Shown here: positions 1 to 64,000 of the stretch, piece after piece
Layout of the letters: each line of letters starts with the position of its first letter
How positions within the stretch are numbered: position 1 is the first letter of the stretch
DNA from: Leucobacter sp. 7(1)
GTDB lineage: Bacteria > Actinomycetota > Actinomycetes > Actinomycetales > Microbacteriaceae
Assembly: GCF_900163635.1 (NCBI RefSeq)
Contig: NZ_FUID01000005.1
Span: 1 to 64,000 of the forward strand
Direction of reading: 5' to 3'
DNA: 64,000 nucleotides
Made by a program: the position numbers and the translations under genes
The notes under the pieces: generated by a model
What the model saw: the letters and a program-made list of their open reading frames with translations, nothing else
What the model was told of the DNA's origin: nothing
Database searches by the model: none

Positions 1-55
1 CACATACCTGGCCTCGTGGATTGGCTGGATCCTCGTCCCCGGCGGCTGGGGTCGG
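1..55. repeat. 55-bp perfect inverted copy of PMT sequence
   Basis: Bases 1-55 are the exact reverse complement of 808-862, inside the mannosyltransferase gene. The copy lies 27 bases beyond that gene's stop codon. Similarity stops abruptly at base 56. It may be a real inverted duplication or a fold-back assembly error at a contig edge; the window alone cannot decide. Confidence 0.9.
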
Positions 56-81
56 GGGCTTGATTCACGCCGGGGTGCAGA

Positions 82-1650
82 TCAGTCCCAGCCCGGGAGC
101 CACAGGTGCGCGCGCCAGAACCAGTCCGCGATGGGCTGGCCGCTCCACGCCGGAACGAAAAACAGCGCCAGTGCGACGGCGACCGCTACAAAGATCGCCG
201 CCGCGATCCGGCGACCGCGCAGTTCCTCCGGTGTGAGGGCGCGGAACCCCAGCTCACTCGCAGCGCGGCGGAGCGCCCCGATGCGGCACACGACCCCGAT
301 CACGAGCGCCAGAGCGAGCGCAGCAAATGGAGTAAGGACAACCGCGTAGAACTGGAACACTGCAGATCGGGACACTGTCGCCACCCAGGGCAGCCACCCG
401 GAGAGATAGCCGATGAGCACAAAGACGCTGACCGTGCCGAGCGGGATCGCGAGCGCCGGTGCCGGTGTCGGCCCGAGCCGCGGCGGGACAACATGCCGCG
501 CGGTCGTGAGGAGCCGAGAGGCGCGGCCTACCCGCATCGACCGCACCGCGAACCACAGCAAGACGCCGAGTGCGATGACTCCGCCCCAGGTCACGAGCGG
601 ATTGGGGAGGGGAGACACCGCAGAGACGCACGCTGTCCACGGGCACCCTTCCGTCCAGCTGTGTTCGTACATCGCGGTGGGGCGGAGCGCGAGTGGCCAG
701 GTCAGCGGGTGCGCCTGATACGGGTGCGGAGCACTGAGGGTGCTGTGCCACTCGAGCATGTCGCGGTGGTAGCGCACGAGCGCCGGGAACCAGTGCTCGC
801 CCGGGTTCCGACCCCAGCCGCCGGGGACGAGGATCCAGCCAATCCACGAGGCCAGGTATGTGAGTAGCGCGACGGGAAGTGTGAGTATCGCGGCCACACC
901 TGCCTGGCCCACGGCGCGTGACACAGGCCGTGGAGCGCGGGATCGAAGGCGCAGCAGGAGGTCCCGGAGCGTTACGAACACGAGAAATGCGGCGAGCGGA
1001 TAGAGCCCCGACCACTTCACCGCCGCCGCCGCACCGAAAGCAATGCCGGCGGCGATCAGCCAGGGCCTGGCCCACACGATCGGGAGCGGGCGTCGTTGGT
1101 CAGTCGCACTGGCCGTGAACCGCTGTGCGACGGCAAGCTGATCCTGCCAGACAAAGAGCGCGCCAAGTGCGACGAACATCGCGAGGAACCCGTCGAGTAG
1201 CCCGACCCGGCTCAGCACCACGTGCACGCCGTCGATCGCGAGCAGTAGCCCGGCGAGGCAGGCGACGCGCATGCTGCGCGAGAGGAGCCAGCCCAGCCGC
1301 ATCACGATCCCGACCGTGGCGACCCCAGCGAACGCCGCCGCACAGCGCCACCCCCAGCCGGACTCTGGCCCAAACGCGAGCACACCCAGCCCGATCAGCC
1401 ACTTACCGAGCGGCGGGTGCACAGCGTTTGTGGGATCCCCGGTGAATGCTGTCGCCCGTCCCCCGGACATATCAGGCTCGCTGTCGGGCCAGATCGTGGG
1501 GAACCCGTGACTGAGCTGGCTGATCGCGTCACGGACGTAGTACAGCTCGTCAAAGACAAGGGTTCCCGGCCGATCCAAGGCCCAGAAACGCAGCGCGGCG
1601 GCGATCCCGAGCACGAGGATCGGTGCCACCCATCTCAGCCGCGTGCCCAT
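82..1650 (-). CDS. Dolichyl-phosphate-mannose--protein mannosyltransferase (PMT, GT39)
   Basis: This polytopic membrane enzyme would transfer mannose from polyprenyl-phosphate-mannose to Ser/Thr of proteins leaving the cell through Sec. The 522-residue protein opens with a membrane helix followed by the acidic pair Asp34-Glu35 in FDELYY, which matches the catalytic first loop of GT39 enzymes. Many hydrophobic segments follow, as in the actinobacterial family (Rv1002c type, about 500 residues). The start is the ATG at 1650, divergent from proS with about 50 bases between. Its donor would be made by the polyprenol-phosphate-mannose synthase at 32.9 kb. The gene is intact; bases 808-862 are repeated in inverted form at the left window edge. 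Confidence 0.93.
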   Translation of the reverse strand: MGTRLRWVAPILVLGIAAALRFWALDRPGTLVFDELYYVRDAISQLSHGFPTIWPDSEPDMSGGRATAFTGDPTNAVHPPLGKWLIGLGVLAFGPESGWGWRCAAAFAGVATVGIVMRLGWLLSRSMRVACLAGLLLAIDGVHVVLSRVGLLDGFLAMFVALGALFVWQDQLAVAQRFTASATDQRRPLPIVWARPWLIAAGIAFGAAAAVKWSGLYPLAAFLVFVTLRDLLLRLRSRAPRPVSRAVGQAGVAAILTLPVALLTYLASWIGWILVPGGWGRNPGEHWFPALVRYHRDMLEWHSTLSAPHPYQAHPLTWPLALRPTAMYEHSWTEGCPWTACVSAVSPLPNPLVTWGGVIALGVLLWFAVRSMRVGRASRLLTTARHVVPPRLGPTPAPALAIPLGTVSVFVLIGYLSGWLPWVATVSRSAVFQFYAVVLTPFAALALALVIGVVCRIGALRRAASELGFRALTPEELRGRRIAAAIFVAVAVALALFFVPAWSGQPIADWFWRAHLWLPGWD

Positions 1651-1699
1651 GTGCCCAGCCTAGGCGCTCAGGTCCCGGGAGGAGGGCTACGATGGTGGG

Positions 1700-3466
1700 G
1701 TGATGACACGGCTCAGTAACTACTTCCTGAAGACCCTGCGCGAGGACCCCTCCGATGCCGAGGTGGCGAGCCACCGGCTGCTGGTGCGGGCTGGCTACAT
1801 TCGGCGCCAGTCCCCGGGGGTGTTCGGGTGGCTGCCACTCGGCCTGCGGGTCAAGGGCAAGCTCGAGCAGATCATCCGCGAGGAGATGGCGACCGCGGGT
1901 GCGCACGAGGTGCACTTCCCCGCGCTACTGCCGCGCGAGCCTTACGAGGCCACAGGCCGCTGGGACGAGTATGGCGAGACAATGTTCCGCCTGCAGGATC
2001 GCCACGGCGCGGACCACCTGCTCGCTCCCACACACGAAGAAGCCTTCACCCTGATGGTGAAAGACATCGTGAATTCGTACAAGGACCTGCCGCTGCAGTT
2101 GTTCCAGATCCAGGACAAGTACCGCGACGAGGCGCGGCCGCGTGCTGGTCTGCTCCGCGGGCGCGAGTTCACGATGAAGGACGCGTACTCCTTCGACGTG
2201 ACCGATGAGGGACTTGCCGCCGCCTACCAGAAGCAGCGCGATGCGTACGAGCGGATCTTCACGCGGCTCGGACTTGACTACGTGATCGTCTCCGCAGACG
2301 CGGGGGCGATGGGCGGATCCCGCAGCGAGGAGTTCCTGCTCCCGATCCCGATTGGGGAAGACACCTTCGTGCGCTCCGCCGGGGGCTACGCCGCGAATGT
2401 GGAGGCCTACGCCACACCGGTTCCCGCCGAGATCCCCTGTGACGGGACCCCGGCGGCGGTTGTGTTCGATTCGCCCGATACGCCCACGATCGAGACGCTT
2501 GTCACGCTCGTGAATGCCAAGCTGCCCCGCGCCGATGGTCAGACGTGGGCCGCCGTGGACACCCTGAAGAACGTCGTGCTCGCCGTGACGCCCATCGGGG
2601 GAGAACGCGAACTTGTTGTCGTCGGTATGCCGGGTGATCGCGACGCCGATATGAAGCGTGCGGAGGTCGCCTTTGGCGGCGCAGATGTAGAGCCCGCCAC
2701 AGCTGCTGACTTCGAGAAGCACCCGGGCCTCGTGCGCGGCTACATCGGGCCTGTACTCGGCGGCGAGGCTGTCCTCGGGACCGAAGGCAGCACGGGAGTG
2801 CGCTACCTGCTCGATCCTCGTGTCGTATCCGGGACCTCCTGGATCACGGGCGCCAACGAGTCCGAGAAGCACGTCGCGTACCTCGTCGCGGGTCGCGATT
2901 TCGCGGCCGACGGTGTGATCGATATCGCAACTGTGCGTGATGGCGATCCCGCCCCCGACGGCTCTGGCCCGATTGAGACCGCGCGCGGCATGGAGATCGG
3001 CCACGTCTTCCAGCTGGGCCGCAAGTATGCCGAGGCTCTGGGCCTGAAGGTGCTTGACGAGAACGGCAAGCTCGTGACCGTGACGATGGGATCCTACGGC
3101 ATCGGTGTGACCCGGATCATGGCGATCCTCGCCGAGCTGAATCATGACGATCGTGGCCTGGTGTGGCCCCGCTCAATCGCCCCCTTCGACGTCCACCTTG
3201 TCGCCACGGGCAAGGATCCGCTGGTTGCCGAGGTCGCGGAGAAGCTCGGGACAGAGCTCGAGGCAGCTGGCCTCGACGTCCTCTTCGACGATCGTCCCAA
3301 GGTCTCGCCCGGCGTGAAGTTCGGTGACGCGGAGCTGCTCGGCGTGCCACGCGTGGTGGTCGTGGGTCGCGACGCCGCAGAAGGCTTTGCCGAGGTCTGG
3401 GACCGCGCGGCAGGCACGAAGGATAGGGTCGCTCTCGCGGACGTCCCCGCCCTCTTCGCCGCGTAG
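1700..3466 (+). CDS. proS: Prolyl-tRNA synthetase
   Basis: ProS charges tRNA-Pro with proline in the cytoplasm. The 588-residue product is the bacterial three-part form. The class II core includes the [12 protein letters not shown] motif-2 region, then an inserted YbaK-like editing domain (about residues 225-390), then the motif-3 region [10 protein letters not shown] and a C-terminal anticodon-binding domain (about 490-588). GTG at 1700 and ATG at 1703 are both possible starts, with a GGAGGG about 14-17 bases upstream. A strong terminator follows, so it appears to be transcribed alone. In many actinobacteria proS lies close to rimP-nusA; here only a small membrane-protein gene separates it from nusA. 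Confidence 0.97.
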
Positions 3467-3477
3467 TTTCTGCGCCG

Positions 3478-3527
3478 AAACGGGGCGTGGCCGGTCGCAC
3501 AGCGTGCGGCAGGTCACGCCCCGTTTT
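3478..3527 (+). terminator. Rho-independent terminator after proS
   Basis: A 12-bp stem (AAACGGGGCGTG pairing with CACGCCCCGTTT) encloses a GC-rich loop and is followed by TTTTCATTT. It begins 12 bases after the proS stop. Confidence 0.9.
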
Positions 3528-3647
3528 CATTTGATAGATACCCCGAGCGGCATTTCTTCGTTGTCACCCTCGGTTATATGCGAATCCGGTGATGTGTGTC
3601 TGGGAGAGTGTGAGACGTACCTCGAATCCTGAACGAAGGAGTTCCTC

Positions 3648-4127
3648 ATGGCCGAGACGACTGATCCCGCAGCGAAGCCCACGCCCGCTTTTGTTGGCGC
3701 ATCCTGGGTGGCCCTCCTGCTCGGAATGGGGGCGTACCTCGTCGGCTTGTTTAACGCCGGGATGGAGCTGAATGAGAAGGGCTACTACTTCACCCTTCTC
3801 ATGTTCGGCCTGTTCGCTGCGGTGTCGCTGCAGAAGACTGTGCGGGATCGCGCGGATGGGCTTCCCGTCACCAGCCTGTATACGGGTATTGCCTGGTTCG
3901 CCCTTGTGGTTTCACTTGCGATGCTTGCTATCGGCCTCTGGAATGCGGGCAGCATCACCCTCAGCGAAAAGGGCTTTTACGGCATCAGCTTCGCGATGAG
4001 CCTGTTTGCGTCGGTTGCCGTGCAGAAGAATGTGCGCGATCTTGCGCGGTTCAAGGTCGAGGAGGACGCCGACGGGTCCGATGCTTTGAGCGGAGCCGCG
4101 ACGGCCACAGACAGTGACATGCGATAG
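3648..4127 (+). CDS. YiaA/YiaB-family inner-membrane protein
   Basis: This 159-residue membrane protein has four predicted helices arranged as two copies of the YiaAB two-helix unit. Each unit is a pair of helices around a short NEKGYYF-like or SEKGFYG-like turn and ends in QK.VRD (about residues 17-70 and 80-135). The molecular function of the family is unknown. The ATG at 3648 has a good ribosome site (GAAGGAG). The tail after the last helix is acidic. It occupies the place upstream of nusA where rimP is often found, but shows no resemblance to RimP. It probably has its own transcript, being bounded by the proS terminator and a 154-base gap before nusA. Confidence 0.85.
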   Translation: MAETTDPAAKPTPAFVGASWVALLLGMGAYLVGLFNAGMELNEKGYYFTLLMFGLFAAVSLQKTVRDRADGLPVTSLYTGIAWFALVVSLAMLAIGLWNAGSITLSEKGFYGISFAMSLFASVAVQKNVRDLARFKVEEDADGSDALSGAATATDSDMR

Positions 4128-4281
4128 TTGGCATATGCCTGATCCTGGCGCACGCGAGACGACTCGAATCGCCGCGTCTTGGCGGGGCTGGCAAGATCCA
4201 GGGGGCTAGAGTACTCTGGTCACTTCTCCGCGCCGGAAGGCGTGACAGCTGAATAGACAGTTCAATACAGAGGAGGCTGCG

Positions 4282-5277
4282 ATGAAAATCGAGCTGGTAA
4301 CGCTACGACAGATCGAACGTGAGAAAGAGATTCCGTTCGACGAACTTGTCGAGATTATTGAGCAGGCCATCCAAACCGCGTACCTGCGTCACGCGGAAAA
4401 CCAGAACCTTCCGGTGCCCCGCGAATCTGATGTGCGGGTGACTCTGGACCGGAAGACCGGGGAGATCTCCGTGCTCGTCCCCGAGCTCGATGACGATGAG
4501 CAGGTCATTGGTGAGGCCTACGTCACGACCGACGAGTTTGGTCGGGTCGCCTCGAGCGCCGCCAAGCAGGTCATTAACCAGCGGTTGCGTGATCTGAGCG
4601 ATGACGCAGTCCTCGGGACCTTCAAGGATCGTGAAGGCCAGATCGTTTCTGGTGTTGTGCAGCAGGGACCCAACCCGCGCATGGTGCACGTTGACCTGGG
4701 GGAGCTCGAAGCGATCCTGCCTCCCGAAGAGCAGATTGCCGGCGAGAAGTACCCGCACGGCATGCGCATCCGCGTGTATGTCACGAGCGTCTCCAAGGGA
4801 ACCAAGGGTCCGCAGGTGATCGTGTCTCGTACTCACCCGGGCCTCGTGCGGAAGCTGTTCGAACGGGAAGTTCCGGAGCTCGCCGAAGGCCTCGTCGAGA
4901 TCGTATCGCTGGCCCGCGAGGCCGGACACCGCTCGAAGGTCGCCGTGCGTGCCAAGCAGCCCGGAATCAACGCGAAGGGCACCTGCATTGGCGAGATGGG
5001 GGGCCGCGTTCGCGCCGTCATGGCTGAGCTGGGGGAGGAGAAGATCGACATCGTCGACTACTCGCCCGAGCTGCCGAAGTTTGTCGCAAACGCCCTGTCG
5101 CCTGCGAAGGTCACCGATGTGTTCATGCTGAATGAGTCCCTGAAGCAGGTCCGCGCCTTGGTTCCCGACTTCCAGCTCTCGCTGGCGATCGGCAAGGAAG
5201 GCCAGAACGCCCGCCTTGCCGCGAAACTGACTGGCGCGAAGATCGACATCCAGCCCGACTCGATCATGAACGACTAG
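4282..5277 (+). CDS. nusA: Transcription termination/antitermination factor NusA
   Basis: NusA binds RNA polymerase and nascent RNA and modulates pausing, termination and antitermination. The 331-residue protein has the RNAP-binding N-terminal domain (about 1-115), an S1 domain (about 120-190), then two KH domains (about 200-325, including VSRTHPGLVRKLFEREVPE and LAIGKEGQNARLAAKL). It lacks the acidic repeats of the enterobacterial protein, as is usual in actinobacteria. The ATG at 4282 follows AGAGGAGG. The last 45 coding bases form one arm of a 19-bp inverted repeat with sequence past the stop, and the end of the gene is partly repeated again at 5430. ylxR and infB follow. Confidence 0.97.
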   Translation: MKIELVTLRQIEREKEIPFDELVEIIEQAIQTAYLRHAENQNLPVPRESDVRVTLDRKTGEISVLVPELDDDEQVIGEAYVTTDEFGRVASSAAKQVINQRLRDLSDDAVLGTFKDREGQIVSGVVQQGPNPRMVHVDLGELEAILPPEEQIAGEKYPHGMRIRVYVTSVSKGTKGPQVIVSRTHPGLVRKLFEREVPELAEGLVEIVSLAREAGHRSKVAVRAKQPGINAKGTCIGEMGGRVRAVMAELGEEKIDIVDYSPELPKFVANALSPAKVTDVFMLNESLKQVRALVPDFQLSLAIGKEGQNARLAAKLTGAKIDIQPDSIMND

Positions 5278-5303
5278 CACTCCTTGGATGTCGATCTTCG
5301 CGC
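5234..5303 (+). repeat. 19-bp inverted repeat spanning the nusA stop codon
   Basis: Arm 5234-5252 lies in the nusA coding sequence, and arm 5285-5303 is its perfect reverse complement 8 bases after the stop. The 32-base spacer contains the stop codon. A degenerate further copy of the downstream arm sits at about 5465-5481. There is no T tract, so it is not a canonical terminator. Confidence 0.9.
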
Positions 5304-5647
5304 GTTTCACGGAAGGGCGAAGCCCTGACGTGGAACGTCCGTATGGCCGACATCCAGCCGGCGCGGATCCCTTGGGCGGGAACGCGTCAGCGTTCTCGTG
5401 GGATTCGCGGTGACGCCACTGCGTCACATCATGAACGACTAACTCTCCGTTCCCACACCCGGTCGAGATGTCAATTTCGCACCTTTCGTGATCTGAAAAG
5501 GAGCGCGATTGGCTTCTCGATCGGGAAGCGGCAGCGAAGGAGCGGGTGCGCGACACGCGTGCATCTTGCGTACGACACGCGGCGACTTGCTGAGCGTTGC
5601 ACGCGCGCTGGGCGAACGGCACGAGGAAGAAGTAGGAAGCTGGTAAG
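5278..5647. other. 370-bp nusA-ylxR gap with hairpin modules and copied nusA end
   Basis: No gene is supported here. The gap holds the inverted copy of the nusA end (5285-5303) and a 12-base direct copy of CGACATCCAGCC (5348-5359). Two hairpins follow: 5380-5395 (GAACGC, loop GTCA, GCGTTC) and 5410-5427 (GTGACGC, loop CACT, GCGTCAC). Next come a 12-base direct copy of the nusA terminus (CATGAACGACTA, 5430-5441) and a diverged inverted copy (5465-5481). The two hairpins sit between the CGACATCCAGCC and CATGAACGACTA copies, which are 9 bases apart in nusA but 70 apart here. The same hairpin types occur beyond tRNA-Thr and hmuT. Confidence 0.8.
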
Positions 5648-5905
5648 ATGGATGCGGTTCGGACCTGTGTTGCGTGCCGCGCGCGTGATTCGCGCGAGGC
5701 GCTCCTTCGGGTAGTGATGCATGATGGGCAACTTTGCGTTGACGATCGTGCGGCGCTTCCCGGAAGGGGTTCGTGGGTACACCCCACGGCCGAGTGTCTG
5801 AAACTGGCAATGACTCGCGGAGCCTTTCCGCGGGCGTTGCGTGTGTCGGGGAAGCCCGACGCAAGCCCTTTAGAGAACAGGCTGAAAACACACATGGACA
5901 ACTAA
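5648..5905 (+). CDS. ylxR: YlxR (DUF448) family protein
   Basis: This 85-residue protein carries the family signatures RTCVACR near the N terminus and PGRGSWVHP in the middle. YlxR proteins sit in the nusA-infB cluster; in other bacteria they bind nucleic acid and one has been reported to modulate RNase P. The ATG at 5648 is preceded by AGGAAG. The gap to the infB start is 74 bases, consistent with co-transcription. Length and motif content are normal. The unusual feature is its separation from nusA by the 370-bp repeat region. Confidence 0.92.
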   Translation: MDAVRTCVACRARDSREALLRVVMHDGQLCVDDRAALPGRGSWVHPTAECLKLAMTRGAFPRALRVSGKPDASPLENRLKTHMDN

Positions 5906-5979
5906 TGAGCGGCTCACGATGAGACCCGTCCAGTAATTTTGGTTCTCGCCTGTCTGGCGTGAACCCAGACAGGAGAAAA

Positions 5980-8763
5980 GTGGCTAACCCACGCGTACAC
6001 GAGATCGCTGCGGAGATCGGTGTCGACAGTAAGGTCGTTCTGGCCAAGCTGAAAGAAATGGGCGAGTTCGTGAAAGCGTCCTCGTCAAGCGTTGCACCCC
6101 CGGTTGCACGCAAGGTCAAGGCAGCTCTTGCTGCTGACGGTGTGACCGGCTCTGCCGGCAGCGCACCCGCTGCGCCGGCGGCACCCGCCGCCCCGAAGCG
6201 CCCGGCTGGCCAGAAGCCCGGCCCCCGGCCCGGCCCGAAGCCCGCTGCGGCACCGGCCCCTGAGCCTGAAGCACCCGCTGCTCCCGAGGTTCCCGCTGCA
6301 CCCGCCGCGGCACCCTCGACGCCGGCTGCGCCTGCTCAGAATGATGCACAGCCTGCTGCGGCAACGCCCGGCGCGGCAAAGCCTGCTTCCCCGGCAAAGC
6401 CCGGCGCGGCAAAGCCTGCTTCCCCGGCAAAGCCCGGTGGCAAGGATGCTCCCAAGCCCGGCGGCCCGCGCCCCGGCAATAACCCCTTCGCGTCGAGCCA
6501 GGGCATGGGTATTCCGCGCCCGCCCCGTCCGGGCAACAACCCGTTCAACTCGAACCAGGGCATGCCTCGCCCCGGTGGTGGCGCAGGTCGCCCGAACCCG
6601 GGCAACATCCCCCGTCCTTCGCCGCGTCCGGCACCCGGCGCAGCCGGTGCGGGTCGCCCCGGCGGTCCCGGTCGTCCGGGTGGCGGCGGTCGTCCCGGTG
6701 GCGGCGGTGGCTTTAACCGCCCGGGCGGCGGCGGTGGCGGCGCAGGTGCCGGTGCTCCCGGTACCGGTTTCGCGGGTCCCCGTCCCGGTGGCGGGTTCGC
6801 AGGCCGTGGCCGTGGCGGCCGTGGTGCGGGCACCGCAGGCGCGTTTGGTCGTGGCGGCTCCAAGAGCAAGGCACGCAAGTCGAAGCGGGCGAAGCGCGCA
6901 GAATTCGAGATGCGCGAGGCCCCGTCACTTGGCGGCGTGAGCGTACCCCGGGGCAACGGGTCGACAATGATCCGTCTGCGCCGTGGTGCATCGCTGAGCG
7001 ACTTCGCGGACAAGATCAACACGAGTGCTTCGAACCTGGTGACCGTGCTGTTCCACCTCGGCGAGATGGCAACGGCTACGGAGTCGCTCGACGAGGCGAC
7101 GTTCCAGATCCTCGGCGAGGAACTGGGCTACCGGATCCAGGTAGTGTCGCCCGAGGACGAGGATCGCGAGCTGCTCGAGGGCTTCGATATCGATATCGAG
7201 AGCGAGCTTGAAGAAGAGGGCGACGACGTGCTGCAGGCGCGTCCGCCGGTTGTCACCGTCATGGGTCACGTTGACCACGGCAAGACCCGACTCCTCGACG
7301 CGATCCGTAAGGCAAACGTGGGCGGCGGTGAGGCCGGCGGCATCACCCAGCACATCGGTGCCTACCAGGTCCACACCGAGCACGACGGTATTGATCGCGC
7401 GCTCACCTTCATCGATACCCCGGGTCACGAGGCGTTCACCGCGATGCGTGCTCGTGGTGCGCAGGTCACCGATATCGCGATCCTCGTGGTCGCCGCGGAT
7501 GACGGCATCATGCCGCAGACGATTGAGGCCCTGAACCACGCGCAGTCGGCCAACGTGCCGATTGTTGTCGCGGTCAACAAGATCGATAAGGAAGGCGCGA
7601 ACCCGGAGAAGGTGCGTCAGCAGCTCACCGAGTTTGGTCTCGTGTCCGAGGAATGGGGCGGCGACGTCATGTTCCGCGATGTTTCGGCGAAGAACAACGT
7701 CGGCATCAACGAGCTCCTCGACGCTGTGCTCCTCACGGCTGACGCGGGTCTTGACCTGCGTGCAAACCCGGACAAGGACGCGCGCGGTGTCGCGATTGAA
7801 GCGAAGCTCGATAAGGGCCGCGGCTCGGTCGCAACCGTCCTCATCCAATCGGGTACGCTCCGCGTGGGCGACGCGATCGTTGCGGGCACGGCGTACGGCC
7901 GCGTTCGTGCGATGCACGACGAGAACGGCGATCCAGTACTGGAAGCGCTTCCCTCGCGTCCCGTTTCGGTGCAGGGCCTCTCGAGCGTTCCCCGTGCAGG
8001 CGACAACTTCATCGTGACGCCCGAGGACCGCACGGCTCGCCAGATCGCTGAGAAGCGTGAGGCCGCTGAGCGCAACGCGATGCTCGCCAAGGCGCGCAAG
8101 CGGATCAGCCTGGAAGAGTTCACGAAGGCGCTCGAGGATGGCAAGGTTGAGTCGCTCAACCTCATCATCAAGGGTGATGTGTCGGGTGCCGTTGAGGCGC
8201 TTGAGGAATCGCTCATGAAGATCGAGGTCGACGATTCGGTTCAGCTCCGGATCCTGCACCGCGGTGTGGGTGCGATCACCGAGTCGGACGTGGATCTTGC
8301 CACGATCGACAACGCGATTGTCATCGGCTTCAACGTGCGTCCGGATGTTAAGGCTCGCGAGCGCGCAGCGCGCGAGGGCATCGACATTCGCTTCTACAAC
8401 GTCATCTACAACGCGCTCGATGACATTGAGGGTGCGCTCAAGGGCATGCTCAAGCCTGAGTACGAAGAGAAGCAGTCCGGTGTTGCGGAGGTCCGCGAGG
8501 TCTTCCGTTCGTCGAAGTTCGGCAACATCGCGGGTGTCATCGTTCGCTCCGGCACGATCACGCGTAACGCGAAGGCTCGCGTCATCCGTGAGGGTGTTGT
8601 TGTTGCCGACGGCCTGGCCATCGAGTCGCTGCGCCGCTTCAAGGACGACGTCACCGAGGTGAAGACGGACTTCGAGGCTGGTATCGGCCTCGGCAAGCAC
8701 AACGACATCCAGATCGGCGACGAGATCGAGACGACTGAGATGGTGGAGAAGCCGCGCGACTAG
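5980..8763 (+). CDS. infB: Translation initiation factor IF-2
   Basis: IF-2 is a GTPase that positions fMet-tRNA on the 30S subunit. I take the GTG at 5980 as the start because it follows AGGAGA and gives the family N terminus (M)[13 protein letters not shown]; an upstream in-frame GTG at 5959 lacks a ribosome site. The 927-residue product has an IF2-N helical domain (1-50), a long Ala/Pro/Gly-rich linker (about 60-300) with a tandem repeat containing KPASPAKPG and then Gly-Arg-Pro runs, a second IF2-N domain (about 330-385), and the G domain from about 428 ([18 protein letters not shown]). Domains II, III and the C-terminal tRNA-binding domain follow. Such extended linkers are common in actinobacteria. 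Confidence 0.97.
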
Positions 8764-8782
8764 TGCGAGGCTGATCGACACG

Positions 8783-8819
8783 GCGAGGGCCTGGCTGGGA
8801 TTTCCAGCCCGGCCCTCGC
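8783..8819 (+). terminator. Hairpin terminator after infB
   Basis: A long GC-rich stem-loop has outer arms GCGAGGGC and GCCCTCGC and an inner CTGG/CCAG extension. It starts 19 bases after the infB stop. It has no obvious T tract. Confidence 0.7.
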
Positions 8820-8955
8820 TGCGTTGCGGGCGCGACGTAGGTAGGCATTTGCAGTAGGGGTCCTGGTGTGCAACTATGCAAAACCAATGGGCGGCGTCTA
8901 GAGTAGGGCGCGGTGGGGAACTACCGCCATCTCTCCTTGAAAGGGCAGACCGCTC

Positions 8956-9642
8956 ATGTCGCTCACTCACGCGCGCCTCTCCGCGCAACGCATCACGGTG
9001 CTCTCGCTTGTCACCGCACTTGTGTTGTCGATGCTCACCATCTTCAGCGCGCCGTCCGCGTTCGCGGAGGAGCGTGGGGGTGAAAGGACATATCCGCAGG
9101 TGCAGACCGATGTGCTCCCGAACACGGAGGGCGAAGGGGCTGAGCCTGTGGTCCCAGCGGATGGCCAGGATGCGGCCCCCGACGCGAGTACTGACCAGCC
9201 GGCCCCGCCGGTGCCGGGTGTCGATGGATACCCCGTAGAGCGCGATCAGCCTGCGTCGCACCTCGCCGAACCGGAGGTGCCGGCGACCCCACGCGCCGAA
9301 GACCTGACGTTTTCGCAGGCCGACGATAGCCTGCTGAGCGGCACGGTGACGCTTCCCAGCGCTGCGGCGGGAGACGAGCCACGCTGGTTTGCATCATTGG
9401 TGGTGACCGCGTGGAGCGAGGCGGAAGGCTCCTACTGGTCTGCGGTGGACGAGTCCGGTGCGTTCGCGTTTGCCGACCTTCCCGAGGGGGACTTCAGTGT
9501 CCGAGTCGAGAGCTCGACGAGTCTGGATCCCGAGGCAGCGCCTGCGCTGCTCGGGCCGCGTGGTGGAACTCACAACTGCTGCACGCGCACCGTGTTGCCT
9601 GCCGGATCGCGGAACGCGAAGTCGCGAGTGCCCCAGTCCTGA
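8956..9642 (+). pseudogene. Truncated secreted protein (carboxypeptidase-regulatory-like domain)
   Basis: The 228-residue product begins with a clear Sec signal peptide (cleavage near AFA-EE, residue 37). A Pro/Glu/Asp-rich linker follows, then one beta-sandwich-like module (SGTVTLP to FADLPEGDFSVRVESS, about 125-190) of the kind used in surface proteins. About 15 residues later the frame runs into the 3' part of the convergent VOC gene, and the last 25 residues are simply that gene read backwards. Surface proteins with this module normally continue with more modules and a wall or membrane anchor, none of which is present. I infer a 3' truncation by rearrangement near 9560. It could still yield a secreted fragment. 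Start ATG with GAAAGGG upstream. Confidence 0.6.
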
Positions 9643-9977
9643 TCCATGGGCTCCTGCAGGATCTCGGTACCGGCGGCCTCGATCCGTGTGAACAGCGGCT
9701 CGAGCTCGTCGGTAGCGAACACAACCGAGGCGTACGAGCCCTTCGCGATGAGTTCGGCAATGACGCGCCGTTCCTCATCGGTGAGGCCCGGGTCCACCGC
9801 GGGCGGGCTGAGCACGATCGAGGTGTCCGGCTGGTTCTTCGGGCCGACAGTCAGCCAGCGCATGTCGCCGTAGCCGACATCGTTGCGCAGCTCGAAGCCG
9901 AGTACGTCTCGGTAGAAGGTGAGCGACGCTTCGGCGTCGGTGTATGGCAAGAAAGTGACGTGGATGTTGATGTTCAT
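9570..9977 (-). CDS. VOC-family (glyoxalase/bleomycin-resistance-like) protein
   Basis: This 135-residue single-domain protein of the vicinal oxygen chelate superfamily has beta-alpha-beta modules including LTFYRDVLGFELRND near the start and a C-terminal FAFRDPAGNTVRVQQL, with a metal-ligand type Glu/His pattern that is only partly conserved. The substrate is unknown; relatives include glyoxalase I and antibiotic-sequestering proteins. I choose the ATG at 9977, although a GTG at 9986 is possible. The AraC-type gene ends 10 bases upstream, so the two are probably one operon with the regulator first. Its 3' end overlaps the truncated secreted gene on the other strand. Confidence 0.85.
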   Translation of the reverse strand: MNINIHVTFLPYTDAEASLTFYRDVLGFELRNDVGYGDMRWLTVGPKNQPDTSIVLSPPAVDPGLTDEERRVIAELIAKGSYASVVFATDELEPLFTRIEAAGTEILQEPMDQDWGTRDFAFRDPAGNTVRVQQL

Positions 9978-9987
9978 GCCGGCCACG

Positions 9988-10428
9988 CTACTCCGAGCCC
10001 ACGCCAGGAACTTCTCGATTCCTGACCGGTTTGGTGGCGCGCAGCGTCACGATCCCGGGGAGTCCCGTGAGCGGTCCGCCGCCCTCGCGCCGGTATCGTC
10101 CGGGGGACATCCCGACGAGCTCCGTGAAGCGCGTCGTGAAGGTGCCGAGCGAGCCGTAACCCACTGCGAAACACACTTCGGTGACGGAGAGGTCGCCGCG
10201 TCGTAGGAGTGTCATCGCGCGCTCGATCCGGCGCGTCATGAGATAGCTGTACGGGGATTCTCCGTACGCGGCGCTGAATTCGCGACTGAGGTGTCCTGCA
10301 GACATCCCCACGCCCCGTCCCAGCTCGGCGACGTCGAGCGGCTCGGCGTAGTCGCGGTCGATGCGGTCGCGAACACGTCGCAGCAAACGGAGCGCCTGGA
10401 GGTGCCTGGCATCAGCCGCGGTGCTCAT
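9988..10428 (-). CDS. AraC-family transcriptional regulator (short form)
   Basis: The protein is 146 residues and consists essentially of the C-terminal AraC DNA-binding domain: two helix-turn-helix motifs ([23 protein letters not shown] and [25 protein letters not shown]). There is no sensory N-terminal domain, so any effector or partner is unknown. The start is an ATG behind GGGGG. It sits directly upstream of the VOC gene, the usual arrangement for a local regulator of a small detoxification operon. It diverges from rbfA with a gap of 59 bases. Confidence 0.88.
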
Positions 10429-10487
10429 GCCCCCATCTTATGCGCGAGGCAGACCGTCCTTGGCTGCTCACGGCTAAGATAGGGGGT

Positions 10488-10925
10488 ATGAGTAATCCAC
10501 GTGCGGGGAAGGTCGCCGAGCGGATCCAGCAGATCATCGCACGGCGTTTGGAAAAGGGGCTGCGGGATCCGCGCCTCGGGTTTGTCACAATCACGGATGT
10601 GCGCGTCACTGGTGACCTGCAGCAGGCGAGCGTGTTCTACACGGTCCTCGGTGACGAGCAGGAGCAGAAGGACACCGCGGCAGCGCTGAAAGCGGCGACC
10701 GGGATGTTGCGCACCGAAGTGGGCAAGCAGCTCGGCACGCGTCTGACGCCGACCCTGGAGTTTATCCACGATGAGCTGCCGGAGAGCGCCAGCCACCTGA
10801 GCGAACTGCTCGCTGAAGCGAAGCGGCGCGACGATGAGTCTGCAGCGCTCGCTGCGAACGCTACTTTCGCGGGCGAAGCTGATCCGTACAGCAAGCCCCG
10901 TGACGAGGACGACGACGAACGGTAG
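10488..10925 (+). CDS. rbfA: 30S ribosome-binding factor A
   Basis: RbfA helps late 30S maturation and cold adaptation. The 145-residue protein has the KH-like fold signature: [48 protein letters not shown] appears in segments near its N terminus, and the C-terminal tail is acidic (DEDDDER). The ATG at 10488 gives the conserved [11 protein letters not shown] start; an upstream in-frame ATG at 10440 would add an unrelated leader. AGGGGG lies only two bases before the ATG, so a very short leader is possible. In most actinobacteria rbfA directly follows infB; here about 1.7 kb has come between them. Confidence 0.93.
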
Positions 10926-10935
10926 TCGCCGATTG

Positions 10936-11823
10936 TCACGGGAGGCGCAGTGCGTCTCCCGTGACCACTACGAGGCCGTCGCTCAGCAAGGAGGCGACGG
11001 CCCGCTCCGCCTGTGCGGAATCGCCGGGGCCAACGTCAGATACCGCTGCGGCCAGGAGTTCGGCGCGCGCTACCGGGCCCTCAGCTGCGCGCAGCGCAGC
11101 CATCACCCTGCCGCGGGCCTGCCGGTCACTGCCTTCGAAGCGGGCCTGCTTCGGGCGCTTCGTCGGTGCGTTTTCGGGGTACCCGCTGCCGCGCCACTCA
11201 CACAACTGCGCGATCGGACAGACGCCGCAGCGCGGTGCGCGGGCCGTGCAGACGATCGCTCCAAGTTCCATTGCCGCCGCGTTGAAGACGGCTGCGGCCG
11301 CGGGGGTGTTAGGGAGCAGCTCGGCCATATCGTCGAGGTCGCGTGCGGCCGGCATGCCTGCCGCAGCACGTCCGTGTACGGCGCGCGCAATGACCCGCCG
11401 AGTGTTTGTATCCACAACTGGGTGACGTTCCCCGAAGGCGAAGGTCGCGACAGCTCGTGCCGTGTACGGCCCCACCCCGGTCAGTGCGAGGAGCGCGTCG
11501 ATGTCTGACGGGACCTGATCGCCATGCCGTTCCGTGATCTCCACGGCGGCCTGATGCAACCACAGTGCCCGCCGGGGGTAGCCGAGCCGGTCCCAGGCGC
11601 GCACGGCCTCTCCGGGTGGGTCGGCCGCGAGCGCGGAGGGGGTGGGCCAGCGTTCCATCCAGGCGACCCACCGTGGCAGCACTCGTTCGACTTGCGTTTG
11701 CTGCAGCATAAATTCGGACACGAGGACCGCCCACGGGGAGATTTCGGGATCGCGCCACGGGAGTGGTCGAGCTTCTCTGCTGAACCACGCGTTGAGCTCG
11801 TCTGCGATACCGGTCCTGTCCAT
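10936..11823 (-). CDS. mutY: A/G-specific adenine glycosylase
   Basis: MutY removes adenine mispaired with 8-oxoguanine. Visible features are the EFMLQQTQV segment carrying the catalytic Glu, the helix-hairpin-helix LTGVGPYTARAV followed by the catalytic Asp in VVDTNTRR, and a [4Fe-4S] cluster motif with Cys spacing C-x6-C-x2-C-x5-C (CTARAPRCGVCPIAQLC). The 295-residue protein lacks the MutT-like C-terminal 8-oxoG recognition domain of E. coli MutY and is the short form common in actinobacteria. It converges with rbfA (10 bases apart) and diverges from truB. Start ATG at 11823, preceded by GGGAG. Confidence 0.95.
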   Translation of the reverse strand: MDRTGIADELNAWFSREARPLPWRDPEISPWAVLVSEFMLQQTQVERVLPRWVAWMERWPTPSALAADPPGEAVRAWDRLGYPRRALWLHQAAVEITERHGDQVPSDIDALLALTGVGPYTARAVATFAFGERHPVVDTNTRRVIARAVHGRAAAGMPAARDLDDMAELLPNTPAAAAVFNAAAMELGAIVCTARAPRCGVCPIAQLCEWRGSGYPENAPTKRPKQARFEGSDRQARGRVMAALRAAEGPVARAELLAAAVSDVGPGDSAQAERAVASLLSDGLVVVTGDALRLP

Positions 11824-11860
11824 CGTCTCCCAGTCTATGGTGGCGCGGTAGGCTGGTCTG

Positions 11861-12829
11861 GTGTCGAATCCATCGGTCTCACTCCCTCCGCACGGCGGAA
11901 TCCTTCTGCTCGATAAGGACGAGGGGTGGACAAGTCACGATGCGGTCGCAAAGTCGCGCCGCGCGTTCGGCACTCGCAAGGTGGGGCATGCGGGCACGCT
12001 AGATCCGATGGCAACCGGTCTGCTCGTGCTGGGCGCTGGGCCGGCGACCCGGTTGCTGACGCACCTCGTTGGCCTCGACAAAACGTATACGACAACCATT
12101 CGATTGGGGATCGCGACGGTCACGGACGATCGTGAGGGTGAGCCTACAGCGGTCGCTGATTCGGCGGCCGTGGCGGCGGTGCTCGCGAATCCCGCGCAGA
12201 TTGCTGCTGAGGTCCTGGCGCTGACGGGCGACATTGAACAGGCGCCGAGCGCGGTCAGCGCGATCAAGGTTGACGGCCAGCGGGCCTACGACCGCGTGCG
12301 CGCCGGGGAGGCCGTCGAATTGAAGCGCCGTCCGGTCACGATCCACGAGTTCGAGATCGCGGCTCCGCGCGCGGCCACCGCGGACGATGGCACCGCAGTG
12401 ATCGACATTGATGCGACTGTGCGATGCTCGACCGGGACATACATTCGCGCGTTGGCGCGGGATCTCGGCGCGGCGCTGGGGATCGGTGGCCACCTGATCG
12501 CGCTGCGACGCACGGCGGTCGGCCCGTTCGCAGTCACCGACGCGGGGACCATCGAGCAGCTGATGTCCGGTGCGCGGGCGGAGGTGCTGGAGCCGGCTCG
12601 CGTGGCGACCGCGCTGTTCCCTGAGCTGCGGTTCGACGCACAGCAGACGCTCGATCTCGGGCATGGGAAGCGGGTCAATGTGGGCGATGTGCCGGACGCG
12701 AAGCTTGCAGCCGCGACGAACCCAGACGGTGTATTGATCGGCCTCGTTGAGGTGTCGCGTGGGCGCACTCGGGTTGTCACGAACTTCCCGACGGTGCCGA
12801 ACGCTACCGAAGCGGGGGGTGCGGCATGA
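11861..12829 (+). CDS. truB: tRNA pseudouridine-55 synthase
   Basis: TruB isomerises U55 in the T-arm of tRNAs. The 322-residue product contains GWTSHDAV, the catalytic motif GHAGTLDPMATG with its essential Asp, and the KTY segment. The start is a GTG at 11861, 37 bases from the divergent mutY start. Its last four bases overlap the start of the small membrane protein downstream (ATGA), indicating translational coupling. ribF, which often follows truB, is not present in this window. Confidence 0.95.
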   Translation: MSNPSVSLPPHGGILLLDKDEGWTSHDAVAKSRRAFGTRKVGHAGTLDPMATGLLVLGAGPATRLLTHLVGLDKTYTTTIRLGIATVTDDREGEPTAVADSAAVAAVLANPAQIAAEVLALTGDIEQAPSAVSAIKVDGQRAYDRVRAGEAVELKRRPVTIHEFEIAAPRAATADDGTAVIDIDATVRCSTGTYIRALARDLGAALGIGGHLIALRRTAVGPFAVTDAGTIEQLMSGARAEVLEPARVATALFPELRFDAQQTLDLGHGKRVNVGDVPDAKLAAATNPDGVLIGLVEVSRGRTRVVTNFPTVPNATEAGGAA

Positions 12830-13182
12830 TTCTCGGCTACGCGATTGCCGTGATTGTGGTGGGGGCTCTGGGGGCGACGCTCTGCTTGGTTGAGGCTCTT
12901 CGCAAGCGCGCTCCCAATGACTTCACGATGGGCGCAACGCTCCTGTTGACGGTGCTGTTGCTCGCACAGATCATCATTTCGATCGTCGCCCCGTTTGCGG
13001 GAAACACGGCGACTGGTGATCCTCTTGAGTTCTGGATGTACCTGATCGTAGCGTTTGCGCTCCCGATCGGAGCAGGAATCTGGGCGCTCGTGGACCGGAC
13101 GCGATGGGCAACACTTGTGCTGGGTGTGGCGCACATTGCCGTTGCGGTCATGGTGTACCGGATGCTTGTCATCTGGGGCTAG
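12826..13182 (+). CDS. Four-helix membrane protein of unknown function
   Basis: The 118-residue hydrophobic protein has four likely transmembrane helices (about residues 3-23, 36-58, 67-88, 93-114) with short polar loops. I do not recognise the family; it resembles small membrane proteins found beside truB in related actinobacteria. Its ATG overlaps the truB stop by 4 bases, so it is probably translated from the truB message. Confidence 0.75.
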   Translation: MILGYAIAVIVVGALGATLCLVEALRKRAPNDFTMGATLLLTVLLLAQIIISIVAPFAGNTATGDPLEFWMYLIVAFALPIGAGIWALVDRTRWATLVLGVAHIAVAVMVYRMLVIWG

Positions 13183-13298
13183 AGTCGCGCCCGGGGCCAG
13201 GGAGCTCGGCGTCCCGGCATACATTCCGGAAGCGGCACTTGGGACACGGAAGCGTGTCACCACTCTCAAGTTGGCCTTGAGGGTTTAAAATCTTCGGC

Positions 13299-13327
13299 TT
13301 GACTTGGGCGAATCACAACGGTGTAAT
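13299..13327 (+). promoter_or_regulatory. Sigma-70-type promoter of whiB
   Basis: TTGACT (13299-13304) and TGTAAT (13322-13327) are separated by exactly 17 bases. The site is 62 bases upstream of the whiB start in an AT-richer patch. Confidence 0.65.
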
Positions 13328-13388
13328 TAATGCATTGCGTTCCCGCCGACGGCGCGACACGCGGAAGATGTAAGGAAAGGAGCGTCAG

Positions 13389-13697
13389 TTGAGCGAATCA
13401 CCGCACACTCCGGTTCCCAGTAACTGGTTCGTCGACCCGGTCTTTCTGGGCGTCCCCGGTACCCGTGAAGATGATGAAGCGTTGGCCTGGCAGGGGGACG
13501 CGCTCTGCGCGCAAACAGACCCTGAGGCGTTCTTCCCCGAAAAGGGTGGTTCGACGCGCGAAGCGAAGCGGATCTGTGAAACCTGCGAGGTGCGCTCCGA
13601 GTGCCTCGACTATGCGCTGGAGAACGACGAGCGCTTCGGTATCTGGGGTGGACTGTCCGAGCGTGAGCGCCGACGCCTGCGCCGCGAGGCAATGTAA
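13389..13697 (+). CDS. whiB: WhiB-family iron-sulfur transcriptional regulator
   Basis: WhiB-like proteins hold a [4Fe-4S] cluster and bind the principal sigma factor. The 102-residue protein has the four cluster cysteines C40, C63, C66 and C72 (CETC followed by C-x5 spacing), the GIWGG turn (residues 84-88) and a basic C-terminal tail (ERRRLRREAM). TTG at 13389 is the best start, because AAAGGAG lies six bases upstream. Position next to a large glycosyltransferase gene and a DUF5719 gene matches the WhmD/WhiB2 neighbourhood of actinobacteria, which is linked with septation. The exact paralogue is inferred. Confidence 0.93.
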   Translation: MSESPHTPVPSNWFVDPVFLGVPGTREDDEALAWQGDALCAQTDPEAFFPEKGGSTREAKRICETCEVRSECLDYALENDERFGIWGGLSERERRRLRREAM

Positions 13698-13723
13698 TCG
13701 TCGGATCCCAGACCACGCGGCCA

Positions 13724-13742
13724 GGCTCCAGCTTCTGGAGCC
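13724..13742 (+). terminator. Possible hairpin after whiB
   Basis: An 8-bp stem GGCTCCAG/CTGGAGCC with a 3-base loop lies between the whiB stop and the next start. It has no T tract and may attenuate rather than stop transcription. Confidence 0.4.
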
Positions 13743-13767
13743 CGGGCGCGCCTAGACTGGGCGCGAT

Positions 13768-17036
<3,269 letters not shown>

Positions 17037-17040
<4 letters not shown>

Positions 17041-18434
17041 GCGATCGATCTCGCATCCTGCGCGGCAGCGCGCGAGCGGTCACCGGGCTCCTCGTTGTCG
17101 CGGTTGCCGCGACCGCCGCAGTGCTCCTCGGGAACACGGTGTTGCCCGGAGTCACGAGTGAACCGCAGCCGCTTGTCGTCGATACGACACACGACGCGAA
17201 CCGCACGCTTGTCTGCGCGGGGGCGTTCGGCGTGCTCGGCGCAGACCCGGATCGCCCCGGCGCCACAATCCCGATTGGGGCGCCAGAGGTCGTTGTGTCG
17301 GGGACGGCAAGCAGTGCCGTGAGCGTCACTCGTCCCGAGGGCGGCGAAGGGCTTCCCGCGGCTCTGACCGCCCCGATGGCGGAGCCGCTCGCCGCCGCGC
17401 AGCTCCAATCCGTGCAAACGGAAAACCTTCGCGGTGTGGTCGGCAGCGCTTGCGCTGAACCCGTAAATGAACAGTGGCTGCTCGGAGGTGCGAGCTCCCT
17501 CGGGGTCTCCACCACGTTGAGTCTCGCCAATCCCGGCACGGTTCCCGCGACGGTTGTCGTGTCGGTGTTCGATGAGAACGGCCCGGTGGACGATCTCCAA
17601 ATGGCGAGCGTGCTGGTACCTGCCGGATCAGAGCAGACTGTTTCAGTGAATGGCTACGCTCCGGATCGTGCACGCCTCGCGGTGCGCGTGGTGAGCACCG
17701 GGGCACCCGTGACGGCCAGCCTGGGGGTGGGGCACAGCCTCGGGATTGATCCCTTCGCGATCTCATCGGTGACTCGCCAAACGGCCCCGGACACGCAGCT
17801 CGTGATTCCGGCGATCGCAAACGAAAGCGATCACGAGCACGGCCCCTCCGATTCGGGCGAGGGGGACGAATTCCCCGTGCTCCTGCGCGCGCTCGCCCCC
17901 GGCGATGCCGGTGGGCAAGTGCGCGCTCACGCCATCGACGCGGCGGGCACGCGAACCGACCTGGGAATCATTGACCTTGTGCCTGGCGCCGTGGGAGAGC
18001 TCAGCATCGCGGTGTGGCCCCAGGGGGCGCACGCGTTGGTCATCGACTCGGACGTGCCAGTGATCGCAAGCGCGCTCGGCTCGGCCACGAAACGTTCCCA
18101 CCACGACAATGAGTGGTTCGTGCCCGCTCCGGCGATTGCGGCGGACACGCCGACCGCGGCACCCGTCGTCTCGGGCGGTCAGCTGGTACTCGCGAACACG
18201 GGTGAGGCACCAGCCAAGGTCGAGGTGACCGCGGCGAGCGGGAAAGGCAAGCCGCGGACGCTGACGGTGGCTCCCGGGTCCGCGGAGACCGTGCCAGCTC
18301 CAGCTGATGCTGTGGTGACGTCCTCTGAGCCGGTCCACGCGGGAGTGAGGTTCCTGCAGGGCGGCGACCTCGCGGGCTACCCTGTCCTTGCTCCGGACCC
18401 GCGCGACGGAGAGCTCACTGTCTTCACGCGATAG
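17037..18434 (+). CDS. DUF5719 family secreted/anchored protein
   Basis: The 465-residue product has one N-terminal membrane helix (about 12-38) acting as a signal anchor, followed by a large extracellular portion of repeated beta-rich modules (for example [21 protein letters not shown] and [20 protein letters not shown]). It matches what I recall of DUF5719 proteins, which are encoded immediately after the large GT2 gene in Microbacteriaceae and related groups. Function is unknown. The conserved pairing and the 4-base overlap suggest it is an envelope partner of the glycosyltransferase. Confidence 0.82.
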
Positions 18435-18481
18435 CTCCGCGGCGGCGCGATCTGTGGCGGTTCCCCGAATAGACTGGGATC

Positions 18482-18898
18482 ATGTCTGATCGCGTGCGTA
18501 GAGCCCGTCGTCACGGGCGGCGGCCTATCCGGTCCTCGCTCGTGGGGCCGGGGCTGCCGAATCCGGCGAGCCGTGTGGCGCGCTTCGAAGCGCAGGCACG
18601 GGGCGTCGTGTCACTGCTTCAGGCGCATTTTCCGGAGGACCTCGACGGCGTCCGGATTGGCTTTCAGACCGCGCCCACGGGTGAGGGTGATGGCGGCAAC
18701 CCGCTGCTGTACTCCGTCGACCGAGATGCCCAGACGATCATGCTGTTCCGGATGCCGATCCAGCGCGCCAAGGGGCTGCACGTTGATGACGATGAGCATC
18801 GGCGCTACTTCGTTGAGCACTGCGTCTATCTCGCTGTGTGCGAGTACCTGGGACGAGAGCCTTGGGAGCTACTTCCTGGTCGTTTCGACCACTACTAG
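18482..18898 (+). CDS. Zincin-like metallopeptidase-fold protein lacking HExxH
   Basis: The 138-residue protein has a basic N terminus and the general pattern of the small metallopeptidase family found near whiB in actinobacteria (IMLFRMPIQRAKGL, then the C-terminal helix VEHCVYLAVCEYLGREPWEL). No HExxH zinc motif is present: the equivalent helix reads EHCVYLAVCE. From memory, many actinobacterial members are similarly degenerate, so it may be a non-catalytic protein. Start ATG at 18482. It is the last gene of the whiB-GT2-DUF5719 group and is followed by a double-hairpin terminator. Confidence 0.7.
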   Translation: MSDRVRRARRHGRRPIRSSLVGPGLPNPASRVARFEAQARGVVSLLQAHFPEDLDGVRIGFQTAPTGEGDGGNPLLYSVDRDAQTIMLFRMPIQRAKGLHVDDDEHRRYFVEHCVYLAVCEYLGREPWELLPGRFDHY

Positions 18899-18964
18899 CT
18901 CCGGACCTCGGAGTGGTCCGGAGATGCGAACGGGTGCGGCCCCAGTGATGGGGTCGCACCCGTT
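18899..18964. terminator. Bidirectional double-hairpin terminator
   Basis: Two stem-loops lie between convergent genes. 18899-18923 has a 9-bp stem CTCCGGACC/GGTCCGGAG. 18929-18964 has a 10-bp stem AACGGGTGCG/CGCACCCGTT with an inner CCCC/GGGG extension. Confidence 0.85.
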
Positions 18965-18984
18965 TGCGAGGTGAAACCCGCCGG

Positions 18985-19644
18985 TTACTGAGCGACCTTC
19001 TTCTGACGCTGGATCACGTCGTCACTGTTCAGTACCCGGAATGCGAGTGCCGCGAGCACACTGCCGACAACCGGGGCGAGCATGTAGAGCCACATGTTGG
19101 CCCAGTCGAACTGCCCGGAGAATGCGAGGCCGAGGGCCACGGCCGGATTGAAGCCGCCGCCCGAGACGGGGCCCGCAACCGCCGCTCCCACGACGATTGT
19201 GGAACCGATGGCGAGGCCGTAGAAGGAATTGTCGGGGTGTGCCTTCGACGTAGCGACATTCAGGATGACGTACACGAGCACGAATGTGACGATTGCCTCC
19301 ATGAGGAACGCCGGCCCCGTTTCAATCTGCATCGGGCCGGACTCCGGCGCCGGCCAGATCGTTGTCGCCAAGAGCGCTCCGAGTACGGCACCGATGAACT
19401 GTGCGATGACGTAGGCGACGAACTCACTTCCGGAGATCACCCCGCGTATCAGCGCGGCGAGCGAAACCACAGGGTTGAGGTGACCCCCCGAAATATGGCC
19501 GGTGGCAAAGATCAGCGACATCAGCGCGAAGCCGATGACGATAGGGGTGAGGTCGCCAGCGTTGTTCACGGCGGCGACGATAACGAACACGAATAGGAAT
19601 GTGGCGAGTGCTTCCGCCGCCGCACTGCGGGCGGTACCAGTCAT
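18985..19644 (-). CDS. Aquaporin / MIP-family channel
   Basis: The 219-residue protein is a membrane channel for water or small neutral solutes, with six helices and two half-helix loops. The second loop has the canonical Asn-Pro-Ala (GGGFNPAVA). The first reads Asn-Pro-Val (GGHLNPVVS), a substitution at the pore constriction. I choose the ATG at 19644, which follows AGAAAGAGAG; an upstream ATG would add a 12-residue extension without a ribosome site. It diverges from mtrA with 115 bases between. MtrAB responds to osmotic and envelope conditions in relatives, so co-regulation is plausible but not shown. Confidence 0.9.
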   Translation of the reverse strand: MTGTARSAAAEALATFLFVFVIVAAVNNAGDLTPIVIGFALMSLIFATGHISGGHLNPVVSLAALIRGVISGSEFVAYVIAQFIGAVLGALLATTIWPAPESGPMQIETGPAFLMEAIVTFVLVYVILNVATSKAHPDNSFYGLAIGSTIVVGAAVAGPVSGGGFNPAVALGLAFSGQFDWANMWLYMLAPVVGSVLAALAFRVLNSDDVIQRQKKVAQ

Positions 19645-19747
19645 AACAGCTCTCTTTCTGAGAATCCCGGGCATTTCCACAGGTGGTTTTATTATGGCAA
19701 ATCACCACGCAACGGAACGGATCAGCGTAATCTTCAGCAGACCCCGC

Positions 19748-19753
19748 CATAAT
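19748..19753 (+). promoter_or_regulatory. Possible -10 element of a leaderless mtrA transcript
   Basis: CATAAT ends 6 bases before the mtrA ATG, so transcription from it would begin at or next to the start codon. No Shine-Dalgarno is visible in front of the ATG. The -35 region is weak. Confidence 0.45.
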
Positions 19754-19759
19754 GGGACC

Positions 19760-20443
19760 ATGAGTGCGCGCATCTTGGTGGTTGATGACGACAGGGCGCT
19801 TGCCGAGATGCTGGGCATGGTGCTGCAGGGCGAGGGCTTCGAGACGGAGTTCTCGTTCGACGGTGCTGACGCCGTTGAGCGGTTCCGCGAGATGCGACCC
19901 GATCTGGTCTTGCTCGACGTGATGCTCCCGGGGCTTGACGGGATCGAAGTCGCCGAGAAGATCCGAGCCGAGTCGGGCACCCCCATCATCATGCTCACTG
20001 CGCGCACGGATACTCGGGATGTTGTCCGCGGCCTCGAAGCGGGCGCGGACGACTACGTTGTGAAGCCGTTCAACCCTGTGGAACTCATCGCGCGCATCCG
20101 AGCCCGGCTGCGCGAGCCCCAGCAGGAGGCGAGCGAGACGCTCCGCATCGGTGATCTCACAATCGATGTCCCGGCTCACGAAGTGCGCCGGGGCTCGCAA
20201 GCGATCCCGCTGACGCCGCTTGAGTTTGACCTGCTCACCATTTTGGCGCGGAAACCGCAGCAGGTGTTCACCCGAGAAGTGCTGCTCGAGAAGGTTTGGG
20301 GCTACCAGTACAAGGCCGACACCCGCCTCGTGAACGTGCACGTGCAGCGGCTGCGCGCGAAGATCGAGCAGGATCCTGACCATCCGACAATTGTGACGAC
20401 GGTCCGGGGCGTGGGATACCGCGCTGGCGCACCTGTCGAATAG
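19760..20443 (+). CDS. mtrA: Response regulator MtrA
   Basis: MtrA is the OmpR-type regulator paired with MtrB; in relatives it controls cell-wall, division and osmoprotection genes. The 227-residue protein has a receiver domain (phospho-acceptor Asp53 in LLLDVMLPG, acidic pocket VVDDD, Lys in VVKPFNP) and a C-terminal winged-helix domain (VNVHVQRLRAKIEQDP..TVRGVGYR). I use the ATG at 19760, which gives the conserved MSARILVVDDD. mtrB follows after 10 bases. Confidence 0.95.
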   Translation: MSARILVVDDDRALAEMLGMVLQGEGFETEFSFDGADAVERFREMRPDLVLLDVMLPGLDGIEVAEKIRAESGTPIIMLTARTDTRDVVRGLEAGADDYVVKPFNPVELIARIRARLREPQQEASETLRIGDLTIDVPAHEVRRGSQAIPLTPLEFDLLTILARKPQQVFTREVLLEKVWGYQYKADTRLVNVHVQRLRAKIEQDPDHPTIVTTVRGVGYRAGAPVE

Positions 20444-20453
20444 CGCGGGCACC

Positions 20454-22151
20454 GTGCGCACCCGCCGTTCGCGCCTCGCGATCGCCCTGCGCCGGCTGCA
20501 ACTGCGATGGACGCGGTGGTCACAGCCCGTTCTCGGCCCGTTCCGTGCGCGGTGGCGTCGCTCCCTCATGGTGCGCACCATGACGATCACTGGGCTCGTG
20601 ACTGGCTTTATGGTGCTCATCGCGGGAGTATTCATTCTCACGAGCGTTGGGACTGACCTCTACAATTCTCGGAAAGAGCAGGCGCTGCAGGATTCGGCGC
20701 GAGCCACCCTCGCGGCGCAGCGCCATATCGATGCCTCGGATGCCTCGGACCGGGGCGGGCTGTCGCTGCTCTCCACCACGGTGCGCCGTATGGTGCAGGA
20801 CACCTCCTCGAGCCAACTGATGTACCTGCGACGTCAGCCCGGCCAAGCTTCGTTCCCGGAGGCCCCGCCGCCAACAACAACCGCGAACATGCTGATCGAC
20901 ACCGTCACCCCAGAGCTTGCGGCGGCGCTTGTCAACGAGCAGGAACCGCAGCACTGGCAGGCAGTGACCTTTCTCGGAGACGACGGATCCAGCTCTCCCG
21001 GAATCATCGTCGGATCCACGCTTGAGTTTCCGGCCGGCGCGGGAACGTATGACCTGTTCATCGGGTACAACCTGGCGGACACCCAGTCGACGCTGAGTTT
21101 TGTGCAGCGCACCTTGCTGATCACCGCCGCGGCCATGATGGCGTTTATTGGCATTCTCGTCTGGATCATGTCCCGCATCGTGTTCCGGCCGCTCCGCGCA
21201 GCCGCAGCCGCGAGCCGGCGACTCGCGGCGGGTGAAAGCGACGCGCGCATGCCGCAACAGAACGACGAAGACTTCGACGTGCTCTCTGAAGGCTTCAACG
21301 ATATGGCGGACACGCTGCAGTCCCGGATCCAGGAGCTCGACACCCTCTCCGAGATGCAGCAGCGGTTCGTCTCTGACGTGTCGCACGAGCTGCGCACTCC
21401 GCTCACCACGATCCGGCTTGCGAGCGAAGTCCTGCAGAACACGGCGGGCGGGCTGCCAGCTGGGCAGCAGCGAGCGGTTGAGGTTTTGGGGACGCAGGTG
21501 GAGCGGTTCGAGGTGCTGCTGGGGGATCTTCTTGAGATCTCTCGGTACGACGCTGGCCGGGTGACCTTGGAGACGGAGTCCACGAACTTGGTTGCGCTCG
21601 CGACCGAGGTCGTCGAGAGTTTGCGCACGCTCTCTCCCGGGACCATCGAGGTGCGGGCGCTGGGGGGCTACGCACCGATCGAGGTGGATCCGCGACGCGT
21701 GCGGCGCATCATCTCAAACCTCGTGGGGAACGCGATTGAGCACGGGGAGGACCAGCCCATCGTGCTGACGATCGACTCGAACGCGGCGGCGATCGCACTG
21801 TCCGTGCGGGACTGGGGCGTGGGCATGTCCGCGGCCGAACTCGAGCAGGTGTTTGATCGATTCTGGCGGGCGGACCCGTCTCGCAAGCGCACCCTCGGTG
21901 GGACGGGCCTCGGACTCGCGATCGCCCAGGAAGACGCGGCCGTGCACGGCGGCATTCTTGAAGCCTGGTCGCGGCCCGGCGTCGGGACGAACTTCCGCCT
22001 CACACTCCCGCGTGACGAGCACATCACGAGTTTCGTATCGCCGCTGCCGCTCGTGCCGGAGGGCATCGAAGTGGAGGCGGGCGATCCCCGCCCGTCCGGC
22101 GGCTGGCTTCGCCGGCCTGGGCGTCGAATTCGAAAGGATAAGCGGCGATGA
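20454..22151 (+). CDS. mtrB: Sensor histidine kinase MtrB
   Basis: The 565-residue membrane kinase starts at a GTG 10 bases after mtrA. A basic N terminus leads into TM1 (about 43-65), an extracellular sensor of about 150 residues and TM2 (about 222-244). HAMP (about 245-298) and the His-phosphorylation helix (VSDVSHELRTPLTTIR) follow. The ATPase domain has N (LVGNAIEHGED), G1 (DWGVGM), F (FDRFWRADPSRKR) and G2 (GGTGLGLAIAQ) boxes. A Pro/Arg-rich tail follows. The stop overlaps the lpqB start by 4 bases (ATGA). The order mtrA-mtrB-lpqB is a hallmark of actinobacteria. Confidence 0.95.
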   Translation: MRTRRSRLAIALRRLQLRWTRWSQPVLGPFRARWRRSLMVRTMTITGLVTGFMVLIAGVFILTSVGTDLYNSRKEQALQDSARATLAAQRHIDASDASDRGGLSLLSTTVRRMVQDTSSSQLMYLRRQPGQASFPEAPPPTTTANMLIDTVTPELAAALVNEQEPQHWQAVTFLGDDGSSSPGIIVGSTLEFPAGAGTYDLFIGYNLADTQSTLSFVQRTLLITAAAMMAFIGILVWIMSRIVFRPLRAAAAASRRLAAGESDARMPQQNDEDFDVLSEGFNDMADTLQSRIQELDTLSEMQQRFVSDVSHELRTPLTTIRLASEVLQNTAGGLPAGQQRAVEVLGTQVERFEVLLGDLLEISRYDAGRVTLETESTNLVALATEVVESLRTLSPGTIEVRALGGYAPIEVDPRRVRRIISNLVGNAIEHGEDQPIVLTIDSNAAAIALSVRDWGVGMSAAELEQVFDRFWRADPSRKRTLGGTGLGLAIAQEDAAVHGGILEAWSRPGVGTNFRLTLPRDEHITSFVSPLPLVPEGIEVEAGDPRPSGGWLRRPGRRIRKDKRR

Positions 22152-23830
22152 TCAGGGAACGGAAGACCCGACGCGGCCGCGTCCTGGGCGCATTGCTTGC
22201 GAGCGGCGTCATGCTCGCCGGGTGCAGCGCGATCCCCACCTCTGGGCCGGTGCAGGGAGGACTCAAAGACCTCCAACAGGTGGATCAGGTCTACCAGTAC
22301 AAGCCGTCGGGGCCGATCGCAGGCGCAAGCCAGGAAGACCTGGTGCGCGGCTTTGTGCTCGCCGCAACGTCCTCAGTTGATGACTACGCTACCGCCCGCG
22401 AGTTTCTGACCTCGGAGTATTCGAGTCAGTGGGATCCCTACTATGGGGTGCTTATCGACGAGGGCACCCGCCCGTATCGTGCAGATAGCGACACCGCTGG
22501 TGTGCTCTCGCTCGCCACGACCGCCAAGCTCGATTCAGCGGGGGACATGCTGCCTGTGGCCCCGGGACCCAGCATGGAGATGCGCTTTGAATTTGAGCGC
22601 GTCGCGGGGGAGTGGCGGATCTCCTCCGCCCCCAGCGGAATTATCCTCGACGCGAATACCTTCTCGACGATCTGGTCCTCGCACCAGCTGTACTTCGTGG
22701 GTGCAGGGAATCTGCTCGTGCCGGAAACCCGGTGGTTTCTCACCCGAACCGCGCTTGTCACAGAGATCGTGGGTGCCCTGCTTGAAGGCCCCGGGGAACG
22801 GATGCGGGAGGTTGTCCGCAGTGGTTTCCCTGTCGGGACCTCGCTCGCCTCGAACTCAGTTCCCGTTGTCGATGGCAAGGCCCGCATCGACCTCACGAAC
22901 ACTGTGCTCGAAGCCAGCCCGGCTGCTATGGGAGAGATCCGACAGCAGCTCAAGACAAGCCTGCAGACGGTCCCCGGTGTGACCGGGTTTGAGCTTTCGG
23001 TGGAGGGAACTCCGTTGCGACCCACCCCCGACGAGGAGATCAACGCGCCGCGCCCGGTAACTACCACGCAGGCACCCGCGGTGATGATCGGTGAGGAGTT
23101 TGGAACGGTGGTGTCCGGGGAGTTCACCCCCTGGCAAGGTTTGGGGGCAAGCCTGCACGATTTCGACCCTGAAGCGATCACGCTCTCCGCCGACGAGCAG
23201 GCCGCGGCGCTGCTGGGGGATTCCGGGGTGACCCGTGTGGATGCGAACGGTGCGATCCTTGTTGACGGGCGCGCGGGATTGTTGGAACCGAGCATTGATC
23301 CGCTCGGGTACGTGTGGACGGTGCCCCGGGCAGATTCCGACACACTGCTTGCGACCGCACCCGACGGGACCGCTACGGAGGTGGCGACGCCCTGGCTTGC
23401 GGGCAGATCACCAGCCGCCGTGAGGCTCTCGCCAGACGGAAGCCGAGTGGCAGCGCTGGTCGCGGACGGCGACGAATCACACGTGCTTGTCTCCGGAGTG
23501 ATTCGCGATGAGAACGGGGTGCCGCTGCGCACGGTGGCTGACGCAGATACCAAATTGTGGGCGGCGGGAACCCCGCGCGATCTGGACTGGGTGGGGCAGC
23601 TGAGCTTCGCAGCGCTGACGGGTGTGGGAGCAGCTGGCAAGGTGACTGTCGGCGGCGTGGGACTGTTTGGGATCGAGCGGACCTCGGTGCCGGGCGGTGT
23701 CCACGTGAGCGGCGGCGGCGGCCGGTCGGCGCTTCGGGTGCTGGGGGCGGACGGCGACCTGTTTTCTCCCCAGGGCGCGGGCTGGCAGCGCAGCGAGGAC
23801 GAGATCGATGTATTGGCGAAGCGCGGCTAG
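22148..23830 (+). CDS. lpqB: Lipoprotein LpqB, accessory to MtrAB
   Basis: The 560-residue lipoprotein has a basic N terminus, a hydrophobic stretch and a lipobox LAGC with lipidated Cys26. An LpqB N-terminal domain follows (QVYQYKPSGPIAGASQEDLVRGFVLA in segments), then a GerMN domain (about 190-290) and a C-terminal beta-propeller-like region (about 340-560). In mycobacteria LpqB interacts with the extracellular part of MtrB and modulates MtrA phosphorylation. Translationally coupled to mtrB. Confidence 0.93.
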   Translation: MIRERKTRRGRVLGALLASGVMLAGCSAIPTSGPVQGGLKDLQQVDQVYQYKPSGPIAGASQEDLVRGFVLAATSSVDDYATAREFLTSEYSSQWDPYYGVLIDEGTRPYRADSDTAGVLSLATTAKLDSAGDMLPVAPGPSMEMRFEFERVAGEWRISSAPSGIILDANTFSTIWSSHQLYFVGAGNLLVPETRWFLTRTALVTEIVGALLEGPGERMREVVRSGFPVGTSLASNSVPVVDGKARIDLTNTVLEASPAAMGEIRQQLKTSLQTVPGVTGFELSVEGTPLRPTPDEEINAPRPVTTTQAPAVMIGEEFGTVVSGEFTPWQGLGASLHDFDPEAITLSADEQAAALLGDSGVTRVDANGAILVDGRAGLLEPSIDPLGYVWTVPRADSDTLLATAPDGTATEVATPWLAGRSPAAVRLSPDGSRVAALVADGDESHVLVSGVIRDENGVPLRTVADADTKLWAAGTPRDLDWVGQLSFAALTGVGAAGKVTVGGVGLFGIERTSVPGGVHVSGGGGRSALRVLGADGDLFSPQGAGWQRSEDEIDVLAKRG

Positions 23831-23929
23831 CGTCGCTCACAGCATGGGTTTGCCTCGGCGGGGCTCTGAGTTCTCCACGGAAGCATAGGAGCGGTGGGGA
23901 ACAAGACAGATCCAGGCGAGGCTGGGGAT

Positions 23930-24718
23930 ATGGATACTCTGCGGTGGTTTCGGGAACTCGGGCTCGACCTGCTCGCGGTGCTGTGGCCCACCTCCTGTGT
24001 GCACTGCGGGGCCGCGGATCGCGATTGTTGTGCCAACTGCCTGGGAGAGGTGCGTCAGCTTGCACTCCTGCGCTCGGAGCAGCAAGGAATGCCCTGTTTT
24101 GCCAGGGCGCGGTACTCGGGGCCGATTCGGGCGCTGCTTGTCGCCTTCAAACACGGCGGGCGGGTGCGGTTCGCCCGCGAACTCGGCAGGCAGCTCGCAG
24201 GGCCGCTTGGAGCCGGGATCGCGTGTGCGGCAGATCCGGGTCCGCCGCTTGTCGTGGTCGCCCCCTCCCGCCCGAGCCGAACCCGCGAGCGCGGCTATCG
24301 GCACGGCGAACTCCTTGTGCGGCACGCGGTTCGCGCGCTGCGGGCCGCGCGGAAGGTTCGCGCGGTTCGCGCGCTGCGGACGCGCCGCGGACGCCTGAGC
24401 CAGGTCGGGCTGACCCCGGCACAGCGCGCTGAGAACGCTGCACGAATCGCGGTGCGCCGCCGCTTTCGTAGCTCCGTGCGAGGGCGTGAGGTTGTGCTCG
24501 TTGACGACGTTCTCACCACCGGCGCGACGCTGCGGGCGGCGCGGGCGAGTTTGGAATCAGCGGGCGCGCGCGTCGTCGCGAGCGCGGTCCTGTGCGTGGC
24601 GGATCGGGGAACACCGGAACCAAGAAAATGCTCAGGTGAGGGGGTGGAAACCGTGTCGCGGAGTGGAGTAGAGTTCGGGAAAGGCGTAGCGGTGCGCCGC
24701 ACTGGCCCACCCGCCTGA
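23930..24718 (+). CDS. ComF-family phosphoribosyltransferase-like protein
   Basis: The 262-residue product has an N-terminal zinc-finger-like cysteine cluster (C-x2-C and CC-x2-C around residues 22-39). A type-I phosphoribosyltransferase fold follows, with the PRPP loop VVLVDDVLTTGATLRAA (about 185-201). ComF proteins act in DNA uptake in competent bacteria; in actinobacteria the role is uncertain. I prefer the ATG at 23930; a GTG at 23894 has an AGGAG only two bases ahead. It sits in the usual lpqB-comF-hpf order. The last 40 residues are poorly conserved-looking. Confidence 0.85.
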   Translation: MDTLRWFRELGLDLLAVLWPTSCVHCGAADRDCCANCLGEVRQLALLRSEQQGMPCFARARYSGPIRALLVAFKHGGRVRFARELGRQLAGPLGAGIACAADPGPPLVVVAPSRPSRTRERGYRHGELLVRHAVRALRAARKVRAVRALRTRRGRLSQVGLTPAQRAENAARIAVRRRFRSSVRGREVVLVDDVLTTGATLRAARASLESAGARVVASAVLCVADRGTPEPRKCSGEGVETVSRSGVEFGKGVAVRRTGPPA

Positions 24719-24736
24719 GTCCCCTGGGAGGTCACC

Positions 24737-25366
24737 ATGGACGTGAACATTCGCGGCAAGAACGTCGGGATCACCGATCGTTTCGAGCAGTATGTCGAGT
24801 CGCGGGCCGAGAAGGTCGCGGGGCTGCTGCCGAAGGCGCAGTCACTGGAGATTCGGGTCTCGCGCCAGACGGACCGCAGCCCCCAGAACGGCGACCAGGT
24901 CGAGATCACGCTTGTCGGCCCGGGACCGGTCATCCGTGCAGAGTCACAGGGGAGCGACAAGTACACAGCCTTCGATATTGCATACGGGCGAGTGCTCGAG
25001 CGGATCCGGCGCATGAAGGATCGGCTGCAGGATCGGCGTGGACGTGGACGGGTGTCGCTTGGCGACGCGGCCGCGAATGACTTCGGCATGGTAGACATCG
25101 AACCGGCATCGCTCGAGGTGCTGGAGGCTGTCGCGAATGGTAGCGAGCCATCGGGTGCCGGTGAGCCCGACGAACAGTACACACCCGTCGTGATCCGCAG
25201 CAAGGAGTTCCCCGCTGAGCAGCTATCCGTGGAAGACGCCGTCGACCAGATGGAGCTTGTCGGACACGACTTCTTCCTCTTCGTGGAAACTGAAAGCGGG
25301 AAGCCGAGTGTCGTGTACCGCCGCAAGGGCTGGAACTACGGCGTGATTTCTCTCGCGGAAGCCTAA
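24737..25366 (+). CDS. hpf: Ribosome hibernation promoting factor, long form
   Basis: Long HPF dimerises 70S ribosomes into inactive 100S particles under stress. The 209-residue protein has the N-terminal S30AE domain (MDVNIRGKNVGITDRFEQYV, about 1-105), a flexible linker, and the C-terminal dimerisation domain (VVIRSKEFPAEQLSVEDAVDQMELVGHDFFLF, about 150-209, in segments). The ATG at 24737 follows GGGAGG. It is the last gene before a terminator. In most actinobacteria secA follows; here it is 10.5 kb away. Confidence 0.95.
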   Translation: MDVNIRGKNVGITDRFEQYVESRAEKVAGLLPKAQSLEIRVSRQTDRSPQNGDQVEITLVGPGPVIRAESQGSDKYTAFDIAYGRVLERIRRMKDRLQDRRGRGRVSLGDAAANDFGMVDIEPASLEVLEAVANGSEPSGAGEPDEQYTPVVIRSKEFPAEQLSVEDAVDQMELVGHDFFLFVETESGKPSVVYRRKGWNYGVISLAEA

Positions 25367-25398
25367 ACACTCAGGCGCAGCACTCATTAATCAAGTGA

Positions 25399-25441
25399 GA
25401 ATGCCCCCGGCCTCGTGCGTGTCACGGGACCGGGGGCATTC
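25399..25441 (+). terminator. Terminator after hpf
   Basis: A 12-bp perfect stem GAATGCCCCCGG/CCGGGGGCATTC encloses a 19-base loop and begins 33 bases after the hpf stop. Confidence 0.85.
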
Positions 25442-25603
25442 TGCTGAGTAGAAAGCAGAAAATCTCGGGATTCCGTCTGAGTGAACAGGTGTGGCTGCTA
25501 CGTTTTCTCACGGATTCGGCTGACCGCGGGGGCGTTCACATCGTGTGTGCAGGGGCATGGGACGTCGCACGGATCTGTGTCACAACAGACTGGGAGTCCC
25601 ACC

Positions 25604-28600
25604 GTGAACCATCGCCTACCCCGAGCCCGATCACGCGCGGCCCGCCGCAGTCTGGCCACCCTCCTCGTGGGTGTCCTGGTTGCGGGGCTGGGGGTGGCCG
25701 GGGCGTCAGCCGCCGCAGCTGCACCGCCTGAGGTGACATTCACCCTTGTGGCAATTGACCGCGGCGTTGGGGAACCCCTCACCGAGGTCGCCGCCGGCGA
25801 GAGTTTCCAACTTTCCGCGAACGTCGGGTGCCCGGATCCCAGCGGCTGCGGCCCGGCGGAACTGCAGATTGGTTTCCCCGAGCACATTGAGTTTCTTGAT
25901 AAGGGCATCGTGGCACCTCCGGGGGCAAGCTTCGTGGTCACTCCAGCCGAGTCCGGCACTGGCCAGGTCGTGACGCTCACCTGGGAGTCTCTCGACGGTA
26001 CCGCCGTCGTGTTCCTGCCTGCCGCGGTGCCGCGGATCACCGACGCGGGTGCCGACGGGACCCTCGCGACAGTCACGGGAACACTGTCCGCGGGAGTAGG
26101 AGACGATGCGGTTGTGATTACTGGCGCGGCGGATATGACGCTGCGCGTGCCGGAGGTTCCTGGGGTTTCTGGGGCCACGCACCGCTGGGCCGAGGAATCC
26201 GTGCAGGAGGGCAGCGCCACCGACACCAGCCACACGCTCACGGCAATCGCCGACGCAAACAGCACAAGCACCCTCACCTTTCGGGTGCCCGGTGACCCGT
26301 CAGTTCCCGCCGCAGCGCTACCCGCCGCGGAAGCATTTGACCTCGTGCAGCTTGAACTCAACCAGAATCCGGGTGGCGCCACGATCACGTTCACGCTCGC
26401 AAACGGGAGTACGCATGACGCCACGCTGCAGCCCGGTGATCTGACACTTGTTGCGCCAGCAGATGCGGTCGCGGTTGAGCTCGTAGCGACCGGGCTGCCG
26501 TCTCGCGCCTTGGCCGATCCCGCAGCGCGGACCGTGACCATGACCGCGCACTCGACGCTTCGGACGACCCAGCGCACCAGTGGCGATCGCATCATCGCGT
26601 CGCCGAGCACCTCTCGAACGGTGCGTGCCACCGGGCACGTCGTGAACGCAGTGAGCGCTCCCGCCGCCGGTGAGTCACCGATCGCAGAGCAGCGGACCCT
26701 CGCTGATGTCCGAGTGAGTACGGTTCCGCCGGCCCTCGGCCACTCTCTCACCTGGCTCACCGCCTCCGGAGACTCCACAAGCGTGTATGGCTCGCAGGAA
26801 GCCTCTGCCGCCACGATCCGGCTCGCCAACACTGGCTTGCAGGAGCTCTCCGAAGTATCGGTGCGGGTTGACGCGCGAAGCGGCGACTTCTTCGAGTACC
26901 AGCGGCTCACCGAGGTCCCCGCTGTGACATTCCCCCCAGGCGCAGACCGGGCCACGATCCAGTACACAGTCCACACCGAGGACGGGCCCGAGCAGGGAAC
27001 CGCGCGTGAGTTTGGACCCTTCGACGCAGTCCCGGGTCCCGACGTCGGCGAGCAGGACCTTGCCGCGGTGGGAGCCGTGTCAATTGTGTTCAGCTCGAGC
27101 GGCGGGATACCCGGAGGCTGCGAGCTTGCGGCCGAGTGCGCGGGCGCGGTGGTCCTGCAGGGTGCGCTGCGCGAGACACGGCTGTCGAACGGTGCGGAGA
27201 TCACCCCACCGCCGCAGAATCCTGGCACGACGCCGCTGAGCATGACGGCCGCGGTTGGGCTGCGTGCGACGACGGGTACTGAAGCCAGCACAAGTACACA
27301 GACTGCGCAGCTCACGATCGTGAAGCCCCAGTTCACCACAACGCTCACGAAGCGTTTCGGTGACGGCGGCTCCCAGACCGTGTATCCACCCACGGGCACC
27401 GCCGCGGCCGGGGACATCTACGTCCCGGGGCGCGAGGAACAGATCTATGCGGACCATCCCCTACGCTTCACCGTCGAGACCCAGGTCAATGCGGGGGAGA
27501 ACGAGCCGCAGGGCGCCACCGGATTCACAATCGTGGATCCGCAACTCGAACCAAGCCCCAGCAATCTCCCCGAGAACCCGTTCAACACGATCCGGGTCAC
27601 CACGCTCACTCCCATAGCGCAGGCGCAGGCCGTGTGCGTCGCTGACGACGAGTCCGCGGTCGGCAGCGAAACGGTGCGCGAGTTCTGGGTGGTGGACGAT
27701 CTCACCGATCCGCAACACATCGAGTTTGTGGATGACGTGGACCCGGATGAACTCGACCGGATCGTGGGCTTCCAGCTCCGGGTCACTCCCACCGCGCAGA
27801 GCGGCGAGTTCCCCCGCGCTGTGCGGTGCGAGGTTCCGGCGGGCATGACCGCAGGCTTCCGTGACGCGCAGGTGGCGGACATGACACACATCAGCCCGGC
27901 GAATCTCGCACCCGCTGAGACGCCAGGATTGCTCACCGTCACGAACACCGCCGAAGTCTGGACGGGCACGAACTTGCCGACAGCCGTGGGGAGCGATCGC
28001 CTGACCCTGCTCGAGGAGCAGCGCTCAGCCGTGGCCAAAGCGTTCGCCCCCGAGGCACCGTCGCACGGCATCGCTGGGCGGAACACGCGCACAGGCTTCA
28101 CCCTGGCGGGAGTCCCCGATGGTCAGGACAGCGTAGCGACCCGAATCGTTGACGGTGGCCGAATCGGCGACTCGCTCGACATTTTTGCCTTGGCGAAGAT
28201 CCGAGACGCGCGCTTGGGCCCGGATCAGATCCTACGGCTGAGCTTCCGAGATCTGAATGGCGCAGCCATCGGTCCCATCGGAACTGTCGACCCAGGGACG
28301 AGCCTCCCGACAGGTCCGCTCTCTGACGCTGAGATCGAGAACTCCCAGAGCGCCGGCTACCGGGAGTTCCGCGAGATCACTCGTGAACTCGAATGGAACG
28401 GAGAGTGGGCCGCGGGGGAGCGGGAGCGAGTGTTCGAGGTGCGGGCGACGCTGCAGCGCAGCGATCCGGACCAGGCGCTGCAAACCTTTGGTGCGTTCTC
28501 GGTGATCCTGGACGCCACACTTCGGACGACACGCCTCAGCGATCAAGATCACGAGATTACGGGCAGCCCCGAAGGGACTCGCTACACGAACGTCGCCAGA

Positions 28601-31600
28601 ATCTCCTCTCGGGCTGTGCCACTTGTCGACCCGGACAACGAAGATGACGGTCAGTGGACCGCACGACCAGAGGGCACGGCCGCGTTCACGGTCTTCGCGG
28701 CGACCGAGATCACCGGAGACGGGCGCGTGAGCTGGGATGCCGCCGATGGCGACGGGTACTTGGTTGCCAAGCACGGCACGGAGTCGCACGTCACGCTCGA
28801 GGCGAGCAACCGCACTGTGGTGGGTCCCTCCGGATCCGCCGGAGCGCCGGGGGACTTGGAAGGGAGCGTGCCCATCGGTATTGAACAGTTGACGGCAAGT
28901 GTGGGTGGTGACGCCGAGAGCGGGAGCAATCCGTTCGCGATCCTGGACTTCACTGGGGTGAGCGAACTGAGCTGGCCCCTGAGTGAGGACGCGCCGATTT
29001 GGGGCTCTGAATCGATGCGCCGCGTCGCGGGTACCCTGAGCTACACATTTGCGGATGGGAGCATCGAGGAACTTCAGGCCCCCGTCGGAGCGGAATACAG
29101 TGAACTCAACCCGAAAGAGGAACGGTGGGGCGACATCGTGGGTGTCGCGATCACCTGGGCTGAACCCCACAAGTTCGTCGGTGCCCGGCTTTCCGCGAGT
29201 GAGACGCCGGGACGGCTCGGATTCACCGCCGCGCTTCGCGACTTCGTACGCGCCGACTTCACGTACGACTTCACCGCCGGAGACCCGGCGCAGCTGGGGC
29301 CCGGAGCAAGCATTGAGGGCGGCTTCCCCTCGGACGAGGGACTGATCCAGCGCCGCGCCGCGCTCGCCGCAGAGTACCGCGGTGGACTCACCCCGCTTGA
29401 AGACTTCAGCGGCACGCTCGTGAGTGAAGAACTCCCGATCAACAGCGCGGCTCCCGGAGTTGCAGCCACCCTGAGCCCGACGCGCAATGGGGTTGTGGAC
29501 CGCGATATCGCGTCCGGAACAGGGCAGGACACCTCATGGGAGCTGCGGGCACGCAACACCGGCAACTTCCCTGTGGGAGTGGTGCGGCTCGCGAGCGAGA
29601 GCGGGTTGCTTGCGGGGGCATGGGACGGAATCGCGACGGGTTCCGGGGCACCGGCACCTGGAACTCTCCTCGACACGTCTCGGATCGTGCAGGCGAGCGT
29701 TGTATATCCGAAGGGTGCCACGGCCGCCGAGATCCGGGTACGAGACGCGAGCGGCGCGTGGACCGCGCCGATTCCCGCTGAGAACGGGAGCGCAATTGCG
29801 TTGCCGCCCGGCGGCACCGGACCCCAACGCTGGGAAGACGCCACAGGGATCCGCGTCGAATTTGCTGCGGAGCCCGGCGCAGACCAACTCATCGAAAAGC
29901 GGTCCGAGGCGATCCTGAGACTCACTACGCGTCTGCGGGAGACGCTTCGTTCTGACACTACTGAGCTCGCGCCAGCCACTCTGCTCCCCGAGGGGAAGCA
30001 GAGTTGGGAATCACAAGTAACGGGCGCTGCTGCGGTGCACAGCAGCAGCCAGACGGGAGCGCTCGCGACCGCGAGCAATGTGTCGGCCGCGCTTACGGTA
30101 CGGCCGGGCACACCAGCTCCGCGGGCGTTGAAGTTTGCTGCGCGGTATGACGCAAACGCGAACACCGGCCTGACGAATACGCAGGCCAACCCGGGATCCT
30201 GGGTCAACTTCACACTTGTCCTCGAGAACCGGGGTTCCGCCTCGAGCAATCTCTACGGCTTGCGCATGGAGGATGTGCTGCCGCCCGAACTGCACTACAA
30301 CGCCACAAGCGCGGCATACGCGTGGCGTGTAGAGAGCGCCCCCGAAGGGGTCTCGACGTCCCCGGACGTAGAGATCATCAATAACGGCTCCACCTCACTG
30401 CGTTGGACCTGGCCGGAGCACGAGGTCCTCCGGCCCGGCGAACGCATCGTGCTGCGGCTCCCGCTGCAACTCAGTGACGGCCTCCCCGCGTCGCAGACCA
30501 CACTGAACACGGTCCGCGTCATTGGCAGTGGTATTCCCGATGCTCCGGGCCCGTCGGTGTGTGCAGCGGACGACGCAAACGCTCAGGTGTGTACCGCGCA
30601 AGCCGGTGTGGAGGCGCAGCGCATTGACTCGGTGCGTCTGGAATCGTATCTCGATGCCAAGGTCGGCGGTGCCAGTGTTCTCGGCGGGGAAAGCTGTGAC
30701 ATCACGACTGTGGCGGACTGGGATGACGGCACCTGGGTGCGCAATCCGTGCCTCGTTGAGACGACGGTCGACGGCGGTCTCACGTACCGTGTCAAAGTCA
30801 TTAACTCGGGCAACTCCGCGCTTACCGACCTTCGCTTCGTGAATGAACTCCCGAAGATTGGCGACAAGGGCACGGTGCTCCAGAGCCCGCGGGGCTCCGA
30901 ATGGACGCCGGGTTTTGTCCCCGGATCCGCCCGCCTACTCACGGGGGAGGCTGCGACAAACCTGGGTGCCCGCGGCGATGGGGAGCTTCGCGGCGACACG
31001 TTCCGTTACTCCGCGACGGCTAAACCGTGCACGCTGATCCCGGACGGGTACAGCACCATGACGACGATGGACTGCGACGCAGGCGACTGGTCCGCTGTGC
31101 CCAGTGCCACGAGTGCTGCGTTCGGCGGGGACATCAGCTTTGTGAACGGGACAATCGGTGGCGGAGAGTACGTGCTTATCGACTTCGATATGAGCGTGCC
31201 CGCGACCGGGATTGCCCCGAGCCTGAGTTGGAACTCCGCTGCGGGCACAGGACGGACCCACCCAACGACGATCTGGCAGCCCACGTCCGAGTCGCCGAAG
31301 TCTGGTGCCCGGGCGCAGGACACCGACATGTTCGTGACGGTCGCGCTCGGGGAAGGAGCCGCGACGCCGTGGCATCTTGCGGCCCAAAACTACGAAGTAA
31401 CGATCGCCTGCCTCAACCCGGGGGCGTCCATCCCCTCAGAACGTGTGGTGACGCTGCCGGGTATTGATACCCCGCAGGGTACGCGAACCGCCCGTGTGGC
31501 GGGTCTGCCGCGCGGGGGCAGCTGCGAGGTGAGTGATCAGCGGTACGAACCCAGCCCCGCCGCGGGCCCCGGTCAGTACGGCCTGGCCTCGGAAAGCCCC

Positions 31601-32833
31601 ACAGGTTACCGCTTCACGGCAGCGCCTGCCGAGCCGATCGTGCTGAAGGATGACCCCGCGGCGAACAACATTCTTGTCGTCACCGAGTTTGTCGAGACTG
31701 AGCTTCAGGTCGGTGTCGACGTAGCGGGGGAGGCCGCAGACCTCATCTCGCAGGACGCGAGCTTCGAAGTTGCGGTTGTGTGTGAATTTGGGGGCGTGAC
31801 CCAGGACTACGGGCCGTTCTCGATCTTGCGCGGTGAAACCGAAACGATCACGGGGCTTCCTGTGGGAGTCAGCTGCACCGCGACCGAGCGCGATCACCGC
31901 GGGGCGGCTCAGGTGACAGCGAGTGTGAACGGAAGCCAGGCTGTGCTCGACGAGCAACGGGGTGTTCGCGTCAGCACGCTCGATCCGGGCAAGCACGAGA
32001 TCCGGTTCACGAACACCTTTGCGGCGGGTGGAGATCTGACGATCCTGAAAACAGCGGAGCTTCCTCGGGCCGGGCTTGCCGTGGGCGATGTCGCGTTCGG
32101 GCTGAGCTGTGATCTCGGCGGCTACACGCTGGATCTCGGCGACCGGGGAACCCTCGGCCTGAGTTTTGCGCCGGGTGAAGCACGGGCGAGCGGGAGTATC
32201 CGTCAACTCCCTGTCGGTGCCGAGTGCACCGTGCGGGAAACCGAGGCCGGCGGCGCTCACGTACCCGCGCCCGATCGCACCGTCACCGTGCTGCCCCAGG
32301 ACGAGGTCATTGTCGAGATGGTGAACACGGTGCACCCGGCCGCGCTCGAGCTCAGCAAAGAGGTGGCCGGTCCAGGAGCGGCGGAGGACCGGGTACCAGA
32401 CACCTTTGGCATTCAGTCTACGTGTACGCGAGAACTGACAATCGACGGCGTCGAACGGACAGTAACCGATCACGATGGGCTCTCCCGTGTTGCCCCAGGG
32501 GCCCCCGCAACGATTGCGGAGCTCCCCGCTGGCGCGCAGTGCGCGGTGACGGAGCCAGATCCCGCCGGGGCGGAACGCACCACGGTTGTTCCGCTCGGGG
32601 AGCAGCCTGTGGACGTTGCAGACCAGCCTGAAGAGTCTGCGTTGGTGACCTTGACAGGCCCCGGGCCCGAGGCCACTGCGGTACCAACGGAAGTTCGGGT
32701 GACGAACTTCTACACGTCGACGACGGGGCTGTCTGTGACCGGGGCCGTCCCGATGGGCTGGACCGCCGTCGTCGCACTGCTCCTGCTCAGTGGTGGACTG
32801 TTCGTGACTCTGCGTCGTCGGGCGCGCGGCTGA
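25604..32833 (+). CDS. Giant cell-surface protein (2,409 aa) with DUF11/DUF5979-like repeats
   Basis: I take the GTG at 25604 as start, because GGGAG lies eight bases upstream and it gives a textbook signal peptide (basic N terminus, then LATLLVGVLVAGLGVAGASA, cleavage near residue 40). The very long extracellular part is beta-rich. Segments around residue 1500-1620 resemble DUF11 modules (TLVLENRGSASSNLYGLRMEDVLPPEL). The last 470 residues hold about four DUF5979-like modules (for example LQVGVDVAG, LTILKTAELP, LELSKEVAGPG) with paired cysteines. The C terminus reads LSVTGA, a hydrophobic helix (about 2378-2400) and RRRARG, which is a sortase-type sorting signal with a non-standard motif. 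Adhesin or wall-associated role inferred. It stands alone between the hpf terminator and a convergent gene. Confidence 0.85.
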   Translation: MNHRLPRARSRAARRSLATLLVGVLVAGLGVAGASAAAAAPPEVTFTLVAIDRGVGEPLTEVAAGESFQLSANVGCPDPSGCGPAELQIGFPEHIEFLDKGIVAPPGASFVVTPAESGTGQVVTLTWESLDGTAVVFLPAAVPRITDAGADGTLATVTGTLSAGVGDDAVVITGAADMTLRVPEVPGVSGATHRWAEESVQEGSATDTSHTLTAIADANSTSTLTFRVPGDPSVPAAALPAAEAFDLVQLELNQNPGGATITFTLANGSTHDATLQPGDLTLVAPADAVAVELVATGLPSRALADPAARTVTMTAHSTLRTTQRTSGDRIIASPSTSRTVRATGHVVNAVSAPAAGESPIAEQRTLADVRVSTVPPALGHSLTWLTASGDSTSVYGSQEASAATIRLANTGLQELSEVSVRVDARSGDFFEYQRLTEVPAVTFPPGADRATIQYTVHTEDGPEQGTAREFGPFDAVPGPDVGEQDLAAVGAVSIVFSSSGGIPGGCELAAECAGAVVLQGALRETRLSNGAEITPPPQNPGTTPLSMTAAVGLRATTGTEASTSTQTAQLTIVKPQFTTTLTKRFGDGGSQTVYPPTGTAAAGDIYVPGREEQIYADHPLRFTVETQVNAGENEPQGATGFTIVDPQLEPSPSNLPENPFNTIRVTTLTPIAQAQAVCVADDESAVGSETVREFWVVDDLTDPQHIEFVDDVDPDELDRIVGFQLRVTPTAQSGEFPRAVRCEVPAGMTAGFRDAQVADMTHISPANLAPAETPGLLTVTNTAEVWTGTNLPTAVGSDRLTLLEEQRSAVAKAFAPEAPSHGIAGRNTRTGFTLAGVPDGQDSVATRIVDGGRIGDSLDIFALAKIRDARLGPDQILRLSFRDLNGAAIGPIGTVDPGTSLPTGPLSDAEIENSQSAGYREFREITRELEWNGEWAAGERERVFEVRATLQRSDPDQALQTFGAFSVILDATLRTTRLSDQDHEITGSPEGTRYTNVARISSRAVPLVDPDNEDDGQWTARPEGTAAFTVFAATEITGDGRVSWDAADGDGYLVAKHGTESHVTLEASNRTVVGPSGSAGAPGDLEGSVPIGIEQLTASVGGDAESGSNPFAILDFTGVSELSWPLSEDAPIWGSESMRRVAGTLSYTFADGSIEELQAPVGAEYSELNPKEERWGDIVGVAITWAEPHKFVGARLSASETPGRLGFTAALRDFVRADFTYDFTAGDPAQLGPGASIEGGFPSDEGLIQRRAALAAEYRGGLTPLEDFSGTLVSEELPINSAAPGVAATLSPTRNGVVDRDIASGTGQDTSWELRARNTGNFPVGVVRLASESGLLAGAWDGIATGSGAPAPGTLLDTSRIVQASVVYPKGATAAEIRVRDASGAWTAPIPAENGSAIALPPGGTGPQRWEDATGIRVEFAAEPGADQLIEKRSEAILRLTTRLRETLRSDTTELAPATLLPEGKQSWESQVTGAAAVHSSSQTGALATASNVSAALTVRPGTPAPRALKFAARYDANANTGLTNTQANPGSWVNFTLVLENRGSASSNLYGLRMEDVLPPELHYNATSAAYAWRVESAPEGVSTSPDVEIINNGSTSLRWTWPEHEVLRPGERIVLRLPLQLSDGLPASQTTLNTVRVIGSGIPDAPGPSVCAADDANAQVCTAQAGVEAQRIDSVRLESYLDAKVGGASVLGGESCDITTVADWDDGTWVRNPCLVETTVDGGLTYRVKVINSGNSALTDLRFVNELPKIGDKGTVLQSPRGSEWTPGFVPGSARLLTGEAATNLGARGDGELRGDTFRYSATAKPCTLIPDGYSTMTTMDCDAGDWSAVPSATSAAFGGDISFVNGTIGGGEYVLIDFDMSVPATGIAPSLSWNSAAGTGRTHPTTIWQPTSESPKSGARAQDTDMFVTVALGEGAATPWHLAAQNYEVTIACLNPGASIPSERVVTLPGIDTPQGTRTARVAGLPRGGSCEVSDQRYEPSPAAGPGQYGLASESPTGYRFTAAPAEPIVLKDDPAANNILVVTEFVETELQVGVDVAGEAADLISQDASFEVAVVCEFGGVTQDYGPFSILRGETETITGLPVGVSCTATERDHRGAAQVTASVNGSQAVLDEQRGVRVSTLDPGKHEIRFTNTFAAGGDLTILKTAELPRAGLAVGDVAFGLSCDLGGYTLDLGDRGTLGLSFAPGEARASGSIRQLPVGAECTVRETEAGGAHVPAPDRTVTVLPQDEVIVEMVNTVHPAALELSKEVAGPGAAEDRVPDTFGIQSTCTRELTIDGVERTVTDHDGLSRVAPGAPATIAELPAGAQCAVTEPDPAGAERTTVVPLGEQPVDVADQPEESALVTLTGPGPEATAVPTEVRVTNFYTSTTGLSVTGAVPMGWTAVVALLLLSGGLFVTLRRRARG

Positions 32834-32878
32834 GTGTGGGTCCCGCGTCTGGAACCAGCCGGGCGCGGGACCGATGAA

Positions 32879-33628
32879 CTATCGGTCGCGGTGAGGAAAG
32901 CGGAGCCGCCAGCCCCAGCGAAGCACCCCGCCCAGGGCCTCCCAGACGATGCCGACGCTCATCTTGGAGTGTCCCTCGGTCCGTTCCACAAAAGTGATGG
33001 GAACTTCAGTGATCGGGCACCCGAGGCGTTCGAGCGACCAGGCAGTTTCCACCTGGAAGGCATACCCCTGCGAATCGAGCGCACCGAGCTCGAGGCGTTG
33101 CACCCACCGAGTATCGAGCACGCGGAACCCGCTTGTGAGATCCCGCAGTGAGGAGCGAAGCGCGATCCGCGCGACCGAGGTTCCGGTGCGGGAAATCCAC
33201 CGGCGGTACCACGGCCAGTTCACGATGCGGCCGCCCGGGACCCAGCGGGCCCCGATGACGAGCCCGGCCCCGGCCTCAGCCGCGGCAAGGAGCGCCGGCA
33301 GCTCCGCCGGGAGGTGTGAGCCGTCGGAGTCCATCTCGACGACGTAGCGATAGCCACGATCCTGCGCCGCTTGAAATCCCCACGAGTACGCGGTGCCGAG
33401 CCCGAGCTTCCCGGAACGGTGGTGCACATTCACCCGGGGATCTGCAGCAAGCTCATCCGCAAGCCGACCCGTGCCGTCCGGGCTACCGTCGTCGATGATC
33501 AGCAGATGCGCGGCAGGGAGATGATGCAGGAGCCCCGCGACGGTTCCGGGCAGCGTCGCACGCTCGTTGTAGGTGGGGAGGAGGACAAGCACCTCGCCCT
33601 GGGCTGCATCGTCGTGCGGATTCTGCAT
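32879..33628 (-). CDS. Polyprenol-phosphate-mannose synthase (DPM1/Ppm1-like GT2)
   Basis: This enzyme would transfer mannose from GDP-mannose to polyprenyl phosphate on the cytoplasmic face, giving the donor for PMT and envelope mannosyltransferases. The 249-residue GT-A protein shows VLLPTYNERATL, IIDDGSPDGT, the metal-binding VEMDSDGSH and SGFRVLDTRW, the family pattern for DPM1. There is no membrane domain or fused acyltransferase, so it is the single-domain form. I choose the ATG at 33628 (AGGATGG seven bases upstream); ATG 33637 is possible. It converges with the giant surface-protein gene. Confidence 0.9.
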   Translation of the reverse strand: MQNPHDDAAQGEVLVLLPTYNERATLPGTVAGLLHHLPAAHLLIIDDGSPDGTGRLADELAADPRVNVHHRSGKLGLGTAYSWGFQAAQDRGYRYVVEMDSDGSHLPAELPALLAAAEAGAGLVIGARWVPGGRIVNWPWYRRWISRTGTSVARIALRSSLRDLTSGFRVLDTRWVQRLELGALDSQGYAFQVETAWSLERLGCPITEVPITFVERTEGHSKMSVGIVWEALGGVLRWGWRLRFPHRDR

Positions 33629-33732
33629 GCTGTCCATCCTGGCAGAGGCTACGTGGTCCACTCCCGTGAGAGGGGCGGCGAGACACCAACGGGAGGCTGC
33701 CCCATAGGCCAGCCTCCCGTCAGTATGCGAAA

Positions 33733-35193
33733 CTACGCGGCGTAGTTGTTGCGCAGGATCAGGCCAAGATCTGCGTCAACGTTGGTCCAGTACTGGAAGA
33801 ACCGCTCGCGGATCTCGTCGACTGTGATCGACTTCGCCTGGCCGCCGAGGACCGCCTGGAAGCGCTCCTTTGCCGCGGCGTCGAACACATCGCGGTAGAG
33901 CGTCCCGGGCTGACCGAAATCGTCGTCATCGGCGCGGAGCGTGTACGCGCTGCGCACGAGCTCGCCGTCCGACTCCCAGCTCGCTTCGACGCCGAGCTGC
34001 GGGTCGGCGGCGGGGCCGCCGGCAGCGCCGTAGGAGTTCGGCGTGTAGGTGCGGTGCTCGGGGCCGTTGAAGCGGTACTGCATGTTGCCCTCGTGCATGT
34101 AGTTGCGCACCTCGGCCGCGTGCGGCTGGTTCACGGGCAGCTGGTTGAAGTTCGTGCCGATCCGGTAGCGGTGCGCGTCCGCGTAGGAGAACACGCGGGC
34201 CATCAGCATCTTGTCGGGCGAGATGCCGGTGCCGGGCACCTGGTTTCCGGGGGAGAACGCGGCCTGCTCGATCTGAGCGAAGAAATTCTCCGGGTTGCGG
34301 TTCAGGGTGAACGTGCCGACCTTGATGCGCGGGTAGTCCGCCTTGGGCCAGGTCTTCGTCAGGTCGAACGGGTTGAAGCGGTAGGTCTTCGCCTCCTCGT
34401 ACGGCATGATCTGCACGTACACGTCCCACGCCGGGTACTCTTCGCGGGCGATCGCATCGAAGAGGTCGCGGCGGTAGTAATCAGCGTCGGATCCGGCAAG
34501 CTGTTCAGCGGCCTCGGGAGAGAGGTGCTCGACGCCCTGCTGGGACATGAAGTGGTACTTCACCCAGAACCGCTCGCCTGCGGCGTTGACCCACTGATAG
34601 GTGTGCGATCCGTAGCCGTTCAGGTGACGCCAGCTCTTCGAGAGGCCACGATCGCCCATGAGATAGGTGACCTGGTGTGCCGACTCAGGGGAGAGGGTCC
34701 AGAAATCCCACTGCATGTCAGCATCGCGCAGACCCGAATCGCCGAGGCGCTTCTGCGAGTGAATGAAGTCGGGGAACTTGATGCCGTCCCGGATGAAGAA
34801 CGTCGGGGTGTTGTTGCCGACAATGTCGAGGTTGCCCTCAGACGTGTAGAAACGCAGCGAGAAGCCGCGCACGTCACGCCAGGTATCGGGGGAACCCTGC
34901 TCGCCGGCGACGGACGAGAACCGGATGAGGGTTTCGCTCTTGGCGCCCGGCTGGAATACCGCTGCGCGGGTGTACTTCGAGACGTCCTCGGTCACAACGA
35001 ACTCGCCGAAGGCGCCGCCGCCCTTGGCGTGCGGGTTGCGCTCGGGCACCCGCTCGCGGTTGAAGGAGGCCAGCTTCTCAACCAGGTAGCGGTCGTGGAG
35101 CACCGTGGGGCCGTCGGCCCCGACAGTGAGGGAGTGCTCGTCACTCGCGACCGGCGTACCGGTCTGTGTGGTGGTGGGCTGCTTGTCAGACAT
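33733..35193 (-). CDS. katA: Monofunctional haem catalase
   Basis: This enzyme dismutates hydrogen peroxide. The 486-residue small-subunit catalase has the distal-side His in [14 protein letters not shown], the distal Asn in [16 protein letters not shown], and the proximal haem Tyr in [15 protein letters not shown]. The ATG at 35193 follows GAGAGAGG at ideal spacing. The fur-type gene lies directly upstream (74 bases) on the same strand, with a 27-base palindrome in front of it, so the pair is probably one peroxide-responsive transcript (compare CatR-CatA of Streptomyces and FurA-KatG of mycobacteria). Confidence 0.96.
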
Positions 35194-35267
35194 TGATGCC
35201 TCTCTCATGGTTCGGGAAGGGTGGTCTCTGGCGGAGCGCGACTGTGCTGACGCGCAACGCGGCGGAG

Positions 35268-35702
35268 TTAGCTTGTCGCCGCGGTACACGCGGCACACAC
35301 TCCGTAAAAGGTGATCTCTGCGGTGTCGACCGTAAAGCCGTGGTCGACCTCGGGAGTCAGGCAGGGTGCGCTCCCGACCACGCAGGGGACGTCTTCGATG
35401 CGGCCGCAGGCGCGGCACACAAGGTGGTGGTGGTTGTCGACGCGCGCCTCATAGTGTGCGGGTCCGCCGTCGTGCGCCAGGCGGCGCACGAGCCCGGCGT
35501 CGGTGAGGGCACCCAGCACGCCGTACACGGCCTGGAGTGAGGTCCCGGGCAACGTGTCGCGAAGGCGCTCGTACACGCCGCTCGCGTCAAGGTGGCCGCC
35601 TGGCTCAAGCATCTCGAGTACCGCACGTCGGGGAGCCGTTGAGCGCAGCCCCGCGGCGCTCAACTGAGCGTCCGTGGCGGAGCGGGGTGCGCGAGGGGTC
35701 AT
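35268..35702 (-). CDS. Fur-family peroxide-responsive repressor (CatR/FurA-like)
   Basis: The 144-residue protein has the N-terminal winged helix ([29 protein letters not shown] in segments) and the C-terminal metal-binding part. That part includes the His-rich [10 protein letters not shown] regulatory site and CAAC near the end, forming two CxxC pairs for structural zinc. Context immediately upstream of catalase points to peroxide sensing rather than iron uptake. I use the ATG at 35702; the longer frame to 35765 would run through the palindromic operator. Autoregulation is likely. Confidence 0.9.
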
Positions 35703-35715
35703 GCTCCCAGTATAG

Positions 35716-35742
35716 CGTTCTTTTGAATCATTCAAAAGAACG
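35716..35742. promoter_or_regulatory. 27-bp perfect palindrome, Fur/PerR-type operator
   Basis: Half-sites CGTTCTTTTGAAT and ATTCAAAAGAACG flank a central C, 13 perfect pairs, centred 27 bases upstream of the fur-family start. The AT-rich symmetry and position fit an autoregulatory Fur-family operator. Confidence 0.85.
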
Positions 35743-35860
35743 ACATTCCCAGCGGGTCGTCTCACCGCGTTGCTAAGCTGAGGCAGTTGTCACAATTTGG
35801 CAACGGCGTTGAGTCTGTTCTGCAGAGCGGGTCAGCGTGCCAACCTATCGGAGAGACAAC

Positions 35861-38599
<2,739 letters not shown>

Positions 38600-38659
38600 G
38601 GCGACCCGCCCTCACCAAACCGTGCTCCGCACCCGCGGACCGATGGGGAGATATACCGA

Positions 38660-39616
38660 ATGGCAAGCGAGAACACCGGTCGTCTGACCAAGAACGAGCG
38701 ACGCACTCAGGCGCGCGAACAGGCGCGCAAGGCCCGTGAACAGGAGAAGAAGCGGGAGAAGCGCAACCGCCTCTTCCTGCAGGGAGGCATCGTTATCGGT
38801 GTCCTCGCGATCCTCGGGATCGTGGCCCTCGTCCTGACGCAGACCATGAAGCCCGCGGGCCCCGGCCCGGAGAACATGGCCTCCGGTGGTGTGGTGTTCA
38901 CGAAGGACCTGAAGGTCGTTGAAGGTCCCGCGCTCGAATCGGGGGCGGAGCGTGAAGCACGCACCGTCAACCGTGACGAGCTGCCGCTCGACGTCACGGT
39001 CTACGCCGACTACATGTGCCCCGCTTGTGGCGCGTTCGAGCAGCAGTACGGCACCATGCTCGAAAACTACGTCGGCGCTGGCGACATTGAGCTCGAGATT
39101 TACCCGCTGAACTTCCTCGACGGTGCATCACTCGGTTCGAAGTACTCGACACGCGCGGGCAACCTGCTTGCCTGCGTCGTCGAAGAGCAGCCCGACGTTG
39201 CCTTTGCGTTGCATACCCGACTCCTGAGCCCCGAGGTGCAGCCGAAGGAAGGCACCACCGGGTTGAGCGATGAGCAGCTCCTGGAAGAGGCCGAGGCGGC
39301 CGGCGCGAAGCTCACACCCGAACTGCGTTCCTGCGTGCAGGACGTGACGTTCGGCAGCTTCATCTCCGCGAACTACAAGTCCGCGAGCGAGACCGGCATC
39401 AAGGGACTCGCCGATGGCGCGCTCATGCTGAGCGCCGACGGTGCCACCCCGCAGCCCGCCGACGGACCGCAGCGTCTCGTCTCCACACCGACCGTCATTG
39501 TCAATGGTCAGCAGTGGAACCAGGCCCGCGACGGCGACCTCGAATCGTACCTCCTGAAGGTCAAGGGCGAGTACGAACAGGCGCAGGAGAAGTCCGACGC
39601 CAAAAAATCTGAGTAG
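38660..39616 (+). CDS. Membrane-anchored DsbA-family thiol-disulfide protein
   Basis: The 318-residue protein has a highly charged cytoplasmic N terminus (about 1-38, Lys/Arg/Glu coiled-coil-like), one transmembrane helix (about 39-63) and an extracellular thioredoxin-fold domain. That domain has the active site CPAC (DYMCPACGAFEQQYG) and the cis-Pro loop VSTPTVIVNG near the end. It fits the actinobacterial DsbA/MdbA-like group that introduces or isomerises disulfides in exported proteins. It follows secA by 60 bases and may be co-transcribed, with a hairpin terminator after it. Confidence 0.88.
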   Translation: MASENTGRLTKNERRTQAREQARKAREQEKKREKRNRLFLQGGIVIGVLAILGIVALVLTQTMKPAGPGPENMASGGVVFTKDLKVVEGPALESGAEREARTVNRDELPLDVTVYADYMCPACGAFEQQYGTMLENYVGAGDIELEIYPLNFLDGASLGSKYSTRAGNLLACVVEEQPDVAFALHTRLLSPEVQPKEGTTGLSDEQLLEEAEAAGAKLTPELRSCVQDVTFGSFISANYKSASETGIKGLADGALMLSADGATPQPADGPQRLVSTPTVIVNGQQWNQARDGDLESYLLKVKGEYEQAQEKSDAKKSE

Positions 39617-39626
39617 ACTTACTCAC

Positions 39627-39650
39627 GGGGCGGTCGCGTACGGCCGCCCC
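39627..39650 (+). terminator. Hairpin terminator between dsbA-like gene and tRNA-Thr
   Basis: A 7-bp GC stem GGGGCGG/CCGCCCC with a 10-base loop lies 10 bases after the stop. Confidence 0.7.
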
Positions 39651-39654
39651 ACTT

Positions 39655-39730
39655 GCCGCCTTAGCTCATCTGGTAGAGCAGCGCCCTTGTAAAGCGCAGG
39701 TGATCGGTTCGAGTCCGATAGGCGGCTCCA
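39655..39730 (+). tRNA. tRNA-Thr (anticodon TGT), CCA encoded
   Basis: A 76-base cloverleaf with acceptor arm GCCGCCT pairing to AGGCGGC, D-arm with GGTAGAGC, anticodon loop CTTGTAA, T-arm GATCGGTTCGAGTCCGATA-like and an encoded 3' CCA after a T discriminator. The innermost anticodon-stem pair is a C-A mismatch. The last 21 bases are copied at 39855-39875 with one mismatch. Confidence 0.95.
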
Positions 39731-39732
39731 GT

Positions 39733-39757
39733 AAGGCCCCGCTCCGCGGGGCCTTTT
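39733..39757 (+). terminator. Terminator of tRNA-Thr
   Basis: A 9-bp stem AAGGCCCCG/CGGGGCCTT is followed by TT and begins 3 bases after the encoded CCA. Confidence 0.9.
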
Positions 39758-39871
39758 GCGTGTCGCCGGCTATCGGGCTTTGAACCGATTCCGGCGAAGC
39801 CAACTTCGCCGGCTTGCCGCGCGCAACGCTTCGCCTTGCCCGGAGCGCGGCAAGCGAGTCCGATAGGCGGT

Positions 39872-40050
39872 TCCAGCAAGAAAACGCGAAGCGTTTTCGG
39901 CCGGAGTCGGTGCCGCCACTGCGGCACTTGCAGATGAGCACTGCCGCGAAGCGTCCTGTTTCCAGCAAGAAAACGCGTAGCGTTTTCGGCCGGGGTCGGT
40001 GCCGCCACTGCGGCGCTTGCAGATCAGCACTGCCACGAAGCGTCCTGCTC
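39872..40050 (+). repeat. Two tandem ~88-bp hairpin-module repeats
   Basis: Copies start with TCCAGCAAGAAAACGCG at about 39872 and 39961 and differ at only a handful of positions. Each contains hairpin A (AAAACGC..GCGTTTT; 39881-39897 and 39970-39986) and hairpin B (GTGCCGC, loop CACT, GCGGCAC; 39910-39927 and 39999-40016). The second hairpin B has one A-to-G change that turns a T-A pair into a G-T wobble. Both hairpin types also occur after nusA, and hairpin A after hmuT. Confidence 0.9.
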
Positions 40051-40144
40051 CAGGGTGGCTCCGCTCCCATCGCTACCCCTCCCGCTACCCCTCCCGCTCC
40101 CTCTGCCTCCTCTGCCTCCTCTGCCTCCTCTCCAGCTTGGTATC

Positions 40145-40458
40145 GCGTCGAGACCGCGATTGTGCGCGTTATCCACGCGCGGTAGGTGCGAGATTGCGTT
40201 CTCGGCGGAGCCTGCCGGGTGGGTGAGCGGGAAAAGGTCAAGAAGGGGAGTGGGGATGGGCCCAGGGTGGCCCGGACGACGCCCCGCCGAGATCGCGATC
40301 TTGGGCGTAGGTGCGGCCGGCCCGGTGCGTGATCGCGTTCTCAATGGGGCTTCTCACTCCCACCCACCCACACACACACCTCCAGGGTGATACCCCGCCG
40401 AGATCCCGATTCTGCGCGTTCGTAGCGCGAGATACGTGCGAGATTGCGTTCTCGGCGG
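40145..40458. repeat. Three ~64-bp units with terminal inverted repeats
   Basis: Units lie at about 40145-40208, 40282-40349 and 40393-40458. The best preserved (40395-40458) begins CCGCCGAGA and ends TCTCGGCGG, a 9-bp terminal inverted repeat. Units 1 and 3 share GTGCGAGATTGCGTTCTCGG and the following CTGCCGGGTGGGTGA. Unit 2 is more diverged. Confidence 0.75.
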
Positions 40459-40574
40459 AGCTGCCGGGTGGGTGAATGGGGATAGGGGTAAGAGGTAGGG
40501 AGGGGAGGGGGCGTCAGGGAAGACAGGACGGCACCTCGTACATGGGTATCGCGCGAGGCGAGTAGGGTAGCGGG

Positions 40575-41528
40575 GTGAGTCGTACTCGATCTTTCCCCGT
40601 GTGGGCCGCACTGCTGGGCTCGGGCTTGGCTGGCGTCCTCGTTGCTCTGCAGTCCCGTATTAATGGGGGTCTCAGCCAGCAGATCGGCAACGGTTATGTG
40701 ACGGCAGCGGTCTCATTCGCTATTGGCCTCGTGGTGATGACTGTGGTCTTGCTCGCCTCACGCAAGGGCCGCGCAGGGTTAGGGCGGGTTCGGACCGAGG
40801 TTCGAACCAGAAGGCTGCCCGCCTGGACGTTGATCGGCGGTGCTGGCGGCGCGTTTTTCGTGCTGAGCCAGGGGCTCGTCGCCCCGCTCACTGGCCTCGC
40901 ACTGTTCACCGTCGGGATCGTCGCCGGGCAGGTGCTCGGAGGGCTCGTGCTCGATCGGATTGGGCTCGGCCCAGGTGGCCGCATCGATCCGACACCCACC
41001 CGGATCGCGGGCACGGTCCTCGCCGTGATCGCGGTGATCGTGTCGGTTGGCTTCAGCGGCGACGCCACCGACCAGAGCGTGTTGTGGCTGGTCGTGTTCC
41101 CGGTGTTCGTTGGCGTGCTTGTCTCTGCGCAATCGATGGTGAACGGGCTCGTGCGCTCGGCCGCACAGAGCGCGATCACAGCCACCTTCGTGAACTTCGT
41201 GGTCGGGACGACGCTCCTGGGGCTGATCGCCGTGATCTCCGTTGCGACGTCCGGATGGCCTACTGAGTGGCCATCCTCACCCGTGTACTACCTCGGCGGG
41301 GTGATCGGGACGATCTTCATTGCAGTCGCCGCCATGCTTGTGCGGACCGCGGGTGTGCTGCTGCTGAGCATGTCTAACGTTGCCGGCCAGCTCCTCGCTG
41401 CACTGGCGTTCGATGCCGGTGCGCCGCTGGGAGGGGGGCTCACCCTGGGGCTCGTCGCGGGCACCGCCGTCGCGCTTCTCGCGGTTGTTATTGCGGCGCT
41501 GCCGTGGCGTCCGCGCTCGGCGCGCTGA
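40575..41528 (+). CDS. DMT-superfamily transporter, YdcZ/DUF606 type
   Basis: The 317-residue membrane protein has about ten hydrophobic helices arranged as a tandem duplication: GLAGVLVALQSRINGGLSQQIGN in the first half resembles GVLVSAQSMVNGLVRSAAQSA in the second. This is the fused form of the YdcZ family within the drug/metabolite transporter superfamily. The substrate is unknown. The start is a GTG at 40575. It stands apart from the repeat-rich gap upstream and converges with the nitroreductase gene, whose last 41 bases overlap its end on the other strand. Confidence 0.85.
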   Translation: MSRTRSFPVWAALLGSGLAGVLVALQSRINGGLSQQIGNGYVTAAVSFAIGLVVMTVVLLASRKGRAGLGRVRTEVRTRRLPAWTLIGGAGGAFFVLSQGLVAPLTGLALFTVGIVAGQVLGGLVLDRIGLGPGGRIDPTPTRIAGTVLAVIAVIVSVGFSGDATDQSVLWLVVFPVFVGVLVSAQSMVNGLVRSAAQSAITATFVNFVVGTTLLGLIAVISVATSGWPTEWPSSPVYYLGGVIGTIFIAVAAMLVRTAGVLLLSMSNVAGQLLAALAFDAGAPLGGGLTLGLVAGTAVALLAVVIAALPWRPRSAR

Positions 41529-42066
41529 GGTGGCGGCCGAGGTCCAGAGGCTTGCGGGGCTTGGACTTCTGATCGCGCTCCGGAATCCCGCCCACGTAGA
41601 GCCACCCGAGCAAGTACTCGGTGGGTGCGAGTCCGTGCGCGGCGTGTACCTCCGGGGTGCGCGTGAGTGAACCGCTTCGCCAGAAGGTGCCCCACCCCGC
41701 CTCATGCAGGAGCAGGCCCAGGGTGTGAGCGACACCGCTGGCTACGGCCTCTTGCTCCCAGACGGGGACCTTGTGCTTTGGCCTGGAAGACACCACAAGC
41801 GCGAGGACCAGCGGTGCGCGAGTGGCCTTGGCGAGATATTTCTCCCGCTTGGACCCGGCCGCAGCAGCGAGGCCTTCGCCGAGCTTGAGACGTGCATCAC
41901 CACGCAGTTCGATGATCCGCCACGGCCGGAGCCCGGAATGATCAGCAATGCTGGACATCGCAGAAACGAGTTCGCTCAGCTCCTCGTGGCTGGGCGCTGC
42001 GTCGGTGACCTTTGAGTGTGAGCGGCGGGCGCGGACCGCGGCGGCCGCAGGCGCGGCCTCGGTCAC
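41488..42066 (-). CDS. Nitroreductase-family protein
   Basis: The 192-residue product fits the FMN-dependent nitroreductase fold: an N-terminal RRSHSKVTD segment, SSIADHSGLRPWRIIELRGD in segments, and the C-terminal GWGTFWRSGSLTRTPEVHAAHGL and LLGWLYVGG. The native substrate is not predictable. The GTG start at 42066 overlaps the msrB stop as GTGA, so the two are translated together, which suggests a redox-repair setting. The 3' end overlaps the convergent transporter gene by 41 bases. Confidence 0.85.
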   Translation of the reverse strand: MTEAAPAAAAVRARRSHSKVTDAAPSHEELSELVSAMSSIADHSGLRPWRIIELRGDARLKLGEGLAAAAGSKREKYLAKATRAPLVLALVVSSRPKHKVPVWEQEAVASGVAHTLGLLLHEAGWGTFWRSGSLTRTPEVHAAHGLAPTEYLLGWLYVGGIPERDQKSKPRKPLDLGRHLSAPSADATAAPQ

Positions 42067-42503
42067 GCGTCGGTTTCGGGAGCCGCGCCCGCTTCGAACG
42101 TGAGCGCGAGCGAGTTCATGCAGTACCGGTCCCCGGTCGGAGTGCCAAAGCCGTCGGGGAACACGTGCCCCAGGTGCGAGCCACAGTCCGCGCATCGCAC
42201 CTCCGTGCGCACCATGCCGAGACTCGCATCTTCCAAGAGCTCCACCGCGTCCGGACGTACGCTCTCATAGAAGCTGGGCCAGCCGCAGCCGGAGTCGAAC
42301 TTCGTCCCCGCAATGAAGAGTTCGTTGCCGCAGGCGCGGCAGCGGTAGAGCCCGTCACGCTCCTCGTTGAGGAGTGCGCCCGTGCCGGCGCGCTCCGTGG
42401 CGGCCTCGCGGAGGATCGAGTACTCGTTCGGGCTGAGCCGCTCACGCCAGTCACTCTCCGAGAGCTGGACCGGATACTCAGGTGAGTCGATGGGCTTCGT
42501 CAT
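42063..42503 (-). CDS. msrB: Peptide-methionine (R)-S-oxide reductase
   Basis: MsrB reduces the R epimer of methionine sulfoxide in proteins. The 146-residue protein has the two zinc CxxC pairs (YRCRACGNEL and RCADCGSHLGHVF), the substrate-pocket segment GCGWPSFYE, and the catalytic Cys in RYCMNSLAL. Length is normal for a free-standing MsrB. It is the first gene of a two-gene unit with the nitroreductase. Confidence 0.96.
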   Translation of the reverse strand: MTKPIDSPEYPVQLSESDWRERLSPNEYSILREAATERAGTGALLNEERDGLYRCRACGNELFIAGTKFDSGCGWPSFYESVRPDAVELLEDASLGMVRTEVRCADCGSHLGHVFPDGFGTPTGDRYCMNSLALTFEAGAAPETDA

Positions 42504-42620
42504 GTATGCCTCCGTGGTGTGCGCAACGGGTACTGCAGCCCCAATCGTAACCGGGCCGGCTGAGTGCCTGAAGGGATCGAGTACCTAAATCAGTATTTCT
42601 CTGGGCCCAAAAATGGCCCT

Positions 42621-42656
42621 CGACTTGCAACGTCAGATGTTATTCGTCAGACTATA
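42621..42656 (+). promoter_or_regulatory. Upstream element shared with the HtaA gene (copy 1)
   Basis: This 36-base stretch matches 44361-44396 at 28 positions, including TTGCAAC, TCAGATG and CAGACT. It lies about 95 bases before the S-layer-like gene start and just before the DtxR-like box. Likely promoter or operator. Confidence 0.55.
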
Positions 42657-42665
42657 GGGCGGTGC

Positions 42666-42684
42666 TGAGGTTAGGTGCACCTCA
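42666..42684. promoter_or_regulatory. DtxR/IdeR-type iron box before the haem locus
   Basis: TGAGGTTAGGTGCACCTCA matches 14 of 19 positions of the consensus TTAGGTTAGGCTAACCTAA as I know it, and its ends are symmetrical (TGAGGT/ACCTCA). It is 66 bases before the start codon, well placed for iron-dependent repression. Confidence 0.7.
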
Positions 42685-42750
42685 CTTCGATCCGATGAGA
42701 GCCTCCACGACAGTGTGCAGGCCACCGACGCGTAAAGGACTGCAATCGTC

Positions 42751-44280
42751 ATGACAGCACACACGAGCTGGCGGAGGCGTTCCGCCTCGGTGCTGGCCAC
42801 CGCAACCGCGGTGCTTCTCGCCGCAAGCGGCGCCCTGATGGCCCCGGCCGCCGCATTTGCCGAAGAGGCTCCTGCGGCCCCGCAGTTGTCGATCTCGAAG
42901 CCCGTCCTCGACCCCGCTGGTGACACGCTGACGGTTGTCGGCACCGGCTTTGACGCTTCCGCCAAGGGGCTGCCCAGCTATTACGGCTGCACGGATTCCG
43001 CGGAGGCTCCGCAGGGCGTATATGTCCAGCTCGGCTGGGTGACGGACAACTGGCGTCCGTCCACGGGCGGCGTCAGCAAGACAGATCGTAACGGCGTCGA
43101 GCAGGCGTGGTTCGCGGACAAGGACAAGAACTGCCAGGCCCCGTCGAAGTGGACGATCGCGGAAGACGGCACGGCATCGTTCGAGCATACGTTTGACGTG
43201 AGCGAAGAGAAGCTCGGTGCGCTTCCCGAGGGTGCCCGTTACGCGGTATTCACACATGGCCTCACAGGACGCGCACCTGCTCTCGCCATTCCCGCGAACG
43301 AGCTGGAGCAGTCGTTTAGCTTCGCTCCTGAGGTCGTGGCCCCGGTCGCGACTGCCGCGACTGCCGTTTCGGCCACGAAAAATGGTCTGAGCATCAGTGT
43401 CTCGGCGAAAGACCTGCCCGCGGACATTACGGACATGTACGCCGCGGTGATCATCAAGGGTACCGAGTCGCAAATGACTGACCCCAACAGTAAGTACGCA
43501 GCGTTCGGTCTCCCGTTCCCGAAGGTCACGAATGGAGCTGCAGAGTTCACGCTGCAGGCTCCCACAAAGGATCTAGACCGCACCAAGCAGTACGAGCTCT
43601 TCCTCTGGAAGAAGCATGCGGACCTCACCCCCGAGAACACCTATGCGCGTGCCGATGTCACGGTCACCAAGGAGCAGTGGGACACCGTGTTCCCGACCGT
43701 TGCTCCGAAGATTCCCTTCACCGACATGAAGCCGGGCGACAAGTTCTACAAGGAGATCTCGTGGATGTACACGAGTAAGCTCTCCACCGGTAACAAGCAG
43801 GCTGACGGTACAGTGACCTACGCGCCGAAGGCGAATGTGTCGCGTGAGGCTATGGCGGCGTTCCTGTTCCGGCAGTACAGCAAGCCGGGTTACAAGGCTC
43901 CGGCGAAGTCGGCCTTCACCGATGTGAAGACGACGGACAAGTTCTACAAGGAGATCGCCTGGATGGCGGAGATGAAGATCTCCACTGGCGTGAAGCAGGC
44001 CAACGGCACGGTGAAGTTCCTGCCGAAGGCGAGCATCACCCGTGAGGCGATGGCAGCGTTCATGTACCGGATCGACACGGGCAAGAAGCCGGCGTCGCCG
44101 AAGGTCTCGCCGTTCGTTGATATGAAGCCGGGTGACAAGTTCTTCAAGGAGATCGCTTGGATGCACTCGAGTGGTCTGTCGACGGGCAACAAGCAGCCCA
44201 GTGGCAAGCCGACGTACGCGCCGAAGAGTAACGTCACGCGTGAGGCGATGGCGGCGTTCCTCTACCGCGCACAGCCGTAA
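42751..44280 (+). CDS. Secreted protein with three S-layer-homology-like repeats (haem locus)
   Basis: The 509-residue protein has a signal peptide (cleavage near AFA-EE, residue 37). An N-terminal domain (about 43-190) shows LSISKPVLDPAGDTLTVVGTGF in segments. An immunoglobulin-like domain (about 205-310) has a paralogue in the next gene. Three repeats of about 60 residues follow (about 323-382, 388-447, 452-509), each running FTDMKPGDKFYKEISWM, LSTGNKQ, YAPK, VTREAMAAFLYR. These resemble the S-layer-homology-like repeats of Micrococcales proteins that hold proteins on the wall. The iron box and HtaA neighbours suggest a role in haem capture at the surface; the function is not established. 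Confidence 0.8.
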   Translation: MTAHTSWRRRSASVLATATAVLLAASGALMAPAAAFAEEAPAAPQLSISKPVLDPAGDTLTVVGTGFDASAKGLPSYYGCTDSAEAPQGVYVQLGWVTDNWRPSTGGVSKTDRNGVEQAWFADKDKNCQAPSKWTIAEDGTASFEHTFDVSEEKLGALPEGARYAVFTHGLTGRAPALAIPANELEQSFSFAPEVVAPVATAATAVSATKNGLSISVSAKDLPADITDMYAAVIIKGTESQMTDPNSKYAAFGLPFPKVTNGAAEFTLQAPTKDLDRTKQYELFLWKKHADLTPENTYARADVTVTKEQWDTVFPTVAPKIPFTDMKPGDKFYKEISWMYTSKLSTGNKQADGTVTYAPKANVSREAMAAFLFRQYSKPGYKAPAKSAFTDVKTTDKFYKEIAWMAEMKISTGVKQANGTVKFLPKASITREAMAAFMYRIDTGKKPASPKVSPFVDMKPGDKFFKEIAWMHSSGLSTGNKQPSGKPTYAPKSNVTREAMAAFLYRAQP

Positions 44281-44289
44281 AGTAATGCT

Positions 44290-44333
44290 AGTTCGGGCGT
44301 GAGTGTTGCTTCGGCCACGCTCACGCCCGAACT
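44290..44333 (+). terminator. Terminator after the S-layer-like gene
   Basis: A 14-bp stem AGTTCGGGCGTGAG/CTCACGCCCGAACT has a 16-base loop containing TTCGG. It lies 9 bases after the stop and is followed by TGTC. Confidence 0.88.
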
Positions 44334-44360
44334 TGTCGGTGGGGGATGAAACTCCCGCAC

Positions 44361-44396
44361 CGAGTTGCAACATCAGATGATGTTCAGCAGACTGGA
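44361..44396 (+). promoter_or_regulatory. Upstream element shared with the S-layer-like gene (copy 2)
   Basis: Counterpart of 42621-42656. It contains the perfect palindrome AACATC-AGAT-GATGTT (44370-44385), which is half degraded in copy 1. It lies about 90 bases before the HtaA gene start. Confidence 0.55.
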
Positions 44397-44485
44397 AACA
44401 CTGCACTACACACGGGCGGGCTCAGCCATATGTCCCCCGGAAGGTTCGACGCACCACTGGCGTCACATACAGGGAGTCTGACCAA

Positions 44486-46933
44486 ATGCACGCACGGAAC
44501 GTGTTCCGCGGATTGGCCGCGGCGGCGCTGTCGACAGCGCTCGTCATTGGTGGGGCGGTGGGAGAACCTGCATTCGCAGAGGAATCGGTTATCGGTGACT
44601 CGCAGCAGATAGACCCCGCGAACTCTGTCTCTGTGGAGAACGCTACCGATGTCAGTGAGGCTGAAGTGCCCAGCGAAAGCCCGGAAGCGCCGCAGGGCGG
44701 TGCTGAAGTCGTCGAACCGGGGAATCCTGGGAAAGCTCCTGAGCTCAGTTTCAAGGATGGCGACGTGGAAGCGGAGAATCCAGCGCCGGAACTCCAAGGT
44801 CCGGTCCCCGAGAGCGAAACCAATTCCGCGGTGACCTCCGCAGCGGAGGCACCAGACCTCCCAACGGAGCCCGTGGCCGGACCTGAAAACGTGAAGATTC
44901 AGTTCGAGGCATCCGTCGCCCCGAAGAAAAGCCTTGAGGTTCAGGTGTCCGCGAGTGGCTTTCCAGCGGGCGTGACTGACCTCTCCGCGGCGCTCATTCC
45001 TCAGGGAGACACCGCCGTGCTCACCGGGCCGACGGATCGGATTCCGGCTCTGGCCAAACCCCTGCCTCGTGTGACCGATGGAGCTTCGAGCTTTGTACTC
45101 ACCGCCGCTGTTTCACAGCTTGTGCGTGCAGCGCAGTACGAAATCGTGCTGTGGCCAAGCGATGAGAAGCCCGCGCAGTCGAATATCTTCGCGCGTGTTG
45201 ACCTAAAGCTTTCCTCAGGGGAATGGGACCAGCTGCTTGGGCCGGTTCCCCCGGTCGCCGAGGAAGGCAGCATCAGCTGGGGTGTGCTTGAGCGGTTCCG
45301 GAACTACGTGGAGACCAAAGCCGGGCCGAAGGGAAAGGTGTCCGCAACCAAGCCAGCCTCGTACAACGGAAAACTGTTCACTTTTCCGCAGGTAACCGGT
45401 GGAAAATGGGGCGCAGGAACGCAGCGCGGCGTGGCACAGTATGGAGGTTCGATGCGTTTCTATGGGCACAACGGGGGCCTTGACCTCAATATGTCCAACC
45501 CCGTGATTCGGGTCATCGACTCGAAACGGGCTGAGCTCTCCGTGACGACTACGTCAGTTGAACTGGATATGGAATCCGAACGTGACCCTGTGATCAAAGA
45601 GAGCGTTGATGTGATCGCGTCTATTGACCTCTCATCGGCGACGTCGACGACTCGAAAAGGTGGTGCGATCCGGTGGGCGAACGCGAACGCGACGCTGACC
45701 ACTGCCGGCGTTGACGTTTTTCAGGGGTTCTATAGCGAAGGACAGCCGCTTGATTTGATCACCTTTACGGTTGGCTCAGAACGTGATGTGAAGCCGATAA
45801 CGCCCCCGAAGCCGAAGCCGGTTCCGAAACCCAAGCCCAAGCCGGTCCCGAAGCCGCTTCCGCCCACGGTTGTGGACGGGAACGCGGGCGGTGCGCAGGC
45901 TGCTGGCTCGCTGAGCTGGGGCGTCTCGAGCGCTTTCTCCAAGTACGTGACAGGCCCGATTGCCAAGGGCGAGGTTGCCACGAGCGGGGTGGGCAGTTCC
46001 GGTGGCGGCTACCTCTTCCCACAGGCCGCGGGCGGCAGCTGGGACACGGCGACCCAGACGGGTTCCGTGCAGTACTCCGGCGTCATCTCCTTCACCGGCC
46101 ACAAAGGTCTCCTCAGCGAAAGCATGAGCAACCCGATGATCCAGGTCACCGGGCCCGATTCCGCTGTGATCTACAACGGTGGATCGCAGTGGGGCACCCT
46201 GAACCTCGCCGCAGCTGCAAAGTCGGTGGGTGCCAATGGTGAGGTGACCTGGAGCGGCGTCCCTGTGAGCGGTGGCTTCTCCGGAGGCGCGTCGGGCGGA
46301 AGCCAGTACACCCTCGCCGCCGACCCACTGACATTCACCGTCGGCACCGCGAGCGGTGTGAGCTACGGCTCCACCGCCGTGAGCAACGATTCCCTCAAGC
46401 GGACCGCTGCCGCTTCCGCTCCGACGACGAGCGGGATCCGGATCCTCACCGACCCGAAGAAGCTGGTGCCGGGCGGCGAGATCGAGCTTGAAGCCCCGGG
46501 CTTCACCGCGAAGGAACGCGAAGCGCTTGTGGTGCTCTACCCTGGCGTGATCGTGCTGGACGAAGCCGCAGGCGCGGATACTTCCGGCACTGTGCGCTGG
46601 CTCGGAACGATCCCCGAGGATCTGCCGCTCGGTGAGTACGTGATCACCGTGCAGGGCAGTACCGACGCCGGTGCCGTTCTCGAGGTTCGCAAGCCGGAAC
46701 CGAAGGCGAAGGCTGCCGCGAAGCAACAGCGCGTGGCCGAGCTTGCCGCGCAACAGGAAGCCGGCGCGCCAGCCGCAGCCGGAGTGGTTCCTGCCGCAGA
46801 CGACCAGGCCGCATGGATGTGGTGGGCGGCATCGATCGGACTGCTTGCGGTGGCCGGCGTCATGGGTGGTCTCGTTGTAGGGCAGCGCCGAAAGGCCGCC
46901 GCGGGAAACACCCCGCCCGGATCCGGCTTCTAA
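44486..46933 (+). CDS. htaA: HtaA-domain haem-binding surface protein (two HtaA domains)
   Basis: The 815-residue protein has a signal peptide (about 1-32), an acidic Pro/Glu linker (about 35-135) and an Ig-like domain shared with the preceding gene product (about 145-255). Two HtaA domains follow, at about 262-435 (SWGVLERFRNYV..GTQRGVAQYGGSMRFYGHNGGLDLNMSNP) and 472-640 (SWGVSSAFSKYV..GSVQYSGVISFTGHKGLLSESMSNP). A KPKPVPKPKPK spacer lies between them, then another Ig-like domain (about 650-735) and a C-terminal helix with RRK. HtaA proteins of corynebacteria bind haem or haemoglobin at the envelope and pass haem to HmuT. ATG at 44486 follows AGGGAG. Confidence 0.9.
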   Translation: MHARNVFRGLAAAALSTALVIGGAVGEPAFAEESVIGDSQQIDPANSVSVENATDVSEAEVPSESPEAPQGGAEVVEPGNPGKAPELSFKDGDVEAENPAPELQGPVPESETNSAVTSAAEAPDLPTEPVAGPENVKIQFEASVAPKKSLEVQVSASGFPAGVTDLSAALIPQGDTAVLTGPTDRIPALAKPLPRVTDGASSFVLTAAVSQLVRAAQYEIVLWPSDEKPAQSNIFARVDLKLSSGEWDQLLGPVPPVAEEGSISWGVLERFRNYVETKAGPKGKVSATKPASYNGKLFTFPQVTGGKWGAGTQRGVAQYGGSMRFYGHNGGLDLNMSNPVIRVIDSKRAELSVTTTSVELDMESERDPVIKESVDVIASIDLSSATSTTRKGGAIRWANANATLTTAGVDVFQGFYSEGQPLDLITFTVGSERDVKPITPPKPKPVPKPKPKPVPKPLPPTVVDGNAGGAQAAGSLSWGVSSAFSKYVTGPIAKGEVATSGVGSSGGGYLFPQAAGGSWDTATQTGSVQYSGVISFTGHKGLLSESMSNPMIQVTGPDSAVIYNGGSQWGTLNLAAAAKSVGANGEVTWSGVPVSGGFSGGASGGSQYTLAADPLTFTVGTASGVSYGSTAVSNDSLKRTAAASAPTTSGIRILTDPKKLVPGGEIELEAPGFTAKEREALVVLYPGVIVLDEAAGADTSGTVRWLGTIPEDLPLGEYVITVQGSTDAGAVLEVRKPEPKAKAAAKQQRVAELAAQQEAGAPAAAGVVPAADDQAAWMWWAASIGLLAVAGVMGGLVVGQRRKAAAGNTPPGSGF

Positions 46934-46951
46934 CACCATCACGTATCGTTG

Positions 46952-46986
46952 GTGCGGGCGTCCCTGCCACGGGAACGCCGCCGCAC
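46952..46986 (+). terminator. Intergenic hairpin between the two HtaA genes
   Basis: An imperfect GC-rich stem (GGTGCGGGCGTCCC against GGGAACGCC..CGCACC) lies 19 bases after the htaA stop. It may reduce read-through or protect the upstream message. Confidence 0.5.
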
Positions 46987-47009
46987 CCCGCAACACAAGG
47001 AGATCAGAC

Positions 47010-47936
47010 GTGCAGAACTCTCACGACCTCGGGCGCCGGACCGCGCGACGTACCCTCGCGCTGGTGGGAGGCGGATTGATTGCGGCCGGAGCGCTGCTCG
47101 TGCCAACCGCGGCCACCGCAGCTCCCGCCGTTCTTGCACAAGCGGCCCCCGTTGCCGCGACGGCAGAAACGTCGTGCACGGTGAGCACCGGGATGCTGAC
47201 CTGGGGCGTCAAGGAGAGCTTCCGCTCATACATCAGTGGCTCCATCGCCAACGGTGAGTGGACCGTGAGCGAGGACATGCGCTACGAGACCCCCAGCTTT
47301 ATCTGGGACCAGGTCACCGGGGCTGTGTCGAGTGACCTCACCGCGGGCAACATTGCGTTCACTGGCGCGATCCACTTCACCGGTCACAGCGGCGCAATGG
47401 AGCTGGACCTGTCGGATCCGAAGATCGAGTTCACGGACGATGACACCGCCTACCTGACGCTCACCATCGGCGCGACCGACGCCGCGGATGCCGGCGGGGA
47501 GGCCACTGCGGAGACGCTGCGTGCCGCAAAGATCGATCTGACAGACGCGGTCTCGGCCGGCGGATCCGAGCTGTCACTCGAGAGCGCGATCCCGCGCCTC
47601 ACCGCAGAGGGTGCCGCGGCACTGAACGGAGAGTACGGCAGTTATGTCGCGGGGGAGGAACTCGACCCGATTGCGCTCACCGCAACCGTGACCGGCTGCG
47701 AGCTCGGGGAGAGCGCCGCTGTGGTCATGCCCGAGACCGAGCTGCCCGGTGATCCGACCCCCGCCCCCGGCGTGACCGACACAGAGAGCGCCGCTCCGTC
47801 GATCCCGTGGCTGCCGATCGGCATCGGTGCCGTGGCGCTCCTCGTCATTGGTGTGACCGGCGGCATGCTGCTGGGTGGACGCAAACGCCCGAGCGCGCAG
47901 CAGTCCGAAACCGATCCCGGGACCGACACACACTAG
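47010..47936 (+). CDS. Single-HtaA-domain membrane-anchored haem-binding protein
   Basis: The 308-residue protein starts at a GTG behind AAGGAGA. It has a signal peptide (about 1-45), one HtaA domain (about 52-230: LTWGVKESFRSYISGSIANG, IHFTGHSGAMELDLSDPKI), a Pro-rich spacer, and a C-terminal helix (about 267-290) followed by GGRKRPS. This is the layout of the smaller HtaA/HtaB proteins of corynebacterial haem systems, which relay haem across the wall. It lies downstream of the two-domain gene and next to the hmuV end. Confidence 0.9.
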   Translation: MQNSHDLGRRTARRTLALVGGGLIAAGALLVPTAATAAPAVLAQAAPVAATAETSCTVSTGMLTWGVKESFRSYISGSIANGEWTVSEDMRYETPSFIWDQVTGAVSSDLTAGNIAFTGAIHFTGHSGAMELDLSDPKIEFTDDDTAYLTLTIGATDAADAGGEATAETLRAAKIDLTDAVSAGGSELSLESAIPRLTAEGAAALNGEYGSYVAGEELDPIALTATVTGCELGESAAVVMPETELPGDPTPAPGVTDTESAAPSIPWLPIGIGAVALLVIGVTGGMLLGGRKRPSAQQSETDPGTDTH

Positions 47937-47985
47937 TCCGGTGCTCGGGCGCAGCCCGGTTTGCGTCGACCTGACCCCTTGAGCG

Positions 47986-48054
47986 CGAGACGACCCCGAA
48001 ACTGCAGGAATATCTGCGGCTTCGGGGTCGTCTCGAAGTTTCGGGGTCGTCTCG
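47986..48054. repeat. Palindromic intergenic repeat with 15-bp arms, three copies
   Basis: CGAGACGACCCCGAA (47986-48000) is the perfect reverse complement of TTCGGGGTCGTCTCG at 48021-48035, and a third copy is at 48040-48054. The first two enclose a smaller CTGCAG/CTGCGG hairpin. It lies between convergent genes, so it could serve as a two-way terminator, and it has the look of a REP-type element. Confidence 0.85.
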
Positions 48055-48089
48055 TGGAGAGGCCCCTGAAGCTGTGGGGCTGTGCCGTG

Positions 48090-48905
48090 CTAGGACCGCT
48101 TCGGCATAACGATCCCCTGCCCGGTGATGGGGTGGGGGATCACCTCGACCGGGGTCCGGTAGACCTCGCTGACGATCTCGGCCGTCAGTACTTTCGCCGG
48201 CGCATCACAGGCGTAGACCTTCCCATCACGCAGCAGTGCGATCCGGTCGGCATACGCCGCGGCGAGGTTCAGATCGTGCAGCACGACAAGGACAGCGTCC
48301 CCGGCCATCGCGCGTTCTCGTGCCAGTCCCAGAACCGCCTCCTGGTGCCCCAGATCCAGCGCAGCTGTGGGCTCATCGAGCATCAGCACCCCGGTGCGGC
48401 CCGCGATCACACGTGCAAACGCGGTGCGGGCACGCTCGCCACCTGAGAGTGACGGAACCCGGCGATTGCCGAGGTGAGCAATGTCGGCGGAGGCAATGGC
48501 CTCGGAGATGGCCTCGTTGTCCTCGTCTTCGAGTGGAGTCTTGCGCCACGGCGCGCGACCCATCTCGACAACCTGGTGCACCGTGAACGGGAACAAAAGC
48601 TGATTGTCTTGCAAGAGCACGCTGCGGCGACGCGAGAGCTCTCCCAGCGACCAGTCGGCGATGGGCCGACCGCCAAACCGAGCCACGCCGGAATCAGCTG
48701 CGACGTCGCCCGAGAGCACACTCAGCAGTGTCGACTTGCCGGCACCGTTCGGGCCCAGGAGGGCGAGCACTTCACCGGCGCGAACCTCGAGCGAGACCTG
48801 ATCGAGCAGGGCGCGACCGCCACGCTTCAGACCGACGTTTTCGGCAGCACACACAACATCGCCCGTGGTTGCATGAGTCGGCAGAGCCACATGCCGCGCG
48901 CTCAT
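48090..48905 (-). CDS. hmuV: Haem ABC transporter ATP-binding protein
   Basis: The 271-residue ATPase has Walker A (LLGPNGAGKSTLLS), a Q-loop (LLQDNQLLFPF), signature LSGGERARTAFARVI, Walker B (VLMLDEPTAALD) and a switch His (VLVVLHDLNLAAAYADR). This is the FecE/HmuV pattern for iron-chelate and haem importers. It is preceded by the permease, whose stop overlaps its start by 4 bases. Haem rather than siderophore or cobalamin is inferred from the HtaA neighbours. Confidence 0.9.
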   Translation of the reverse strand: MSARHVALPTHATTGDVVCAAENVGLKRGGRALLDQVSLEVRAGEVLALLGPNGAGKSTLLSVLSGDVAADSGVARFGGRPIADWSLGELSRRRSVLLQDNQLLFPFTVHQVVEMGRAPWRKTPLEDEDNEAISEAIASADIAHLGNRRVPSLSGGERARTAFARVIAGRTGVLMLDEPTAALDLGHQEAVLGLARERAMAGDAVLVVLHDLNLAAAYADRIALLRDGKVYACDAPAKVLTAEIVSEVYRTPVEVIPHPITGQGIVMPKRS

Positions 48906-49969
48906 CCCCAGCCTCCACTTCGTTTGCGAGTTCGTCGGAGCAGCCAGAAGAAGAACGGTCCACCAACGATCGCGGTGAGCATGCCGATCGGCATATCGGC
49001 CATGGGAACGAGCGTGCGGGCTGCCAGATCCGCCAGGGTCAGCAACAGCGCGCCGCCGAGGGCGCTTGCCGTGACAAGCGGGAGGTGTGCGGGGCCGAGG
49101 ACCATGCGCATCAGGTGCGGGATCACAAGCCCGACGAACGAGATGATGCCAGCGAAGGCGACCGCGGCGCCGACAAGAAGGGCGACGACAAAGATCATGA
49201 CGATGCGGAGCGCCTCGACGTTGACACCCAGGTGCCGAGCGTTGCGCTCGCCGAGCGCGAGCAGGTCGAGCTTGTGCGCCGCGATATATGCGGCGAGCAG
49301 CCCGACCGCGATGATGGGAGCGATGATCAGCACCTGCGACCAGCGGCTGCCCGCGAGGCTGCCGAGCTGCCAGAAGACGATCTGCTCGCGTGACTGGGTA
49401 TCGCCGAGGAACGTGAGGAGCGCGATCCCGGCCCCACCGATGGCGTTGACCGCGATACCGGTGAGGACGAGGGTGACGACCTCGGTTTTGCCGTCAGCGC
49501 GACTCATCGCGTACACGATGAGTGTCGCCCCGAGGCCGAAAATGAAAGCAAGAACTGCCGTGGTCCACTCGCCGAAGATGGTGAGGCCGAAGACGATTGC
49601 GAGCCCCGCACCGACTGCCGCACCGGATGAAATGCCGATGACGCCAGGCTCGGCGAGCGGGTTACCGAAGATCGCCTGCATGAGGAGACCGGACACTGCG
49701 AGCCCCGCACCCACGAGTGCCGCCATGGAAACCCGTGGGAACCGGATCGCCCAAAGAGTTTGGTCGCCGGCGGGATGCGTTGGCATTGGCAGCCAGTCGA
49801 TGCCGATGCGGTGCAGCAGGGACCCGAGCACCTCTTGCGGCGGCACTCCGAGCTGGCCAGTTCCCGCCGAAATGAGGAGCGATACAACGAGGGCGATGCC
49901 GAGCGAGGCGAACAGGATCGTCGTCTTCGCGGCGTGCCGGGAACCGGTCCGTTTCAATTGGGCAGTCAT
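48902..49969 (-). CDS. hmuU: Haem ABC transporter permease (FecCD family)
   Basis: The 355-residue permease has about ten helices with family landmarks RFPRVSMAALVGAGLAVSGLLMQAIFGNPLAEPGVIGISSGA (in segments) and the EAA-like loop GFVGLVIPHL-type segment ISFVGLVIPHLMRMVLG. It forms the membrane pore with HmuV. It diverges from hmuT; the shared 210-base upstream region contains an iron box. Confidence 0.9.
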   Translation of the reverse strand: MTAQLKRTGSRHAAKTTILFASLGIALVVSLLISAGTGQLGVPPQEVLGSLLHRIGIDWLPMPTHPAGDQTLWAIRFPRVSMAALVGAGLAVSGLLMQAIFGNPLAEPGVIGISSGAAVGAGLAIVFGLTIFGEWTTAVLAFIFGLGATLIVYAMSRADGKTEVVTLVLTGIAVNAIGGAGIALLTFLGDTQSREQIVFWQLGSLAGSRWSQVLIIAPIIAVGLLAAYIAAHKLDLLALGERNARHLGVNVEALRIVMIFVVALLVGAAVAFAGIISFVGLVIPHLMRMVLGPAHLPLVTASALGGALLLTLADLAARTLVPMADMPIGMLTAIVGGPFFFWLLRRTRKRSGGWG

Positions 49970-50077
49970 GCGTGCGAAGGACAGCTTTCGTGAGAGTTCG
50001 TGGGTCAGGATCCCGAGCGCGCACCCGCGCCGAGCGCCACGTCCCCGCGACGACCCTTTGGCTTCATCATACCTTCA

Positions 50078-50096
50078 CTAGGTTAGACTTACCCCC
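50078..50096. promoter_or_regulatory. DtxR/IdeR-type iron box between hmuU and hmuT
   Basis: CTAGGTTAGACTTACCCCC matches 13 of 19 consensus positions, with the left half nearly perfect. It is placed between the divergent transporter genes and could repress both. Confidence 0.6.
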
Positions 50097-50179
50097 GCTG
50101 GCGTACGGGAAATGTGCAGGGGCATATGATGCCTGCTGCGCTGTCTGACCTGCTGCTCCTGCAGATTCGAAGGGACCTC

Positions 50180-51307
50180 ATGCACACGTTCCGCGGTACG
50201 CGCGCTCGTCGCGCGCTCGCTCTCGTCACTGTCGCGCTGCTCGGACTCGGGCTGACTGCTTGCCAAAGTGGGAGCGCGTCCGTCGGCCTGGAAAGCGCCG
50301 AGTCCGTTGAACTTCCACCGATCTCGGAACTGACTCCCGCGCCGGATCCGCGCAACATTGAGGGCCCGACGACGGCGCTCATCGGTGGACCCTCAATTGC
50401 CCCGGTCGCCGACGCACCCGCGCCGGAGCTGCCGGCAACGGTAACCTCGCATGACCGCTCAGGCGATACCGAGGTGACGGTAACGGATACCTCGCGCGTG
50501 CTCGCGCTGTCGTTGAGTGGCTCACTCGGTGAGCTTGTGCACGCGTATGGGATGTCTGATCAGTTGGTGGGACGCGACATCTCGACGAACTTCCCAGGCT
50601 CGGAGGATCTCCCCATTGTGACTCGGGACGGGCACTCCATCGATGCGGAGGGCGTACTTGGCCTGAGCCCCACGGTGATCCTCACCGATGGATCGATCGG
50701 CCCCACCGACGTTGTGTTGCAGATGCGTGACGCTGGGATTCCGGTGATCACGGTGGATCGCGCGGTTGATGCGGCGACGACGTTCGTGACGGCGCAGCAG
50801 GTTGCGGATGCCCTGGGTGTTCCGGAATCGGCCCCGCCACTGATCGACACCCTGCAAGCGGCGATCTCCGCCAAAGAAGCGGAAGTCGCAACGCTGCTGC
50901 CCGAGGATCCCGAGAAGCTGCCCCGCGTTGCGTTTCTGTACGTGCGTGGAACCTCGGGGATCTACTACCTGTTCGGCGAGGGGAGCGGCGTCGATAGTTT
51001 GATTCGCTCCATCGGGGCGCTCGATGTGGCGGCCGAGATTGGGTGGAAGGGCGAAAAGCCGATGACTGACGAAGCGCTCATCGCGATCGACCCAGACGTG
51101 ATCCTCGTCATGACCAAGGGGCTGGAGAGCGCCGGCGGTGTTGACGGTCTTTTGGAGGCGCAGCCGAGCATCGCGCTCACTACTGCGGGCAAGAACCGTC
51201 GGATCATCGATGTGGATGACACACTCTTGTTTGCCGGTGGCACGCGCATCCCGGACGTGATCGACGGCCTCGCCCGCGCGGTGTATGCACCGGATTCGCT
51301 ACAGTAA
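50180..51307 (+). CDS. hmuT: Haem ABC transporter substrate-binding lipoprotein
   Basis: The 375-residue lipoprotein starts at ATG 50180 (GAAGGGA upstream) and has a lipobox LTAC with Cys28. A variable linker follows, then the FecB/BtuF-type two-lobe binding domain (LALSLSGSLGELVHAYGMSDQLVGRDISTNFPG at about 105-140, in segments; GVDSLIRSIGALDVAAEIGWKGEKPMTDEALIAIDPDVILVM in the second lobe). The transporter genes diverge from it. HmuT receives haem from HtaA proteins in corynebacteria. The last 15 bases of the gene and its stop form part of a hairpin and are copied 85 bases downstream. Confidence 0.9.
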   Translation: MHTFRGTRARRALALVTVALLGLGLTACQSGSASVGLESAESVELPPISELTPAPDPRNIEGPTTALIGGPSIAPVADAPAPELPATVTSHDRSGDTEVTVTDTSRVLALSLSGSLGELVHAYGMSDQLVGRDISTNFPGSEDLPIVTRDGHSIDAEGVLGLSPTVILTDGSIGPTDVVLQMRDAGIPVITVDRAVDAATTFVTAQQVADALGVPESAPPLIDTLQAAISAKEAEVATLLPEDPEKLPRVAFLYVRGTSGIYYLFGEGSGVDSLIRSIGALDVAAEIGWKGEKPMTDEALIAIDPDVILVMTKGLESAGGVDGLLEAQPSIALTTAGKNRRIIDVDDTLLFAGGTRIPDVIDGLARAVYAPDSLQ

Positions 51308-51333
51308 CGCGCCAGCGTTACGCGATCCGGTGC
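51287..51333 (+). repeat. Composite hairpin across the hmuT stop codon
   Basis: The outer stem pairs GCACCGGATTCGC (51287-51299, coding) with GCGATCCGGTGC (51322-51333). The inner stem is GTAACGC-GCCA-GCGTTAC (51304-51321) and includes the stop codon. Confidence 0.8.
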
Positions 51334-51635
51334 TGGGTGCGCGTGCGCGCACAGCCGACGGGCGTAGCCCGGAGGATGATTCGCTACAGTAACGCGCGCG
51401 TCCCGCTCACATGAAAACGCGTCAGCGTTTTCTTGCGGGTCGCGCCGGGGCCATTACCCCGGTACGCGATCCGGTGCTGGGTGCGCGTGCACGCCCAGCC
51501 GACGGGCGTCCCCGGACCAAAGTGACGCCCATTCGGAGTGGATCCACCGTCCTGGCAGGAACCACGTTGTACTGTAGGGGCTGATCCTGCGGTTTCTTCG
51601 TGGCGATCCACCACAGACTGATCGAGGAGAACCGC
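51308..51635. other. 328-bp gap after hmuT with duplicated gene end and hairpins
   Basis: No gene is supported. The 20-base end of hmuT (51293-51312) is repeated exactly at 51378-51397. A 46-base segment containing the inverted copy (51320-51365) recurs at 51464-51509 with three mismatches. Between them are hairpin A (AAAACGC-GTCA-GCGTTTT, 51414-51431) and CCGGGG/CCCCGG (51445-51462). The final 90 bases before the next start look ordinary and probably hold its promoter. Confidence 0.8.
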
Positions 51636-52433
51636 GTGGCGAAACGAACCGAAGACGCAGGGGCGCGTCCGGTGAACCGCCAGGACTACCCCGAGGATCG
51701 GTTCGACAGGATTGCACGGAGCGGGCGAGTGGGGGCGCATCGTGTCACCGCCCGGCCCCGATATACATGGCAGTATCTGATCGCTGCACTGCTGGGCTTT
51801 GCGATTCTGACTACGCTGGGCGTGCTCGCGGTGCACGCGATTGGCGACGCGGGGAAACTGCCCATTCGTGGTGAAGGACTGACCTCATCCTCGGGGCAGA
51901 CGCAGCCCGATGCGGAAATCAATCCGGACGCGACGATTGCGGTGCTGAACGGAACCACGACGGAACACCTGGCAGCCGCGGTCGACAAGATCGTAACCGA
52001 GGAAGCGTGGGGCAAGATCCTCTTCTCAGGCAGTGCCTCAGCGGCCGACGTGCAGATTTCTGCGGTGTTCTATTCGGATCCTGCGGACGAGGGTGCCGCC
52101 GCGGGCCTCGCCGCAAAACTGGGTGGACTTTCGACCTACACGACCACGGATTACGACCAGTACGGAGCACAGCTTGTTGTGCTCATCGGTGCGGACTATC
52201 AGGGGCCGGGACTGACTGAGGCAGCACAGATTGCCGCAGAGACCGATCCCGGGACCGACGGGTCGATTTCGATGGGCGGCGCGGGCGGCGGGGCCACAGC
52301 GGAACCGGAAATTGATCCCGCAACCGGGTGGGAGATTGATCCCGCGACCGGATTCCCGATCGACCCCGCAACGGGGCTTCCTGTTGACCCGGCGACAGGT
52401 CTCGCTGCGGATCCCGCAGCCCCCGCGTCCTAG
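51636..52433 (+). CDS. LytR C-terminal-domain membrane protein
   Basis: The 265-residue protein has a cytoplasmic basic N terminus, one transmembrane helix (about 46-70) and an extracellular LytR_C domain (about 100-205, starting IAVLNGTTTEHLAAAV). A tail carries five copies of an (I/V)DPATG-type repeat ending in Pro/Ala. LytR_C domains accompany wall-polymer ligases; alone, the role is unknown. The GTG at 51636 has GAGGAGA upstream. Its place just ahead of groEL is, from memory, common in Microbacteriaceae. Confidence 0.85.
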   Translation: MAKRTEDAGARPVNRQDYPEDRFDRIARSGRVGAHRVTARPRYTWQYLIAALLGFAILTTLGVLAVHAIGDAGKLPIRGEGLTSSSGQTQPDAEINPDATIAVLNGTTTEHLAAAVDKIVTEEAWGKILFSGSASAADVQISAVFYSDPADEGAAAGLAAKLGGLSTYTTTDYDQYGAQLVVLIGADYQGPGLTEAAQIAAETDPGTDGSISMGGAGGGATAEPEIDPATGWEIDPATGFPIDPATGLPVDPATGLAADPAAPAS

Positions 52434-52488
52434 CCGTCTGGCCGCCCGGCCAGACTCCCTCTCTGTTCGCTGTACGCGAGCGATACCG

Positions 52489-52515
52489 CTTGCACTCGCC
52501 ACGTGTGAGTGCCAA
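52489..52515. promoter_or_regulatory. CIRCE-like operator 1 (HrcA site), degenerate
   Basis: CTTGCACTC and GAGTGCCAA are separated by exactly 9 bases, near the CIRCE consensus TTAGCACTC-N9-GAGTGCTAA. It is 108 bases before groEL. Confidence 0.65.
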
Positions 52516-52523
52516 GATTGGTG

Positions 52524-52550
52524 TTAGCAGTCGAATCGACTGAGTGCTAA
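52524..52550. promoter_or_regulatory. CIRCE operator 2 (HrcA site)
   Basis: TTAGCAGTC, 9 bases, GAGTGCTAA; one mismatch to the CIRCE consensus. It is 73 bases before the groEL start and implies HrcA repression relieved by heat. Confidence 0.92.
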
Positions 52551-54245
<1,695 letters not shown>

Positions 54246-54259
54246 GTCCTGCCTCCCCT

Positions 54260-54295
54260 CACAGGGGGTCGCGCCTTCGGGCGCGGCCCCCTGTG
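54260..54295 (+). terminator. Terminator after groEL
   Basis: A long stem CACAGGGGG..TCGCGCC with TTCG loop and matching GGCGCG..CCCCCTGTG arm is followed by GTGTTTT. Confidence 0.93.
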
Positions 54296-54848
54296 GTGTT
54301 TTCGGCATCAAGCCGGGCTGGTGCCCATGGAGCGTACGTGTGGTTCGCTCGTACGGCTCCGGGCGAACCTGAGCTACGAAGATTCTTTGCTCGCGTGCCG
54401 TGCTCGGGGCTGGATCTCCTGTGAACTCGTGAATATCCTTCGGGTTCGTTGGTGCGGAGTGCGGAGTGCGGTGTGCGGTGTGCGGAGGGCGGAGTGTGCT
54501 GGGTGCCGGGGCAGGCTCGGGCGCCGGGCCCGGGTCCTGGGGCATCGCGTCGACTTCCTCGTCGAACGCTGGCTCGTCCTCCCGATCGACGGCGGGCACC
54601 ACGTTGGGGCCGCAGCGCGATGCGGACAATCTGCTGGACGCGGAACCTACCGTGAACGGCTACGTGAGGATTCGCGTGAGCTCGCGGCGGGTGGAACGGG
54701 AGTGGCCCGAGGTGCAGCGGCTCAGCATGGCCGCGCTCTCGCAGGTGCGGCCCTCACACGGGCGGCACGGGTAGTGCGCGTGGCTGGGCTGTCACGGAAC
54801 CCACGGAGGTGCGGTGGTGTGGAGGGGCCCGGAAATGGCGGGGATCGC
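54296..54848. other. 553-bp gap with heptamer array and no supported gene
   Basis: Short frames exist on both strands, but none has a ribosome site, motif or normal composition. A minus-strand stretch (about 54380-54640) reads as a Pro/Ala/Glu-rich peptide (EDEPAFDEEV, then PAPEPAPAP) and could be a decayed gene fragment. 54453-54494 is a TGCGGAG/TGCGGTG tandem array. The region is too degraded to assign. Confidence 0.5.
54453..54494. repeat. Six-copy heptamer tandem repeat (TGCGGAG/TGCGGTG)
   Basis: Six consecutive 7-base units vary only at the sixth base, with one first-base change in the last unit. The period of 7 would shift any reading frame. Confidence 0.9.
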
Positions 54849-56372
54849 CTATTCCGTGGGGCCCGTGCTGCCGGATGTGAGCGCGGTGGAGCCTGTGGTG
54901 GGCGGCAGCTCGTGTCCGCCCGCGGGGAGGTCCACGCGGAAGGTTGCGCCGCCACCCGGGGTGTCGTGCACGCTGACGGTGCCGCGGTGCGCTTCCACGA
55001 TCGACTGCACGATCGCGAGTCCCAGGCCGGAGCCGCCGGTTTCTCGGTTGCGGGAGGAGTCCGCGCGCCACAGGCGGCCGAAAATCTTGTCCCGGATCTG
55101 CTCGGGCACGCCCTCGCCGTGATCGACGATCTCGAAACGGCCGATCGTGGGTTCGCCCTCAGCGACGGGCGGCGCAGAGACCACGACCTCGATGGGGCTG
55201 CCCTCAGGGGTGTGCCGCATCGCGTTGCCGATCAAGTTCGTGAGGAGCTGGCGTACCTTGTGCTCGTCGCCGGTCACGGTGGGGTCGGCGGCGTCCTCGA
55301 CGACGGTGACCTCCCGATCGGGGGCCTGCGCGCGGGCGTCGAGAGCGGCGTCGCGGGCGAGCTGGTTGAGTGGCAGCGAGGTGAGCTGCAGTGGTCGGCG
55401 CTCGTCGAGGCGGGCGAGGGCCAGCAGGTCCTCCACGAGGGAGGTCATGCGGATCGCTTCTTTCTCGATGCGCTCCATCGCCTGTCCCACCTGTTCGGTG
55501 TCTTGCAGAGCACCCATCCGGTAGAGCTCGGCGTAGCCGCGCACGGAGACGAGCGGGGTGCGCAGCTCATGGCTGGCGTCGCCGATGAAGCGACGCATCC
55601 GGTCGATCGTGTGCGCCTGCTCCTCGATGGACCCGTCGAGCCGGTCGAGCATGATGTTCAGGGATTCCCCGAGATGACCCACCTCTGTGTGCGGGCTCGC
55701 CACCATGATTCGCTTCGAAGTGTCGCCCCGGGCAATCTCGAGTGCCGTTTGTTCGACCTCCGCAAGCGGGAGGAACGTGGTGGTGACAAGGAGCCGGGTG
55801 AGCGCCGCACCGAGCAAGATCACGGCGATGCCGAAGCCTGTGAAGATGATGACGTACTGCGCGACGACCTGGTTGATCCCCGCCATCGAGGACGCGATAA
55901 GCAGGATCGCGCTCTGTTCGCCGGGCACCAGGATCGGGATCGCGATGGCGCGCCAGTCGACCCTGTCCGGGCTTGTCATGGGGATAATCTGCGCCGGATC
56001 CTGCGTCACAGATTCGAGCGTCATCGAGTGCTGCAGCTCCGGCACCGACGAGGGGCGCAGCCCCAGAGTGTTGTCGTACTGCAGCGCGCCCGAGGAATCG
56101 AACAGCGCCACGTAGTACTGCTGGTTTGCGTAGCGAATGTCCTCGGGGCTCAGCTGCGCCCCGTTCGCGTCAACCGCCAGCGCGGCCGTCGGGTCCTTCC
56201 GCAGTTGCAGCAGCGAAGAGGTCTGGTTGGAGAGCAGCATCGGCCGCAGCACCGAGAGGGTGCCGACACCCGCAACGACGAGTCCCAGGAACAGGATGAA
56301 CACCGTCACACCGGTGATCTTCGCGCGAAGCGAGATGTCGGCCCATCGGTCGGTGAAGCTCTGCCGCGCCAC
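54849..56372 (-). CDS. HAMP-domain sensor histidine kinase
   Basis: The 507-residue kinase has TM1 (about 18-40), an extracellular sensor (about 41-185), TM2 (about 186-210), HAMP (about 211-265), the phospho-acceptor helix IGDASHELRTPLVSVR, and an ATPase domain with N box (LIGNAMRHTPEG), G1 (DHGEGVP), F (FGRLWRADSSRNRETGG) and G2 (GSGLGLAIVQ). It resembles the actinobacterial TrcS/TcrY group. The signal is unknown. It follows its response regulator by one base, so both come from one message. The tail is Thr/Ser/Gly-rich. Confidence 0.93.
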   Translation of the reverse strand: MARQSFTDRWADISLRAKITGVTVFILFLGLVVAGVGTLSVLRPMLLSNQTSSLLQLRKDPTAALAVDANGAQLSPEDIRYANQQYYVALFDSSGALQYDNTLGLRPSSVPELQHSMTLESVTQDPAQIIPMTSPDRVDWRAIAIPILVPGEQSAILLIASSMAGINQVVAQYVIIFTGFGIAVILLGAALTRLLVTTTFLPLAEVEQTALEIARGDTSKRIMVASPHTEVGHLGESLNIMLDRLDGSIEEQAHTIDRMRRFIGDASHELRTPLVSVRGYAELYRMGALQDTEQVGQAMERIEKEAIRMTSLVEDLLALARLDERRPLQLTSLPLNQLARDAALDARAQAPDREVTVVEDAADPTVTGDEHKVRQLLTNLIGNAMRHTPEGSPIEVVVSAPPVAEGEPTIGRFEIVDHGEGVPEQIRDKIFGRLWRADSSRNRETGGSGLGLAIVQSIVEAHRGTVSVHDTPGGGATFRVDLPAGGHELPPTTGSTALTSGSTGPTE

Positions 56373-56373
56373 G

Positions 56374-57075
56374 CTACTTTGCTTCGGTCTTCAGCATGTA
56401 CCCGAAGCCGCGCTTCGTCTGGATCAGCGATTCTTCGGTCAGCGGATCGAGCTTGCGGCGCAGGTACGAGATGTACGACTCGACGATGCCGGCATCGCCG
56501 TTGAAGTCGTACTCCCACACGTGATCGAGGATCTGTGCTTTGGAGAGGACGCGGTTCGCGTTCTGCATGAGGTACCGCAGCAGCTTGAACTCGGTGGGGG
56601 AGAGCTCCACGGAGGCCCCCTCAACGGAGACCTCGTGGGTGTCCTGGTCCATCGTGATCGGGCCGACCGTGAGGACCGAGTCCTCGTCCTCCTGGATTGT
56701 GCGTCGCAGCACTGCCTTGATGCGGGCAATGATCTCGTCGAGGCTGAACGGCTTGGTGACGTAGTCGTCGCCGCCCACGGTGAGGCCCTCGATCTTGTCC
56801 TCGGTATCGTCCTTCGCGGTGAGGAAGATGATGGGCGCGGTGTAGCCCGCGGAGCGGAGCCGCTTGGTGACGCTGAAGCCGTTCATGTCGGGCAGCATCA
56901 CGTCGAGCACGATCAGATCGGGCTCTTCCTCAAGTACAGCGGAGATTGTCTGCGCACCATTTGCGACGGCGCGCACACCGAACCCAGCAAACCGGAGGCT
57001 CGTGCTGAGCAGCTCGCGGATGTTGGGCTCATCGTCAACGATCAGAATCCGGGGTCCCTTTGGCTGAGTGTTCAT
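56374..57075 (-). CDS. OmpR-type response regulator
   Basis: The 233-residue regulator has a receiver domain (phospho-acceptor Asp58 in LIVLDVMLPDM, acidic pocket VDDE, Lys in VTKPFSLDE) and a winged-helix output domain (VESYISYLRRKLDP, IQTKRGFGYML). I use the ATG at 57075, giving MNTQPKGPRILIVDDEP; an upstream frame to 57165 would begin inside a hairpin region. It pairs with the adjacent kinase and resembles TrcR-type regulators. Targets are not evident from the sequence. Confidence 0.93.
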   Translation of the reverse strand: MNTQPKGPRILIVDDEPNIRELLSTSLRFAGFGVRAVANGAQTISAVLEEEPDLIVLDVMLPDMNGFSVTKRLRSAGYTAPIIFLTAKDDTEDKIEGLTVGGDDYVTKPFSLDEIIARIKAVLRRTIQEDEDSVLTVGPITMDQDTHEVSVEGASVELSPTEFKLLRYLMQNANRVLSKAQILDHVWEYDFNGDAGIVESYISYLRRKLDPLTEESLIQTKRGFGYMLKTEAK

Positions 57076-57127
57076 GTTCCCAGTCTCTGATCGTTTGCTA
57101 TGAACTAGCTGGAAGCTGGGTCCGCGT

Positions 57128-57165
57128 GTCGCCGGAGCCTGAGCCGGAGCAGGCCCCGACGACAC
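57128..57165. terminator. Hairpin between binding-protein gene and response regulator
   Basis: CGTGTCG..CGACACG arms (about 57123-57130 and 57157-57165) enclose a GC-rich, partly self-pairing loop, just after the binding-protein stop on the minus strand. Probable terminator of the guanidino operon. Boundaries are approximate. Confidence 0.5.
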
Positions 57166-57181
57166 GCGCCGCAGGATCCGG

Positions 57182-58291
57182 CTACGCGCCCGTCACCCAC
57201 TTCGCCCACGCATCGGACATCGCGTCGTAGTTTTCGACCCAGAAGTCGAAGTTGGGGACGTGGCCGGTTTCGAATCGTGTGCTTGCGAGCCACTCGGCCA
57301 GCACATCGTCCACCTGCGGTTCGGCGTTGACGTTCACCGGCGACATCGAGTTCAGCTCGGTCATCCCGGCCTGTTGTTCTGCCCCGAGGAAGTAGTTGAT
57401 CGCCGCGTGTGAGGCCGCCGGATCCTTCGCGCCCTTCGGGATCGCGGTCGAGTCGATCGCGACGAGCCACTCGTCCCACACCGGTGCGATCGGGGCCCCG
57501 GCCTCCGCGGCACCGTAACCGCGCCCGGACCAGACGTAGCCCATCACTGCCTCGCCGCTCTCGAGTTGCTGCTGTGCCTGGGCGCCGGTGGACCACGCGA
57601 TCATGTCGCTGCCGAGGCTGTCGTACTTCGCGATGGCCTGGTCGATGTGCTCGGGCTTCAGATTATCGAGGTCCACGCCGTCGGCGAGCAGCGGGAACTC
57701 GAGGTTCTGTGGGTCGACGTAGGTGGTCTGCGGCACGGTGCGCTTGCCCGGGAACTTCTCCGTGTCGAAGAAATCGGCCGCGCTCTTCGGGGGATTGTCG
57801 CCGAACACCTCGGTGTTGTACGCGATCACGAAGCCGTACATGACGTTGGGGATCATGCACTCGTCGGTGATTGTGCCCTCGGGGAGCTGGGACGTGTCGA
57901 TCAGCGAGCGGTCGATCTTCTCGTACAGCGTGCCGCAGCCGCGGGCGGTGTCGACCTGGGAGGTGTCGACGATATCCCAGACGACGTTGCCGCCGTCGAC
58001 CATGGCCTTGAGCTTGCCGGAGTCGAAGGCGTCCATCTGCATCGTCGCCCCCGAAACTTGGGCGAATGGCTGCCAGATCGCCTCGTCCTGGCCTTCTTGG
58101 AAGATGCCGCCGGGGCCGGCGTAGGTGAGGGTGGTGCCGTCGAGGATCCCGTCGGGGATCTCGCCGACGACGGGAGTGCCGAAGTCGCGATCCGCCGCGG
58201 GTTCTGCGGCTGGGCTCGCACACGCGGCGAGCAGGATCCCCGCGGCGCCCAGGAGGGCGACCGCGGATACTGAGCGGGAGAGGGTCGTCAT
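57182..58291 (-). CDS. PotD/PotF-type ABC substrate-binding lipoprotein
   Basis: The 369-residue lipoprotein has lipobox LAAC with Cys24, followed by the type-2 periplasmic-binding fold of polyamine-like transporters (LTYAGPGGIFQEGQDEAIWQPFAQVSG in segments; YNTEVFGDNPPKSAADFFDTEKFPGKRTVP; GYVWSGRGYGAAEAGAPIAPVW). No permease or ATPase gene is adjacent in this window. It is the third gene of the divergent minus-strand operon after the AruI-like and ureohydrolase genes (gap 55 bases), so a guanidino compound, agmatine or polyamine is the likely ligand. Confidence 0.87.
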   Translation of the reverse strand: MTTLSRSVSAVALLGAAGILLAACASPAAEPAADRDFGTPVVGEIPDGILDGTTLTYAGPGGIFQEGQDEAIWQPFAQVSGATMQMDAFDSGKLKAMVDGGNVVWDIVDTSQVDTARGCGTLYEKIDRSLIDTSQLPEGTITDECMIPNVMYGFVIAYNTEVFGDNPPKSAADFFDTEKFPGKRTVPQTTYVDPQNLEFPLLADGVDLDNLKPEHIDQAIAKYDSLGSDMIAWSTGAQAQQQLESGEAVMGYVWSGRGYGAAEAGAPIAPVWDEWLVAIDSTAIPKGAKDPAASHAAINYFLGAEQQAGMTELNSMSPVNVNAEPQVDDVLAEWLASTRFETGHVPNFDFWVENYDAMSDAWAKWVTGA

Positions 58292-58346
58292 TGATTCTTC
58301 CGTTTCGTCGTGCGGGTGCCCGGGGGCACCCGCGGGGTGGGGTGGG

Positions 58347-59324
58347 TCAGCGCCCCCAGAGGGACAGGAACTCGTACGCGACGTGCGCCGCGGCGAGCGA
58401 GGTGACGTCGGCGTGGTCGTAGGCCGGGGCGACCTCGACGACGTCGGCGCCGACGATGTTCAGCGGAGCCAGGCCGCGGATCAGGTACAGGAGCTCGCGG
58501 CTCGTGAGGCCCCCGGGCTCAGGGGTGCCGGTGCCGGGAGCGAACGCCGGATCGAGCACGTCGATGTCGACGGACACATACACGGGCCGCCCATCGAGTC
58601 GCCGCAGCATCTGCTCGAGAATCCCTTCAAGCCCGGTCGTGGAGAACTCGCTTGAGTGGACGGTCTGGAAGCCGAGCGCGCGATCCTCGGAGAGATCCTG
58701 GGGGCCGTAGAGCGGGCCGCGGATTCCGACGTGCATGCAGCCCTCGGGGTCGAGTAGACCCTCCTCTGAAGCCCGGCGGAACGGGGTGCCGTGATGCATG
58801 GCGGCCCCGAAATAGGTGCCGAAGGTGTCGATGTGTGCGTCGAAGTGCAGCACGGATATGGGGCCGTGGTGACGCGCGAGTGTCTTGATCGAGGGGTAGG
58901 CGATTGTGTGGTCCCCACCCAGGAGCACGAGCTTGCCGGCGCGCTCGCGGGCCGCAGCGAGCCCGGTGAGCATCGCCTCGACGGCGCGGTCCACCCCGAA
59001 GGGGGTGACCGCCAGGTTTCCCACGTCAGCGACCTGGTGCGCGGCAAACGGGAACGAATCGAGTTCGACGTTGTAGGGCCGGATCAGGTGGCTGGCCCCG
59101 CGGATGCCCTCGGGGCCAAAGCGCGCTCCGGGGCGGAAGGTGACGCCGGAATCGAACGGGATGCCGATCACGCCGGCCTGCGCCTCGCCGACCTCGGCCA
59201 GGCTCGGAAGGCCCGCAAAGGTGCCGGGGCCGGCAAAGCGTGGCACCTGGGAGAAGTCGACCTGGCCGGTGACGGGTCGACCGTCTCGGCTCACGCCGGT
59301 CGTGTAGGGGAGTTCGAGGGTCAT
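58347..59324 (-). CDS. Ureohydrolase (agmatinase/guanidinobutyrase-like)
   Basis: The 325-residue metalloenzyme of the arginase/agmatinase family would release urea from a guanidino compound. The dimanganese-site motifs are present: GGDHTIAYPSIK, LHFDAHIDTFG and SVDIDVLDPAFAPGTGTPEPGG. Sequence alone does not separate agmatine, 4-guanidinobutyrate and 3-guanidinopropionate as substrates. The AruI-like gene immediately upstream, overlapping by 4 bases, favours 4-guanidinobutyrate, the product expected after decarboxylation of 2-ketoarginine and oxidation. It is followed by the binding-protein gene. Confidence 0.9.
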   Translation of the reverse strand: MTLELPYTTGVSRDGRPVTGQVDFSQVPRFAGPGTFAGLPSLAEVGEAQAGVIGIPFDSGVTFRPGARFGPEGIRGASHLIRPYNVELDSFPFAAHQVADVGNLAVTPFGVDRAVEAMLTGLAAARERAGKLVLLGGDHTIAYPSIKTLARHHGPISVLHFDAHIDTFGTYFGAAMHHGTPFRRASEEGLLDPEGCMHVGIRGPLYGPQDLSEDRALGFQTVHSSEFSTTGLEGILEQMLRRLDGRPVYVSVDIDVLDPAFAPGTGTPEPGGLTSRELLYLIRGLAPLNIVGADVVEVAPAYDHADVTSLAAAHVAYEFLSLWGR

Positions 59325-60949
59325 GCGGGGGTGCCTTCCTGGAGTGCATCGGCTTCGACGCGGTGTTCGGCCGGAGCCTGCACCACGATGACGGAGAGGC
59401 CGGGCTCGGCGGTTGCGGCGCGCAGCGCCTCGGTGAGCTCGGCCGGTGTGGCTGGTGTGGTGACCGCGGCACCAAAACCCGCGGCGATCATGCCGAGATC
59501 CTGCGCGGTGGTGCGGACGCCTGCGGGGCGGATGTCGGTGCGGGCGAAGGAGACCTCGATCTCGCGATACCCGCCGTTGTCCCAGATCAGGAATGTGATG
59601 TTCGCGCCCAGATCTTGCGCGGTGGCGAGCTCCGGCAGCGTGAAGAGCGCGCTGCCATCACCCGCGAGCGCCACGACAGGAGTGTCCGGAGCAGCGATTG
59701 CCGCCCCGATCGCCATCGGGAGCGCCGGCCCGAGCGTGCCGTAGCCGTAGGGGGCGAGCCATCGGCCCGGGCTGTCGAGGGGGAGGAAGTGGTGGGCCTG
59801 ATACGCCACCTGGGCCGAATCCGCGGTGAGGATGGCATCCCCTGGCAGTGCGGCGGCCACCGCGTCGATCCAGGGGGTGTGCGGATCCGCGGCGCGCTCG
59901 GCGGCGAGGCCCGCCCGGGCTGCTGCCGCGCGCGCTGTACCGGCGGCGCTCGCCGCCGTATCCGGTGCCGGGAGCGCCGCGAGCGCGGCCTCGATGAACG
60001 CGCCGACACGGAGCGCGAGGGTGGGCCTCGTCTGGTCGGGGTGGCTGACCGTGGGGTCGATGTCGACGCGCAAGATGTCGGCCATCTGAGGCTCCGCGGT
60101 ACCGGTGAAGAGCACCTCGAAGTCGGAGAGCTCGGTACCGAGGCCCACGACGAGGTCCGCAGCACTGACGAGTTCCTGCGTGCGCGGGAACGGCATGCTG
60201 ATGCCCGCGTTGAGCGGGTGGGCTTCGGGGAGTAGTCCCTTCGCGTTGCCGGTGAGGATCACGGGGGCCGCGAGGCGCTCGGCGAACGCCTGCACCGCAG
60301 CACCATCGTGGCGTGCGCCGCCACCCGCGATGATGACGGGGGAAGTGGCTGCCGCGAGCCGCTTGAGTTCCTCCGTGAGCTGAGGCGTGGGAGGGGCAGC
60401 CGGCGCAAGACTGGGGGAGGAGGCAGGCCGGTGCAGCTCGCCCACCTCTTCCTCAAGGAGATCGCGTGGGATCCCGATGTACACGGGGCGCGACCGCTCG
60501 TGCTGCCAGCGGGTGAATGCCTCGTCGATGAGTTCGGACACGCGTTCGGCGGTGGTCACTGTCTCGCTGAACAGGGTGAAGGGCCGGAGTACCTCGGCAA
60601 GGTCCGGAGTATCGTGCAGGGTGCCGCGGTGGGCGCCGAGCTGTTCACGCGTGACCGTCGAGCCGATGACAAGCATGGGGATGGAATCGTGCCACGCCTG
60701 GCCGATGGGGGTGAGCGCGTTCAGTACGCCGGGTCCCGTGATGAGATAGCAGACACCGGGTGTGCCGGAGACGCGGGTGTAGGCGTCCGCCATGAACGCG
60801 GCTCCCTGCTCGTGGCGCGGGATCGTGACGTTCAGCCCGCTCCGGTCGATGTCGCGGAACAGTTCGAGCGTATGCACTCCCGGGATCCCGAATATCTGGG
60901 AGATTCCGTATTCGGTGAGCAGTGAGCTGATGGCCTGACCGAGCCGCAT
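59321..60949 (-). CDS. Thiamine-diphosphate enzyme, AruI-like (5-guanidino-2-oxopentanoate decarboxylase)
   Basis: The 542-residue protein has the three-part ThDP fold: the N-terminal domain carries the catalytic Glu region (FGIPGVHTLELFRDI, PRHEQGAAFMADAYTR), the central domain is Rossmann-like (PVIIAGGGARHDGA), and the C-terminal ThDP-binding motif runs GDGSALFTLPELATAQDLGANITFLIWDNGGY (in segments). It resembles acetolactate synthase large subunits, but without a regulatory subunit. The GIPGVHT-ELYR type N terminus and partnership with a ureohydrolase recall Pseudomonas AruI, which decarboxylates 2-ketoarginine. Start ATG at 60949 behind GAGGGGA. It is the first gene of the operon. Confidence 0.82.
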   Translation of the reverse strand: MRLGQAISSLLTEYGISQIFGIPGVHTLELFRDIDRSGLNVTIPRHEQGAAFMADAYTRVSGTPGVCYLITGPGVLNALTPIGQAWHDSIPMLVIGSTVTREQLGAHRGTLHDTPDLAEVLRPFTLFSETVTTAERVSELIDEAFTRWQHERSRPVYIGIPRDLLEEEVGELHRPASSPSLAPAAPPTPQLTEELKRLAAATSPVIIAGGGARHDGAAVQAFAERLAAPVILTGNAKGLLPEAHPLNAGISMPFPRTQELVSAADLVVGLGTELSDFEVLFTGTAEPQMADILRVDIDPTVSHPDQTRPTLALRVGAFIEAALAALPAPDTAASAAGTARAAAARAGLAAERAADPHTPWIDAVAAALPGDAILTADSAQVAYQAHHFLPLDSPGRWLAPYGYGTLGPALPMAIGAAIAAPDTPVVALAGDGSALFTLPELATAQDLGANITFLIWDNGGYREIEVSFARTDIRPAGVRTTAQDLGMIAAGFGAAVTTPATPAELTEALRAATAEPGLSVIVVQAPAEHRVEADALQEGTPA

Positions 60950-60995
60950 GTGATGCGTCCCCTCTGCGGACCTCATCGTCCGCGCCGTGTTTTAT

Positions 60996-61023
60996 GTGAC
61001 AATACTCTGTGAGGTCATACTAA
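60996..61023 (+). promoter_or_regulatory. Possible promoter of the XRE-cupin regulator
   Basis: GTGACA and TACTAA are separated by 16 bases in the divergent intergenic region, 39 bases before the regulator start. CGAAAG-CGG-CTTTCG (about 61029-61043) is a small palindrome just downstream that could be an operator. Confidence 0.4.
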
Positions 61024-61061
61024 ACACCGAAAGCGGCTTTCGTCAACGCTAGACTGCGGGA

Positions 61062-61655
61062 ATGACCGAACGCAGCACCACGGCGCGCCAGCCTCACGCG
61101 GGCGCGTCCGAGCAGCTCACCCAGATCGGCTTCCGGCTCCGCGTCGCCCGTGAGGAGCGGGGGATGACGATCAGCAGCGTCGCTGACTTCACGGGCCTCA
61201 CGAAGGGCTTTATCTCGCAGGTCGAGCGCGGCCTCGCCTCGGCCTCGATCTCGTCACTCGCCGCGATCTGTGACGCACTCACGATGCCCATGGGCCGGCT
61301 CTTTGATCCGCCGAAGATCTATGTGAACCGCCGCGCGGACCGGCAGCCGGCCACGTTGATGGGAGACGGCGTGGCCGACACGATTCTCACCCCGCCCGGC
61401 CAGAGCGACGTGCAGGTCATCGAGACCTGGGTGGAGCCCGGCGGCGGATTCGAACCCGAGCCCTATCGGCTCCCCGTCGACCGAGAGTTCGTGGTCGTGC
61501 TGGCGGGTGAACTGGAGCTTCGCATCGAGGCCGAGACGTTCCTCCTCGCCGAGGGGGACACCATGAGCTTCGACGCGCGGCACGCGCACATCTGGCGCAA
61601 CCCCTCGGAAACCGAGCGCGCGCGGGTGATGTGGGTGCTTTCCTCCCGCGTCTAG
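61062..61655 (+). CDS. XRE-family regulator with cupin sensor domain
   Basis: The 197-residue regulator has an N-terminal HTH (LRVAREERGMTISSVADFTGLTKGFISQVERG in segments, about 25-80) and a C-terminal cupin_2 domain (about 115-195, VVVLAGELELRIEAETFLLAEGDTMSFDARHAHIWRN in segments). This architecture is typical of PuuR-like repressors of polyamine, amino-acid and related catabolic operons. It diverges from the AruI-ureohydrolase-binding protein operon across 112 bases and is the obvious candidate regulator of it. Confidence 0.9.
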   Translation: MTERSTTARQPHAGASEQLTQIGFRLRVAREERGMTISSVADFTGLTKGFISQVERGLASASISSLAAICDALTMPMGRLFDPPKIYVNRRADRQPATLMGDGVADTILTPPGQSDVQVIETWVEPGGGFEPEPYRLPVDREFVVVLAGELELRIEAETFLLAEGDTMSFDARHAHIWRNPSETERARVMWVLSSRV

Positions 61656-61670
61656 CAGCGGGAGGGGCCG

Positions 61671-63305
61671 TTAGACCTGATCCTCGTCGAGGATCGTGTA
61701 CGCGTAACCCTGCTCGGCGAGAAAGCGCTGCCGGTTCTGCGCGAAGTCCTGATCCACGGTGTCGCGGGTGATCAGCGTGTAGAACGACGCCGTCGCCCCG
61801 TTGGCCTTCGGACGCAGGAGTCGTCCAAGACGCTGGGCCTCCTCCTGTCGCGAACCGAACGAACCGGAGATCTGAATCGCCACGGACGCATCCGGGAGAT
61901 CTACGGAGAAGTTCGCCACCTTGGACACGACGAGGATCTTCTCCTCACCGGAACGGAACGCCCCGAAGAGTCGCTCGCGCTCGTCCACGGGGGTCTGCCC
62001 GGTGATGAGCGGCACCCCGAGCGCCTCCGACATGGACTCGAGCTGGTCGATGTACTGCCCGATCACGAGCACGCTCTCGCCCGGGTGGTTGTCGATGATC
62101 CGGCGCGCGATCCGCTCCTTCACCGGGGCGCTCGCTGCGATCCGATAGCGGTCCTGGTCTTCCGCGATCGCGTACTCCATGCGCTCGGACTCGCTGAGCC
62201 CCACGCGCACCTCAAAGCAGGCGGCCGGCGCGATGAAGCCCTGCGCCTCAATGTCCTTCCACGCGGCGTCGTAGCGCTTCGGGCCGATCAGGCTGAACAC
62301 GTCCCCCTCGCGGCCGTCCTCGCGTACCAGGGTGGCCGTGAGCCCCAGTCGACGGCGCGCCTGCAGATCCGCGGTCAGCTTGAACACGGGAGCGGGAAGC
62401 AGATGCACCTCGTCGTAGACGATGACGCCCCAGTCCTCGGCATCGAGCAACGACAGGTGTGCGTACTCGCCCTTTCGACGGCTCGTGAGGATCTGGTAGG
62501 TCGCGATCGTGACCGGTTTGACCTCTTTCACTTGCCCGGAGTACTCGCCGATCTCGTCCTCGGTGAGCGAGGTGCGGCGCAGCAGTTCGTCGCGCCACTG
62601 CCGCGCCGAGACTGCGTTGGTGACGAGGATCAGGGTCTTCGCTCCGACGGCCGCCATTGAGGCCGCACCCACAATTGTCTTGCCAGCGCCACAGGGAAGT
62701 ACAACGACGCCGGATCCACCGCGCTGGAACGCTTCGACAGCCTTCGCCTGGTAGTCGCGGAGTTCCCAGCCGTCTTCGGCGAGCTCGATGTCGTAGGGTT
62801 CGCCGGGGGTGTAGCCCGCGAGGTCCTCGGCCGGCCAGCCGCGGGTGACGAGTTGCTGCTTGAGCTCGCCGCGTGCCCACGCTTCGACGGGGTAGGTGAA
62901 CTCATCGCGACGGTTCCCGAGCAGGGGCGCGATTTTCTTTGCGCTCGTGACCTCTCGGAGCACCGCGGCGTCCTCGGAGCGCAGGATCAATTCGCCCTCC
63001 GCGTCCCGCTCGATCGTGAGCCGACCGTAGCGCCGCATCGTGTCGGCGATCTCGTCGGCGACGCCCGAAGGTACCGGGAACTTCGCATGACGGTTCAGGG
63101 TGTCGAGGATTTCTTCGGCGGTGTGCCCGGCGGCGCGTGCGTTCCACAGGCCCAGCCGGGTCACACGGTACGTGTGGATGTGCTCGGGGGCGCGCTCAAG
63201 CTCCGCGAACACAGCAAGTTCGTGGCGGGCGTCTTCCGCGTCAGGGTGCGCAACTTCGAGGAGGACAGTGTGGTCGCTCTGCACGATGAGGGGGCCGAGT
63301 GTCAT
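61671..63305 (-). CDS. XPB/Ercc3-family DNA repair helicase
   Basis: The 544-residue superfamily-2 helicase has an N-terminal damage-recognition-like region (about 1-150) and the first RecA-like domain with Walker A (LPCGAGKTIVG) and DEVH (VIVYDEVHLLP). The LTATLVREDGREGDVF segment (motif III plus the RED loop of XPB) and a second RecA-like domain ending with motif VI (GSRQEEAQRLGRLLRP) follow. Bacterial XPB proteins act as 3'-5' helicases; the physiological role in actinobacteria is not settled. The partner gene lies 55 bases upstream on the same strand. Confidence 0.95.
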   Translation of the reverse strand: MTLGPLIVQSDHTVLLEVAHPDAEDARHELAVFAELERAPEHIHTYRVTRLGLWNARAAGHTAEEILDTLNRHAKFPVPSGVADEIADTMRRYGRLTIERDAEGELILRSEDAAVLREVTSAKKIAPLLGNRRDEFTYPVEAWARGELKQQLVTRGWPAEDLAGYTPGEPYDIELAEDGWELRDYQAKAVEAFQRGGSGVVVLPCGAGKTIVGAASMAAVGAKTLILVTNAVSARQWRDELLRRTSLTEDEIGEYSGQVKEVKPVTIATYQILTSRRKGEYAHLSLLDAEDWGVIVYDEVHLLPAPVFKLTADLQARRRLGLTATLVREDGREGDVFSLIGPKRYDAAWKDIEAQGFIAPAACFEVRVGLSESERMEYAIAEDQDRYRIAASAPVKERIARRIIDNHPGESVLVIGQYIDQLESMSEALGVPLITGQTPVDERERLFGAFRSGEEKILVVSKVANFSVDLPDASVAIQISGSFGSRQEEAQRLGRLLRPKANGATASFYTLITRDTVDQDFAQNRQRFLAEQGYAYTILDEDQV

Positions 63306-63360
63306 AGCGAACCAGTGTACTCGGCGGCGGTGAGAACGGGGCGTGAGCGTCCCCGACAGG

Positions 63361-64000
63361 CTAGACGGGTTCGACAGCCGTGATCATGTTCACGGGGAGT
63401 GTGCGTTCCACACCCGCGACCTGATCCGTGGCGCGCAAGCGGCCCCCGGTGACAGAGACCGGGAGGAGCGTGAAGGTGTGCTCCTGGCCGCGGGCCTCCG
63501 CGGTGACCTGCACCGCGCTTCGGTCCCGGATCGCGAGCTCCAGCCGACGCGTAAAGTCGCCGGTGCCCGGCTCAGCGCGGGCGGCCGCGTGAACGCGCTC
63601 AACGAGTGCGGTGTAGACCTCGTTCAGTTCGGTGCGCTCGGGGTTCGTTGGAGGCAACGGTGGCGGATCTGCGGCGACGATGGGGATCGCCGCGGTGGCG
63701 ACGTCCGGCTGGCTCGGGCGGAGGGTGCGGCGTGCGTTTTCGAGTGCGGCGCTGGTTGTCGGGTGGTACCGCGCGTCGGTGAGCGCCGAGATGACGTGGT
63801 CGGCACGCAGCCGTGACAGGAGCACCACGGCTCCCGCTGCGGGCGCGCCCGAGTCCGACCGTGTGAGTTGCAGGTGCTGCAGGGTGCGGTCCACGAGGAG
63901 CGTTTCTGCGAGGTCCGGACGCCCGACCGTGATTCGGGTGCGGCCCCCGTCCCCGTCATACTCGTCGACGACGAGATCTCCGAGGCGTTGCGCGCGCGCC
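63361..64000 (-). CDS. Helicase-associated-domain protein (partial)
   Basis: The frame is open from its stop at 63361 to the window edge at 64000 and has no start here, so at least the C-terminal 212 residues are seen. The segment has RLGDLVVDEYDGDGGRTRITVGRPDLAETLLVD-type content (in pieces), AVVLLSRLRADHVISALTDARYHPT and a C-terminal beta-rich stretch ending TLPVNMITAVEPV. It fits the large XPB/Ssl2-N-terminal-like, helicase-associated proteins encoded beside bacterial XPB in actinobacteria. The GTG at 63894 is an internal codon, not a start. Confidence 0.8.
   Translation of the reverse strand, partial: ARAQRLGDLVVDEYDGDGGRTRITVGRPDLAETLLVDRTLQHLQLTRSDSGAPAAGAVVLLSRLRADHVISALTDARYHPTTSAALENARRTLRPSQPDVATAAIPIVAADPPPLPPTNPERTELNEVYTALVERVHAAARAEPGTGDFTRRLELAIRDRSAVQVTAEARGQEHTFTLLPVSVTGGRLRATDQVAGVERTLPVNMITAVEPV

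What the first reader, a model, noticed from the sequence alone, without database searches (positions are those of the whole stretch)
5234..51545. A recurring family of hairpin modules built onto gene 3' ends (nusA, tRNA-Thr, hmuT)
Three unrelated genes share one architecture. The gene end is followed by an inverted copy of itself, by small hairpins, and by a direct copy of the gene end. Hairpin A (AACGC-loop-GCGTT) occurs five times (5380, 39881, 39970, 51304, 51414). Its next outer pair is G-C, A-T, A-T, T-A and A-T, always complementary. Hairpin B (GTGxCGC-CACT-GCGxCAC) occurs three times (5410, 39910, 39999) with an A-T versus C-G exchange and one G-T wobble. Compensated changes imply selection for structure. 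The copied gene-end sequence differs at each site, so it cannot be simple spread of one mobile sequence. I know of no named element with this build.
Basis: partly seen in the sequence, partly recalled or inferred. Interest (0 to 1): 0.78.

Follow-up and report, generated by a model that had tools for sequence, protein, structure and literature searches.

The report
Gene-end-mimicking two-hairpin mobile repeat in Leucobacter
A short two-hairpin DNA/RNA element, found almost only in the bacterial genus Leucobacter, sits on the tail ends of everyday genes and often uses the gene's own last letters as one side of its hairpin, which suggests an undescribed kind of small mobile repeat adapted to gene ends.

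Summary
All three window sites (nusA, tRNA-Thr, hmuT) carry one ~66-nt element, here called M: a 10-bp outer stem, a 4-nt 5' bulge (often TCAG/TTAG), an inner stem capped AACGC-loop-GCGTT (hairpin A), then a 7-bp hairpin B with loop YACY. A covariance model from 8 copies finds it in 41 of 54 Leucobacter genomes (up to 38 hits each). A second model hit 5 of 199 family genomes (4 Leucobacter) and 1 of 396 phylum genomes, the window's own. Over 112 copies 94% of pair cells pair and 26 of 27 pairs show two-sided changes. At gene ends the stop codon often lies in the bulge (15 of 33 callable sites; 0.2 expected). The gene end then forms the 5' half, the 3' half is complementary, and a direct copy of the gene end follows 29 of 92 first copies. 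M also occurs inside ORFs and other repeats. No RAYT (0 of 54). The nusA module comes and goes on the species tree. I read M as a non-autonomous structured mobile repeat with unusual gene-end docking. Mobilizer and function are unknown.

The parts
4282..5277 (+). nusA (host gene whose 3' end is mimicked)
   Evidence: Pfam NusA_N, KH_5
5234..5303 (+). nusA gene-end stem: gene end 5234-5252, stop codon in the loop, perfect inverted copy 5285-5303
   Evidence: I1; fold of 5234-5345 z -7.3
5304..5336 (+). linker hairpin of the first-level nusA module (B-like), followed by GTCCGTAT
   Evidence: fold; similar linkers in other Leucobacter nusA loci, by eye
5348..5359 (+). direct copy of nusA end, first piece (CGACATCCAGCC)
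   Evidence: D1
5362..5427 (+). element M inserted in the direct copy of the nusA end (hairpin A 5381-5394, hairpin B from 5410)
   Evidence: R1 bits 80, E 2.4e-12 (training sequence); fold z about -5.8
5428..5448 (+). direct copy of nusA end, second piece, with stop codon
   Evidence: D2, 90%
39655..39730 (+). tRNA-Thr(TGT)
   Evidence: ARAGORN, Rfam
39765..39779 (+). inverted copy of the tRNA-Thr 3' part
   Evidence: I3, 87%
39855..39880 (+). direct copy of the tRNA-Thr 3' end; its last part is the 5' arm of M unit 1
   Evidence: D2, 92% over 26 nt
39868..39927 (+). element M, unit 1
   Evidence: R1 E 7.6e-7, not in the training set
39957..40016 (+). element M, unit 2 (tandem, 89-nt spacing)
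   Evidence: R1 E 4.6e-5, not in the training set; (D1, 94%)
50114..51307 (+). hmuT-like periplasmic binding protein gene
51287..51333 (+). hmuT gene-end stem with hairpin A (51306-51319) as its tip and a one-sided bulge TACA
   Evidence: fold z -3.7
51334..51357 (+). second hairpin of the first-level hmuT module
   Evidence: fold
51378..51397 (+). direct copy of the hmuT end with stop codon
   Evidence: D2, 100% over 20 nt
51397..51462 (+). element M nested between the direct copy and a second copy of the inverted end
   Evidence: R1 E 3.6e-11 (training sequence)
51460..51509 (+). second copy of the inverted end plus second hairpin
   Evidence: D1, 94% over 50 nt to 51316-51365

Best explanation
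M is a small (~60-66 nt) non-autonomous, structured mobile repeat of Leucobacter. SHOWN: M has one conserved fold with loose sequence; it occurs at gene ends, in other repeats and inside ORFs; where the gene can be called, the stop codon sits preferentially in its bulge; a direct copy of the gene end follows about a third of first copies, mostly flush with hairpin B; the nusA module is scattered over the species tree. INFERRED: (1) M moves as a single-stranded hairpin form (RNA or ssDNA) handled by an enzyme not yet identified. (2) It settles where its 5' half can be supplied by host sequence, best at the last 10-25 nt of a gene, so the insertion adds only the complementary arm, hairpin B and a duplicate of the gene end and leaves the protein or tRNA working. 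(3) The direct copies then drive tandem arrays, keep gene end and copy alike, and allow clean loss by recombination. (4) The fold is kept by selection, because it is what the mobilizer or a host factor recognises.
For: Structure: 94.1% of 2938 pair cells paired, 701 two-sided changes against 183 in shuffles, slid controls at most 46% paired (6 of the 112 rows trained the model and the alignment is fitted to it; the 8-row MAFFT set gives 91.7%, 20 of 27 pairs). Lineage limit: 41 of 54 genus genomes; 5 of 199 family genomes, 4 of them Leucobacter; 1 of 396 in the phylum, the window's own. Gene ends: stop at offset 10-12 in 15 of 33 callable sites, expected 0.22. Direct copy: 29 of 92 first copies score >=8 against 1.0% of 1753 mismatched comparisons; 22 of the 29 start at arm position 5-6 with no gap after B. 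Arm belongs to the host gene: all 54 DUF4193 orthologs end C[ARV]EC plus 1-2 residues, 25 of them with M there. Spread: 13 same-genome pairs of first copies 78-94% alike with unlike far flanks, and copies nested in other repeats; frames that stay open through M with coding bias on both sides. Sense-strand form: G-T 51 against A-C 27 mispairs in 81 non-redundant copies, outer arm 31 against 7. Gain and loss: the nusA module needs 10 changes on the nusA tree, shuffled mean 10.6; sister pair with and without an 89-bp block holding a 28-nt duplication.
Against: No mobilizer found: Y1/RAYT 0 of 54, RT 8 of 54, IS110 17 of 54, none in G008 with 38 M but 23 in G044 with 24 M. No transposition seen directly. 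In 9 of the 13 similar pairs the near flanks also resemble each other (local score 9 or more on a side), so host repeat plus M may have moved together. The sister pair can equally be a loss, since the shorter site keeps an ACGCGCCAGC that resembles hairpin A. The gene end is not indifferent to M: the residue after C.EC is Ser in 17 of 25 DUF4193 genes with M and 6 of 29 without (read; relatedness not corrected), so M may select or reshape the end. The inner stem shows no G-T excess (13 against 18). 59 of 92 first copies had no strong upstream coding call, so the share at gene ends is not known.
Confidence: 0.58

Rival explanations
1. A vertically kept 3'-UTR control RNA: gene end, inverted copy and direct copy form mutually exclusive stems (gene end:inverted against inverted:direct), switched by a ribosome at the stop codon or by tRNA folding, controlling readthrough or mRNA decay.
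For: Stop codon in the bulge; sense-strand G-T bias in the outer arm; the direct copy can pair with the inverted copy (by eye); orthologous sites (DUF4193, icd-like, dGTPase-like, atpC, nusA) occupied in several species.
Against: Presence at nusA is as scattered on the tree as a shuffled label; 18 of 31 Leucobacter nusA lack the full module; copies inside ORFs and in other repeats. The terminator scan found none in 39600-40100 at its threshold of 5 T, though by eye GCCCCGC..GCGGGGCCTTTT at about 39736-39759, upstream of the M units, looks like the tRNA's own terminator.
Confidence: 0.2
2. A purely mutational product: template switching at gene-end hairpins writes inverted copies, slippage writes direct copies (a micro tandem-inversion-duplication), and hairpin correction keeps the arms matched without selection.
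For: The order direct-inverted-direct is that of a tandem inversion duplication (recalled); direct copies track the gene end; flush repeat junctions and arrays.
Against: A 4-5-nt bulge with no partner in the 3' arm is present in 80 of 81 non-redundant copies (model-fitted alignment), which blind copying or correction would fill; hairpin B loop and hairpin A are shared between unrelated loci; the family is nearly confined to one genus.
Confidence: 0.13
3. Remnant attachment sites (attL/attR) of excised integrative elements at tRNA and gene ends.
For: Direct copies restore tRNA and gene ends, as integrase sites do (integrase sites recalled).
Against: Would not give an inverted copy, a conserved two-hairpin fold, copies in ORFs or copies inside repeats.
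Confidence: 0.03

Closest known systems
Rickettsia palindromic elements (RPE)
   Same: Small palindromic repeats found in frame inside protein genes; several M copies lie in open frames with coding bias on both sides. RPE facts from passages of PMC10969869.
   Different: RPE are ~150 bp with ten families there; M is ~66 nt, favours gene ends with host codons as one arm, and is in Leucobacter.
REP / GTAG- and CGTC-tagged palindromes (REPIN, BIME, RAYT)
   Same: Short dispersed hairpins, nested among other palindromic repeats. [quoted passage not shown] some M copies sit inside repeats reading CGTCATCCTG..CGCAGGATC.
   Different: REPs are 20-40 bp (abstract start) with a tetranucleotide tag; no Y1 protein in 54 genomes; M has two different hairpins and a variable stem matched to the host gene.
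Double-hairpin elements (DHE) of fungal mitochondria
   Same: Two adjacent small hairpins that spread with conserved fold and loose sequence (recalled; DHE papers seen only as a search listing; passages on sponge RHE, PMC2800124).
   Different: Mitochondrial; a gene-end complementary arm and a duplicated gene end are not known to me for them.
Tandem inversion duplications
   Same: Direct-inverted-direct order (recalled; search listing only).
   Different: Those are rearrangements without a conserved hairpin B, bulge or family.

Membership tests
REP/RAYT system | Y1 (RAYT) transposase in the same genomes | tested here: not met
   PF01797 0 of 54 genus genomes; 5 of 14 control genomes ring
REP/RAYT system | single 20-40 nt palindrome with GTAG/CGTC tag | tested here: not met
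   two-hairpin ~66-nt fold; bulge TCAG in 25 and TTAG in 9 of 81; GTAG/CGTC at the ends not scanned for separately
Rickettsia palindromic elements | in-frame insertion in ORFs | tested here: inconclusive
   frame open through M with coding bias on both sides in several genes; 7 of 33 callable copies have the stop codon beyond M; no M-less orthologs of these genes compared
Rickettsia palindromic elements | sequence/size family of Rickettsia (~150 bp) | not tested
   size and host differ; sequences not compared
MITE of a known transposase | terminal inverted repeats shared with an autonomous element | not tested
   the two ends of M are not inverted repeats of each other (by eye); IS110 and RT presence do not track M; no search for an IS with M ends
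Intrinsic terminator | G+C stem followed by a T run | tested here: not met
   0 found in 39600-40100, which holds both tRNA-Thr M units; the other two sites not scanned
Known structured RNA | match to an Rfam family | tested here: not met
   window + 8 loci: only the tRNA at gathering scores
Integron attC site | attC boxes and an IntI integrase | not tested
   considered from memory only

The most novel reading that the evidence does not exclude
M is a self-reprogramming element: on arrival it copies the end of the gene it enters, so that its 3' arm becomes a fresh antisense of that gene end and the gene end itself is re-made after hairpin B. This would be template-directed insertion at stop codons by an unknown polymerase or nuclease, working from a single-stranded hairpin form.
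Probability: 0.15. Interest if true: 0.9.

Novelty: new variant of a known kind. Interest (0 to 1): 0.66.

Why it matters
If right, bacteria have a mobile repeat class that avoids harm by making the host gene's own stop-codon region half of its structure and by leaving a spare copy of the gene end. It gives a genus-wide natural series (41 of 54 genomes) for asking how tiny repeats without a known transposase move, which PMC3733652 leaves open for CGTC REPs (passages), and how coding 3' ends of core genes (nusA, icd-like, atpC, prephenate dehydratase, DUF4193, tRNAs) evolve under a structural partner.

Tried and rejected
RAYT/Y1 as mobilizer: none in 54 genomes. Reverse transcriptase: 8 of 54, no match with M number by eye. 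IS110: 17 of 54, absent from M-rich genomes such as G008, G036 and G038, though G044 (24 M) has 23. Known RNA: none in Rfam for the window and 8 loci. Sequence pattern scan (GGTGNCGCYACYGCGNCAC, <=1 mismatch): hits in 26 of 41 genomes, but the reversed control pattern hits about as often, so it was only a seed for the structure model. Ag1/OLIS6 as a clean empty/filled nusA pair: the intergenic region is too different. Sister-species codon changes at icd-like, DUF4193 and nusA ends: numbers too small and of opposite direction (icd-like end faster, nusA end slower). Paper searches: 'double hairpin element', REP+Microbacteriaceae, RPE, Leucobacter+palindromic, DHE/Allomyces, tandem inversion duplication, REP/RAYT in Actinobacteria: the titles and abstract starts listed show no description of this element; one further search failed on a term.

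Results against my reading: DUF4193 orthologs show both inverted and direct copies in only 12 of 53 testable cases (inverted 19, direct 18). No direct copy at score >=8 after 63 of 92 first M copies. The inner stem lacks the G-T bias. Only 33 of 92 first copies could be placed against an upstream gene. The last DUF4193 codons differ with and without M (Ser after C.EC in 17 of 25 against 6 of 29; the weak hit 58 nt downstream in G045 was counted as without). One of the copies inside ORFs (L126) is read in another frame of M than the rest. The 88 loci were chosen because they hit R1 (30 given and 60 fetched, less two that repeat the window); further hits were not fetched and its list was cut. 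Downstream tandem copies (20 of 112) were dropped before the 92-copy counts. One nusA locus (L268) was too short, and one DUF4193 locus.
Full report
WHAT WAS CHECKED. The three sites exist as described. Hairpin A occurs 5 times in the window with 0.30 expected and hairpin B 3 times with 0.00 expected. Inverted and direct copies of the gene ends are there (hmuT inverted copy in the fold). Folding gives z of -7.3 for the nusA gene-end stem plus linker hairpin, -5.8 for the nusA M, -3.7 for the hmuT gene-end stem, -4.4 for the hmuT M, and -3.7 and -2.4 for the two tRNA-Thr units.

THE ELEMENT. Comparing the sites with relatives showed that hairpins A and B belong to one element, M: outer stem of 10 bp, a 4-nt bulge on the 5' side only, inner stem of 10 bp ending AACGC-loop-GCGTT, the outer 3' arm, and hairpin B directly after it (7 bp, loop YACY). 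Eight copies gave 91.7% paired cells and 20 of 27 pairs with two-sided changes; 0 of 500 shuffles were as high on the paired percentage, on two-sided changes and on the covariation score, and 1 of 500 on pair types. A model of these eight (R1), run over the window and 88 loci that had been fetched for hitting it, found 112 copies. These include both tRNA-Thr units, which were not in the training set (E 7.6e-7 and 4.6e-5). In the 112 copies (6 of them training copies), 94.1% of cells pair, 26 of 27 pairs have two-sided changes, 701 cells are doubly changed against 183 in shuffles, and sliding the partner by 1-3 columns drops pairing to 31-46%. That alignment was fitted to the model, so the 8-row count is the cleaner one; the size of the effect is far beyond either control. 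In 81 non-redundant copies the bulge is TCAG in 25 and TTAG in 9 (4 or 5 nt long in 80), the tip loop ATC in 29, the B loop CACT in 34 and CACC in 19.

WHERE IT IS FOUND. The closest named nusA relatives are Leucobacter, family Microbacteriaceae. R1 hits 41 of 54 genus genomes at E<=0.01, from 0 to 38 hits each. The larger model R2 hits 5 of 199 family genomes, four of them Leucobacter and one of another genus (copy L180, read), and 1 of 396 genomes of the phylum, the window's own. The own genome has nine R2 hits at five loci: nusA, tRNA-Thr (two units) and hmuT in this window, a four-unit array at DUF4193 on contig 62 and one copy on contig 83. The contig-83 copy (L188) lies at a gene end that reads like that of the Iso_dh gene of L131.

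GENE ENDS. For 92 first-of-array copies an upstream gene on the same strand could be called in 33 (open frame with G+C bias at third positions). Its stop codon falls at offset 10-12 of M, in the bulge, in 15; at 16-17 in 6; at 25-49 in 5; and beyond M in 7. Random positions give 17 of 2560 called at 10-12, so 0.22 expected in 33. Orthologous genes recur in the set, so the 33 are not independent. Host genes include Iso_dh (icd-like), an HD/HD_assoc (dGTPase-like) gene, an ATP-synthase epsilon gene, prephenate dehydratase, an AMP-binding enzyme, a GHMP kinase, PPK2 and a class-III aminotransferase, besides nusA and DUF4193. All 54 DUF4193 orthologs end C[ARV]EC plus one or two residues, and the complementary arm follows each species' codons (by eye). 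R2 finds M at the gene end in 25 of the 54. So the 5' half of M is coding sequence of the gene, and the 3' half fits it. The end is not wholly independent of M: the residue after C.EC is Ser in 17 of the 25 and in 6 of the other 29. A significant inverted copy is found in 19 and a direct copy in 18 of 53 testable DUF4193 loci, both in 12. For nusA it is 14 inverted, 13 direct and 13 both among 31 Leucobacter loci, and 5, 3 and 3 among 48 other loci, nearly all of other Microbacteriaceae genera; the Leifsonia shinshuensis locus L280 can be read.

THE DIRECT COPY. Of 92 first copies, 29 are followed by a direct copy scoring at least 8 (control 1.0% of 1753 comparisons): 15 of 26 with the stop codon in M, 1 of 7 inside ORFs, 13 of 59 others. 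In 22 of the 29 it begins at arm position 5 or 6 with no base between it and hairpin B. Tandem arrays mostly repeat this unit of about 60-62 nt; the tRNA-Thr pair is spaced 89 nt. In the sister pair G025/G028 the DUF4193 ends differ by one clean 89-bp block with a 28-nt direct duplication. Because the shorter site keeps a hairpin-A-like ACGCGCCAGC, loss by recombination between the direct copies is as likely as a fresh insertion.

OTHER PLACES. M also lies inside two other repeats, one reading CGTCATCCTG..CGCAGGATC and one GGTTGAG..GTCGAAACC. Among the 92 first copies, thirteen same-genome pairs are 78-94% alike at places whose far flanks do not match (local scores 8-12); in 9 of the 13 the near flanks are a little alike. 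Several copies sit inside ORFs whose frame stays open through M with the same codon bias before and after; in most of these the peptide contains NASRS or a variant of it. Related forms with an extra hairpin CCACGGAGCG.AGCG.GGG occur at DUF4193 and tRNA-Thr, and tRNA-Gly and tRNA-Gln of G009 carry modules of similar build.

WHICH STRAND, AND HOW STABLE. Mispairs are G-T 51 against A-C 27 on the sense strand (p 0.004), 31 against 7 in the outer arm, 7 against 2 in B, and 13 against 18 in the inner stem. This favours a single-stranded sense form, RNA or one DNA strand, over a symmetric cruciform, with the caveat that the model itself prefers G-U. On a nusA tree built without the gene end, the nusA module needs at least 10 changes (7 forced by well supported branches), about the same as shuffled labels (10.6), so it is gained or lost quickly.

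MECHANISM. Shown: the conserved fold, the gene-end and stop-codon preference, the gene-coded 5' arm, the flush direct copy, copies at unrelated places and scattered presence. Inferred: movement by a single-stranded hairpin form and an unidentified enzyme; docking where host sequence supplies the 5' half; homogenisation and clean loss through the direct copies; selection on the fold. The one-sided bulge, present in 80 of 81 non-redundant copies, speaks against blind copying of one arm from the other. No candidate mobilizer tracks M: Y1 0 of 54, RT 8 of 54, IS110 17 of 54.

KNOWN OR NEW. No Rfam family in the window and 8 loci; the paper searches listed under Tried and rejected show no description. 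M works like a REP, RPE or double-hairpin repeat but fails the tested REP/RAYT features, and the RPE resemblance (reading frame) is only partly tested. I call it a new variant of a known kind, with the gene-end arm and duplicated gene end as the unusual part.

Noticed in passing
L049:16520-16840 (G009): The palindrome after tRNA-Gln, which includes the last 3 nt of the tRNA, is present three times with hairpin linkers between.
   Followed up: no
L104:1441-1565 (G049): An M in the opposite orientation lies inside the second hairpin of another gene-end module.
   Followed up: no
L087, L082, L130, L138, L151, L152 at ~1501-1565: M copies inside open reading frames, with coding bias kept on both sides.
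   Followed up: partly
L180:1501-1563 (G106, another genus of the family): Only M outside Leucobacter in 199 family genomes; the gene end upstream reads like that of the HD/HD_assoc gene of L109.
   Followed up: partly
window 40176-40461: A 36-nt direct repeat (GTGCGAGATTGCGTTCTCGGCGGAG...) with an inverted copy between, just downstream of the tRNA-Thr module.
   Followed up: no
L280, L283, L293 (Leifsonia nusA loci): Gene-end inverted plus direct copies at nusA also in other Microbacteriaceae, 3 of 48.
   Followed up: partly
L248 and L257 (L. luti, L. ruminantium nusA): The nusA gene-end module is tandemly repeated as a long unit downstream of nusA.
   Followed up: no
DUF4193 loci L196-L244 and others: The residue after C.EC is Ser in 17 of 25 genes with M and 6 of 29 without, so the gene end and M are linked.
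   Followed up: partly
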